This document shows positions 1 to 64,000 of a stretch of DNA of 64,000 bases, one piece after another. A program made the position numbers and the translations under genes. Below the pieces are notes generated by a model that did not search any database, had not been told where the DNA came from, and saw nothing but the letters and a program-made list of their open reading frames with translations. Origin of the DNA: Biscogniauxia marginata (taxonomy: Eukaryota; Ascomycota; Sordariomycetes; Xylariales; Xylariaceae). The stretch lies in assembly GCA_022695795.1 (NCBI GenBank), contig MU404078.1, forward strand, positions 248,001 through 312,000. The letters run 5' to 3'. Position 1 is the first letter of the stretch; the number at the start of each line of letters is the position of its first letter.

Positions 1-38
1 ACGGACTCGACAAACTTTGGGTTTGCACCGGCATTTAG

Positions 39-1404
39 ATGGCCCTAGACACTCGATTCGCCCTCGTCACAGGGTAAGCGGGCAACTTCAAAGGGTTTTT
101 AATGTCTAGCTAGCTAAACTGGCCTAGATGTGGGCATGGCGGTATCGGAGAGGCATTGGTTCAGGAATATGCCCTGGCAGGCATCCATCCCATCGCGACT
201 GTGCTGCCATCCGAACCCAGTGAACATCTTACTAGATCCAATATCACGTGGTTCACTCTGGATGTAACCAGGGAAGAGTCCATTATTCAACTCAAGAAAC
301 ACATCTTCGATCTCACAGGAGGACGCCTACACATATTGGTAAACAATGCGTGAGTTATGTCACCAGTTCCTTATTCTCCTAGCTAACACTGGCACTTTCC
401 TCATATACAGAGGAATATGTAAGATTGATTATCATACCTCGGATGCGTTCCATAGCTGAGACTTGATAAGGCTACACCATGCCAGCAGTTGACACTGACA
501 TTACTCCTGTACAAAAAATGTTTGATGTCAACGTTTTTGGACCAATGAGAATACTTAAGCATTTTCACAATATGTTGATCGATTCAGGTGGGACCATTGT
601 GAACATCGGCTCAGTTGGGGGCATCGTCCCTTACATATATGGAGGTAGGCTTTTAATAATGAAAAATTGGTTGAAACTGCTGAATTCATATTGTAGCATC
701 TTATAATGCTAGCAAAGCAGCGCTTCATCACTGGGCAAACACCCTGCGTCTGGAAATGGCACCCCTTGGGTAAGTAGAAGATCGAACCAACGGAGCCTCA
801 CCATCCTAATCACAACTGAATATAGCGTGAAAGTCTTGACAGTATGTATAACTGTTTATCATTCCAATTATTCTGTTGTTGCTGATAATCATACAAGGTT
901 ATCTCTGGTGAGATTGGGACAAACATTCTGAAAAGCGACTATAGTAGAGAGCTACCAGACGGTCAGTCCTCTAGCGAGAAAACTACACATCATAGATGTT
1001 AAAGTGGTGTACAGGCTCTTATTTCACGCCTCTTGCTCCAGAGTTCAGGGCACATGTGCAGAGAACACCCAGTGAGCAAACCCCAACAACAGGAAGCTAT
1101 GCAATGAAGGGCGAACTTTTGTATTGATACTTTGTTCAGAAACTACAGACCGTTTTGAATACGCTGCCAATGTTGTCTCGCAGAGTTTAAAATCAAGCCC
1201 ACCCGCATGGTTCTGGTACGGAAAGACTACCGCTATCGTCCGTTTCTTTGACGTATTCGCTCCTCGCACTATCTGGGTAAGATTGTAAAATTTGACTGGC
1301 CAACGGACACTTCTAAACTTCTTCAGGACTACATCCTATGGGTCGTGTTCAGTTGTGCGAAGCTAAAAGGTACAAATCGATCTTCAACTAGGGTCGAGAC
1401 ATGA
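39..1404 (+). CDS. AYR1-like short-chain dehydrogenase/reductase (cluster SDR 1)
   Basis: NAD(P)H-dependent SDR resembling 1-acyldihydroxyacetone-phosphate reductase (Ayr1) and its relatives in biosynthetic clusters. In such clusters it would reduce or oxidise a ketone/alcohol on a polyketide intermediate (inference). The start at 39 opens directly into the Rossmann motif TGCGHGGIG, completed across intron 1. Then come LVNNAGICYTMPA (NNAG motif), NIGSVGG (catalytic Ser region) and the active site SYNASK (YxxxK), with a C-terminal stretch AWFWYGKTTAIVRFFD typical of the Ayr1 group. Inferred introns: 74-127, 350-410, 419-470, 645-696, 770-825, 842-897, 962-1014, 1072-1139, 1277-1326. This leaves an 8-base exon (411-418) and a 16-base exon (826-841). 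The apparent stop at about 1131 lies inside the intron that starts with GTGAGC at 1072, so the gene looks intact. About 290 residues, normal for the family. Splicing is inferred, not demonstrated. Confidence 0.88.
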
Positions 1405-1955
1405 GGGTTTCCCAAAGTTACATCCAAGCCGCTTCTAGCGGTGTTACTCTCCTCTGTATGAGGCCGTAGAATTTTGAGGGAACAGGTGTTCATATGCGGT
1501 AGTTATAAAGAAAAGTGAGAAAAAACTCTCAGATATATATACAATCCTTAGAGGAGTTTTAGAGTGCATCTAAAATGCATTTCATTCGCTATGACTAAGT
1601 ATAGTTTATTTCCATTTGCCAAGGGCCTAGCAAGTAAACATGGTTGATATCGTGAATGATGATGAAGAAAAAAGAGCGGGGAGTTTCACCCGAAAGGCTA
1701 GAGCTCGATAATGGTCACTCTCCAGGGGGCATACTTCAGAGGCTTCAAAATATATCATAAGCCTAAGAAGATTCATATGAGAACACCTTGCGAGTAGTAA
1801 CCATCCTGTCAGCTTATTTCAGCAGGTCTAGTTATAAAACACTATTACTATGAACAAATGCGAATATAACCCAATACGGAAAGTGATATAGAGGATCACG
1901 TGATAACCGAAACGCTTTATAACACGGTAGTTAAACTATATATAATATAATAAAT
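1405..1955. other. intergenic, no gene seen
   Basis: Convergent spacer after SDR 1. No open frame with coding character. Composition becomes increasingly AT-rich toward 1925, where the mobile-element remnant begins. Confidence 0.6.
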
Positions 1956-2104
1956 ATACCCGCTTTTATATATTTAATAACTCACTTTTAAATTAAAACT
2001 ATAAATATATTTTTATAATAATATAATTGTAATTATAACTATAAACCTATTTATATTAATTAAAAGCTTTTATTTACTTTATAAAATTATAAAACATAAA
2101 TTAA

Positions 2105-2230
2105 CGTTATTAACCCTGGATTAAAATAAACCCGAGATAATTAGCCCTCGTCACGGCGGTGACTAGCTAACCACACTATACCACCCCGCTCCTAAAAGGG
2201 TAACAGAATATCAAGTTCGAGTCCGCCGAC
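2105..2230 (-). repeat. tRNA-like segment, possible SINE head
   Basis: On the minus strand a stretch containing GGTATAGTGTGGTTAG resembles the D-arm/A-box of tRNAs, followed by a CCGCCGTGACG segment like an anticodon arm and a T-arm-like GGGTTTATTTTAATCC that could be a RIP-altered B box. No cloverleaf closes, so it is not a functional tRNA. A tRNA-derived SINE relic is the simplest reading. It lies inside the 1956-2564 inverted-repeat unit. Confidence 0.3.
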
Positions 2231-2261
2231 TTGATACCTAGGTAGGTTGGACTATTTACCA

Positions 2262-2284
2262 TGTGACGGTCTTCAACCGTCACA
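2262..2284. repeat. 9-bp hairpin palindrome
   Basis: TGTGACGGT and ACCGTCACA are perfect inverted arms around the 5-base loop CTTCA. TG..CA ends like these occur at LTR termini, so this may be an LTR edge rather than a functional hairpin. Confidence 0.5.
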
Positions 2285-2619
2285 CCCCCCTATTACCTCC
2301 TGTTAAGTATCTCTCCCCTTATTAAGGCCTTAGAGAGGGTCGGATACTACTATTAACTCAGGTGTATTAGGGGGTTTAGGTGGTTTAACTGTATTAAAAC
2401 CTTCGAATAGCGCATCGTAATCCAAATAATCCTCCGCAAGGGAGGCGACGCAACTAGAATTTAACATCATAATGACCTTACGTTGTTCACGTTGATGTAG
2501 TTTCAAAGATGAAATTATTTCAGTGACTTCAATTTAGGGGTGAGTTGTGCCTAAAAGCGGGTATGTCCACTATGTATCTATATGTAGTTTAGATACCGTG
2601 CTCCTAATCGGATATACTG

Positions 2620-2799
2620 TGTAACTAAGCGTTCCGGTGATGGCGATGCGGCGAAAGGAGCGTACTTGTCACCTCCGCGGCCGGGAAATGCGGAGAGGGG
2701 CGGAACCCGCGGACCCGCCACTATCGCCACTCCCGCCGCAATAATTATATATACTCGGCAAAATCGCCGAATAAGATGTCGTCGTCAGTGTTCAATACA
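2620..2799 (+). repeat. probable solo LTR remnant, Ty1/copia-like
   Basis: A GC-rich promoter-like block is followed by a TATA element (TTATATATACTCGG, about 2745-2758) and ends TTCAATACA. That layout and 3' end are common in copia-type LTRs of ascomycetes. The 5' edge is uncertain and I see no target duplication. It carries a short open frame that I do not consider a gene. Confidence 0.35.
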
Positions 2800-2989
2800 A
2801 GACTATAGCACCTCCCATATGAAGGAGACCTTTTACGGCGATAGTGATTGCTTAGAATCCATAAGACCCTCTATTAACCTAAATCTACGACCTCGTCGTA
2901 ACAAAAAGCTAGCAATTAAGCAGTAGGTAGATAGATAGTGCAAGGCCCTCATCAGCCAGAATGCCACCCAAATGGCTATGCTTGCTGAA

Positions 2990-3646
2990 CTAGTATTCTC
3001 CGCGGCCCTTGTACTCCTTTTCCAGTTCACCTAAAAATCCCTCCACTTTAGAACCATTGATAATAACATCCTTGCAGTCGAGCAAAACGAATAGCATCCT
3101 TCCAGGAAGGTTGCCGTTTCCTGTAATATTCTTCCATTTGTGTGAGCCAGCTCTATTAATACTCACGTCACCTTGGCGCATTATACGCGACTCTCCCGAA
3201 TCTAGGGTTAGCTCAAATAACCCTTCGAGCACCACCCCATAGTCGAGGGAAATGGCACGATGTAGCGGAGACTCCACGCCAGGCCCGAAATCAATCATGC
3301 GTAGCACTGTGCCATTTTTATAGTGAAGAGGTGGCTGATAAAACGTATTAGCTGGCCGTGGGTCCCAGGGCAGGTAACCAAAACCATTACTTACTTCATG
3401 ATCTTTGGCGTGCTTTACATCGACGTCACCGTTGAGCTCTATAGGGGTTTCGTTGGTTGAGTACAGGATGTTCGCAACAGCTTGTCTCTCGCCCATAATA
3501 CGGTGATGGTCACCACTATCCGTAGTCAGGAAAACGGACTTTCCTTCCTCGTTGAAGCCGGTTATGTGACGTTGAGAACGCGTCAGGCCAGGGGCAGGAA
3601 ACCCGTCGGTGATGAATCCGATTGCGCCTGTTGGTGGTGTGGCCAT
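2990..3646 (-). CDS. cupin-domain protein (cluster cupin)
   Basis: Single-exon 218-residue protein of the small fungal cupin family found in polyketide clusters. Cupin motif 1 is represented around PLHRAISLDYGVVLEG (residues about 125-145; the second metal His is replaced, as is common in this subgroup). Motif 2 is GDVSINRAGSHKWKN, matching the G(X)5..H(X)3N pattern. No signal peptide or membrane segment, so probably cytosolic. In salicylaldehyde-type clusters a cupin of this kind acts together with SDRs in forming the aromatic ring (established for the group as I recall it; its role here is inferred from company). It is in tandem with the downstream SDR at 4279-5271 on the same strand. The family call is secure; the exact chemistry is not. 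Confidence 0.88.
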   Translation of the reverse strand: MATPPTGAIGFITDGFPAPGLTRSQRHITGFNEEGKSVFLTTDSGDHHRIMGERQAVANILYSTNETPIELNGDVDVKHAKDHEVSNGFGYLPWDPRPANTFYQPPLHYKNGTVLRMIDFGPGVESPLHRAISLDYGVVLEGLFELTLDSGESRIMRQGDVSINRAGSHKWKNITGNGNLPGRMLFVLLDCKDVIINGSKVEGFLGELEKEYKGRGEY

Positions 3647-4278
3647 TATTACAGTGGTTGGTCGCTAAAGAGATGGAATTGTGTGAACAAGATAATTGAG
3701 CTTTTTACGTGCCCTGTGGATGCATTGAGCTTGAAGAGGGAAGCTTTATGATGTGAGCGCAACGAATCTCAAGGCTTGCTCCGAAACGCGGCTCCTCCAT
3801 CGGAAGTGGTCCTGACGCTGGCATGGTATTCTCAACCACTGTACCCTACTCGGCTTTTGCAATATCCGTGCCGGATAGAAAGTTCATCTGGTTGTTCTGA
3901 TTGCAGGATGGATCCTTGGCTGTTAGGCCTGGATTTCAATGTTGTGTAATGAATCTTGATCTCCATGACTCCAATGGTGAGATCGAGCCTGCCCATGATT
4001 GACGGCGATAGAGAGATGACCATCTCTCCGCATTCTATGTCGCATTCTATGCTACACGATGCTGACCACCCCTCAACGTCCATGTTACGCAAACTTGGCA
4101 TTATATACGTACTATCGTAATCTTAAGGGGTCTAATCCAACTCAATATTCTAAGGTGTGTATAAGCCTTACCGTCACACTTACAAATTCAATACCAAGAA
4201 TTGGAGACTGCATATGCCTATCACATCACCGACAGAGAACTGTCTACATAGATATATATCCCCTCGTGATCGAAGCCA
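3647..4278. other. intergenic, cupin promoter region
   Basis: Spacer between the tandem minus-strand cupin and SDR 2 genes. Holds the cupin promoter and the SDR 2 terminator region. Short open frames on both strands have no recognisable domain. Confidence 0.5.
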
Positions 4279-5271
4279 TCATATCTTAGCCGTAAGCGTT
4301 GTACCACCATCAATAATAAATCCACAACCGGTCACATAACTGGACCTTGGACTGCACAAGAAGATGACAGCATCGGCAACCTCTTCTGGGCATGCCATAC
4401 GGCCCATCGGAACCATAGCCTTGATCATATCCCCCAGACCAGGGACACCTGCAATAGCTCGCTGCACCATCGGAGTATCGACCCAGGATGGACAAATACA
4501 GTTGACACGAATACCATGCACTGCATTGTCATGTGCTAAATGATCGCCGCGTCAGCACAGCATCGAAGAGTCAGTGGATTATATTCCCCAAGTTACACTC
4601 ACCCGCGTTCTTGCTTAGCCCAAGCACTGCATGTTTCGAAGTGGTGTACTGGACCATCCTAGGAGTCGACACGAACGAGGAAGCCGAGCCCATAGTAACA
4701 ATGACCCCACGGGTGAAACCCCGGTCCCCCAATTGCCTGCTGATAGGACGGGGCTCCTGAAGCTTCATTAGCGCCGAGACGGCACGGATAACGAGAAACG
4801 TGCCGGACACGTTCACGTTCATGAATCGGTTGAACTCGGCCGTGTTAGCGCCTGCGACCTCGAGCTCACTTTGTACACCGATCTAAAGCACGACATGGTG
4901 GTCAGCCTGAGGGTTACGCCGTTACTTTGACTGATACGTACTCCAGCGCAGTTCACACAGTAATCTAGCCGTCCTAAGAACTCGCATGCATGTTGAATTA
5001 TTAACGTCACTGACTCTTCGATGGTGACATCAACATGGAGTGATGTTGTGTGGAAGGATGGGCTTGTAGCTACAGCCGTACACTCCGAAGCAACCTCTCT
5101 CGCAGCAGCTTCGTTTATATCGGCGACTACGATACCAACAGCGCCTTCTCTAGCGAATCCAAGGGCACAAGCTCTCCCTATCCCGCTTCCTGAATGATGT
5201 TAGTACATGTGTTGGCGGCAGACAAAATGCTTACCTCCTCCAATAATCAAGGCGCAGCCGGTAATATCCAT
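4279..5271 (-). CDS. classical short-chain dehydrogenase/reductase (cluster SDR 2)
   Basis: Four-exon SDR of about 270 residues. It starts at 5271 with [20 protein letters not shown] (glycine-rich NAD(P) motif completed across the first intron). It continues with an acidic residue after beta-2 (VVADIN), CVNCAGI (NNAG equivalent), [18 protein letters not shown] (catalytic Ser), [13 protein letters not shown] (YxxxK) and [15 protein letters not shown], ending in the typical [12 protein letters not shown]. Inferred introns: 5190-5234, 4883-4941, 4536-4602. Cytosolic oxidoreductase; substrate unknown, presumably a polyketide alcohol or ketone. Its 5' end faces the monooxygenase at 5981, so 5272-5980 is a shared divergent promoter. 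All catalytic residues are present. Confidence 0.9.
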
Positions 5272-5980
5272 ACTTGGTAGTTTCTGTCAAACAATATACT
5301 CAAGTTTTACTTGCGGAGGCCGGTGTAGAATGGAAGAAAGGAGACCTAATTTATGCGTGATCCCCACGTCTCACCGGTCCTGACAGGGTTGCAAGAGAAA
5401 AAATGTAAGAAGACTCTCTGCAGTTCCAGTACAGGCGGGGAGGGAATCTGACATGCATGGCTTATCCCGCAATCCGGGGGAAGGGGGGCGGGTAATAGAT
5501 AAACGTCTGATGCTCGGAGATAGTCGACCGGATAGCGTACGTACACGGCAGCCCAGGAATATGTCGTAAACCATTTTTGCATTACCTCCTTCCAGATACG
5601 ATAAAGATGGTGAGTATCTGGACGATGTACCTGTACTTCCAACCGAATGCTTTCCATGTATTAGTACATCCGGCCAGTATCAACCCAGACATAAGCCCTC
5701 CATTCCGAATAAGTCGTCAAAATAGAGGCCTAGATAAGAGACCCAACTAAATGTTCCGATAATGGAGAATGCTTGATCACCGTAGAGTCGGACGGAAGCA
5801 CGGCTTCCCCAGTCTAGATCATAGAGTCTACAGATATTCCAGAAATACGCTTTGGTCCGAGATCAACATCCCCAACGTGCCAACAAGATACTTCACCCCT
5901 CCTTAGTACTAAGGCAAAACCATTGATATTCACTGAAAAGCTTGCCCCCAACCCCAGAATCACTCTATAGAAAACTTACA
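5272..5980. promoter_or_regulatory. divergent promoter between SDR 2 and the Baeyer-Villiger monooxygenase
   Basis: About 700 bases between two divergently transcribed cluster genes, with no convincing coding potential. A shared cluster-specific regulator could act here, but I do not see a clear palindromic CGG-type site. Confidence 0.45.
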
Positions 5981-8382
5981 ATGCATTTTCTCAATCAGTT
6001 CCATTCCCAACACACTCCTATCCGCATTATTCACGTCGGCGCTGGTGCTGCGGGTTTACTCACAGCCTTTAAAGCCCAGAAATACCTGAAGAACTTTGAG
6101 CTCGTATGCTATGAGAAGTAAGCCAATAGGTGATCGTTTGTCACCTACAGGAAAGGGGAAGCTGATTGTCTGTACACAGAAATTCTGGAATCGGTGGTAC
6201 CTGGTTTGAGAACCGTTACCCAGGATGTGGCTGCGACGTGCCAGCACATTCGTATACGTTCTCCTTTGAACCAAACCCAGATTGGAGTAGCTACTACGTG
6301 GGTTCAGAGGAGATTCACGCTTATATGGAGAGTTTCTGTAAGAAATATGATCTTGACCGATTCATATGCCTCGAAACCACAGTACTTGGGGCGCAGTGGG
6401 ACGACGACGCGGGAGAATGTGAGAGCCAATGCCTTGCTGTACTTTGCAGGTTCTAACGATATCAGGGGCCATTGACTTACAGAAATCTGACGGCTCAAAA
6501 TTCACTGACCGCGCTCACGTCGTGATCAACGGGTCAGGCCCCTTAAACAAATGGAAGTGTAAGGAATATACCTGAATTGCTTCAGTGAGATGCTTAAGCT
6601 GATTATTTACGCAGGGCCTGACGTACCAAACAGGGAGAGTTTCAAAGGGGTGATTTGTCACGCCTCGGCATGGGACCCAAGCATAGACTGGGCAGACAAA
6701 CGTGTCGCGGTCATTGGTTGTGGCTCTACCGGTGTTCAAGTCACTCCGGAGCTCGCGAAAGGCAAGCTCTGTTGATAGTTTTTAAATGTGACTGGAAAGC
6801 TGAAGCTAACAGTAGGCATTGACCTATAAGGTTCTAGATCACTTACGCTCTTCGCGCGTACAGTTCAATGGATTACGCCTCCTCTAGGAATGCAGGACCT
6901 TCGAGTGCCCGGGACGGAAGACACCCCCGAGTCACAAGCACCGAATACGAGGGGCAAGCATGTATATAGTGAGGCCGAAAAGCGTGCAATGCGCATCGAC
7001 CCCGTCGGATTCCTCCGCTACCGCAAGGGCGTTGATCAGATTCTCCAGCGCTGGTTCGGTATCTTCATCCGTGACAGTCCTATTCACGACGAGGCCATCC
7101 GAGTTATGTCTTCAAGCATTCGCGAGAGGTTCGGAGACGATAAAAAGGAGCTCGCTGACTTCTTCATTCCCAAGTTCAGTCCTGGCTGTAGGAGAAATAC
7201 TGTGAGATCATCTGTATCAACTTTGCTCATTCCCAATTTGATATTAACTGCAGGATAGCCCGCCGAAGGGTTTATCGAGGCCCTCACTCAAGACCGTAGG
7301 TACTAGGGGCTCAGGCCATCACTTGAATGAAATACTGACACGAATATGTTAGATGTAAACACTGTTCAAGACGAGATCAAGTCTTTCACCGAGACAGGTC
7401 TGGTCACCGCTGGGGATCGTACGTACGACTTCGACATCATTGTGTGTGCCACGGGTTTTGATGTAGCCTATACGCCACACTTGTGAGTTTGTTATCCTTG
7501 ATGCATCGATATTTTCTCCTTACAGTATCTTAGTCCAGTGAAAGGTCTCAAGGGGAAGACCATGAAGGATGAATGGGCAAAAGTCAGTACTCCAACCTTA
7601 ACCCGAACCCCAGTCCCCCTTTCCCCATCCCCCTGAGAACCTGCCACCATTGGACTCACAATCGCACGCCTAGAACCCTCGTATCTACCTGACAGTAGCC
7701 ACACCAGATTTTCCCAATTTCTTTCACATCGGCGGGCCGACGGGAAATTGGGGTTCAGGCTGCGTTCTTGCCACAGTGAGTAACAGGGCGGTAATATTTC
7801 CACCGATTCAATAAATAGATGATGCTCATTCACTTCTTTTAGCACGAAGTTCAAGCCGATTACGCCATTCAAGCTTGTCTTAAACTATCTACCGAGCGCT
7901 TACATTCCGTGGTGCCTAAAGCAGACCCTACAGACCAATACATGGCTTTCTCCGCATCTTGGCACAAAGAAAAAAGTGCCTGGGGCGAGGACTGTAAGTC
8001 CTGGTATAAGAACGGCGGGTCGGCGGACGGCGAAGTGATGCTGTGGTGCGGTAGCAGTGAGTGCTTAACCTCTAATCCTATAACCTTGAAGAAAAATCTG
8101 ACTCCTGTCTGCAACGTTATTAAACATTGACTAATCACACCTCACACAGTGCTACACATGATGAAAACCCTGAAATCGCCTCGGTGGGAGGACTACGAGA
8201 TCCGTCGACGCGACGGTGAAGGAGGGAAGGGTAATATGTGGGCATTTTTGGGAGGACCGGGTCGCACCGAGTTAGAAATGGTATCTGAAAAGGGAACTAA
8301 CGTGGATCTCAGCCCGTTCGTGAGAAATGGCGACGAGCCCTGGGACGTTGAGCTTGAGAGAAACATTGTAATGGCACCATAG
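5981..8382 (+). CDS. type I Baeyer-Villiger flavin monooxygenase
   Basis: NADPH- and FAD-dependent monooxygenase that would insert oxygen next to a ketone. Visible motifs in order: FAD Rossmann GAGAAGLL near residue 20; GGTWFENRYPGCGCDVP, typical of the BVMO group; the BVMO fingerprint FxGxxxHxxxW as FKGVICHASAW; the NADPH Rossmann VIGCGSTGVQ; and an ATGFD motif. Near the C-terminus are FPNFFHIGGPTGNWGSG and a conserved tail. Inferred introns: 6118-6179, 6419-6465, 6559-6614, 6762-6830 (GC..AG), 7202-7253, 7296-7352, 7483-7533, 7583-7673, 7776-7842, 8057-8149. Spliced length is about 560-600 residues, normal for the 4-hydroxyacetophenone/steroid monooxygenase-like group. No break is needed to explain the frame. 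It is divergent from SDR 2 and convergent with SDR 3. I do not recall a BVMO in the core of the related clusters. Confidence 0.9.
6762..6830 (+). other. GC-AG intron in the monooxygenase
   Basis: The frame before it ends PELAK and the frame after resumes GSRSLTLFARTVQW, both expected for the family. The only donor joining them in phase is AAAG/GCAAGC, a standard minor GC donor, with acceptor CTATAAG. Inferred from frame continuity only. Confidence 0.55.
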
Positions 8383-8588
8383 ATCATGGGTTCCCGGTCT
8401 CGAAATGGCTGATCATGCAGCATTTCTTATAGCACATAGGTACCTTAGAAGCAGTAAAGCACCTTTGACATTATGAATAACGAGGATAGAAGAATGTTAG
8501 ATGTGCATTAGAAGGAGAAAGACACAGTACTATATTGCTGATTGGTACCCATCAGTCCTCCCCTCAATTAAAAAAAACTTCTATACGA
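8383..8588. terminator. convergent 3' region
   Basis: About 200 bases between the stop codons of the monooxygenase (+) and SDR 3 (-). A/T-rich, with an A-tract near 8572. Holds both polyadenylation regions; no specific signal assigned. Confidence 0.4.
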
Positions 8589-9696
8589 TTACTTGCTCAA
8601 CCCTCGAACGATCTCTTCAGCGCCCGCAAAGGACAACTCCGCCATAGTCTCCTTCCATAGAACCTCGGCAATTTCTTCCCCTTGGGGCTTGTAGATGATT
8701 GGTGCGAAGCTAGATGCGCAGTTAGCACAGAGTCAGCATCTCGAAAGAAACAATAGAAGGCGGTACTCACGGCTTCAGTTTGCAATCACCAAGATACTGT
8801 CCGTGTGACTCCTCGCCATGTTTCACGGCAGCGTCAACCACAGTTCGTGCACCAATGCGAGTCGAGCGGCCAACAATCTTCTTGAAAGCAGCGAATATGT
8901 ATCCTGGAAGGCTTGTCATGGTCTCATGGTGCAGTCCAGAGCCGTGGCACAAGCCCGGATTGCAGGCATTGATGACTGCCACAGTTGGTGGCACGCGCTT
9001 TGTGAGCTCGCGAATGAATAGCTGCCCCAATAGCTTGGAGGTATAGTACCGGTCTTGCATGTCGAACGTCTCAGGCTTATCGAAGGCAGGCAACAGAGGC
9101 CTAGCCTCCTTCTCCTTGAATTGGGTCCAGGCTGCTGTTTCGGATGACAACAGGACCATTCGCCCCGGGTTTTGGGGTGTATTCTTAGACTTGAGGACTG
9201 GTAGCATCAAAATTGCCAATAGCGATGTCGACAGATGGTTGACCTGCACAACCTCGTCATGATGGGTTCGAGGGTTGAGCTCAAGGGAAACTTTGAATAG
9301 GGCGGCATTCAGAATGACGAAGTCAAGGCGTTCAAGAGATTGCGCGCGCTCTGCGAAGGCGGTCACGGACTCGTAGTAGGAGAGGTCGAGCTTCCACACC
9401 TCGATAGTTGCTTTGGACCCGGTATTTCCGCTTAACAACTTAACTCTAGCAGCTTCTCCTTTAGACTCGTCTCGGACGGCAAGGATCAGCTTGCTGAGGC
9501 CTAGGTCGAGGAGTTGCCGGCCGGATTCGAAGCCGAGCCCGATGTTGGCACCTGTGATAATAGCAGTCTTGCCCGCAAGATCTACCTCGCGAGGGGAGAT
9601 AGCAGTCGGGCAGATGAAGAGTTGACGATAGAAGAAATTGGCCTGACTAGCCTCTTTCTCGGGTGTGACGTCGAATGTCACAGTGGATTTCGCCAT
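8589..9696 (-). CDS. retinol-dehydrogenase-like short-chain dehydrogenase (cluster SDR 3)
   Basis: SDR of the RDH/WWOX-like type, about 350 residues in two exons (intron 8710-8770). The long first exon carries TGANIGLGF (cofactor motif), [11 protein letters not shown] (NADP-type loop after beta-2), [17 protein letters not shown] (NAA variant of NNAG), MVLLSSE and [11 protein letters not shown] (YxxxK active site). The second exon adds [20 protein letters not shown] and ends LSK. Related enzymes in salicylaldehyde-type clusters interconvert side-chain or ring aldehydes and alcohols; the exact step here is inference. The gene shares the divergent spacer 9697-10400 with the P450. Confidence 0.9.
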
Positions 9697-10400
9697 TGTG
9701 TCGGTCGATGGCTGGTCAGTGAGAAAGTAAATCAGTGTAGAGGTAGAATCAAACTTCGGGCATGGATAGAAGAAAGTATGCGAAAGTTGATTTTAAGGAT
9801 GCTTTCAGGTTATTTTTGATTGATAAGGCCGCGATCCGCGGGAAATGAGATTGGCGGGACAAGTAAGGCTGAGACTCCCTTACGGAAGAAACGCATCCCG
9901 CGGCTTTGCGGTTCTTTGAGCTTCTCCGTTAAGTCCGCAATCTTTGGTGAACGAGTGTGGTTACACAAGAGGCGGTCTCATCTTTGTCCACTTTCAAGGT
10001 TACAAGCCCCTCCTGATAGCGAATGTATATGTACGTAAGATATGTAAGTGTCTTGGGTATGATTTGTACGCATGTCCCCTATTGTTCCCCAATTATATTG
10101 AACACTATATGTTACATGATCCTAATGTATGTCCTCGTAAGCAAGCCTCCTTTGCTATTTCGGAAGGCCGAGATTTGTGGTATTACATGCACCGTGACGC
10201 TACAAACCAGTAGAAGGCAAATAGGCATAGCCTAGTAGTTTATGAAAGTAGTTTATATATATCTCTCATAGATGACAGGATTTGGTGGATGAGTCGGCGA
10301 GTCCTTGATGTCTGCTTAGGAATCATTTATTCCACACGAAACTCGATGAACTTAGATTAGTCGTAGCCCGTCGAGAACACACACACACTCCCAACCCCCA
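9697..10400. promoter_or_regulatory. divergent promoter between SDR 3 and the P450
   Basis: A 700-base spacer without coding signal. It contains the palindrome CCGCGATCCGCGG (9829-9841), i.e. CCGCG-N3-CGCGG, and a second CCGCGG core at about 9898. Everted CCG/CGG half-sites are the usual targets of fungal Zn(II)2Cys6 regulators, so these are candidate operator sites. A TATA-like run lies near 10253. Confidence 0.4.
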
Positions 10401-12145
10401 ATGGCTCTCTTGATATTAGCTTCCTTCGTCGCCACCCCCATCCTGGCCTATGCCCTGTGGCGTGCCATTTACAATGTCTTCTTTCACCCGCTGCGACACT
10501 TTCCTGGGCCTCCATTAGCTGCCTTGTCTGATTTTTTCAAGTTATGGATACTTCATACCAAGCAGGCTCACACCCTTGGCATGGCATACCACAGCCGTTA
10601 CGGCCCTGTCGTGCGTGCTGCCCCCAATCTCCTAGCTGTGAATAACCCCTATTTGCTCCCAACTATCTACCACCGGCGAGCCAACAAGACCGATGTGTAC
10701 ACCACTGGAGTTCTCGGTGACCTTGCCCCCCCTTTCCAGACGCAGAACTGGCATGAACACGCCCGTAAGCGAAAGCGTGTTGCAAGCTCCTTTTCTCTGT
10801 CCAATCTAGTCAAGCTTGAAGGACAGGTTGATGACCGAGTCATGGAGTGGACCGCAGTCCTAGGTACGCGTTTTGCCGATACTGGATCCATGATGGACTT
10901 TGCCGCCTGGTCGCAGTAAGTTCATTTCTATCCAGATAATGGGGAATATCACCAACTCGTCAGCTTCTAATCCACAACTTGTAAGATGGTTCGCTTATGA
11001 TACCATATGTCAACTGTCATTTGGAGAGCCGATAGGCTTTGTTCGAGAGGGATGCGATGTCGCCAATTTAATTGCAAACTTTCACGACATGGCGCCCTTC
11101 GCTGCTATTGTGGGAGCTTTGCCGTGGCTATGTGCGCCCTTTTTGCAAAACCCTATTACGAAATGGCTGTTTATGCCGCGACCCGGAGATAGATCTGGTA
11201 CTGGTAAAATCATGGCCGTAAGCCTCCTCGCTAGATTGCCAGCCTCACTCGCACCATCTATTAATAGTCTATTGCTTAGTAGCAGCCATACTTACTTACA
11301 TCATTTGTCTGATAGTTCCGTGATGCTTTACTTGAAGAACGCCTCGCCGACCCCAAAGCCCATCACAAGGGTGACTTCCTCGATAATATCCTCAACTCTA
11401 AAAACGAAGATGGCAGCCCAATTTCAATAGAAGAGGTCAAAACTGAGTGCTTTGTACTCATGGTAGCGGCCTCCGATACCACGGCGGCTTTCTTCTGTGG
11501 CTTCGTTAGGTACATCCTCCAAACGCCAGGGGTTTATGATCGCCTTATAACCGAAATTGACGATTTCGACCGCCGCGGCTTGCTCACGACCCCAATTCCT
11601 AGCTTTGAGGAAATCAAGAAACTGCCTTACTTCTCAGCATGCCATCAAGAGACTCTACGCTACCATCCATCAACACCTATGATAATTCCACGATACGTGA
11701 GTGATGATGGGCTGAACCTATATGGTAAGTGGGTGCCTCCAGGGACGGAGATAGGCGCCAACCCCTATGTTATCCATCGCGACAAGGGTGTCTTTGGTGA
11801 GGATGCCGACGTATTCCGTCCAGAACGATGGCTTGAGGACTCAGAAAAGAGTAAAGAGATGGATCGCTACATTCTTACTTGGGGATATGGCCCCCGCATC
11901 TGCCTGGGAAAGAACATCGCCTTGTTGGAGACGAACAAGCTTTTGATTCAGGTATGTGGCACACATCAGGGCGATCAAACTGAGTAGGTAATTTGACTGA
12001 AACCTCCGATTCATAGTTCTTTCGCATGTTTAGGCCCTCTATTGTTGATACTAGGAATATCTGGAGACAGGAGAACCTAGCTTTGCTTGTTCACTGGGAT
12101 ATGTGGATCAAGATTCGACGTCGCGATCTTGCTAATGTAACTTGA
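10401..12145 (+). CDS. cytochrome P450 monooxygenase
   Basis: Membrane-anchored microsomal P450 of about 500 residues. The N-terminal hydrophobic anchor (MALLILASFVATPILAYAL) is followed by FHPLRHFPGPP, the proline hinge. The I-helix oxygen-activation motif is AASDTT, the K-helix ExxR is ETLR, the PERF-type motif is FRPERW, and the heme loop is WGYGPRICLG with the ligand Cys (Trp where Phe is usual). It resembles the pisatin-demethylase-like P450 group by overall look. Inferred introns: 10916-10985, 11218-11315, 11952-12016. It would hydroxylate the cluster intermediate; position unknown. All key residues are present. Confidence 0.92.
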
Positions 12146-13168
12146 ATACCACGGCTTTAAACAGCACATATCTTAGTAGGCAGGAGAGTAAGACTAAATG
12201 TAGGGAGAAAATAGCACGGAATAGGTCAAGTGGTAACTGCAGGACACCGGGGATGGGACATCGCGGGAGTTGATAGGAAAGAACATGTGATTCAAATAGC
12301 AAGATTAAACACAGAAAAAGGCCACACTCGATGCCTAGAATATACCGTAATTATATCATGCTTGAAGATTTCCTCGTAATCTTAAGCCATGTTAAGGGGG
12401 AATACCCTGCGTCAGCTTCAGGTCCTCGTTCCTGAGAAGATAACACCAGGGGTCCTGCGTGCCTGGGTCAGTTCTCAGCTCAGTCGACCAAATCTCAGCT
12501 AGTGTAACGAGAAGCTCATCTCAGCGCGGCTCAGCAAGCTAGTCATACAATACCGCTTATATCAGGTCTCATGGTCCAGAACTGGGGGGGGGGGGGGGGG
12601 GGGGGGCATGCCCATGACCCCCCCAAAGCCGAGCCCCCCCCCCAACATAATTCCCCAGGTTACAACCCCCAAACGTTTTACAGGCCCGGGGCGACCCAAG
12701 NNNNNNNNNNCGTTGGCGGCGCCGCCCGCGTCCCCCGCGCCCCCCCCCGCAGCCCCCGCGCCGGCCCCGCCCCGCCCCGCGTGCGCTTGACCAGCCAACA
12801 GCGATGACCCACGCCCAACTTAATGACCAGAGTTAGAACCGCAAACTGTTTTCAAGGACAGGGGCTACCAAAGGTGTACCAGAAATAGATCTGTAATAAC
12901 TTGTCAAATCATAGACGCCACGTGCACTAGCAGTCAAGGTACAGATTCCTTCGATACGACATATTACGGGAGCCTTAGTTACAACTACACAATGCCTCAC
13001 GAACGAAGTTCTCATCGAAGGCTTCACAGTCAGCGGGCCGGAATTCTCAGCAGACCCTCCAAAATCATTGCGAATCCAGAAAGAAGATGGACTCAGCCTC
13101 GATACCAAGGCAGCGAAGGATGTATGCTGAGAAATTTGCAAGGAGCTCGTTGAGGCGCCGTAGGCGCA
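12146..13168. other. intergenic with assembly junction; weak open frames
   Basis: Spacer between P450 and FAD oxidase. It contains the poly-G/poly-C junction and gap described separately. At 12833-13141 there is a 102-codon minus-strand frame, overlapped by a plus-strand stretch open from about 12915 to a stop near 13126 without an ATG. Neither matches a family I know; a decayed gene fragment is possible. Confidence 0.4.
12584..12790. other. assembly junction: 23-base G run, C runs and 10-N gap (12701-12710)
   Basis: A run of 23 G at 12584-12606 is followed by repeated C-runs, then a 10-base N gap at 12701-12710 and a nearly pure C/G stretch up to about 12785. This composition is unlike anything else in the window and looks like read-end noise or misassembly at a scaffold join. 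Any frame across it is an artefact. Confidence 0.8.
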
Positions 13169-13176
13169 TATAAAAT
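13169..13176 (+). promoter_or_regulatory. TATA box of the FAD oxidase gene
   Basis: TATAAAAT about 100 bases before the ATG at 13278, directly after a GC-rich imperfect palindrome (GGCGCCGTAGGCGC). Position and sequence fit a core promoter. Confidence 0.5.
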
Positions 13177-13277
13177 CGTTCCATTCCCCTGGACCAGTGC
13201 ATTGAAAGTACTATCAGCATCATTGCCACAGTCTTAAGAGGACCAATATTGATTAAACGAGAAATTAAATTATAAGA

Positions 13278-15067
13278 ATGCGCTTTTCTTTCCTTCTACA
13301 ACTCACCGCTTGGCTTGGTACCTATGGGGCTAGAGCCGTGCCGCTCGATGTGAAGGGGGCTTTGACTACCACCCAGTGGTCTCCCGGCAGTATACTTTCC
13401 TTTCCCAACTCGGACCAGTTCAACACAGTTACTGAACGCTGGACTATTTTCGACCCTCCTACCTACGTCGCAGCCATAAGCCCGGCGACCGAGTCGGACG
13501 TTGTCAAAGCGGTATGTCAAAGATATGCCGTTCAAAGTCAAGGGTGTCACTAAATCAGGGAGTCTACAGGTAAAGGTAGCCAGGGATTTAAACTTTCCCT
13601 TTCTTGCAACCGGAGGCCGCCATGGTTATGGCACATCACTTGGCAAGCTCGACAAAGGGCTTGCCATTGACCTGAGCCAGCTTGACAGCGTCAGAGTCGA
13701 CGCGAAGGCCGGCACCTTGACCGTCGGTGGTGGGACGAGGTTTCGCCAAATTGTCGACCCTGTCTACAATGCTGGATTCGAGATTCGTAAGTCGAGACTG
13801 GCATCCTCTTTTAACTTCATTACTGACCATTACTCAAGAAACTGGCTCGTGTTCTTGCCCTGGTATGATCGGCGCAACGCTCGGTGCTGGCGTCGGACGT
13901 TACCAAGGGCTTCACGGGTTGGTGATTGATGCGTTACTTTCCGTGCGTCTAGTGACTGCGAAGGGAGATCTTATAGAGGTTTCTGCAACCTCCAACCCAG
14001 ATCTATTTTGGGGCATCAGAGGCGCTGGTGCCAACTTTGGTGTCATCACGTCCGCCACCTACAAGCTTACACCATTGGTAAACGATGGACAGGTCATGAA
14101 TGTTGATTTCATCATCCCAGCTGAGCTTACGGAACGCTACTTCGAGGCTCTGGCACAGTTCGATGGTGTGATGCCTCCAGAACTAGCTACTATATCGTTG
14201 ATCCATTATAATGACACTACTAATGGCGTGAGTTCACTCCCAGCCTGCCCCCATCCTCACAACTCCCTCGAATCTATGTTCATCCAGTATCTGACAATGA
14301 CAACAAGACGGAAATCCTCGCCAATTGGGTATACGCTGGACCCGAGGAGGATGGCCGAAAGGTCATGCAGCCGATCTTTGACCTCAACCCGCCGACTGCA
14401 GCCGTCAGCATGGTCCCATGGAACAGGCTAGTTACCACGGCGGGCTTCGGTCTCGATCCTGTCTTTTGCGAGGCCAACGTGATCCGAAGCATCTACACAA
14501 CAAACGTGCGAAAGCTGTCGGCGCCGACCTACCGGTCAATGTTTGAGAAAATGTCGGAGTACTTCGAACAGAATCCTGCAGGTCGAGGCAGCAGCGTCGA
14601 GCTCGAGATTTTCCCTAACCAGGCCACTGTGGCAGTACCAGACGACGAAACCGCATATCCGTGGAGGGATGCCCTTGGTAATATGTGAGTACACTTCCCC
14701 CTTAGTGACACGGGCGTCTCCTTTCGTCTACTTGCCTACCTGCTCGGTTGTCTGTCTTCCTCTACCCAGACATCGGGGCATGTTTGGGGATCATGGCTGA
14801 CACACTTTCAGGATGTTCCAATTCGCGTGGTCAGACCACGGCGTAGCTGACGTGTCGAATGCGCTAGGCCGCCAGCTGCGCTCCGACTTCGTCGCTACCT
14901 CCGGATACGACGATATCTCTGCCTATGTCAGCTACGCACATGGTGACGAGAGGATTGAGGAGATCTATGGTGCGAAGAAACTGCAACGTCTAGCAGCACT
15001 GAAGAAGGCGTGGGATCCGAACAATGCCTTCGCTTATAACAACGCCCTACCAACTCAATACCCGTAG
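13278..15067 (+). CDS. secreted FAD-linked oxidase, berberine-bridge-enzyme type
   Basis: Flavoprotein oxidase of the PCMH/BBE family. It has a signal peptide ([20 protein letters not shown]). The FAD-binding half contains [11 protein letters not shown] (the His that carries the 8-alpha covalent FAD bond), LTVGGGTRF and [10 protein letters not shown] (Cys at the position of the second covalent bond in bicovalent members), then [18 protein letters not shown] and [14 protein letters not shown]. The C-terminus [18 protein letters not shown] is the BBE ending. Inferred introns: 13512-13569, 13787-13838, 14228-14307 (AAG acceptor chosen for frame; least certain), 14685-14811. About 490 residues. 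Homologues in related clusters oxidise alcohols to aldehydes/ketones or close a ring; the step here is inferred. It is the last gene before the AT-rich block. Confidence 0.9.
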
Positions 15068-15742
15068 AAGAACCGCAATTCTGGAAATCTCTAGAGGTTA
15101 CGTATAAGGAGATACAAAATAGATTATCTATATAAGTACATATAAACTTATATATTATTACTAGCCATCGTTAATTAGGCGTAAGCGCCTGACCAACTTT
15201 ACTTAGTATATTAAATGCATAAAAATGCATATTAAATGTATAAACATATATATAAATATACGTAACCGTAAATAAAATATCGAAAATTAAGTATATACTT
15301 ATAAGTTCGTTATAAAGTTATTACTTAATTTATTTATAATTACTTTTTTTGCTTTTTTTCTTTTTCTTTTTATATATATTTACGTAAATTACCTCTTTTT
15401 ATTTAAATAATACCACATATATACGTTTTAATATTAAACGAAGCTTATTTTTATAATTTTTATATAATTTTATATCGAATATATATTATTTCGTTTCAAT
15501 TAAAATTATTTAATATAATTTAGAATTTACGCGGTGGGTTAATTTTGTATCACGTCGTACCGTTTTAAAACTTATTAATTTATTTATTTTCGATTTTAAT
15601 TTAATTAAGGTTTTTAATATTTTAATTTGTTTACGTTAATTAAATGTTAATTAATATAAATCGTATAATAATATACGGTTTCGTTTTTATTATAATAATA
15701 ATCAACTAAATATAATTAAATATAAACGAAAAAGGAAATAAT
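15068..15742. other. start of AT-rich block, no gene
   Basis: Immediately after the oxidase stop codon the sequence turns strongly A/T-rich with scattered CG-containing words. No coding frame. This is the cluster/heterochromatin border and the left target flank of element B. Confidence 0.6.
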
Positions 15743-16653
15743 TATAACGAACCTCTTTATATGTTCCTAGTTAACTAACTTCACAAGTGAATACGTATTA
15801 AGTTTTCTTGATTTAAAAGTAACAATGAATTAAAATTAGTTTAAGAGGTTTATAATGCTTTGTTTATTAAAGAGATTTTAAGGTACTTTTATTATAATAT
15901 TAAAAAGTAACTATAATTTTAAATTAATAACTAAATGTTATGACTTAACAAGGGTAAAAGGAATTAAGGTGGTCATGTGATCTAAGGTCACATGACTCCA
16001 GAAGGGAGAATGCCAAGATTCTTAGTTGTTCTCCTGAAAATTTGGGAGAATATGGGTATAACCCCCTATAAAGGATAAAGTATAAGTAAATTAGAATTTC
16101 CTACGTATCTAGTCATTCATTTTTTAGTTCCTTAGCTATCAATCTAAGACTATAGTCACTCTTGATACTATAGTGAGAGTACCTTAAAACCTCTTTAACG
16201 AACATAGCATTATGAATCACTTAAACCAATCTCAACCCACTGTTACCTTTAAATCAAGAAAACCCAGTACGTACTTACCTGTGAAGTCAGTTGACTAGGA
16301 ACACACAGGGAGGTTCGTCACACTAAAAAACTAGAATAAATAACTAAACACATAGAAAACACCGTTCTTTTTATATTTATTTATCTTATTTTTCATTCCC
16401 TATAATTAGTATATTAAATACCTTTAAATAAGTTTAATTTATACATATTTATTCTCTATTAAATGTTGTTAAATAAGTTTATTCACACATATTTATTCTT
16501 TATTAGATATTATTAAATAAGTTTATTTATATATATCCATATTACGTAATAATAAGTTACTTTCCTTTTTAGGATTTATATCCGGTATAAAAATAAGAAC
16601 AATAAAAATAATACCTTTATTATTTAATTGCTTACCCTAGTTAATTCGTAATA
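15743..16653 (-). repeat. element B 3' LTR, interrupted by solo LTR C
   Basis: 519 bases once LTR C and its duplication are removed, exactly the length of the other B LTR. Its inner border at 16654 is followed by a pyrimidine run (the polypurine tract on the minus strand). Confidence 0.9.
15936..16322 (+). repeat. solo LTR C
   Basis: 387-base LTR from TGTTATGACTTAAC to GGTTCGTCACA, with target duplication CTAAA at 15931-15935 and 16323-16327. Much less AT-shifted than its surroundings. It keeps a TATA box (TATAAAGG, 16067-16074), a TCATGTGA variant of the U3 palindrome (15973-15980) and AGCTATCAA (16134-16142) in the R region. No internal sequence remains, so it arose by LTR-LTR recombination or is a young solo relic. 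Confidence 0.92.
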
Positions 16654-16699
16654 CTATTTTTCCCTTTTTAAAATCTTTATTTTTAAAAATTGTTTAATA

Positions 16700-17350
16700 A
16701 GTCTTTTTTTTATCTTTATTATATTTATTAATTATAATACTAAGCGTTATCGTAAAAATTAAAAGCAAAGTCGTGAAGAGCTTATTAACTAAATTAACTA
16801 AATAGGTTTTAATATCGATATTATGCTTTATTCCTATTATTTTAATTATAACTTAAAATGTATAATATCGCTTAAAGTATTAAAGAAATGTAATAAATAC
16901 GTTTTTTATTAACGTTAATATAATAAAATAAGAATTTTTCTTAACTCCTTTCGAAATTTGAATTACGAGGAGAAGCAATTATCTCTATAAAAATGTCAAA
17001 CCAAGAAAACCCTAGAACGACTTTACTAAGAAATAGCCGAGACTATAGCTTAAGTAAAACGGCTTCGTCGTTAAAAAGAGTTATTAAAAAAGAAGAGTTT
17101 AAAAATGCTTTAACGTAATTTTTAAAAATTAAATAAACAAAAAAAGTAAAAACGTTTAAAAAAGAAATAAAAATGTCTTTAAATTAAATAATAATTTCTA
17201 GTTAAGCAGGTTAGAGTTACTTCCGAGGCCGTTTCTTTTTTTAACCTGTCTTTTTTAAATTAAAATCCTAAATTCCAAGCCTTTTTAGTCGATCCGGGTT
17301 TCGTCGATAGAATTTATTAAGCACGTCCTTTAAGTTTATTAAGTATTTAA
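16700..17350 (+). pseudogene. element B antisense ORF (coiled-coil protein), broken
   Basis: Opposite to B's pol, between its 3' LTR and chromodomain. The frame can be followed to a TAA at 17348-17350. It reads through Gln-to-stop positions and shows KCNKYV and KKSLKML like the other copies, then EAVSFFNLSFLN near the C-terminus. The start is not defined. Function unknown. Confidence 0.6.
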
Positions 17351-19748
17351 ATGGTTCTTATATATTTTCTTTTAATAAATAATTTTCTTATTTAACTAAA
17401 TATTATAATTAATTACTAATTCTTTTTAAATCTAAAATTTTTTCCATTTTATACTTATTTAGTTTTTCTTTAAATTTTAATTAATTTTCTAATAAAACGT
17501 TTTTTAGTATTAATTCTAATAATAATATATAAAAAACTAATATACTTTAAATTCTTTTAATAGTTTTAATTTATAATTAATATTCGAGATAACTTCCTCG
17601 ATTTTATATAGTTTTAACTTTTTAAACTTAAGTTTTTTATTAAGCCGTTTTATTTTAATTTAAGGCGTTTTTACTATTACACTTTATTATTAACGAAGTA
17701 AATAAATTATATCTCCTCTTTTAAGAATTAATCCTTTAATTCTTTTTTATTATAATATTTTATTATTTTGTTTTAAATAAATTGTAATTCTTTTTATAGT
17801 CGTCGTTATACTACTTAAACCTTTTTAAATAGTATTTTTATTTTCGGGGCTTTTATTTCGATTTTTAGTGCTTTTATAAATTTAATTAGTTATTTTTAAA
17901 TTTCTGCTTTTTAACTATATACTACTTTGTGTAATAACATTTTTATGTTTTTGTTAATCGAGGTATTATATATTATTTAAGTTATTAGTAATAGTTTTAC
18001 TTAGTTATTCATTTCTCAATTAACATAACTTTTTAAATACTATTCTATTATCTAGTTTAATCTTTTTATTTATTCGTTTATTTAGGAATAATACGTTATA
18101 AATAACTTTTATTAAACTAATCCAAAATTTTAACATAAATAACTTATCTTTATTTAAAATAATACGTTTTAATAATTTATGTTTATTAATATACTTTTTT
18201 AAGAAACTAAAAATTAGTTATTTTATTATACTTAACTTGTTAAATGATAAAAAGTAGATATATTTCGTAAGTTTATTAATAATTACCTATATATTATTAT
18301 AAAGTACTTTTATAATAAAATCTTTTAACTTAAGAAGTTTCACTACAAAATCCCATATAATTATATATTACGCTTTATTAAGTATTTAAATTAATTATAA
18401 TAATTTATATGGTTTATATCGTAATACTTTAACCTTATTATAAACGTTATAACTCTTTATAATTCTTTTAATTATTTATCGCATTTCTAGAAAATTAAAT
18501 TCTTTTTAAAGTCGTTTTAACGTTTTAAAAATTCCCTGGTAACCATATAAAAGGTGTTTATAAAATTCCTTAATAAATTCGTCTTATACTCGTTTTAATA
18601 CGTAAACCTTTTCTTTTTAATTATAACTTTTCTTAAAACGTTATTTCTAATTTTTTATATCGATTCGCATATAAACTAATATAACTAATTTATCACTTTA
18701 TTATTTAAATATCTAGATATCTTTTTTATTAATTTTTAACTTATAATCTCCTTTTTTACTAAGAAAATCTATTTAAATGTTTTTTTTTCTTTTAATATAG
18801 TAAATCTTAAAATTGAATTTAAACAAGAAAATCATTTAACGCTTATATTTTTAATTAAGCGTTTATATTGTTATAAATCATATAAAGTTCTTGTAATTTA
18901 AATAAATATTAATAAGTTCCTTAGTTTTACTAAGTTATAATTCTCATTCCTTTAATGCTTTAATAACTATTAATAATTCTTTATTATAAATTTAATAATT
19001 TAATTTAACACTATATAGTGCCTTAAATAAGTACGCGACTAGGTACCATTTTCTATTATCTTTTAATTGCTTTAAAACTACTTCGATAACGAAATTTAAG
19101 GCGTTTATCCTTAGTCGTTTTTTCTTATTTTTGTTTAGAAATTTACATATAACCTTATTAGTTATAACTTCTTTTAGCTATTAAAAAACCCGTTTAGCTT
19201 TTTAATAAAATAAAAAGCTTCTCTTATTTTCGTTAAAGTAATTAATTCCGTTAATAGTTTAGCGATTCGCCCGAAATCTTAAATAAGTTATTTAATGTAA
19301 TTAATAAAGCTAAGAAATATATATATATTTATAACATTCTTAGGTTTTAGTTAATTTTTAATTATTACTATTTTTCCCTTTTAAATGTAGATTTCTCTTA
19401 AATTTATTATAAACCCTAAATAATTTAGTTTTTTAATATACCATTTATTTTTAGTCGAATAAATAAGTAGGTTTATTCTCTCCAGGGCTTTTAACATTTA
19501 TTTTATATATTCTTTATACTTTTTCTCGTTTTTTAAATAAATTAATATATCGTTTAAATAAACAAATATAAATTTATTTAAAAACTTACGAAAAATTATT
19601 ATAATTATATGTTAAAATATAGCAGGTATGTTAATAAGTTTAAATAATATAACTTTATATTTATAATGTCTATATACCGTCCGGAAAGCAATGTACTATT
19701 TGTATCTTTTAGCTATTCTAATTATATAATAACTATTATAAAGGTTTA

Positions 19749-20190
19749 TGTTACGAATCCAGCTTGTTAGAGGGGTTTCTTACAAGGGTGTTAAGACACG
19801 AACCATGGGGATGTTAATAGGATGAAGGATTTCTATGTAACATCACGTGACGTGGATCACTATGGATAAGGTGATTTAAGTGTATCTATATAGCAGTATA
19901 AAATAAATTACTTTAAATAGGGTGATTTAAAGTTATTTAACATATAAAAAGGGAAATAAAAGAATTTCCTCTGTTTCTAGTTATTTATTTTAGTTTTTTA
20001 GCTATTAATTTAAGATTATAATCACTTTTTAACATTATAATGAAAGTACTTTAAAATCTTTTTAACGAATAAAAACATTATAAATTACTTGAATTAATCT
20101 TAATTCACTGTTACTTTCAAATTAAGAAAACCTAGTACGTACTTACTTATAAAGTTAATTAACTAAGAATATATAAAGAGGTTCGTTACA
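19749..20190 (+). repeat. element A 5' LTR
   Basis: 442 bases, TGTTACGAATCC..GGTTCGTTACA. U3 contains TCACGTGA at 19843-19850. Followed at once by the primer-binding region TTTTAATAGCTCTTTAAT. Confidence 0.93.
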
Positions 20191-20267
20191 TTTTAATAGC
20201 TCTTTAATTAATGCTTAACATTGGTTTAAAAGAAAGGGACTCTTAGTTGAATAGTCCCAAGATAAGC

Positions 20268-21300
20268 ATGCCCCTTAAAACTAAAGGGTAACAAGAAAAA
20301 AAACAAGTAAAAAAACGATAATCGACAAGCTCTTAAACGAAAGCTTTAAATTCTTTTACGTTATAATAAAAGGGTTTAAAAAAACCAATATAAGAATTAA
20401 TTATAATTACACTTAAAAAAGAAAACAAACAAGCAAAACAACTTTTACCTTTTAAAGATAAATAACTAAAGCCACTTTTAAATAATAATAACCTTAACAG
20501 CTTAAACGATAAGAATAACATAATAACTCCTAATATAAAAGGTTTTAAATTAATTATATTTAATAAATATGATAAGTCGAGTAATTTAAAAGGATTTTTG
20601 ATTTAAGCCGGAACCTATTTATAGTTTTATCACGGAATAATTTCTATTAAGGAATAAAAGGTTTTTATGGTATCTTAGCTCCTCGTCGGAACTGCCTTAA
20701 CCTGGTTTTAACCAGTGTTAAAAGATTATTTGGAAAATGAATTAAACGCTTAAAGAGACACGAAAAAGGTTTTTAAGGATTATAAGGAGTTTAAAAAACA
20801 ACTTAAGTTTATGTTTAATAATTTAATTCTTAAATAACAAACCGAAGCTTAACTTTATAAATTACAACAAAATAAAAAGGCTTTAAATTACGTTATTAAG
20901 TTTAAGAAATTCGTAAACTAGTTATAATTATTTATTAAAAGTTTATATTACTTATTTTATTAAGGATTAAAAGGTTATATAAAGAATAAATTATATAAAA
21001 TAAGCTTGTATAAAGAAAATAATTTAAGGAAGTTTAATGATTACGTTATAATGGTAATTATTATTAATAACAAAAACTTCGAACGGTACTTTAAAAAAAC
21101 GATATAACGAAGAAACGGCGATTAAAAAAAGGGAGGAAATCACAAAAGTAGTGCTAAAATAAAGAAAGGCATTGGAATTAAGTTAAACCTTATTAAAATT
21201 AACGCTACTTAAAAAGAGTAAAAGAAATAAGATAAATTAATTATTAAATGTTTTAATTATAAAAAGAAAAGACACTATAAAAATGAGTATTAAAGTTTTA
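20268..21300 (+). pseudogene. element A gag remnant
   Basis: Starts MPLKTKG. A Retrotrans_gag-like core can be read (GTALTWF, KDYKEFKKQL), ending in a zinc knuckle in which Cys and Gly positions are changed by G-to-A (CFNYKKKRHYKNEY). Structural nucleocapsid protein of the element; non-functional. Confidence 0.8.
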
Positions 21301-24300
21301 AAAAACAAAAACTAAAAATAAGAGGGATTTTTTAACTCGAGAAAAGAACTTTTAAAGTAAAAGTTTATTTCGAAGATAATAAGGAGGTAAACTAAGTGTT
21401 TATTATTATTATTATTAAGGTAAAGAAAAACGAGGAAGTCTTTATAAAAGGAAGTTATAAATATTATTAAGTTAATTATAAAGATTATTTAAAGCACGAT
21501 TACTCGTATTTAAGGTACTTTACGTTAAAATAAGTTAAATAAGAATATAACAAAAGCGAATTACTATATAAATACGATACTTATAAACTAAGATACGACT
21601 TAGAAATTAAGTTAAATTATAATAAGCTATATTAGAGTTATTATAACGACGATAAATGCGAAACTTATTAGGGAAAACGTTAATATAATAACTTAAACCG
21701 GAGGTTTTATATAAATAATAATTATAATGTTTATTAAAGCTTAAATAATACTAGCTAGCTTGATAAGCTACTAAGTAAAAAACCTGAAATAGAGTTAAAA
21801 ATAAAAAAATAACCGGAAAAGGAATATATATTGTTATATTAGAGCTTTTATATTAACGACGCTTATTAAATATATAGAAGTTTTAAAGATAAAGTTAATT
21901 ATTATCCTTAAAAACTAGAAAGTGATAACACGGAAAAAAATAAATACATTTGTAATAACGTTTTACGATAGCTATATTATTTTAAAACATATTATTTTTA
22001 TTTAAGTTTTAAAAAAAATAACGAAGTAATTATTAAGGGTTATATATGTTACATCTTAATACTATGCGATATACACGATTTGCTCGAAGCGGGTTTTGAA
22101 AAAGACGAAATTAAGGAAGAATTATAAGAATTGTGAAAAGGACTATATATTTCATAATGGCTCGAAAAACGAGCTAAGTATAATATTAGTTTGTTTAACT
22201 TCGTAGGAAAGTACTTAATAAAATAATAAATAAAAATACGTATAATTAAATTAAGCTATAAATAAATCGTTAAAGTATATTTTTTAAAAAAAAAAGGAAA
22301 GTTTCTAGAAATTTATAGAAATTTATAAAGAAATATTAAGTTACTTTTAATAAGCAAATTCGAGGATTATACCTTTTATTTAAAAATAATTTAAAACCTT
22401 AAAAGATTTTAAGTTAATAAAAAAATAAATTTAAGTTATAAAAAGGCTCTTGAAAAAGAATTAAAGTTTTAATGTATAAGGTTTTATATAAAAAATAAAC
22501 CTTTTACCACTTATTACGTGAAAGGTAATTAAAGAGATTATCTAAATAACGATTACTAGAAATACGCTTGTATGAAAGCCTAAAAATGGAAAGATATCTA
22601 AGTCGTAGCAACTTAAAGAAACCCAAAAGAGAAGAGACGTAGAAAACCAAAAAACGGTAAAGGCTCTCGCTAGTAAAGCAGCGAGAAGTTATAAATAGTA
22701 AGTCTTTATATAAAGTCTAGTTAAGACTCGATAATATTATTATAATTAAAGTCAAATATAATAAAAAAGAGTATAAAGCCTTTATAAACTTAAAAGCAAA
22801 TAAAAGTTATGTTTTAATTAAAATAACTTAAAAAGACAAAATATTATAAATATATAAATAAAGTTTATATTAATTATAAAACTTTAAAAAATATATATTT
22901 AATTACGAGAATAATAAAGTATTAAAAGAAATAGTTTTTTTCTTAATAACTATTTAAGAACATTTTAAGTAAATCATTTTTAACATTATATATATATTAA
23001 ATCACGATATAATGCTAGGAATAAATTAGCTTAAAAGAAGTAACCCACGAATAAATTTCGAGATAAATACGTTTTATTAAGATTAAGATTAAAAGGAGCT
23101 AATTATTACGAGTTATAAAATAAGTACTATAAATAACTCCAGAAAAACAAATATAAAAACGAAATATATCGCTTATATAATTTAAGTAACTAAGCTTAAA
23201 AATTTAACGAAAAGAGTATTACGTAAATACCTTCATTTTTATAAATTATTTAAAAATAAAATAAAAAAAGAATTATTAAAACATAGCTAATAAAATCACT
23301 AAATCCACTTTAAAAAAGGAAAATAACTAAAATTATTCTTAATATATCTTATAAATTAAGAAAAATAAAAAGCATTATAAAACGGAATTTAAAAAGATTT
23401 TAATAAAAAATATATTCGAGAATTAGAATTCTCGTTAAAATACCTGGCAATTATAATATTAAAGGTCAATAAAAATAAAAAGTAATATATTAATAAAGAA
23501 GGAAATTTAATATAACGACAAGTAATTAATTATTAACATTTTAATAAAATAATAAAAAAGAACAAATACTCGTTACTACTAATAAAACTCATAAAAAGGC
23601 AAATTAACAAGGCTTAAATCTTTATAGCACTAAATCTTTGTAATAATTATTATATAATTAAAATGACTAAAAAACACGAATAGTACACCGCTTTTTAAAC
23701 GATATATTAATTTACTTAAAAAACGAAAAAGAGCACAAAAAATATATAAAACAAGTATTAAAAGCCTTAAAAAATAAATAACATGTTAAAAAACTAAATT
23801 ATTTAAGGTTTATAATAAGTTTAAAAGAAATCCGTATTTAAAAAGGAAAAATAATAACAATTAAGGATTAATTAAAACCTAGAAATGTTATAAACATACG
23901 TGTATTTCTTGGCTTTATTAATTATGTTAAATAACTTATTTAAGATTTTAGGCGAATTATTAAACTATTAACGGAATTAATTACCTTAACAAAAACAAGA
24001 AAAACTTTTTCTTTTATTAAAGAAGCTAAATAAGCTTTTTAGCAGCTAAAAAAGGTAATAATTAACGAGGTTATATGTAAACTCCTAAACGAAAACAAGA
24101 AAAAGCGACTAAGAATAAACGCCTTAAATTTCGCTATTAAAGCAGTTTTAAAGTAGCTAAAAAATAATGGAAAATGATACCTAGTCGCGTACTTATTTAA
24201 GGCACTACACAGTGTTAAACTAAATTATTAAATTTATAACAAGAAACTATTAATAGTTATTAAAGCATTAAAAGAATAAAAACCATGGCTTAATAAAACT

Positions 24301-25860
24301 AAGGAACTTATCGATATTTATTTAAATTATAAGAACCTTACACGATTTATAATAATATAAATACTTAATTAAAAACATAAGCATTAAATAATTTTCTTGT
24401 TTAAATTTAATTTTAAAATCTATTATATTAAAGGAAAAAAAAACATTTAAATAAATCTTTTTAATAAAAAAGGAGACTATAAATTAAAAATTAATAAAAG
24501 AAATATTTAGATGTTTAAACAACAAAATAATAAATTAGTTATATTAATTTACATGCGAATTAACATAAGAAATTAAAAATAACGTTTCAAGGAAAATTAT
24601 AATTAAAAAGAAAAGTAATTATAGTTTTAATAAGGATTTAATAATAAACCTCTTTTATATAAAGAAAAGGTTTATATATTAAAACGAGTATAAAACGAAT
24701 TTATTAAAGAATTTCACGAACATCCTTTACACGGTTACCAAGGAATATTTAAAACGATAAAACGACTTTAAAAAGAATTCGACTTTCTAGAAATATAACA
24801 AATAATTAAAAGAATTATAAAGAATTATAACGTTTATAATAAGGTTAAAGTATCACGATATAAACCATATAAATTATTATAGTTAATTTAGATACTTAAT
24901 AAAGCGTGACATATAATTACATGGGATTTCGTAGTAAAACTTCTTAAGTTAAAAGATTTTATTATAAGAATACCTTATAATAACATATAAGTAATTATTA
25001 ATAAACTTACGAAATATGTTTATTTCTTATTATTTAACGAATTAAGTATAGTAAAATAACTAGCTTTTAATTTCCTAAAAAAATACGTTAATAAATATAA
25101 ATTACCGGAATGTATTATTTTTAAATAAACGAACAAATAAAAAAACTAAACTAAATAATAAAATAATATTTAAAATAATATTAACTAAAAAATGAATAAC
25201 TAAATAAAATTATTATTAATAGCCTAAATAATATATAACACTTCGATTAACGAAGACATAAAAATATTACTATATAAAGCAATATACGGTTAAAAAGCAA
25301 AAATCTAAAAATAACTAATTAAACTTACGAAAACACTAAAAATCGAGATAAAAACCCCGAGAGTAGAAGTACTATCTAAAAAAGTCCGGGTAGTATAACG
25401 ACGGCTAAAAAAAGAATTATAATTTATTTAAAACAAAATAACAAAATATTATAATAAAAAAAGAATTAAAGGACTAATTCTTAAAAGAAAAAATATAGTT
25501 TATTTACTTCGTTAATAACAAGGCGTAATAACAAAAACGCCTTAAATTAAAATAAAACGACTTAATAAAAAACTTAAGTTTAAAAAATTAAAACTATATA
25601 AAATCGAGAAAGTTATTTCAAATGTTAATTATAAATTAAAACTACTAAAAAAAATTAAAATATATTTAGTTTTTTATATATCGTTATTAAAACTAGCACT
25701 AAAAAACGCCTTGTTAAAAAAATTAAAAAAAATTAAAAAAAATTAAATAAGTATAACGTAAAAAAAGTTTTAGACTTAAAAAGGATTAATAATTAATTAT
25801 AATATCTAGTTAAATAAAAAGGATATTTACTAAAGAAAAATACGTAAAAATTATTTAAGT
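21300..25860 (+). pseudogene. element A pol remnant
   Basis: Protease, RT, RNase H, integrase and chromodomain regions in Ty3 order. Recognisable pieces: FLGFINYVK in RT/RNase H, and integrase FHEHPLHGYQGIFKT with its zinc CxxC changed to YNVY. RT lacks the YxDD segment found in element F at 46165-46176. Broken by transition-type stops throughout. Confidence 0.8.
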
Positions 25861-26484
25861 ACTTAATAAATTTAAAAGACGTGCTTAATAAATTTCATCG
25901 ACGGAACTTAGATCGGCTAAAAAGGCTTAAAATTCGAGACCTTAGTCTAAGAAGGACAAATTAAGAGAGGAGACGGCCTCGGAAGCAACCCTAGCCTGCT
26001 CGGCTAAAGATTGTTGTTTAACCTAGAGACGTTTCTACTCCTCTTTTAAACGTTCCTGCTCCTCTAACTTATTTAGGTTTTAAAAACCTCGTTATAACAT
26101 TTTTAACCCTTTTTTACGAAAAAGGTTACGTTGCCGATGTAACTTAAAAATACACATAATAAATTCGTTTATTTCGGATTAAAGTTTAAAAAGCGCCGCC
26201 TCCGTTTAACGCTTTTAAAAAAGTAAATAATTCTTTTTAACATTTAACCGCTTAAAAAAATTTAAAGGAATTTTTATATTATTATAAAAACGATTACGAT
26301 AAACATATTTATTACATTTCTTTAATTCATTTTCGATAATAACGCATTTTAGTTTCCGATCGAAATAAAAAAAGCAAGATATAATATCGACGTATATATT
26401 TAACTTATAAATATGTTAAAAGAGTTTTTCGCGTTTAAGTTTCTAATTGTCACGACGATGTTTAGCCACTTAATTGTTAAACAT
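25855..26484 (-). pseudogene. element A antisense ORF (Cys-rich/coiled-coil protein), RIP-broken
   Basis: 210-codon frame on the strand opposite to pol, ATG at 26484, final TAA at 25855-25857. Internal stops are all TAA/TAG. N-terminal part has Cys around KLKCVI and KKCNKYV. Then comes a basic/coiled-coil stretch (FRKKGLKML; KLEEQERLKEE; SLAEQARVASEAV) and NLSFLD near the end. It ends against the chromodomain codons of pol. Counterparts occur in B, D, F and G. I recognise a resemblance to Cys-rich coiled-coil hypothetical proteins abundant in ascomycete genomes, but know no function. Confidence 0.75.
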
Positions 26485-26554
26485 AATAAAAATGGAAAAG
26501 AAAAAAAACTTATAAATTATTTTTAAGATAAAGATTCTAGAAAGAGAGAAGTAA

Positions 26555-27051
26555 TATTACGAATCCAGCTTGTTAAAGGGGTTTTTTACAAGGGTATTAA
26601 GATATAAACTATAAAGATATTAATAAGATAAAGGATTTTTATATAATATCACGTGACGTGTATTTATATAACAATATAAAATAAATTACTTTAAATAAAG
26701 TTATTTAAAGTTATTTAACATATAAAAAGGGAAATAAATCACTTTAAATAAAGTAATTTAAAGGTATCTAACATATTAAAATGGAAATCCTATATAAAGG
26801 GAAAACGGGTATAAAAAAGAAGGAATTTCCTTTGTTTCTAGTTATTTATTTTAATTTTTTAGCTATTAATCTAAAACTATAATCACTTTTTAACACTATA
26901 GTGAGAATACCTTAAAATCTCTTTAACGAACAAAAACATTATAAATCACTTAAACTAATCTTAATTCACTATTACCTTTAAATCAAGAAAACCTAGTACG
27001 TACTTACTTGTAAAGTCAGCTAACTAGAAATACACAGGGAGGTTCGTCACA
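26555..27051 (+). repeat. element A 3' LTR
   Basis: 497 bases beginning TATTACGAATCC (G-to-A at base 2) and ending GGTTCGTCACA. TCACGTGA at 26649-26656. Longer than the 5' LTR because a segment of U3 is duplicated here. A purine-rich tract precedes it. Confidence 0.92.
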
Positions 27052-30000
27052 GTTTAATATTATAAAGATTTAAACTTTACTAATTTGCCTTTTTATAAGT
27101 TTTATTAGTAGTAATAAGTATTCGTTTTTTTTGTTATTTTATTAAGGTGTCGGTAATTAATTACTTATCACTACATTAAATTTCTTTTTTTATTAACATG
27201 TTACTTTCCGTTTTTATTAATCTTTAATATTATAATTACTAGGTATCTTAATAAAGACTTTAATTTTTAAATATATTCTTTATTAAGATCCTTTTAAATT
27301 CCTTTTTATAATACCTTTTATTTTTCTTAATTTATAAGATATACTAAGAATAGTTTTAATTATTTTATTTTTTTAAAGTAAATTTAATAATTCCACTAAT
27401 TATATTTTAGTAATTTTTCTTTTCTTTTATTTTTAAATAATTTATAAAAACAAAGGTATTTATATAATACTCTTTTCGTTAAATCTTTAAGCTTAGTTAC
27501 TTAAATTATATAAACGATATATTTCGTTTTTATATTCGTTTTTTTGGTATTATTTACGATACTCATTTTATAACTTGTAATAGTTAACTCTTTTTAATTT
27601 TAATCTTAATAAAGCGTATTAATTTCGAAATTTATTTATAAATTACTTTTTTTAAGTTAATTTATTCTTAGGATTATATCGTGATTTAATATATATATAA
27701 TATTAAAAATGACTTACTTAAAATGTTTTTAAATAGTTATTAAGAAAAGAACTAATTTTTTTAACATTTTACCATTTTCGTAACTAGATATATATTTTTT
27801 AAAGTTCGGTAATTTATATAAATTTTATTTATATACTTATAATATATTATCTTTTTAAGCTACCTTGGTTAAAACATAACTTTTATTTACTTTTAAGTTT
27901 ATAAAGGCTTTATATTCCTTTTTATTATTAAGTCCCAATTAGACTTCGTATAAAGACTTATTATTTATGGCTTCTCGCTACTTTACTAGCGAGAGCCTTT
28001 ATCGTTTTTGGGTTTTTTATATCCCCTTTTTTTTAGGTTTTTTTAAGTCGTTACGGCCTTAATATCTTTTTATTCTTAGGCTTTTATAAAAACGTATTTC
28101 CAGTAATTATTATTTAAATAGTTTTTTTAATTACCTTTTAAGTAATAAGAAATAAAAGGTTTATCTTTTATATTTCACTTTATATATTAAAACTTTAATT
28201 CCTTTTCGAGGGCCTTTTTATAGCTTAAATCTATTTTTTTATTAATTTAAAGCCTTTTAAAGTTTTAAATTATCTTCGAATAAAGGGTATAATTCTCGGA
28301 TTTGCTTGTTAGGGGTAACTTAATATTTCCTTATAAATTTATATATATTTCTAAAAACTTTTTTTCTTTTTTAAAGTATATCTTAACGATTTGTTTATAG
28401 CTTAGTTTAATTATACGTATTTTTACTTATTATTTTATTAAATGCTTCTTTACAAAACCAAATAAACTAGTGTTATACTTAGCTCGTTTTTCGAGTTAAT
28501 ATGGAAAATATAATTCTTTTTTAATTTCGTCTTTTTCGAAACCCGTTTCGAGTAAATCGTATATCTCGCATAATATTAAGATATAATATATATAACCCTT
28601 AATAATCGCTTCGTTATTTTTTTCGGAACTTAAATGAAAATAATATACTTTAAAATATTATAATTATCGTAAGACATTATTATAAATATATTTATTTTCT
28701 TTCGTGTTATTATTTTCTAGTTTTTAAAGATAATAATCGGCTTTATTTTTAGAGCTTTAATATAAAAGTTTTAATATAACGATATATATTCTTTTTTTTA
28801 GTTATTTTACCATTTTTAGTTTTAGTTTAAGTTTTTCGTTTAATAACTTATTAAGTTAACTACCATTATTTAAGTTTTAATAAACATCGTAATTATTATT
28901 TATATAAAATTTCTAGTTTAAGTTATTATATTTATTTTTTTTCTTAGTGTATTTCGCATTTATCGTCGTTATAATAACTTTAATATAACCCATTATAGTT
29001 TAACTTAATTCCTAAGTCGTATTTTAGTTTATAAGTATCGTATTTATACGGTAATTCGTTTTCGTTATATTCTTATTTGGCTTATTTTAGCGTGAAATAC
29101 CTTAAATATAAGTAATTATACTTTAAATAATCTTTACGGTTAACTTAATAATATTTATAACTTTTTTTATAAAGACTTCCTCGTTCTTTTTTGCCTTAAT
29201 AATAGTAATAATAAATACTTAATTTACTTCTTTATTGTTTTTAAAATAAACCCTTATTTTAAAGGTTTTTTTCTCGAGTTAAGAAATCCTTTTTGTTTTT
29301 AGTTTTTGTTTTTTAAGATTTCGGTACTTGTTTTTATAATATTTTTTCTTTTTATAATTAAAACACTTAATAGTTATTTTATTTTATTTCTTTTACTCTT
29401 TTTAAGTAGCGTTAATTTTAATGGGGTTTAACTTAGTTTTAATGCCTTTCCTTATTTTGGCACCACTTTTATGATTTCCTTCTTTTTATTAATCGCCGTT
29501 TTTTCGTTATATCGTTTTTTTCTTTATATAGATTTATTTTATATAACTTATTTTTTATATGGTTTTTTAATTCTTAATAAAATAAGTAATATAGGTTTTT
29601 AATAAGTAATTACGATTAACTTGTGAGTTTCTTAAACTTAATAACGTAATTTAAGACCTTTTTATTTTGTCGTAGTTTATAAAGTCGAGTTTCGGCTTGT
29701 TATTTAAGAATTAAATTATTAAATATAAACCTAAGTTGTTTTTTAAACTCCTTATAATCCTTAAAAACCTTCTTTATGTCTTTTTAAACGTTTTATTTAT
29801 TATTTAAGTAATTTTTTAATATTAGTTAAAACTAGGTTAAAGCAGTTCCGACGAGAAATTAAAATATTATAAAAACCTTTTATTTTTTAATAATAATTAT
29901 TCCGTGATAAAACCGTAAATAAGTTCCGGCTTAAATTAAAAATCCTTTTAAATTACTCGACTTATTATATTTATTAAATATAATTAATTTAAAACCTTTT

Positions 30001-30424
30001 ATATTAGGGGTCGTTATATTGTTTTCGTCGTTTAAGTTATTAAGGTTATTATCGTTTAAAAGTAGCTTTAACTATTTATCTTTAAAAAGTAAAAGTTATT
30101 TTACTTATTTATTTTTAAGTGTTTTTCTCTCTCTTTTTTTTTTCTTTTTTAAATGATTCTTTTTACTAAGCTTTAAAGGTATCTTTTTAAGGCTTTTTTT
30201 TAGTTATAATTATAATTAACTCTTATATTAGTTCTTTTAAACCTTTTTATTATACCGTAAAAAAATTTAAAGCTTTTATTTAAAAGCTTATTAATTGTTG
30301 TTTTTTTATTTGTTTTTTTTCTTATTACTTTTTAGTTTTAAAGGGCATATTTATCTTAAGACGGTCTAACCGAGAATCCCTTTTCTTAAACCAATATTAA
30401 GCACTAATTAAAAAGTTATTAAAA

Positions 30425-30943
30425 TATAACGAACCTCTTTATATGTTCTTAGTTAATTAACTTCATAAGTAAATACGTATTAAATTTTCTTAATTTAAAG
30501 GTAATAATAAATTAAGATTAATTTAAAAGGTTTATAATGCTTTATTCGTTAAAGAGATTTTAAGGTATTTTTATTATAATATTAAAAAATAACTATAGTT
30601 TTAAATTAATAACTAAAAAACTAAAATAATTAATTAAACATATAAAAAACACCGTTCTTTTTATACTTATTCATCTTATCTTTTATTCCTTATAATTAGT
30701 ATATTAAATACCTTTAAATGAGTTTAATTTACACATATTTATTCTCCACTAAATATTATTAAATAAGTTTATTTACATATATCCATTCTTTATTAAATGT
30801 TGCTAAATAAGTTTATCTACATATATTTATATCACGTAATAATAAGTTACTTTCTTTTCCAAGATTTATATCCGGTATAGAAACAAAAACAATAAGAATA
30901 ATACCCTTATTATTTAATTACTTATCCTAGTTAGTTCGTAATA
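30425..30943 (-). repeat. element B 5' LTR
   Basis: 519 bases on the minus strand. Matches 15743-16653 apart from the C insertion. It holds a TCACGTAA variant of the U3 palindrome (about 30832). Confidence 0.9.
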
Positions 30944-31225
30944 ATAATTATATACTTATTTAATTAATTAACACGAACTAGCTTTAAAATAATATAAAAC
31001 GTTTTATAAATTATATTATTAAAAAACGAAATAAAATAAAATAAAATAATTCGATTTAAAAGTTATTTATTTAAATAAAAGTAAATATAAGTATTTATTT
31101 GTTTTATACGAAAATTATATTAATTTATAATTAAAATAAATTAAAAGTAAATTAATTGTTTTTATTATCGATTTTATTTATATATAAACGGTTTAAGTTT
31201 ATTTTAATTATATTTATAATAAGAA
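30944..31225. other. AT-rich spacer, no gene
   Basis: Between elements B and D; nothing recognisable. Confidence 0.6.
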
Positions 31226-31280
31226 TGTTACGATCTTATAAGGATTAAAACTCCAAAAGAGGAATACGAAGAACTAATTA

Positions 31281-31392
31281 AACATTTAAGATAAACACAT
31301 TTAAGATAAACACATTTAAGATAAACACATTTAAGATAAACACATTTAAGATAAACACATTTAAGATAAACACATTTAAGATAAACACATTT
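31281..31392. repeat. 15-bp tandem repeat (CACATTTAAGATAAA)
   Basis: Seven or more near-identical 15-base units, running into the gap. The 3' LTR of the same element has only about four to five degenerate units at 38972-39038, so the array has expanded here or the copy was assembled imperfectly. Confidence 0.9.
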
Positions 31393-31490
31393 NNNNNNNN
31401 NNNNNNNNNNNNNNNNNNNNNNNNNNNNNNNNNNNNNNNNNNNNNNNNNNNNNNNNNNNNNNNNNNNNNNNNNNNNNNNNNNNNNNNNNN
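31393..31490. other. assembly gap (98 N)
   Basis: Unresolved bases directly at the end of the tandem array, presumably because the repeat could not be assembled. Confidence 0.97.
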
Positions 31491-34400
31491 TTAAAAGATT
31501 TAACGGTATTTAACATATTAAAGCAAGAAATATAAAAAAGAATAAATAAGTATAAATAAATTTGAATTTCCTTTATATTTAGTTATTTATTTTAATTCTT
31601 TAATTATTAATTTAAAACTATAATTACTCCTTAATATTATAATAAAAATACTTTAAAATCTCTTTAATAAATAAAACATAATTAATTTTTAAATTAATTT
31701 TAATTTATTATTATTTATAAAATAAAAAAGACTTAATACGTATTTACTTGTAAAGTTAATTAACTAGAAACATATAAAGAGGTTCGTTATATTTTAATAG
31801 CTCTTTAATTAATACTTAACATTGATTTAAAAAAAAGGAACTCTCGATCGAACTGTCTTAAAATAAACATACCCCTTAAAACCAAAAAATAATAAAAAAA
31901 TAAACAAATAAAAAAATAACAATTAATAAGCCCTTAAACAAAAGCTTTAAATTCTTTTACAATATAATAAAAAGGTTTAAAAAAAACTAATATAAAAATT
32001 AATTATAATTATAATTAAAAAAAAGCCTTAAAAACACTTTTAAAGCTTAACAAGAAAAATCATTTAAAGAAGAAAAAAAGGAAAAAAAGAAACACCTAAA
32101 AAAGAAAATAAATAAATAAAATAACTAAAGCCACTTTTAAACGATAACGACTTTAACAGCTTAAACGACGAAAATAACATAACGACCCTTAATATAAAAA
32201 GTTTTAAACTAATTATATCTAGCAAATATAATAAGTCAAGTAATTTAAAAAGATTTTTAATTTAAGCCGGAACTTATTTACGGTTTTATTACGAAATAAT
32301 TACTATTAAAAAAATAAAAGGTTTTTACGGTATTTTAGCTCTTTATTAAAACTACTTTAACCTAGTTTTAATTAACATTAAAAAATCACTTAAATAATAA
32401 ATAAAACGCCTAAAAAGATATAAAAAAGGTTTTTAAAAATTATAAAAAATTTAAAAAACAACTTAAGTCTATATTTAATAACCTAATTCTTAAGTAATAA
32501 ACTAAAGCTCGACTTCATAAATTATAACAAAATAAAAAAACCTTAAACTACGCTATTAAGTTTAAAAAAACTTATAAACTAGTCGTAATTACTTATTAAA
32601 AGCTTATATTATTTATTTTATTAAAAACTAAAAAACTATATAAAAAATAAGTTATATAAAATAAATTTATATAAAAAAAGAAACTTAAAAAAGTTTAATA
32701 ATTACGTTATAATAGTAATTACTATCGATAACGAAAACTTTAAATAATACCTTAAAAAAACAATATAACGAAAAAACGGCGATTAATAAAAAGAAGAAAA
32801 TCACAAAAATAATACCGAAATAAGGAAAAGCACTAAAACTAAATTAAACCTTATTAAAATTAACGCTACTTAAAAAGAATAAAAAAATAAAACAAATCGA
32901 CTATTAAATATTTTAATTATAAGAAAAAAAACATTATAAAAACGAGTATTAAAATCCTAAAAAACAAAAACCAAAAATAAAAAAGATTTATTTTGAAAAC
33001 AATAAAAAGGTAAATTAAGTATTTATTATTATTATTATTAAAGTAAAAAAGGATAAAAAAGTCCTTATAAAAATATAATATCCGTTAAAGTTATAAAAAA
33101 AAACTTATAAACATTATTTAAGGTATTATCGCTCACTTATTACAATTTATAAAAGTTATAAATATTATTAAGTTAACTTTTAAGACTATTCGAAGCACGA
33201 TTACATATACTTAAGGTATTTCACGCTAAAATAAGTTAAGTAAAAATATAACGAAAGCGAACTACTATATAAATATAATGTTTATTAAAACCTAAATAAT
33301 GCTAATTAATTTAATAAGTTATTAAATAAAAAACTTAAACTAAAAAAGGTAAAATAACTAAAAAACGAAACATTTTAACCTAACAAAAATAAAATAATAA
33401 AATCACAAAAAAAACATATATTATTACATTAAAGCTTTTATATTAACGACGCTTATTAAATATATAAAAGCTTTAAAAATAAAGCCGGTTATTATTCTTA
33501 AAAACCGGAAAATAATAACACAAAAAAGAATAAATATATTTATAATAACATTTCACGATAGCTATATTATTTTAAAGCATATTATTTTTATTTAAGTTCC
33601 GAAAAAAATAACGAAATAATTATTAAAAGTTATATATATTATACCTTAATATTATACGATATATATAATTTATTTAAAACGGGTTTTAAAAAAGACGAAA
33701 TTAAAAAAGAATTATAAAAATTATAAAAAGAATTACATTTTTTACGTTAACTCGAAAAACGAGTTAAATATAATATTAATTTATTCGGTTTTATAAAAAA
33801 GCATTTAATAAAATAATAAATAAAAATACGTACGACTAAACTAAACTATAAACGAATCGTTAAAATATATTTTTAAAAAAAGGGAAAGTTTCTAAAAATA
33901 TATATAAACTTATAAAGAAATATTAAGTTACTTTTAATAAGCAAATTCGAGAATTATACCTTTTATTCGAAAATAATTTAAAACCTTAAAAGTCTTTAAA
34001 TTAATAAAAAAAATAGATTTAAGCTATAAAAAAGCCCTCGAAAAAAATTTTAAATTTTAATATATAAGGTTTTATATAAAGAATAAACCTTTTATTCTTT
34101 ATTACGTAAAAAGTAATTAAAGAAATTATCGAAATAATAATTATTAAAAACACGTTTTTATAAAAGCCTAAGAATAAAATAAAATCAAGGCCGTAACGAC
34201 TTAAAAAAACAAAAAAAAGGAAAAAACGTAAAAAACTAAAAAACGATAAAAGTTCTCGCTAGTAAAGTAACGAAAAGCTATAAATAACAAGTCTTTATAT
34301 AAAATCCAATTAAGACTCGATAATATCATTATAACTAAAGTTAAGTATAATAAAAGGGAATATAAAGCCCTTATAAACTTAAAAATAAATAAAAATTATG

Positions 34401-35404
34401 TCTTAATTAAAGTAACTTAAAAAAACAATATATTATAAATATATAAATAAAATTTATATAAATTATAGAATTTTAAAGAATATATATTTAATTATAAGAA
34501 TAATAAGGTGTTAAAAGAAATAATTCCTTTTTTAATAACTATTTAAAAACATCTTAAGTAAGTCATTTTTAACATTATATATATATTAAATCACGATATA
34601 ATTCTAAAATAAATTAACTTAAAAAAAGCAATTTATAAATAAATTTCGAAATAAACATATTTTATTAAAATTAAGATTAAAAAGAGTTAATTATTATAAG
34701 TTATAAAATAAGTATCGTAAATAATACTAGAAAAACGGATGTAAAAACGAAACATATCGTTTATATAATTTAAGTAACTAAGCCTAAAAATCTAACGAAA
34801 AAAGTATTACACGAGTACCTTCGTTTTTATAAATTGTTTAAAAAAAAGAATTATTAAAATATAATTAATAAAATCACTAAATCTATTTTAAGGAAGAAAA
34901 ATAATTAAAATTATTTTTAATATATCTTATAAATCAAGAAAAATAAAAAGCATTATAAAAAGGAATTTAAAAAGACCTTAATAAAGAATATATTCGAGAA
35001 TTAAAATCCTTATTAAGATACTTAGTAGTTATAATACTAAAAGTTAATAAAAACGGAAAGTAACATATTAATAAAAAAAGAAATTTAGTATAATAACAAG
35101 TAATTAATTATTAATACTTTAATAAAGTAATAAAAAACGAATATTTATTACTATTAATAAAACTTATAAAAAAGCAAATTAATAAAGCTTAAATCTTTAT
35201 AACACTAAACCTTCGCGATAATTATTATATAATTAAAATGGCTAAAAAACACGAATAATACACCGCTTTTTAAACGATATATAAACATTATAAATATAAA
35301 GTTATGTTATTTAAACTTATTAACACACCCGTTATATTTTAATATATAATTATAATAATTCTTTATAAGTTTTTAAATAAATTTGTATTTATTTATTTAA
35401 AAAA

Positions 35405-35495
35405 CGAGAAAAAACATAAAAAACATAAAAAACATAAAAAACATATAAAACATATAAAACATATAAAACATATAAAACATATAAAACATATAAAA
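35405..35495. repeat. A-rich tandem repeats inside element D RT
   Basis: Successive AAAAAACAT-type units followed by about six ATATAAAAC-type units. Other elements have single-copy sequence here (compare 46200-46230 in F), so it is a local expansion. Confidence 0.85.
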
Positions 35496-37134
35496 CAAGT
35501 GTTAAAAGCCTTAAAAAAGGTAAACCTATTTATTTATTCGACTAAAAATAAATAACATATTAAAAAACTAAATTATTTAGGGTTTATAATAAGTTTAAGA
35601 AAAATCTACATTTAAGAGGGAAAAATAGTAATAGTTAAAAATTAACTAAAACCTAAGAATGTTATAAACGTATACGTATTTCTTGGCTTTATTAATTACG
35701 TTAAATAACTCATTTAAGATTTCGAGCGAATCGCTAAACCATTAATAGAACTAATTACCTTAACGAAAATAAAAAAAGCTTTTTATTTCATTAAAGAAAC
35801 TAAATAAGCTTTTTAACAACTAAAAAAAATTATAATTAATAAGGTTATATATAAACTTTTAAATAAAAATAAAAAGAAACGATTAAAAATAAACGCTTTA
35901 AATTTCACCATCGGAATAATCTTAAAACAATTAAAAAACAATAAAAAATAGTACTTAATCGCGTACTTATTCAAGGCATTACACGGTGTTAAATTAAACT
36001 ATTAAATTTATAATAAAAAACTATTAATAATCATTAAAGCATTAAAAAAATAAAAACTATAACTTAATAAAACCAAAAAACCTATTAATATTTATTTAAA
36101 TCATAAAAACCTTACATGATTCATAATAACGTAAACGCTTAATTAAAAATATAAATATTAAATAATTTTCTTATTTAAGTTTAATTTTAAAATCCATTAT
36201 ATTAAAAAAACATTTAAATAAATCTTCTTAATAAAAAAAAGACTATAAATCAAAAATCAATAAAAGAAATGTTTAAATGTTTAAATAATAAAATAACAAA
36301 TTAATTATATTAATTTACATACGAATTAATATAAAAAACTAAAAATAATATTTTAAAGAAAGTTATAATTAAAAAGAAAAATAATTATAATCTTAATAAA
36401 GATTTAATAACGAACTTTTCTTATATAAAGAAAAAGTCTACGTATTAAAACGAGTATAAAACGAATTCGTTAAAGAATTTCACGAACACCCTTTACATGG
36501 TTATTAAGGAATCTTCAAGACATTAAAACGGTTATAAAAAGAGTTTAACTTTCTAGAAATATAACAAATAATTAAAAGAATTATAAAGATTTATAAAATT
36601 TATAATAAAACTAAAGTATTATAATATAAACCATATAAATTATTATAATTAACTTAAATACCTAAAAAAGCATAATATATAATTATATGGAATTTTGTAA
36701 TAAAACTCTTAAAGTTAAAAGATCTTACTATAAAAATACCTTATAATAATATATAAGTAATTATTAATAAATTTACGAAATATACCTACTTTTTACCGTT
36801 TAACGAGTTAAGTATAATAAACTAACTAACTTTTAATTTCCTAAAAAAATACGTTAATAAACATAAATTATTAAAATGTATTATTTTAAATAAAAATAAG
36901 TTATTTACATTAAAATTTTAAATTAATCTAATAAAACGAATAAAAATTAAATAAAAGTTATTTATAACATATTATCCTTAATTAAACGAATAAACAAAAA
37001 AACTAAACTAAATAATAAAACAATATTTATAAAACTATATTAACTAAGAAATAAACAATTAAGTAAAATTACTATTAGTAACTTAAATAGTATATAATAC
37101 TTCGATTAACGAAAACATAAAGATATCACCACAC

Positions 37135-37604
37135 TATTACGAACCAACTGGTCTAAAGGGACCAAGGGACGGGACGGGTTAAGAATACCCCGAAACAAGC
37201 TTCTCAAAGGGAAGATGTAATGCAACATCACGTGACTAGGATCTCAGTAGATTTAAGATCTAGAGAGAGTATTAACAATTAAATTTAAAGTGATCTAAGA
37301 TCTAGTTAAATTTAATAAATATTTAATATATTAAAGTAAGAAGTATAAGAAATAAAGAATAAGTATAAATAAATTAGAATTCCTTTTATATTTAGTTATT
37401 CATTCTAGTTTTTTAACTATTAATTTAAGATTATAATTACTTCTTAATATTATAATTAAAATACCTTAAAATCTCTTTAACGAACAAAACATTATAACTC
37501 TTTTAAACTAACTTTAACCCATTATTACCTTTAAAATAAGAAAACCTAGTATGTACTTATTTATGAAGTCAGCTAACTAGGAACACACAGGGAGGTTCGT
37601 CACA
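37135..37604 (+). repeat. solo LTR E
   Basis: 470 bases, TATTACGAACCAACTGG..GGTTCGTCACA. U3 is distinct from the other LTRs while R/U5 is shared. Flanked by CACAC (37130-37134) and CATAC (37605-37609), a 5-bp duplication with one C-to-T change. TCACGTGA at 37228-37235. Confidence 0.9.
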
Positions 37605-38185
37605 CATACGAAGTAATATATAATTAAAAAGCGGAAATCCAAAAACAATTTATTAAACTCACAAAAACACTAAAAATTGAAATAAAAACCCTAAAAGTAG
37701 AAATGCTATCTAAAAAAATCCAAGTAATATAACTATGATTATAAAAAGAATTATAATTTATTTAAAACAAAATAATAAAGTATTATAATAAAAAAAATTA
37801 AAGGACTAATTCTTAAAAAAAAGACATAATTTACTTACTTCGTTAACGATAAAGCGTAATAATAAAAACGTTTTAAATTAAAACAAAACGACTTAATAAA
37901 AAACTTAAGTTTAAAAAGTTAAAACTATATAAAGTCAAGAAAATCATCTTAAAAGTTAATTATAAACTTTTTTTATTAAAAAAATCTAAAATACATTTTA
38001 TATTTCATATTTCACTTTTAAAACTAACATTAAAAAACGCCTTACTAAAAAACTAATTAAAATTTAAAAAAAACCCTAATAAGTACAAAATAAAAAAATA
38101 TTAAATTTAAAACAAGTTAATAATTAATTATAATATTTTATTAAATAAAAAAGTTACTTACTCAAGGAAAACACTTAAAAACTAC

Positions 38186-38728
38186 TTAATCACTTAAAAA
38201 ACCTAATAAATAAACTTATAAACTTTCATTATTAAAACCCGGACCGGCCAGAAAAATCTAAAAATTCAATTAAAACTAATTAAAAAAGAAGAAAACCTCC
38301 GAAATAAATACGTTTTACCCGAATTTAAATTAATATAATAATTCTTTTATATGTTATTATTCTTTATTAAGACGTTACTATTTGGTTTTTACATGTTTTT
38401 ACTCTTTTAATTTATTTAAACTTTAAAGCCCTCTTTTTATTATTTCTAAACCCTTTTTACGAAGAAATTCCTCTTGTTTCTTTATTCGAATAAAGCGACT
38501 AAATAACTCTTATAATTACTCTTCTACTTTACGACGTTTAGCTGCTAGACGTTTACGCTCTTCATCGACTTTTCGGAGGGTCGATATTAGAGCTCCGGTA
38601 CCGTTATAAGAACGTTATCTTAAAATATAATTTACATAACAAAATATTAAATTTATTATAAAACATTTAAATTTATTAATAAAAATGTATAAAAAACAAG
38701 GTATTACCTTATATCTAAAACGAAACAT
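38186..38728 (-). pseudogene. element D antisense ORF (coiled-coil protein), RIP-broken
   Basis: 181-codon frame opposite to pol, ATG at 38728, last TAA at 38186-38188, internal stops TAA/TAG only. Cys residues occur in the first third (VIPCF, NKFKCF, IFCYVN). A strong coiled coil follows (LRKVDEERKRLAAKRRKVEE; KKQEEFLRKKGLEIIKRGL) and LAGPGF near the end. The most divergent copy, yet collinear with those of A, F and G. Confidence 0.75.
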
Positions 38729-38870
38729 ATAAAACTAAAAATCCTTACGAGCTTAATATTAATTTAAACGACGACGAGATTTAAAGACTTAAAAAAAATA
38801 ATAATAATTAATAAGAAAAAAATTTACTAAAAAAAAATCTTTAAAGATAAAAATTAAAAAAAAAATTTAA

Positions 38871-39338
38871 TATTACGATCTTATAAAGATTAAAACTCTA
38901 AAAAAGGAATATAAAGAACTAATTAAACATTATATAACTATTAATATAATAAGAATAAATATAGAAAATAAATATATTTAAAATAAACACATTTAAAATA
39001 AACACATCTAAAATAAACATATCTAAAATAAATACATTTAAAAGATTTAACGATATATAATATATTAAAACAAGAAATATAAAAAAAATGAATAAGTATA
39101 AATAAATTTAAATTTCCTTTATATCTAGTTATTTATTTTAATTCTTTAGCTATTAATTTAAAATTATAATTACTCCTTAATATTATAATAAAAGTACCTT
39201 GAAATCTCTTTAATGAACAAAACATAATAAATCTCTTAAATTAACCTCAACTTATTATTACTTATAAAACAAGAAAAACCTAATACGTACTCACTTATAA
39301 AGTCAACTAATTAGGAACACATAAGGAGATTCGTTACA
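38871..39338 (+). repeat. element D 3' LTR
   Basis: 468 bases, TATTACGATCTTATAAAG..GATTCGTTACA. Carries the degenerate 15-bp units at 38972-39038. Confidence 0.9.
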
Positions 39339-40437
39339 AAGAAGTTAATTAATAACACTTATTATATTAATTATAAAAAAAGAAATAATTTATTTATAAT
39401 TTATATAATTATAAGCGAAGTTAAAATAAAAACGTATATAAATTATTACGTAAATTCTTAAAATGTTAAATATATTTTTTATATAAGCGTTATTAAAAAA
39501 GGTTAATACGAAACTATATATTTATTTTTAAAGATTTATATTAATATATATATATAAATATAATATTTAGCTTTTCTTAATAAAGCTCGTTTTTTCGCGG
39601 TAATTAAATTATTTAATTTTATACGCGTGTTAATTATCGTGAATATATTTATATAATTTTTTAGAACTAATAAAAAACTATTTATTTATATATATATATT
39701 TTATTTTATACGTTTAATATATTTATTAATATATATATATATATAATACCTCGCTATTAACTAGTTATATTTAGCTTTAAATAATAATAATAATAATAAG
39801 TTTAATTATTATATAAATTTATTTAAGATTATTAAGGCTTATTTAGGATTTTTTATTATTATTTTTAATTATATTATATATAAATAAATATATATTTATT
39901 TTATTCGAGTTTATATATATTTTTACGGTTATAAACGTTTTTAGTTACGATATAATTTTTCGTGCTTATATAAGCGGCATTTTATATAATGTTAACCTCG
40001 TTTTATATATAGCCGTGTTATTTATAATAATAATAAAAATAATTTATTAAAAAACTTTTTAGTTTTATTTTATATTAATTTAATTTTTTATTATATAAAA
40101 CTAGTTTTAGTTATTTAAGAATTTCCGGATATATAATGTTTTTAATTTTTTTTAATTTATTTTCATTTTAAATTAATATTATATATTTATATATATTATA
40201 ACTTTTAATATAGCGATATAAAATTAATTATATATAAATATAGAATTTTATAAGTTAATTTTTATATAATTAAATAATTAGTTTTACGTTTTATTTATTA
40301 TTATAATAAAATATAAAGTTAAAGGGAATTACATATAAAATTAAGGTATTATTTACGTCTCGTCGTTTAAAAGTAATTTAATTTTAAGGATAAATCGTTT
40401 TTATTTATAAAACTAATTATTAAAAATATATATTTTT

Positions 40438-40866
40438 ATATAACGTGTCTTATAAGCGAGTGGGCCATATAATTTCTTATATAAAATTGACTTTTTCGAA
40501 AATTTATAACTTTATACGTAAAAGTCGTAAAAATCTTAAACCTTTTTTTAGTTATATAATTATAAGGTTTAACTAAAAATAAAATCGGAAAAATTAATTT
40601 AAAAAAACGTAAAAAGAAAACGCGTAAAAACTAAAATTAAAACAAAACGTACGAACCTTTTTACGTATTTCTTTATATATTTTATTTTTTTATTTTTTCG
40701 ATTTTATTTTTAATTAAACCGTATAATTATATAACTAAAAAAAAGGTTCGAGATTTTTCTGATTTTTACGCGTAAAGTTATGAATTTTTAAAAAAGCCGA
40801 TTTTATATGGGAAATTAAGTGGCCTACTCGCTTATATGGTTTACTCGCTTATAAAACACGTTATAA
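40438..40866. mobile_element. foldback/MITE-like inverted repeat
   Basis: Left arm about 40438-40595 and right arm about 40690-40866 are imperfect inverted copies, differing mainly by C/T and G/A changes, around a spacer of about 90 bases. The outer end reads TATAACGTGTCTTATAAGCG. The same end motif recurs singly at about 41187 (facing left) and 52760 (facing right). A non-autonomous DNA element of a Fot1/pogo-like family is likely, since the transposon at 50691 begins TATATAACGTGCTTTA. Confidence 0.65.
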
Positions 40867-41129
40867 TAAATAAAAAGGTATTTAATAATTTAGATTTTAA
40901 AGAGTTATAATTAATTTTATTTATTATTTATTATTTATTTTAATTTTAAGAGGTTTTAACTTAAAAAATATAATAAATTAAATAATATAAATTACGTTTT
41001 AAAAAACTAAATATTTAATATAAAAAAAGTATTTAGTTTTTAAAATATAAAACTAAATAAGACGATTTAAATAATAGTAATTATTAATTAATTTTAATAT
41101 GACGTAAATAATTTTTAATAATTAAAAGT

Positions 41130-41193
41130 GTAATAACTATGAAATTTCGTTTACGAGCTTATTTTATTTACTCGCTTATATAGTATGTTATAT
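41130..41193 (-). repeat. single arm of the foldback family
   Basis: Reverse complement of an ACGTATTATATAAGCGAG-type end, similar to 52760-52810, including the following CTTATAAACGAAAT-like words. No partner arm close by. Confidence 0.5.
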
Positions 41194-42089
41194 AAAGCTA
41201 ATATTATATTTTTTCTTTTTATAAAAAATATAAAAGAATATATTAAAAACATATAAATAAAATACTTTAAATTAACATTTATATACGAAATCATTTAATT
41301 ATTATTAAAACTTTGTTTAATAAGTATAATATCGCGTTAATAATTAAATTTATTATTTTTATTTAAAATAATTATAATAATTTCGTTTATTATAAATAAG
41401 TTTTCTCGGCGTTAATTAGCATTATATTTAATAATTAAGTTTAAGTTTAAAGTTAATATAATTTTAACCTTTTTAAGATTATAATTAGCTTATTATAAAC
41501 GTTTTATTTTATGTTCAAGTTATTTTTATGCGATTAAGTATTAATTTATATATAACTTTTATAAAATAATTTTATTTATAATATTATATATAATATTAAA
41601 ATTTAAGTTAACGTTTTAATTTATTTATAATTATAAAGCTTTATATGAATCGTGAAAATATAATTAAGCTTATCATGTTAATTTATTTAGTTTTAAATTT
41701 AATAATTCGATTTTATAATATAACGTTTTTTATATTTAAAATATAATTAATAAATATAAATACGAAAACGGAGTTATACCGGCGTGAATCTTTTTAAAAC
41801 CTTTTCGTTTATAATACATTTACGCGAAAAAGTTTTTATATGAAGTTTAATAATTTTTTAAAATTAAATAAATTTATAACTCCTTTTTTATAATAATTAA
41901 ATATATATATATATTTATTTTTCGATTATTATAATTATTTATTTAATTAAAATAACGCGTTATAATATTTATATATATTCGTTATAATAAAGTTAATATT
42001 ATATAAAGACATATAAACGCCGTTTTTAAGTATTTATCCGGGATAATATAACTTTATATTTAATATATTAAAATTTAACTCGAAATTTA

Positions 42090-42561
42090 TGTTACGACCT
42101 AACCATGGGAAGGGGACATTCAACATGGGTATTAGGGGCACGGACCAGGGATGCCCGCCTTGTGGGCATGAATAGGGAATACGATCCTACGTCACGTGAT
42201 GTGGATCCGACTTGATGAGTTAGATCCAAAAGAAGCCATACATAAGGGGATCCGAGTGGATAAGTCGGATCCAAAGGTATCTAACATACCAGATAGAGAA
42301 TATGTATAAGAAAGAATTTATATAAAAAGAATGGGATTTCTTATGTATTTAGTTATTCTTTCTAGTTTTTTAACTATTAATTTAAGATTATAATCACTTT
42401 TTAATACTATAATGAGAGTACCTTAAAACCTCTTTAACGAATATAACATTGTGAATTAATTAAATCAATTTTAACCTATTATTACTTTTAAATCAAGAAA
42501 ACCTAGTATGTATTTACTTATAAAGTTAGCTAACTAGGAACACATAAAAAGGTTCGTCACA
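42090..42561 (+). repeat. element F 5' LTR
   Basis: 472 bases, TGTTACGACCTAACCATGGG..GGTTCGTCACA. TCACGTGA at 42192-42199; TATA-like TATATAAAAAG near 42321. U3 is less mutated than the internal region. Confidence 0.95.
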
Positions 42562-42637
42562 TTTTAATAGCTCTTTAATTAATGCTAGACATTAGTTTAA
42601 AAGAAGGAACCTTTAGTTAAATAGCCCTAAGACAAGC

Positions 42638-43800
42638 ATGCCCCTTAAAACTAAAGAGTAACAAGAAAAAAAACAAGTAAGAAAATAATAGTTAATAAGC
42701 TCTTAAACGAAAGTTTTAGGTTTTTTTACGGTATTATAAAAAGGTTTAAAAGAACCAACATAAAAGTCCATTATAATTATAGTTAAAAAAGAGTCATAAA
42801 AGGACACCTTAAAGGCTTAGCAAAAAAATCATTTAAGAAAGAAAAAAAGGAGGAGAAAAAAACACTTAAAAAAGAAAACAAACAAATAAAACAACTTTTA
42901 CCTCTTAGAGATAAGTAATTACCCTTAAATAATAGCGACCTTAATAACTTAAACGACAAAAATAATATGATAACCCTCGATATAAAGGGTTTTAAACTAA
43001 TTACACCTAGTAAATATAATAGGTTAAACGATTTAAAAGGATTTTTAATTTAAGCCGGAACCTATTTATAGTTTTATTATAAAACGATTACTATTAAGAA
43101 ATAAAAGGTTTTCACGGTATCCTAGCTCCTCGTCGGAACCGCCTTAACCTAGTTTTAACCAGTATTAAAAAATCATCTAGAAAACGGATTAAACGCCCAA
43201 GAAAACACGAAGAAAGTCTTCAAGAATTATAAGGAGTTTAAAAAACAACTTAGGTTTATATTTAGTAATTTAATCCTTAAATAATAAACTAAAGCTCGAT
43301 TTTATAAACTATAATAAAATAAAAAGGCTTTAAATTACGCTATTAAGTTCAAGAAACTCGCAAGCCAATTATAACTACTTATTAAAAGCTTATATTACTT
43401 GTTTTATTAAGGATTAAAAAACTATATAAAGAATAAGCTATATAAAATAAACCTATATAAAAAAAGGAACCTAGGAAAGTTTAATAACTACGTTATAATG
43501 GTAATCACCATCGATAACGAAAACTTTAAACGGTACCTTAAAAAAAAAACGGTATAATGAAGGAATAGCGATTAATTAAAGGGAGGAAATCACAAAAGCG
43601 GTGCCGAAACCAGAAAAGGCACTAAAACCAAGTTAAACCCCATTAAAATCAACGTTATTTAAAAGGAACAAAAGAAACGAGATAAATTAACCATTAAATG
43701 TTTTAATTACAGAAAAAAAAGACATTATAAAAACGAGTGCCGAAGTCTTAAGAAACAAGAACTAAAAACAAGAGGGATTTCTTAACCCGAGAAAAGAGCC
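42638..43800 (+). pseudogene. element F gag remnant
   Basis: Starts MPLKTKE, collinear with Gag of A. The zinc knuckle at 43699-43740 reads CFNYRKKRHYKNEC: the second Cys (TGC to TAC) and the Gly (GGA to AGA) of CX2CX4HX4C are each changed by one G-to-A transition. Confidence 0.82.
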
Positions 43801-46800
43801 GCTAAAGCAAGGATTTAATTCGAAAACAACAAAGAAATAAACTAAGTATTTATTATTAACACTATTAAGGTAGAGAAAATTGAGGAGGCCCTTATAAAGG
43901 GAGTTTATAAATCTTATTAAGTTAACCGTAAGAACTATTTAGAGGATAACCACTCGTATTTAGGATATTTTACACCAAAACAAGCCAAATAAGGATATGA
44001 CGAAAGCGAATTACCATATAAATGCAATAATTACAAGCTAAAATACGACTTAAGAATTAAGTTAAACCATAATAATCTACATTAAAGCCATTATAATAAC
44101 GATAAATGTAAAACCTATTAAAAAAGAAGCTAGTATAATAGTTTAAACTAGAGGTTTTATATAAATAATAATTATAATATTCATTAAAGCTTAAGGGAAT
44201 ATATATCGTTACATTAAAGCTTTTATATTAACGACGTTTATTAAATATATAAAAGTTTTAAGAATAAAGCCGGTTATTATCTTTAAGAAATAGAAAATAA
44301 TAATACGAAAAAAAATGAGTGTATTTGCGACAACGTCTCATGATAGCCACATTTTTTTTAAACATGTTATCTTTACCCCGGTTTCAAAAAGAGCAACGAA
44401 GCAATTACTAAAGGTTATATATATTACACCTCGATACTATACGACGTATATGACTTGCTTGAAGCAGGTTTCGAAGAAAACGAGATTAAGGAAAAATTAT
44501 AGGAATTATAAAAGGGATTGTATTTTCTATAGTGGCTCGAAGAACGAACTAAATACGACATTAATTTATTCGGCTTTATAGGAAAACACTTAACAAAGTA
44601 ATAAGCAAAAACACGTACAACTAAACAAAGCTATAAATAAATCATTAAAACATATTTCAAAAAAAAAGGAAAACTTCTAGAAATTAATATAAACCTGAGG
44701 AGAAATATCGAGATACTTTTAACAAGCAAATTTAAAAATTATTCTTTTTATTCGAAGATAATTTAGAACTTTAAAAAATTCCGAGTTAATAGAATAAACT
44801 TAAGTTATAAAAAGGCTCTCGAAAAAAAATTAAAGTTTTAATATATAAAGTTTTATATAAAGGATAAACCTTTTACCCCTTATTACATAAAAGGTAATTA
44901 AAGAGATTATTTAAGTAATGATTACTAGAAACACGCTTCTATGAAAACTCAAGAGTAGAAAGATATCCGGGTTATAACAACTAAAAGAAAACCAAAAAAG
45001 AAAGGATATAGAAGACCAAAAAACGGCAAAGGCTCTCGCTAGTAAGGCAGCGAGAAGCTATAAATAGCAAGTTCTTGTATGAAGTCTAGTCGAGACTTGA
45101 TAATACCATTAAAACCAAAATCAAATATAATAAAAAGGAATATAAAGCCTTTATAGACTTAAGAATAAATAAAAGTTATATCTCAACTAAAATAACTTAA
45201 AAAGACAAGATACTATAAATATATAAATAAAGTTTATATTAACTATAAAACTTCGAAGGATATATATTTAGTTACGAGAATGGTAAAGTGTTAAGAGAGA
45301 TAGTACCTCTTTTAATAACCATTTAAGAACACCCTAAGTAAGTTATTTTTAATATTATATATATATTAAATCACGACATAATACTAAGGATAAATTGACT
45401 TAAAAAAAGTAATTCACGAATAAATTTCAAGATAAACACGCTTTATTAAGATTAAAAATAAGAGGAGTTAACCACCACGGGTTACGAGATAAGTACCGTA
45501 AGTAACTTTAGAGAAACAAATATAAAAACAAAACATATCGCTTATATAATTCGAGTAACCAAGCTTGAAAATCTAACGAAGAGAATACCGCGCAAGTACC
45601 TCCATTTCCATAAATTATTTAAAAATAAAATAAAAAAAGAATTACTAAAACATAGCTAATAAAATCACTAAATCCACTTTAAAAAAGAAAAACAACTAAA
45701 ATTATTTTTAATATATTTTATAAATCAGGAAAAACAAAAGGCATTATAAAAAGGAATTTAAGAGGATTTAAATAAAGGATATATTTAAGAATTAAAATCC
45801 TCGTTAAGATACCCGGCAATTATAGTACTTAAAGTCGACAAAAACGGGAAATAACATATTAATGAAAAAGGAAACCTAGTATAGCGACGAGTAATTAATT
45901 ACTAACACCTTAATAAAATAACCAAGAAAAACGGATACTTGTTACTACTAATAAAACTCATAAAAGAATAAATTAATAAGGCTTAAATCTTTATAGTACT
46001 AAACCTTCGCGATAAATATTATATAAAATAACTAAGGGATATAAACAATATATAGATATTATAAATATAAAGTTATACCATTTAAACTTATTAACGTACT
46101 CGCTATATTTCAACATATAATTATGATAGTTCTCCGCAAGTTTCTGGATAAATTTGTATTTATTTATTTAGATGATATCTTAATTTACTTAGAAAACGAG
46201 AAAGAACATAAGGAATATATAAAGCAAGTATTGAAAGCCTTAGAAAAGGTAAACCTACTCGTTTATTTAATTAAAAGTAAATAACATATTAAAAAACTAA
46301 ATTATTTAGGGTTTATAATAAATCCAGGAGAAATCCGCATTTAAAAGGGAAAAATAGCAATAATTAAGGATTGGCTAGAACTTAAGAGTGTTATAAATAT
46401 ACACGTATTTCTTGGCTTTATTAACTATGTTAAATAACTTATTAAAGATTTCGGGCGTATCGCTAAACCATTAACGGAATTAATTACCCTAGCGAAAACA
46501 AGAAAGGCTTTTCATTTTACTAAAGAAGCTAGGTAGGCTTTTTAACAGCTAAAAGAAGTTATAACTAGTGAGGTTATATATAAACTTCCAAACGAAAATA
46601 AAAAGAAACGACTAAGGATAAACGCCTTAAATTTCGCTATTAAAGTAATCTTAAAACAATTAAAAGATAATAAGAAATAGTACTTAATCGCGTAGTTATT
46701 TAAAGCACTATATAGTGCTAAACTAAATTATTAGATTTATAACAAGGAACTATTAATAGTTATTAAAGTACTAAAAAAATAGGAATTATGGCTTAATAGA

Positions 46801-48490
46801 ACTAAAGAACTTATTAATATCTATTTAAACCATAAAAACCTTATATAATTCATAATAACACAAACGCTTAATTAAAGACATAAGCGTTAAATGATTTTCT
46901 TATTTAAATTCAATTTTAAAATCCAGTATATTAAGGGAAAGGAAAATATCTAAATAGATCTTTTTAGTAGAAAGGGAAATTATGAATTAAAAATCAATAA
47001 AAGAAATGTTTAAATGTTTAAACAACAAAATAACGGATTAGTTGTATTAGTTTACATGCAAATTAATATAAGAAACTAGAAATAACGTTTTAAAGAAAAT
47101 TACAATTAAAAGGAAAAACAATTACAGTCTTAACAAGAATCTAATGACGAATTTCTCTCGTATAAGACGAATTCGTTAAAGAATTTCACGAATATCCTCT
47201 ATATAGCCACCAAAGGATTTTTAAAATAATGAAACGACTTTAAAAGGAATTCGACTTTTTAGGAATATGATAAATAGTTAAAAGAATTATAAAGAATTAT
47301 AATATCTATAATAAGGCTAAAGCATTATAATATAAACCATACGGATTATTATAACCAACTTAAATATTTAATAAAGCGTGGCATATAATTATATGAGATT
47401 TCGTAATAAAACTCTTAAAGTTAAAAGACCCTACTATAAGAGTACCTTATAACAGTATATAGGTAATTATTAATAGACTCACGAAATATGCCTACTTTTT
47501 ATTATTTAACGAATTAAGTATAGTAAAACAGTTAGCCTTTAGTTTTTTAAGAAAGTATATTAGTAAATATAGGCTATTTAAACGCGTTGTTTTAAATAAA
47601 GACAAGTTATTTACGTTAAAATTTTGGATTAATTTAATGAAACAAATGGAAATTAAGCAAAAATTGTTTATAACGTATTACCTTTAAACCGACGAACAAA
47701 TAAAAAAACTAAACTAAATAATAAAACAATATTTACGAAGCTATGTTAACTAAGAAATGAATAATTAGATAAAATTACTATTAATAACCTAAATAACATA
47801 TAATACTTCGATTAATAAAGACATGAAGATGTCACTACACGAGGCAGTATACAGGTAAAAGGCGGAAGCTTAAAAACAACCGATCGAACTTACAAAAGCA
47901 CTAAGAGTTAAAATAGAAGCCCCGAGAGTAAAAGTACTATCTAAAAAGATTTAAGCAGTATAATAACGACTACAAAAAGAATTATAATTCATTTAAAATA
48001 GAATAATAAAGTACTATAATAAAAAAAGAATTAAAGAACTAATTCTTAAGAGAAAAAACATGGTTTATTTACTTCGTTAATAACAAAACGTAACATTAAA
48101 AACACTTTAAATCAAAATAAAGCGACCTAGCGAAAAACTTAAATTTAAGAAATTAAGACTATATAAAATCGAGGAGGTTATTTTAAAAGTTAACTATAAA
48201 TTAGCGTTATTAAAAAGATTTAAAATATATCTTGTATTTTATATCTCGCTTTTAAAACTAGCACTAAATAACGTTATATTAAAAAACCAACTAGAATTTA
48301 AAGAAAACCCTAATGAGTATAAAGTAAAAAAGATATTAGATTTAAAATAAATTAAAAATTAATTATAATATTTTATTAAATAGGAAGAATACCCACCCGA
48401 GGAAAACACTTAGGAACCTCTTAAACACCTAAAAAACCTGACGAAGAAACTTATAAACTTTCACCGACAAAACCCGGATCGGCCAGAAAG
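43800..48490 (+). pseudogene. element F pol remnant (PR-RT-RH-IN-chromodomain)
   Basis: RT palm motif FVFIYLDDILIY at about 46156-46188; the connection region has FLGFINYVK. RNase H resembles LNY.IYNKELL near 46725. Integrase starts about 47165 with EFHEYPLYSHQRIF. The polyprotein ends in a chromodomain. A real gag-pol frame piece DLLEAGFEENEIKE can be read near 44450. Stops are mostly TAA/TAG from transitions. Confidence 0.85.
48363..48485 (+). pseudogene. chromodomain at the end of element F pol
   Basis: The frame reads YFIK-stop-EEYPPEENT-stop-EPLKHLKNL followed by KKLINFHRQNPDRPE. The two stops (TAG) fall exactly where chromodomains have the aromatic-cage Trp codons (YLVKW..Y..EENTWEPL), i.e. 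TGG to TAG by one G-to-A change each. A chromodomain fused to integrase defines chromoviruses and directs insertion to heterochromatin. Confidence 0.85.
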
Positions 48491-49083
48491 GCCTGAAATT
48501 CAAGGTCCTAATCCAGGAAGGACAGGTCGAAAAAGGGGACGACCTCGGAAGCAACTCTAGCCTGCTCGGCTAAAAATTATTGTTCGACCTAGAGACGCTT
48601 TTGTTCCTCTTCCAGACACTCTTACTTTTCCAGTTCATCTAGATTTTAAAGACTACGTTATAACATCTTTAAACCTTTTTCTTTTAATAACGCCTTTTAA
48701 AAGCGAATACGTTTTATCCGGGAAATAGATTTAGCCATTTCGGACTAGATTTGAGAAAGAACAAAGGTTATCTCAAACTATAAACGGAAAAGGGATTCTT
48801 CGGCCTGCTGTTTTTAGAGGGATAGTCGCTTTTTTTCATTATCTAGACGGTTAAAGGAATCTAGAGGGATTTTTGAACCATCATATTAAGCCTTTTAACA
48901 AACATATTTATTACATTTTCTTGACTCCCTAATAATTATAACACATTTTAGTTAATAATTAAAACAATACAAATAAAGCATAATATCGATATTAACACCA
49001 TAGTTTTTAATATGACGAGTAAGGGTGTTACGTTTCTTTTTTTAATTTATATAAAGGCGTTTAAAAACTCGATTACTAAACAT
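48421..49083 (-). pseudogene. element F antisense ORF (Cys-rich/coiled-coil protein), RIP-broken
   Basis: 221-codon frame, ATG at 49083, last TAA at 48421-48423, overlapping the chromodomain codons on the other strand. All internal stops are TAA/TAG. The N-terminal module holds Cys in LYCFNYQLKCV and RKCNKYVCQK, followed by KIPLDSFNRL. Then a long charged helix (LDNEKKRLSL; KALLKEKGLKML; LDELEK; ECLEEEQKRL; FLAEQARVASEVV) and DLSFLD near the end. Best preserved copy for the N-terminal half. A zinc-binding plus coiled-coil protein is the inference; no known function. Confidence 0.78.
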
Positions 49084-49156
49084 ATTAAAAGAGATAAATA
49101 AAAAGAAATACTTATAAATAATCTTTAAAATAAAGAATTTTAAAAAAAAGAAATAA

Positions 49157-49628
49157 TGTTACGACTTAACTATAAAAAAGGGATATTTAATATGGGTATT
49201 AAGGGCATAAACCAGGAATGCCCGCCTTGTAAGCATAAGTAAGGAATACGATTTTACGTCACGTAATATGGATCTGACTTAATAAGTTGAATCTAAAAAA
49301 AGCTATACACAAGGGGATTCGAGTGAATAAGTCGGATCTAAAGGTATTTAACATACCAGATAGAGAATATATATAAAAAAGAATTTATATAAAAAGGATG
49401 GGATTTCTCATGTATCTAGTTATTCTTTCTAGTTCCTTAGCTATTAATCTAAGACTATAGTCACTCTTTAATACTATAGTAAGAGTACCTTAAAACCTCT
49501 CTAACGAACATAACATTGTGAATTAATTAAACTAATCTTAACCCACTATTACCTTTAAATCAAGAAAACCTAGTACGTACTCACTTGTGAAGTCAGCTAA
49601 CTAGGAACACACAGGGAGGTTCGTTACA
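49157..49628 (+). repeat. element F 3' LTR
   Basis: 472 bases, TGTTACGACTTAAC..GGTTCGTTACA. Differs from the 5' LTR mainly by C/T and G/A changes; the U3 palindrome has decayed to TCACGTAA. Confidence 0.95.
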
Positions 49629-49633
49629 ATTTA

Positions 49634-50690
49634 GTTTATCCATAAAATTATTATTCGTTAAAAACTAATTAATTTCGTTTAATTAAAAATTATTTTTTAT
49701 TAAATTCATAATAATATATATAAAAAAATAAATTTAAGTTTAATCGACGTTATTATTAATTTATTAACTTAATTTAAAATATTATTTTTTAGCTTCGTTA
49801 TAATCGTTTTATTAATTAATTAAAAAATAAAAAAATTATATAACTTTATAAAGCTTTTATATTTATATTAACATTTTAAAAGGTATTTGTCGTTATTAAT
49901 TTTAATAAGATTTATAAGTAATATAATATATATTACTATTATATAACCTCGTTAAAAACTCGTTTAAAAAACAATAATAACGGTTTACAATATATTATAT
50001 AATATTTCTCTTGAAATTTAATATTAATATAATTAATAATTATATACACGATTTTATACGTAATTAAATTAATATAATTATAATCGCGTTAAAATATATT
50101 TAAACGCGCTCGAGATTTTAAATTATAATATTTAATATTAATTGTTTAATAATATATACTTTATTATTTTAAATTAAACGACGTATTAAACGTTTATATA
50201 TTAAAAAGCCTATTATTTCGATTAAAATTATTTAATTAATTTTTTATCGTTATTTATTTTTATTTAATTATTATTATAAATCATTATATTATTTCTCGTA
50301 TTATTCTCGTTATTATTTAATAATGTAATAATTACTTATTATATCGTATTAATTTTTAGCGAAAAATTAAAAAAAAACTTAATAAAAAGTAATAATTAAT
50401 TATTTTCTTTATAATATTTTTTATTATATCGTTATATATTAAATTATTTATTAAGTTTATAAATATAAAAGTAAAAAACGATATATATAAATAAATAAGT
50501 AAAAATATATTTAAAATATTATTATATATAATTTTTTCGGTTTTAAATGAAATTATACGTATTATAATCATATTAATAAATTTTAAATCGCTTTAATAAA
50601 ATGGATTTTTATTATAATATTAATAAACATATAAAAACTAAATAATTAATTTTTTATTTAATAAAGTTTATTTAATTTAAATAATATTTA
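49634..50690. other. AT-rich DNA, no gene
   Basis: A/T-saturated flank between element F and the Fot1-like transposon. The short minus-strand open frame at 50356-50571 is low-complexity Ile/Leu/Tyr/Asn and not credible. Confidence 0.6.
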
Positions 50691-52517
50691 TATATAACGT
50701 GCTTTACCAGTACCTTGCGTATATTAGTACTTTGCGCACTTTCCCCTACCTTCTTATATTAGAATTAGGATTTAATAACCACAACGTATAAAATTAACCT
50801 AAACTACTTAAAATTTAATAAACTTAATATAATTATAGTATCTTAATAAGTACGCGTATTATGACTAGTCTCCTCGTAAGTACTATATCGTCGCTTAAAA
50901 GGCTACCCCTTATTTTGTTTACCCCCTTTAAAGCGTTTGTCGTGTCGAGCTTGCTTTTTTGCCTTTTTTTAAGCTAAAACGTCTTACGTATTCTTTATAA
51001 TAAGTGCTTTCTCTTAATAAACTTAAGTCTTTTTAGCTTTGCGGCGTTTATTAAGTGCCTTATTTGTTGTTTGAAGTGTACGTACCTTAGTTAATAAAAG
51101 CGTTATTTTATAAGTTAATATTTTAATGTTTTTAGCTAACGTCACTACCGTCTTAAAAATAAGGGTTAAAGAGCTTTCTTAATAGCGTGCAATGCGACTC
51201 TTTATTAAGGTTAATTGTGAAAACGTATTAGTCGCATTATAAGGGGTTTAAAAGACTTAAGGGTTAGTATTAATCGAGGGGGATATATTAAGATTCGGAG
51301 TTTATAACCTCATATTAAGCTTTAAAATTATAGCTTGTGGGTCGAAAGGCATTAAGCTAGCTCCGCGGAATCTAGCTTAGCCATTTTAAGCTGTTATAAA
51401 AGCTAAATAAACTGCTTTAAAAGCGAGGAAAAACTCGACCTTTATAATATAGTTAATATAAGCCTTAATAAAAGTCTTAATTTGTTAATTATATACTCGT
51501 TTTAAGACATTAAAACACTTAATATTTAATAGCTAGGTTAAATAAAAAGAATAAAGAAGTAAATAAAGAGTAATAATATTATATACTTTATAATACTCTT
51601 AAAATTACGCCGATTCGTGACTCTTATGCCTATTAAAAATAAATATTTGATATAAACCTTTAACTCGAGTAAAAATATACTTATTAAAGTGTTTAAACCA
51701 TTTTAAGCTTGTTTTATTATTTATTTAGTTATTACTAATTAGTTTAATTACTTAGTTATATAAAAAGTCGCTTTTAATATATTAACTTATAAAATAATTC
51801 TTTTTTTAAACCATTAAAAACGAAAGGATATTTTAATTTTTATTATTAATATAAGTAATTACTATCGTTTATTCTTAATTACTTAGTTAAATTACTTTAT
51901 TTTTACTATATCGATTTACGCGAGTTATAATCATTACCGAAAAGATTATACTTATTATAAAGCTTATTTTGTCGAAATTATAAAAATCGGAGTTTTAAAT
52001 ATTATATTTCGCCTATATATTCTTAACTAGTCGGAATCACGCGTTAATTAGCTTTAAATTTTCGTATAAGGCTCTTTAAAAGTTATAAACGCGATTAAAA
52101 CGCGTCTTTAACCCTAGTTATCGTTATATAAATCGATATACTTAATTCTTCCCGATGTGTAATGCCCCTCGAGATTTAAGTAGAAGATTTATTATATCTT
52201 TAATACTAATAAGCCGAGGCGTAAAACCTCGGGAATCTAGATTAAGTATATATTAAATAATCGTATCCTTTTTTACTTTATTTAGTTTAAGGTTTAGAGG
52301 TAAATATTTGTTAAGAGAAGTATAACTATTTATTTTAAGTCGAAACGTAAATTCGGGAACTTTATAGATTTTCATAGTAGATCGACGATTTAGCTTTTTA
52401 AATAAACGAATAGCCTCGATAATTAAGATAATTCGTGTCAAAGTTCATAGGGTATAAAATAAAAGAAAGTGCACAAGGTACTAATATACGTAAGGTACTA
52501 ATAAAGCACGTTATATA
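50691..52517 (-). mobile_element. Fot1/pogo-like DNA transposon, RIP-degenerate
   Basis: About 1.83 kb bounded by inverted repeats of about 48 bases: TATATAACGTGCTTTA at the left and its complement ending at 52517. Each contains a doubled AGTACCTTG/ATTAGTAC word, and TA flanks fit TA target duplication. Size and ends match Fot1/Pot2-type elements. A transposase N-terminus lies inside on the minus strand. Confidence 0.82.
52253..52441 (-). pseudogene. Fot1/pogo transposase N-terminal fragment
   Basis: 62 residues starting MTRIILIIEAIRLFKKLNRR and containing KIYKVPEFTF and KLNKVKKDTII. This follows the helix-turn-helix (psq/CENP-B-like) start of pogo-family transposases, where the pattern is IEAI..GK..S...AA..Y.VP.TTL..R followed by KL...EE..I. 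The rest of the transposase toward 50700 is broken by stops. Confidence 0.7.
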
Positions 52518-52986
52518 ATATATATATTAAATAAAATAATATATTTTTATTAAATTTTTTATATTATTACTTTTTTAATAATTTATTTTCGCGTTTAATA
52601 CGCGACTTTTATACGAAATAAAATAAATACTTTATATAAATAATAACCGGAATTATTAAAAAAGCGAAATAAGTTTCGTTTCGACTTTTAATATAATAAT
52701 AACAAGTTATTTTTAAATAAAAAAGAAAATCTCGTTTTATAATTTATTTAAGTAAAATTATATAACGTATTATATAAGCGAGTAAACAAAACAAGCTTAT
52801 AAACGAAATGGTTTTTTATATAAAATGGACTTTTTCGAAAATTTATAATGTTATAGTTATAATGTTAATGTTTGGCTTCTTTACACTAAAATCTAAGTAA
52901 TTTCACTAATTAATCGCTTAGTATTAAGGGCCGCCCCGCTTATTTTGAAGTCCCTCCCCACCTTTTTTAAGGTACATGTTTATATG
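52518..52986. other. AT-rich spacer with foldback arm and GC-richer strip
   Basis: A lone left arm of the 40438 family at about 52760-52860. Bases about 52920-52986 are much less AT-rich (GGCCGCCCCGC) and are continuous with 60569-60660 once element G is removed, so they are pieces of one older sequence. Confidence 0.55.
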
Positions 52987-52991
52987 TGGCG

Positions 52992-53475
52992 TGTGACGAA
53001 CCTCCTTGTGTGTTCCTAGTCAGCTGACTTCACAGGTGAGTACGTACTAGGTTTTCTTAATTTAAAGGTAATAATAGGTTAAGATTGGTTTAAATAATTC
53101 ATAATGGTTATTCGTTAAAGAGGTTTCAAGGTACTCTCATTATAGTATCAAAGAATAACTATAGTCTTAAATTAATAACTAAAGAACTAGAAAGAATAAC
53201 TAAATATATAAGGAGATTTTAATTTATTTATATTTTTAAAGACAAATAAAGAACACTTATTTTTTCTTTAATTCTCTATGGATTTTTAGGGAGAGTAACA
53301 AAGAATCCCACTTCTCTTTAATTCTCTGTGGATTCTCAGGGAGAGTCATAAAGAATCCCACTTCTTTTTGATTCTCTATGGATTCTCAAGGAGAGTCACA
53401 AAGAATCCCATTTTAGGTCACGGGACCCTTAAGGTCACGTAACTTTTTCTTATTTTATCTTTATTAGTCGTAATA
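52992..53475 (-). repeat. element G 3' LTR with three 50-bp units
   Basis: 484 bases. Contains three 50-base minisatellite units (53271-53410). Confidence 0.94.
53271..53410. repeat. 50-bp minisatellite in U3, three copies
   Basis: Units start at 53271, 53321 and 53371 with ATTCTCTRTGGATT. Each unit contains an inverted repeat GATTCTCTGTG..CACAGAGAATC (RIP-altered in places), so each could form a stem. Confidence 0.9.
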
Positions 53476-53550
53476 CTATTTCTCCCCTTTTTTTGTTTTT
53501 GTCCTTAAAATAATCGGGTAAGTTTTTTCTTTTTTATCTCATTATTTGTT

Positions 53551-54243
53551 ATGCCTCCTAGAAAAGTAATTAAATCTTTTATACGTACAAATAAGAAATC
53601 CTCCTCTAAATATCGCAAGAAACTAGTTTACGCGATTTCTTAATTTGGTTTTAAAGTTATACCCTATTCTTAGTACTTTAATAAAGGCTTGTTTTATAAG
53701 ATATTAAAGAGTCGTAATAAGTGTTAAAATTATAGTACTTTAAACATGTTATCTTGCGACGAAAACCTTATCTCGTTATCTTTTCTTAAAAACCTTCGTA
53801 TTAAGAAGTTATAAGTTAATCGTGAAAAACGTACTACTAAATAATCGTTTTTAAACCTTTAGCGTCGTTATTAAGAAAAGGCTCGTCAAGAATTTAAATG
53901 TCGATAAGCCGAGGCTAGCGAGGCCCTAAATCGTTTAATTCGTTTAAATTAATAGCAAGACTTTCTTTAAGAAAAGGGTATACGGTTTATTTAAAAAGGT
54001 TTTTAGAACTTAAATAAAATGGAAAAGCAGGAATGTATTAAGGCAAAACAAAGACGCCTTAATAAAGAGCAATAACGCACGGAGAAATCGCTACGTTAAT
54101 TTGAATCTAAGCAAGACGTGCTTATTTCGGGGGTTTTCCCCTCCTTTAATTAGTCCTAACTAGATTCTCAGGCTTTCCTGGTCGATCCGGATTCTAGCGG
54201 TGAAAATTCACGAGTTTATCCGCTAGATTTTTCAGGTATTTAA
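53551..54243 (+). pseudogene. element G antisense ORF (Cys-rich/coiled-coil protein), RIP-broken
   Basis: 231-codon frame opposite to pol, ATG at 53551, final TAA at 54241-54243. About 15 internal stops, all TAA or TAG. N-terminus MPPRKVIKSFIRTNKKSSSK. A Cys segment (SRNKC, MLSCDE) is followed by a long coiled coil (RQEFKCR; AEASEALNRLIRLN; EKGIRFI; LNKMEKQECIKAKQRRLNKE) and AFLVDPDSSGE at the end. Collinear with the ORFs of A, B, D and F. Confidence 0.78.
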
Positions 54244-57200
54244 GTGGTTCTTAAGTGTTTTTTTTTAATAAGTAACTTTTCCATTTAATAAAATATTATA
54301 ATTAACTTCCGACCCGTCTTAAATCTAGTATCTTTTCTACTTCGTACTTATTAAGATTCTCCTTAAATTCTAGTTAGTTTTTTAATATAGCGTTATTTAA
54401 TACTGGTTTTAAAAGCGAAACATAAAATATAAAGTGTATTCTAGATCTTTTCGGTAGTACTAACTTGTAATTAACTTTCGAAACGACCTTCTTAATTCTA
54501 TATGGTCTTAATTTCTTAAATTCAAGTTTTTTATTAAGTCGTTTTATTTTAATCTAAAGTGTTTTTAATATTACGCTTTGTCGTTAATAGAGCAAATAAA
54601 CCATATCTCCTCTCCTAAGAATTAATCCCTTAATTCTTCTTTTATTATAGTACTTTATTATTTTATTTTAAATAAACTATAATTCTTTTTATAGCCGTTA
54701 TTATATTACTTAGATCTTTTCGGATAGTATTTCTACTCTCGAGGCCTTTATTTCGACTCTTGATGCTTTTATAAGTTCGATTAATTGTTTTTAAGTTTCC
54801 GCCTTTTACTTGTATACTACTTCATATAGTGACATCTTCATATCTTCGTTAATTAAAGTATTATATACTATTTAGGCTATTAATAACAATTCTACCTAGT
54901 TATTTATTTCCTAATTAATATAACTTCGTAAATACTGTTTTATTATTTAGTTTAATCTCTTTATTTACTTATCCGTTTAGGGGTAATATGTTATAAACAA
55001 CTTTTATTTAATTCCTATTCGTTTTATTAGGCTGGTCCAAAATTTCAACGTAAACAATTTATTTCTATTTAAAACAACGCGTTTTAATAACCTATGTTTA
55101 TTAACATATTCTTTTAAGAAGCTAAAAGCTAACTATTTTACTATGCTTAATTCGTTGAATAGTAAGAAGTAGGTATATTTCGTGAGTTTATTAACGATTA
55201 CTTATATGTTGTTATAATGTACTCTTGTAATAAGATCTTTTAACTCTAGAAGTTTCACTACGAAGTCCTATACAATTATATTCCATGTTTTGTTAAGTAT
55301 TTAAGTTGGTTATAATAGTCTATATGGTTTATATTGTGATGCTTTAGCCTTATTATAAATGTTACAATTCTTCACAATTCTTTTAACTATTTGTCGTATT
55401 TCTAAAAAGTCGAATTTTTCCTAAAGTCGTTTTATTATTTTGAAAATCCCTTGGTAGCCGTGTAGAGAATATTTGTGAAATTCTTTGACGAATTTGTTTT
55501 ATACTCGTTTTAGTATATATACCTTTTCTTTATACGAGAGAAGTTCGTCGCTAGGTCCTTACTAAGACTATAATTGTTTTTCCCTTTAACTATAATTTTC
55601 TTTAAAACATTATTTCTAGTCTCTTATATTAATTCGTATATAAACTAATATAATTAATTTATCATTTTATTATTTAAACATTTAAACATCTCTTTTGTTG
55701 ATTTTTAATTTATAATCTCCCTTTCTACTAAAAAGATTTGCTTAAATATTTTCCTTTCCCTTAATATGCTAAATTCTAAAATTGAATTTAAACAAGAAAA
55801 TCATTTAACGCTCGTGTCTTTAGTTAAGCGTTTATATTGTTATGAATCGTGTAAGGTTTTTATAGTTTAAATAAATATCGATAAGTTCCTTGGTTCCGCT
55901 AAGTTATGGTTCTTATTCCTTTAGTACTTTAATAATTACTAATAATTCTTTATTATAAATTTAATAGTTTAATTTAACACTATGTAATGCTTTAAATAGG
56001 TACGCGACTAGGTACCATTTCCTATTATCTTCTAATTACTTTAAAACTACTCTAATGGCGAAATCTAAGGCGTTTGTCCTTAGTCGTTTCTTTTTATTTT
56101 TGTTTAAAAGTTTACATATAACCTCATTAGTTACAACTTCCTTTAACTACTGAAAAGCCTATTTAGCTTCTTTAATGAAATAAAAAGCCTCTCTTGTTTT
56201 TATTAAGGTAATTAGTTCTATTAATGGTTTAACGATACGCCCGAAATCTTTAATAAATTATTTAACATAGTTAATAAAGCCAAGAAATGCGCGTACGTTT
56301 ATAACACTCTTAGGTTCTAGCTAATCCTTAATTATTATTATTTTTCCCTTTTAAATACGGATTTCCCCTAGACTTATTATAAATCCTAGATAGTTTAGTT
56401 TTTTAACATGCCATTTATTTTTAGTTGGATAAACGAGTAGGTTCGCCTTTTCCAGGGCTTTTAACACTTGCTTTACATATTTTTTATGCTTTTTCTCATT
56501 TTCTAAGTAAATTAAGATATTATTTAAATAAACGAATATAAATCTATTTAGAAACTTGTAAAGAACTATTATAATTATATGTTAAAATGTAATGGGTGCG
56601 TTAATAAGTTTAAATGGTATAACTTTATATTTATAATATTTATATATTGTTTATATCCCTTAGTTATTTTAATTATATAATATTTATCGCGAAGGTTTAG
56701 TACTATAAAGATTTAGGCTTTATTGATTTGTTCTTTTATGAGTTTTATTAATGGTAACGAATACCCGTTTTTCTTGGTTATTTTATTAAGGTGTTAATAA
56801 TCGATTACTCGTCTCTATATTAGGTTTCCTTCTTTATCGACACGTTACTTCCCGTTTTTGTCGATTTTAGGTACTATAATTACCAGGTATCCTAACGAGG
56901 ATTTTAATTTTCGAATATATCCTTTATTAAGATCCTTTTAAATTCCTTTTTATAATACTCTTTATTTTTCCTAATTTATAAAATACACTAAGAATAATTT
57001 TGGCTATTTTCCTTCTTTAAAGTAGATCTAGTAATTCTACTAATTATATTCTAGTAATTCTTTTTTTGTTTTATCTTTAAATAATTTATAAAAATGGAGG
57101 TATTTACGCGGTACTCTTTTCGTTAAATCTTTAAGCTTGGTTACTTAAATTATATAAGCGATATTTTTCGTTTTTATATCTATTTCTCTGGAGTTACTTA

Positions 57201-58945
57201 TAATACTTATTTTATAACTCGTAATGGTTAACTCCTCCTATTTTTAATCTTAATAAAGCGTGTTTATCTCGAAATTTATTTGTAAATTGCTTTTTTTAAG
57301 CTAATTTATTCCTAAGATCATATTGTGATTTAATATATATATAATATTAAAAATAACTTATTCGAGATGTCTTTAAATAGTTATTAAGAGAGGAATTATT
57401 TCTTTTAACACCTTACTATTCTCGTAATTAAACATGTTTTCTTTAAAGTTTTATAATTTATATAGATTTTATTTATATACCTATAATATTCTATTTTTTA
57501 AGCTACCTTTACTAAAATATAGCTTTTATTTACTCCTAAATCTATTAAGGCTTTATATTCCCTTTTATTATACTTAACTTTAATTATAATAGTGTTATTA
57601 AGTCCCGACTGGACTTCATATAAGGACTTGTTATTCATGGCTTCTCGCTGCCTTACTAGCGAGAGTCTTTACCGTTTTTTGGTTTTCCACGTTCCTTCCC
57701 TTTTAGTTTTCTTTTAGTTGCTATAGCCCGGATGTCCTTCCATTTTTAGGCTTTTATAAAAGCGTGTTTCTAGTAATTATTGTTTAGATAGTCTCTTTAA
57801 TTACCCTTTACGTAGTAAGGAATGAAAGGTTTATCCTTTATATAAAACCTTGCACATTAAAACTTTAATTCTTTTTCGAGGGCCTTTTTATAACTTAAGT
57901 TTATTTTATTAACTCGGAATTTTTTAAAGTTCTAAATTATCCTTAAATAATTATTAAATTTATTTATTAAGGATATCTCGATGTTTCTCCTTAAGTTTAT
58001 ATTAATTTCTGGAAGCTTTTCTCCTTTTTTGAGGTATACTTTAATAATTCGTTTATAACCCTGTTTAGTCGCACGTGTTTTTGCTTATTATTCTATTAAA
58101 TGTTTCTTTATAAAGCTAAATAAACTAGTGTCATATTTAGTTCGTTCTTTAAATCATTATAAAAGATGTAGTCCCTTTTATAATTCTTATAATTCTTTTT
58201 TAATTTTGTTTTCTTCGAAACTTGCTCCAAGTAAGTCGTGTACGTCGCATAGTATTAAGATGTAACATATACAACCTTTAACCATTACTTCGTAGCTTTT
58301 TTCAAAGCTTAGGTAAAAATAACATGCTTTAAGATAATGTGGCTATCGTGAGGTGTTATTATAAATACATTTATTTTCTTTCGTGTTATTACTTTTTAAT
58401 TCTTAAGAATAATAACTAGCTTTATCTTTAAAACTTTTATGTACTTAATAAGCGTCGTTAATATAAAAACTCTAATATAATAATATATGTTTCTTTAAAC
58501 TTTAATAAATATTATAGTTATTATTTATATAAAACCTTTAATTTAAGCTATTATGCTGGCTTTTTTCTTAATAGGTTTCGCATTTATCGTTTTTATAGTG
58601 GCTTTAATGTAAATCACCATGGTTTAACTCAATTCCTAAGTCGTATCCTAGCTTATAATTATCGTATTCGTATAGTAGTTCGCCTTTATTATATTCTTAT
58701 TTAGCTTGTTTTAGTGTAAGATATCCTAAATACGAATAGTTATTCTCTAGATAGTCTTTATAATTAATCTAATAAAATTTATAAACTTTTTTTACAAAGG
58801 CCTTCTTAATCTTTTCTGCCTTAATAGTGCTAATAATAAATACTTGATTTATTTCTTCGTTATTTTCGAATTAAACTCTTGCCTTAACGACTCTTTTCTC
58901 GGGTTAAGGAATTCCTCTTGTTTTTAGTTCTTGTTTCTTAGAACT
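54240..58945 (-). pseudogene. element G pol remnant
   Basis: From right to left: protease, RT (VYLNNILIYL near 56530, catalytic DD changed to NN by two G-to-A transitions), RNase H, integrase and chromodomain remnant. Many stops. Confidence 0.82.
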
Positions 58946-60056
58946 TCGGCACTCGTTTTTATAATGTCCTTTTTTTTTGCAATTAAAACATTTAATGGTT
59001 AATTTATCTCGTTTTTTTCGTTCTTTTTAAATAACGTTGATTTTAATAAGGTTTAACTTGGTTTTAATGCCTTTCCTGGTTCCGGCACCGCTTTTATGAT
59101 TTCCTCCCTTTAATTAATCGCCATTTTTTCGTTATACCGTCTTTTTCTTTTTAAAGTACCGTTTAAAGTTCTCGTTATTGATAATAATTGCCATTATAAC
59201 GTAGTTATTAAACTTTCCTAGGTTTTTTTCTTTATATAGGTTTATTTTATATAACTCATTCTTTATATAGTTTTTTAACCCTTAATAAAACAAGTAATAT
59301 AGGCTTTCGATAAGTAGTTATAACTAGCTTACAAGTTTCTTAAACTTAATAACGTAATTTAAAGCCTTTTTATTTTATCGTAATTTATAAAATCAAGCTT
59401 CGATTTATTACTTAAGGATTAAATTACTAAATATAAACCTAAGTTATTTTTCAAATTCTTTATAATTCTTAAAGACTTTCTTCATGTCTTCTCGGGCGTT
59501 TAATCCGTTTTCTAAATAATTCTTTAACACTAGTTAAAACCAGGTTAAGGCGGTTCCGGCTAAAAGCTAAAATACCGTGAGAATCTTCTGTTTTTTAGTG
59601 GTAATCGTCTTATAATAAAACTATAAATAGGTTTTAGCCTAAATTAAAAATCTTTTTAAATCGTTTAACTTATTATATTTACTAAGTATAATTAGTTTAA
59701 AACCTTTTATATCGAGAGTTATTATATTGTTTTCGTTATTTAAGTTATTAGGGTTATTATCATTTAAAAGTAGTTACTTATCTCTAAAAGGTAGGGGTTA
59801 TCTTGCTTATTTATCTTCTTTTTTAGGTATTTCTTTCTCTTCCTCTTCTTTTTCCTTAAATGCTTCTTCTTGCTGATCTTCCGAGATGTCCTCTTGTGAC
59901 TCTTTTTTAGCTATAACTATAATAAATTCTTGTATTAATTCTTTTAAACCTTTTTATTATACCGTAAAAAGATCTAAAGCTTTCGTTTAAGAACTTGTTA
60001 ATTGTTATTCTTTTACTTGTTTCTTTTCTTGTTACCCTTTAGTTTTAAGGGGTATA
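58946..60056 (-). pseudogene. element G gag remnant with intact zinc knuckle
   Basis: Start codon decayed (ATG to ATA near 60053). The zinc knuckle CFNCKKKGHYKNEC at 58949-58990 keeps all CX2CX4HX4C residues, unlike A, D and F. Nucleocapsid function in the ancestor. Confidence 0.82.
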
Positions 60057-60123
60057 CTTGTTTTGGGACGGTCCGACTAAGAGTCCCTTCCTTTTCTGAA
60101 CCAATGTCAAGCACTAATTAAGG

Positions 60124-60132
60124 AGCTATCAA
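60124..60132 (-). promoter_or_regulatory. element G primer-binding site, possible self-primer
   Basis: On the minus strand, three bases inside the 5' LTR border, the sequence TTGATAGCT is the exact complement of AGCTATCAA found in the R region of LTR C (16134-16142). No TGG as in ordinary tRNA primer sites. This is the arrangement of Tf1-type self-priming. Confidence 0.5.
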
Positions 60133-60134
60133 AA

Positions 60135-60568
60135 TGTGACGAACCTCCTTATGTATTCCTAATTAGCTGACTTCACAAGTGAGTATGTACTGGGTTTTCT
60201 TAATTTGAAGGTAATAATAAGTTAAGATTAGTTTAAATAATTCATAATGGTTATTCGTTAAAGAGGTTTCAAGGTATTCTCACTATAGTATCAAAGAGTG
60301 ACTATAGTTTTAAATTAATAGCTAAAGAACTAGAAAGAATAACTAGATACACAAGGAGATTCTGATTTATTTATACTTCTAGAGACAAATAAAGAACACT
60401 TATTTTCTCTTTAATTCTTTGTGGATTCTTAGGGAGAGTAATAGAGAATCCCACTTCTCTTTGATTCTCTGTGGATTCTCAGGGAGAGTCACAGAGAATC
60501 CCACTTCAGGTCACGGGACCCTCAAGGTCACGTGACCTTTTCCTGTTTTATCCCTGTTGGTCGTAACA
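60135..60568 (-). repeat. element G 5' LTR with two 50-bp units
   Basis: 434 bases, exactly 50 shorter than the 3' LTR. Two minisatellite units start at 60414 and 60464. TCACGTGA at 60528-60535. Confidence 0.94.
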
Positions 60569-63359
60569 TGGCGGTTAAGGCCGTTTCGGGCCGCTTACGC
60601 AGATACGATATTATCTTTTATTGGTTGCGCGGTGACGGATTATAATCCTATCTACGGCACGAATATGGCTTACGCGGTTTATGTTTCATCGAGACTATTT
60701 AGTTTTATAATAATACGCTACGTTTTCCTTATATAGTTTATTTACTTTTAAATATAATAATTTATTTTTATTCTTTTTGTCCGGCTTTGCTTACTTATTA
60801 GTTATTCTTTATATATATTATTTATGCGATAAATCCGCGTAAACTCTTATTATTTATTTAATTTCGTATATTTAGCTTTTTTATATATAATTAATAATTA
60901 ATCGTTTTCGTATTAATACTTATTATATTTTCGAATATTATTAATTCTCGAGCTTATTAATCTTATATATATATATATTTAGTAATTACCTTTTTTTTAT
61001 TTATAATTTAGTTATTATTATTCTCGTTTTTATTTATATTAATAAGTAATATACCTCATTTTATATTTACTTTAATATCGCGTTTTTCGTTTTTTATGTT
61101 TTTTATATTATTTCTGTTTCTCCCTCTTATTAAAATGGCGGGTTTTAATAATAATTATTAGTAATATTAAGTTCCTTTTTACGTTTATCGCATTATTATA
61201 AACCCCCCGTATTTTATTTATGTTATAACTTTTATTCGACTTAATTAAATATATATAAAGGCTTTCGATTAAAATATCGACGTTTTAAGTATTATCGTTA
61301 TTTATAGCTTTAAGCGTCGTACGACTTAATTTAATACACAGGTTATTAACGTCGATATTACCGGTGTTATTAAGTTTAAAATTATATGTCTCGTTAAAGG
61401 TAAAGATAACGTGTTATATTAAAATTACCCTTTAATTACCCTTTTAAAAAACTATTCATATTATTTTATTAATATAAGTTAAACCAATATTAATTTTAAT
61501 TTACGGTTTTTAAATAATAACTTTTTAAGGTTTATTAATTTTTTAATAAAGAATTTATATTCTCGGTAATTTATTTAAATACGTCGTCGTTATTTTTCTT
61601 AATAACATTGTATTTATCTATTATCGCGATTAGTAATTCTAACTCGCCTTGTTAAGTTAAGACGTTCTCGTTTCGTACTTTAATCTTTAATTATTCTTAT
61701 TATTATTAACGCGACTAAAGTTTAAAGGCGGTAATGCCTTACGAATTTAGTTAAGGCCGATGACGTCATTTTCGACTTAATAACGCTAAGCGAAACTTCG
61801 CTTAATATATACAATTATTAACTTAACGTCGGAAAAATAACAAAATAAAAATAATTAAAAATATTAATAATACTTTTATTAATTATAATATATATATTAA
61901 GAATAATAATATAGGATTTTTATTACTTAAAATTAATTTTTTATAAGTATTTATCGTGATAATAACAAGGTTTTTTTTCGAGGTTTTATAATATATATAT
62001 TTTGGTTTAATAAAGCATTACGCCGCGGACTTATTTTGTTTTTAACGTATTTAAGGTTAATAATCGACGTGTTACGAAAATAATTAATACTAGGTTTTTA
62101 AGTGCGAGGTTTAGTTAAGTCAAGGATACATTGTTTAAGATTAATTCGTTTATAATTACGACGAGGTTTTTTTCTTTTTTAAAAGATAATACCCGGCCTT
62201 TTTATTTTCGTTTTATAAATAAAAAGTAACGGCTTAATATTATTTTAAATTATTATTATTATTTTCGTGTTAAGTCTTAATTATAGTTTTTCCTTTTTTT
62301 ATTTAGTTACTTATTAATTAAGTTATAAAAGCTTATAATAACGAAACGGATACATTTTATTAAATTAAAAAAGAGAATATTATAAAGTATAATCTTTACG
62401 TTATAATATTGATTTATATACTTTTTTTTATTGTTAAAAAGTTTATTCGTAAAAGGGTAAATAATGTTACGGCTAAAATAAAGAGGATAAATATAGATAA
62501 AAAGTTTAAACCCTCGAAACGGAAAGCGGATAAAGAGATTTCGGATAATGAGAATAAAAAGCCTAAGCGTAAGTATATAGCTACCTTTACTTTTCGATTT
62601 AAAATGTAGCTTTTATCTAGAATTTTAGAAATTGCCGGTGGTTTAATTAATAATAACCCTAGTGTTACTCTTCTTGCTTTAAAGGTTCGGGATTTATCTA
62701 TTTCCGTTTATTAAGTTTAAAAAAATGCTATGTTCGTAAATAAAACTAGGACTAAGGAATAACCGCTTTTTTATGGTATTTTTTAATAAAAATAATAATT
62801 AATTTTTTAGGTTTTTAAATTTTTAATTTATTTTATATAATAAAAACTTTAATTCTTTATACTTTGAAGTTACTATTAATTTTTACCTTTTTAATAAATT
62901 AATTAAGAGCCTCCGTTTAACTATTTAAAATACGGGGTCTTTCTCGTTCGATAAAAAGTGAAGATTTAATTTCCATAAATATATAATTTCTTTTTAATTA
63001 TTTCACGTTTATTCCAGGGTAATTCTTGAGATCTTAATTAAAAATATAAATATATAACAAGGCTTAGTTTATGAAACTTATAAAGCGTATATATTTATTT
63101 GTAAAACTAATTAAGTCCTTTATTATTTAAAGGGATGTTATTTACGATGATATAATCGACGTTCTCGTTTATTAACGCGGCGTTTTATACTTTAATTATA
63201 TAATAATAAAATCCGAGAAATTAGGTTTATATTATCTTAAAAAAACAAGTTTCTCTATAAATATATAATATATAAGGTCGTTTTAAATAAATATTAACAT
63301 TATATTTTTTATAAAACCGCGAATAAGTCTTTACTAATTTACTAAAACGTATTTTTTTA

Positions 63360-63735
63360 AATGTTATATATAACCCCCCCTTTATAAGGGGGAGAACCCC
63401 TCAAGAAACGAGGGTAAGAAAGGGACCCGGAATAAAAAAAAAGGTTATATAAATTATTATAGAATAAACGTTTATATAAAGCTAGAAACCCTTAAACGAA
63501 CACTTAGCAAGTAAAAAAAACTTCTTATTCCGGGTTAAAACGGCCTCAAGAGGGGAGGTAATTACTTACGGAAGTGCCGAGGAGATTTATAGCGTCTACT
63601 TTATATCGGGGGTGTAAAGGGGGGGGTCCCCCGAGGCACGAGGGTGAGGTACCCCCGAAACCCCTTAAAACGCCTAATAAACTTACGAGTCTTTATAACC
63701 TATGCGTAATTACCCCTCGCCGACGGGCAAGATAA
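63360..63735. repeat. GC-richer island with duplicated G/C-run motif
   Basis: 63385-63431 and 63617-63660 share the layout G-run, C-run, ACGAGGGT, AAG/GAG, CCC-GGAA, an imperfect direct repeat about 230 bases apart. The island is clearly less AT-shifted than its surroundings. Confidence 0.5.
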
Positions 63736-63782
63736 TTATAAAAAGTATAATATTAAAAAGTATAATATTAAAAAGTAAAAAA
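63736..63782. repeat. 15-bp tandem repeat
   Basis: About three units of TTAAAAAGTATAATA. Confidence 0.85.
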
Positions 63783-64000
63783 GTACTTACTTAGTTTATT
63801 AAAGAAATTCTCTTTTTTTTATTTTTAAAGTTCTTTTAATAAGTCTTAAATTTTATTAAGGTTTAGTAAAATATATTTCTAGATTATAAGTCTTTACTTT
63901 TAATTCGTATATAAGCTTATTATTATAAAATATAAAATTAAATCTTATAAGGTATATTTTTCGAATTTTTTAAAGAATTCTTTTTTCGTTTAAAAAGTAA

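What the first reader, a model, noticed from the sequence alone, without database searches (positions are those of the whole stretch)
25855..54243. Conserved antisense reading frame in every chromovirus copy, encoding a Cys-rich coiled-coil protein
Seen: between the chromodomain and 3' LTR of A (25855-26484 -), D (38186-38728 -), F (48421-49083 -), G (53551-54243 +) and B (about 16700-17350 +) a frame runs opposite to pol. In A, D, F and G its start-to-stop length is an exact multiple of three. Its interior stops are only TAA/TAG, and shared words recur (LAEQARVASE, KKGLKML, KCNKYV). In F it ends over the chromodomain codons. Known: RIP makes transitions only, so it preserves frame and turns CAA/CAG into TAA/TAG. 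Inference: these elements carried an extra, convergently transcribed gene for a possibly zinc-binding coiled-coil protein, which might bind nucleic acid, counter silencing or regulate pol by antisense transcription. I am not aware of a described function.
Basis: partly seen in the sequence, partly recalled or inferred. Interest (0 to 1): 0.9.

Follow-up and report, generated by a model that had tools for sequence, protein, structure and literature searches.

The report
Antisense zinc-cluster gene in fungal retrotransposons
Jumping genes in this fungus carry a real extra gene, written backwards at their tail end, for a protein that looks like a small DNA-binding zinc protein and may control the jumping gene itself.

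Summary
In five window copies that keep the pol-to-3' LTR interval, an antisense frame with TAA/TAG-only interior stops lies where described. (1) Counting only transversions, which RIP cannot make, differences among six subfamilies fall on the antisense third codon position: 44/38/87 of 217 columns each (p=3e-6); the flank shows 22/21/25 of 64. (2) A GC-normal copy elsewhere in the genome (L071) has the whole frame open, 230 codons, and differs from window copy G by 229 transitions and 0 transversions. (3) 42 homologues exist in public data (profile E=8e-24). Exactly six of 210 codon columns are 93-100% Cys or Tyr, spaced as in Zn2Cys6 clusters; all 14 PDB entries listed for an N-terminal model are Zn2Cys6 domains, at low Z (2.1-4.1). 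The ATG lies about 75 nt from the 3' LTR. Best reading: a Zn2Cys6-like regulator transcribed antisense from the 3' LTR. An antisense gene at this place is already known in a fungus (Boty brtn); the zinc-cluster assignment and the constraint evidence may be new. Function and coiled coil are unproven.

The parts
48421..49083 (-). Antisense additional ORF (aORF) of element F, RIP-broken (15 interior TAA/TAG); its ATG and terminal stop align with those of the open copy L071
25855..26484 (-). aORF of element A, RIP-broken
53551..54243 (+). aORF of element G, RIP-broken; same subfamily as open copy L071 (229 transitions, 0 transversions)
16721..17350 (+). aORF of element B, RIP-broken; start codon reads ATA
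48883..48975 (-). Zn2Cys6-like cluster of F: codons 37, 40, 47, 57, 60, 67, the only six of 210 codon columns that are 80% or more Cys/Tyr with at least 3 Cys
26284..26376 (-). Zn2Cys6-like cluster of A
53665..53757 (+). Zn2Cys6-like cluster of G
38606..38698 (-). Zn2Cys6-like cluster of D (by alignment)
16829..16921 (+). Zn2Cys6-like cluster of B
48421..48593 (.). Tail-to-tail overlap of pol (+) and aORF (-) in F, mapped from the pol stop of L071; the first codon position shared by both frames never varies among six subfamilies (0 of 57)
48318..48461 (+). Chromodomain of F pol (PF00385, E 1e-5, above cut-off)
42090..42561 (+). 5' LTR of F (TGTTACGA ... CACA); contains TCACGTGA at 42192
49157..49628 (+). 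3' LTR of F; its inner edge is 73 nt upstream of the aORF ATG, so the antisense promoter is inferred to lie here

Best explanation
These chromoviruses (Ty3/gypsy LTR retrotransposons with a chromodomain) carry a third gene, antisense to gag-pol, between the chromodomain and the 3' LTR and overlapping the end of pol by about 175-185 bases. It encodes a protein of about 209-230 residues: a helix, a Zn2Cys6-like binuclear zinc cluster, a long helix and a short tail. Shown: the gene was open and under protein-level constraint before RIP broke most copies, and it has undamaged homologues. Strongly indicated, not proven: the zinc-cluster fold. Inferred: it is transcribed from the 3' LTR against gag-pol, acts as a small DNA-binding regulator, and binds LTR (or nearby) DNA to tune the element's own sense transcription, in the way HBZ works for HTLV-1.
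Confidence: 0.5

Rival explanations
1. The protein is a DNA-binding targeting or replication factor: it tethers the pre-integration complex to host DNA, or assists nuclear entry, together with the chromodomain integrase.
For: Zinc-cluster-like model; the gene sits beside the chromodomain; plant antisense ORF proteins can be nuclear (PMC7264820 passages).
Against: It is not made with gag-pol and needs its own antisense promoter (inferred); no direct test either way.
Confidence: 0.2
2. The protein counters host silencing (heterochromatin, RNA silencing or RIP-linked methylation).
For: Elements live in a RIP-active genome. The part of the gene outside pol changes fast: 44/30/76 of 159-160 columns variable, against 7/19/3 of 139-140 in pol-only, as expected of a conflict gene.
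Against: No link to any silencing factor; most copies seen are heavily RIPed anyway; fast change could be weak constraint.
Confidence: 0.13
3. A host zinc-cluster gene was captured and is kept as cargo that acts on host genes.
For: Zn2Cys6 genes are common in this genome (at least 117 matches); a homologue is annotated in Pseudogymnoascus (P0038).
Against: No host parent was recognised: 132 of 135 own-genome matches to an L069 piece contain stops, though I did not check that each lies in an element, and one short stop-free match (C31) was not followed up. About ten groups of copies carry it, so it is not a recent capture.
Confidence: 0.08
4. The antisense RNA is what matters (dsRNA control of copy number), and the protein is incidental.
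For: Antisense RNA control is discussed for plant elements (PMC7264820 passages).
Against: Codon-position constraint, in-frame gaps and conserved Cys need a selected protein.
Confidence: 0.06
5. No gene: a chance frame in AT-rich, RIP-degraded DNA.
For: Missing TGA and the shared-stop test do not separate frames well.
Confidence: 0.01

Closest known systems
brtn, additional antisense gene of Boty-like retrotransposons (Zhao et al. 2011, Virology 417:248; paper not held, seen only as cited in PMC7264820, PMC8365987, PMC4227169)
   Same: Fungal gag-pol element with chromodomain and an extra antisense gene; PMC7264820 lists Boty among elements with antisense ORFs between pol and 3' LTR.
   Different: Homology not testable: no BRTN sequence at hand. 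The passages read give BRTN no zinc cluster.
Antisense ORFs of plant Grande, RIRE2, Retand (TRP28, PF04195)
   [quoted passage not shown]).
   Different: Retand is a non-chromovirus lineage (abstract start); TRP28 is not among matches of L071 or the L069 piece.
HBZ of HTLV-1 and other retroviral antisense proteins (PMC10186651 passages)
   Same: Antisense gene expressed from the 3' LTR, encoding a transcription-factor-like protein.
   Different: bZIP rather than zinc cluster; a retrovirus; HBZ action is reported, here it is inferred.
Fungal Zn2Cys6 (GAL4-type) transcription factors, PF00172
   Same: Six-Cys spacing and predicted cluster-linker-helix layout.
   Different: Scores shown are below the Pfam cut-off; carried by a retrotransposon; only about 209-230 residues, with no room for a large regulatory domain.

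Membership tests
Zn2Cys6 binuclear cluster (PF00172) | C-x2-C-x6-C-x(5-12)-C-x2-C-x(6-8)-C (spacing recalled) | tested here: met
   12 of 12 full-length homologues, chosen from 42, have all six Cys; six Cys/Tyr columns at that spacing in 62 genome rows, 61 distinct copies. Exceptions: Tyr at site 3 in L071 and P0004, Arg at site 1 in P0018.
Zn2Cys6 binuclear cluster (PF00172) | Pfam gathering score 21 bits | tested here: inconclusive
   14.7 (P0003) and 14.5 (L069 piece) are below; L071 has no match. 24 of 42 match at E up to 1, best 1e-3, most of their bit scores not shown.
Zn2Cys6 binuclear cluster (PF00172) | Cluster fold | tested here: inconclusive
Zn2Cys6 binuclear cluster (PF00172) | Binds two zinc ions and DNA | not testable with these tools
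   Needs purified protein.
aORF-3R (antisense additional ORF between pol and 3' LTR) | Antisense to gag-pol, between pol and 3' LTR | tested here: met
   F and L071. Of 95 listed aORF matches reaching about residue 205 (picked by hand from a list that is not complete), 88 have an opposite-strand pol match, 0 a same-strand one, 7 none in the capped pol list; the two queries share DNA, so this is not independent.
aORF-3R (antisense additional ORF between pol and 3' LTR) | Conserved as protein in most copies | tested here: met
aORF-3R (antisense additional ORF between pol and 3' LTR) | Transcribed antisense | not testable with these tools
   No RNA data.
Boty brtn | Sequence homology to BRTN | not testable with these tools
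   Sequence not at hand; paper not held.
Retand TRP28 (PF04195) | TRP28 domain | tested here: not met
   Not among matches of L071 or the L069 piece at E up to 10.
Retroviral antisense bZIP (HBZ) | bZIP domain | tested here: not met
   Not among matches of L071 or the L069 piece at E up to 10.
Chromovirus | Ty3/gypsy pol with C-terminal chromodomain | tested here: met
   RVT_1, RT_RNaseH, Integrase_H2C2, SH3_Tf2-1 and Chromo in that order on + of F; gag, H2C2 and SH3 matches are below cut-off, RVT_1, RT_RNaseH and Chromo above.

The most novel reading that the evidence does not exclude
Ascomycete chromoviruses encode their own miniature GAL4-type transcription factor, made from a promoter in the 3' LTR that reads backwards over the end of pol, so that one LTR pair drives both the element's replication genes and the switch that controls them: a fungal counterpart of HBZ, evolved from a different DNA-binding fold.
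Probability: 0.4. Interest if true: 0.85.

Novelty: new variant of a known kind. Interest (0 to 1): 0.63.

Why it matters
Antisense extra genes of LTR retrotransposons have been described for plants and for a fungal element, with functions said to be unknown (PMC7264820). A zinc-cluster DNA-binding fold would give a direct, testable function, and would mean that retroviruses and fungal retrotransposons separately arrived at an antisense transcription factor run from the 3' LTR. The transversion-only count also offers a way to recognise genes in RIP-destroyed DNA without restoring any sequence.

Tried and rejected
Weak or failed: a search with the single F frame found no homologue; alignment-based searches did. 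The shared-stop test (is a codon a stop in all copies of a subfamily?) did not separate frames, because RIP is near saturation. TGA scarcity is only a weak sign. The heptad test is not significant in 5 of 6 sequences, so 'coiled coil' is not claimed. Viral contigs gave nothing for A4 or a pol piece, and genome contigs nothing for A4, so the neighbourhood of the 42 homologues is unseen. Sequence search of solved structures: nothing relevant. Viral fold library: no match with E below 1. Pfam matches set aside as likely helix composition: FtsL (4 of 12 damaged rows, best E 7.3e-5), zf-C4H2 (2 of 12, 0.035), DUF4055 (11 of 42, best 0.002). Chance open frame: rejected. Rows dropped before counts: L034, L036, L037 and L067 (shorter than 1000 nt) and L009 and L039 (duplicates of F and A). 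L066 is the same DNA as window copy B and stayed in, so 59 and 62 rows are 58 and 61 distinct copies.

Full report
Setting. The window is part of a 45.3-Mb genome in 229 contigs. Bases 1-15 kb have 40-53% GC and host-type ORFs; from 15 kb on GC is 13-31% and the sequence is a nest of Ty3/gypsy elements. In F, the + strand carries gag, RT, RNase H, integrase zinc, SH3 and chromodomain matches in order, some below cut-off. F's LTRs lie at 42090-42561 and 49157-49628.

Observation. A test of whether stops are shared by all copies of a subfamily did not separate frames, because RIP is near saturation. Stronger tests were needed.

RIP-immune test. RIP makes only transitions, so I recoded copies as purine/pyrimidine. 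59 rows (58 distinct copies) of the 1.3-kb region fall into ten groups; in the pairs printed, the transversion distance is 0-0.02 within a group and 0.08-0.17 between groups, with group P closer to A, merging at 0.04-0.06. For six close groups (F, A, B, K, M, P; 54 of the 62 rows after three G-type rows were added), variable columns at antisense codon positions 1/2/3 are 44/38/87 of 217 each over the whole frame (chi-square p=3e-6) and 44/30/76 of 159-160 in the part outside pol (p=1.4e-5). The flank upstream, mostly LTR, gives 22/21/25 of 64 each (p=0.83). The pol-only control gives 7/19/3, a peak at the pol third position. In the overlap the counts are 0/8/11 of 57-58: position 1, shared by both frames, never varies, while each frame's third position does, as expected of two coding strands. 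With all ten groups the frame gives 105/80/134 of 210 (p=0.001). Between nine representatives, 129 of 158 gaps are multiples of three, and 28 of 36 net differences; the 8 exceptions all involve L030 of group M.

Open copy. A protein search of the genome with an L069 piece listed 135 matches, three without stops, one of them in a 244-codon open frame. That stretch, L071 (first 1600 bases of contig C118), has 41-54% GC and an open frame at 128-862; the ATG at 170 aligns with F's ATG and the stop at 860 with F's stop. On the other strand an ORF at 678-914 encodes the chromodomain and pol end, so the two genes overlap by 185 bases there; pol itself is interrupted by a stop just upstream. L071 and window copy G differ by 229 transitions and 0 transversions, 223 of them C>T or G>A, in CpA 44 of 66 and TpG 63 of 85. 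None of 2000 first-order Markov sequences of that length had an open run of 244 codons in any frame. L069, another GC-rich patch, keeps an open N-terminal half with all six Cys in a small element-like piece.

Family. An alignment of 12 read-through copies (X at stops) found two public proteins, and a second alignment 42, those two included. Profile comparison of the copies with 12 full-length homologues gives E=8e-24, probability 99.6%. Their contigs could not be fetched, so whether they are also antisense to pol is unknown.

Mechanism. The ATG is 73 nt (F) or 75 nt (L071) from the 3' LTR edge, and in L071 the leader is pyrimidine-rich, the complement of what I take to be the polypurine tract. 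So transcription must start in the leader, in the 3' LTR or beyond: inference, no RNA data. A small zinc-cluster protein with a long helix, made antisense from the LTR, works most like a self-encoded regulator such as HBZ. Rivals are targeting or replication, counter-silencing and captured cargo.

Known work. [quoted passage not shown] Zhao et al. 2011 (title only; not held) reports the antisense gene brtn; PMC8365987 (passages) says it is not in the last B05.10 annotation; PMC4227169 (passages) mentions brtn in a Boty-like element; PMC5987419 (one passage) reports a Monilinia transcript similar to truncated Pol and BRTN. In the listings (titles and abstract starts, capped, open-access library only) I saw no paper that assigns a zinc cluster to such a gene. 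Whether this gene is brtn cannot be tested without its sequence, so the gene type is known and the assignment may be new.

Verdict. Real gene: about 0.98. Zn2Cys6-like fold: about 0.8. LTR regulator: about 0.5.

Noticed in passing
window 19843, 26649, 37228, 42192, 60528 (and 1896): Perfect palindrome TCACGTGA occurs 6 times in the window against 0.1 expected; five lie in or near LTRs, and 25 of 91 loci have it (many loci lack an LTR). Candidate LTR regulatory site, resembling a bHLH site (recalled); not shown to be the target of this protein.
   Followed up: partly
L069:1916-3493 (genome contig C2 near 903.4-905.0 kb): Short GC-rich derivative with LTR-like ends (82% identical), a sense ORF that I take for the start of gag, and the open N-terminal half of the antisense gene, pol missing. 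The next best of 40 scored places is 84% identical over part of it.
   Followed up: partly
L070:3148-3720: A strongly diverged antisense gene (28-34% to public homologues) next to a pol about 81% identical in DNA to F and G: the antisense gene evolves faster than pol, or is exchanged between elements.
   Followed up: no
window 52992-53364 and 60135-60507: G's LTR stretches are 91% identical over 373 bases, higher than F (81%) or A (75%) over their aligned parts.
   Followed up: no
window 2990-14688: Host side of the boundary: ORFs that read to me as cupin-like, short-chain dehydrogenase, P450 and FAD-oxidase proteins (named by eye from the translations, no family search), several split over frames; looks like a metabolic cluster beside the repeat nest.
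   Followed up: no
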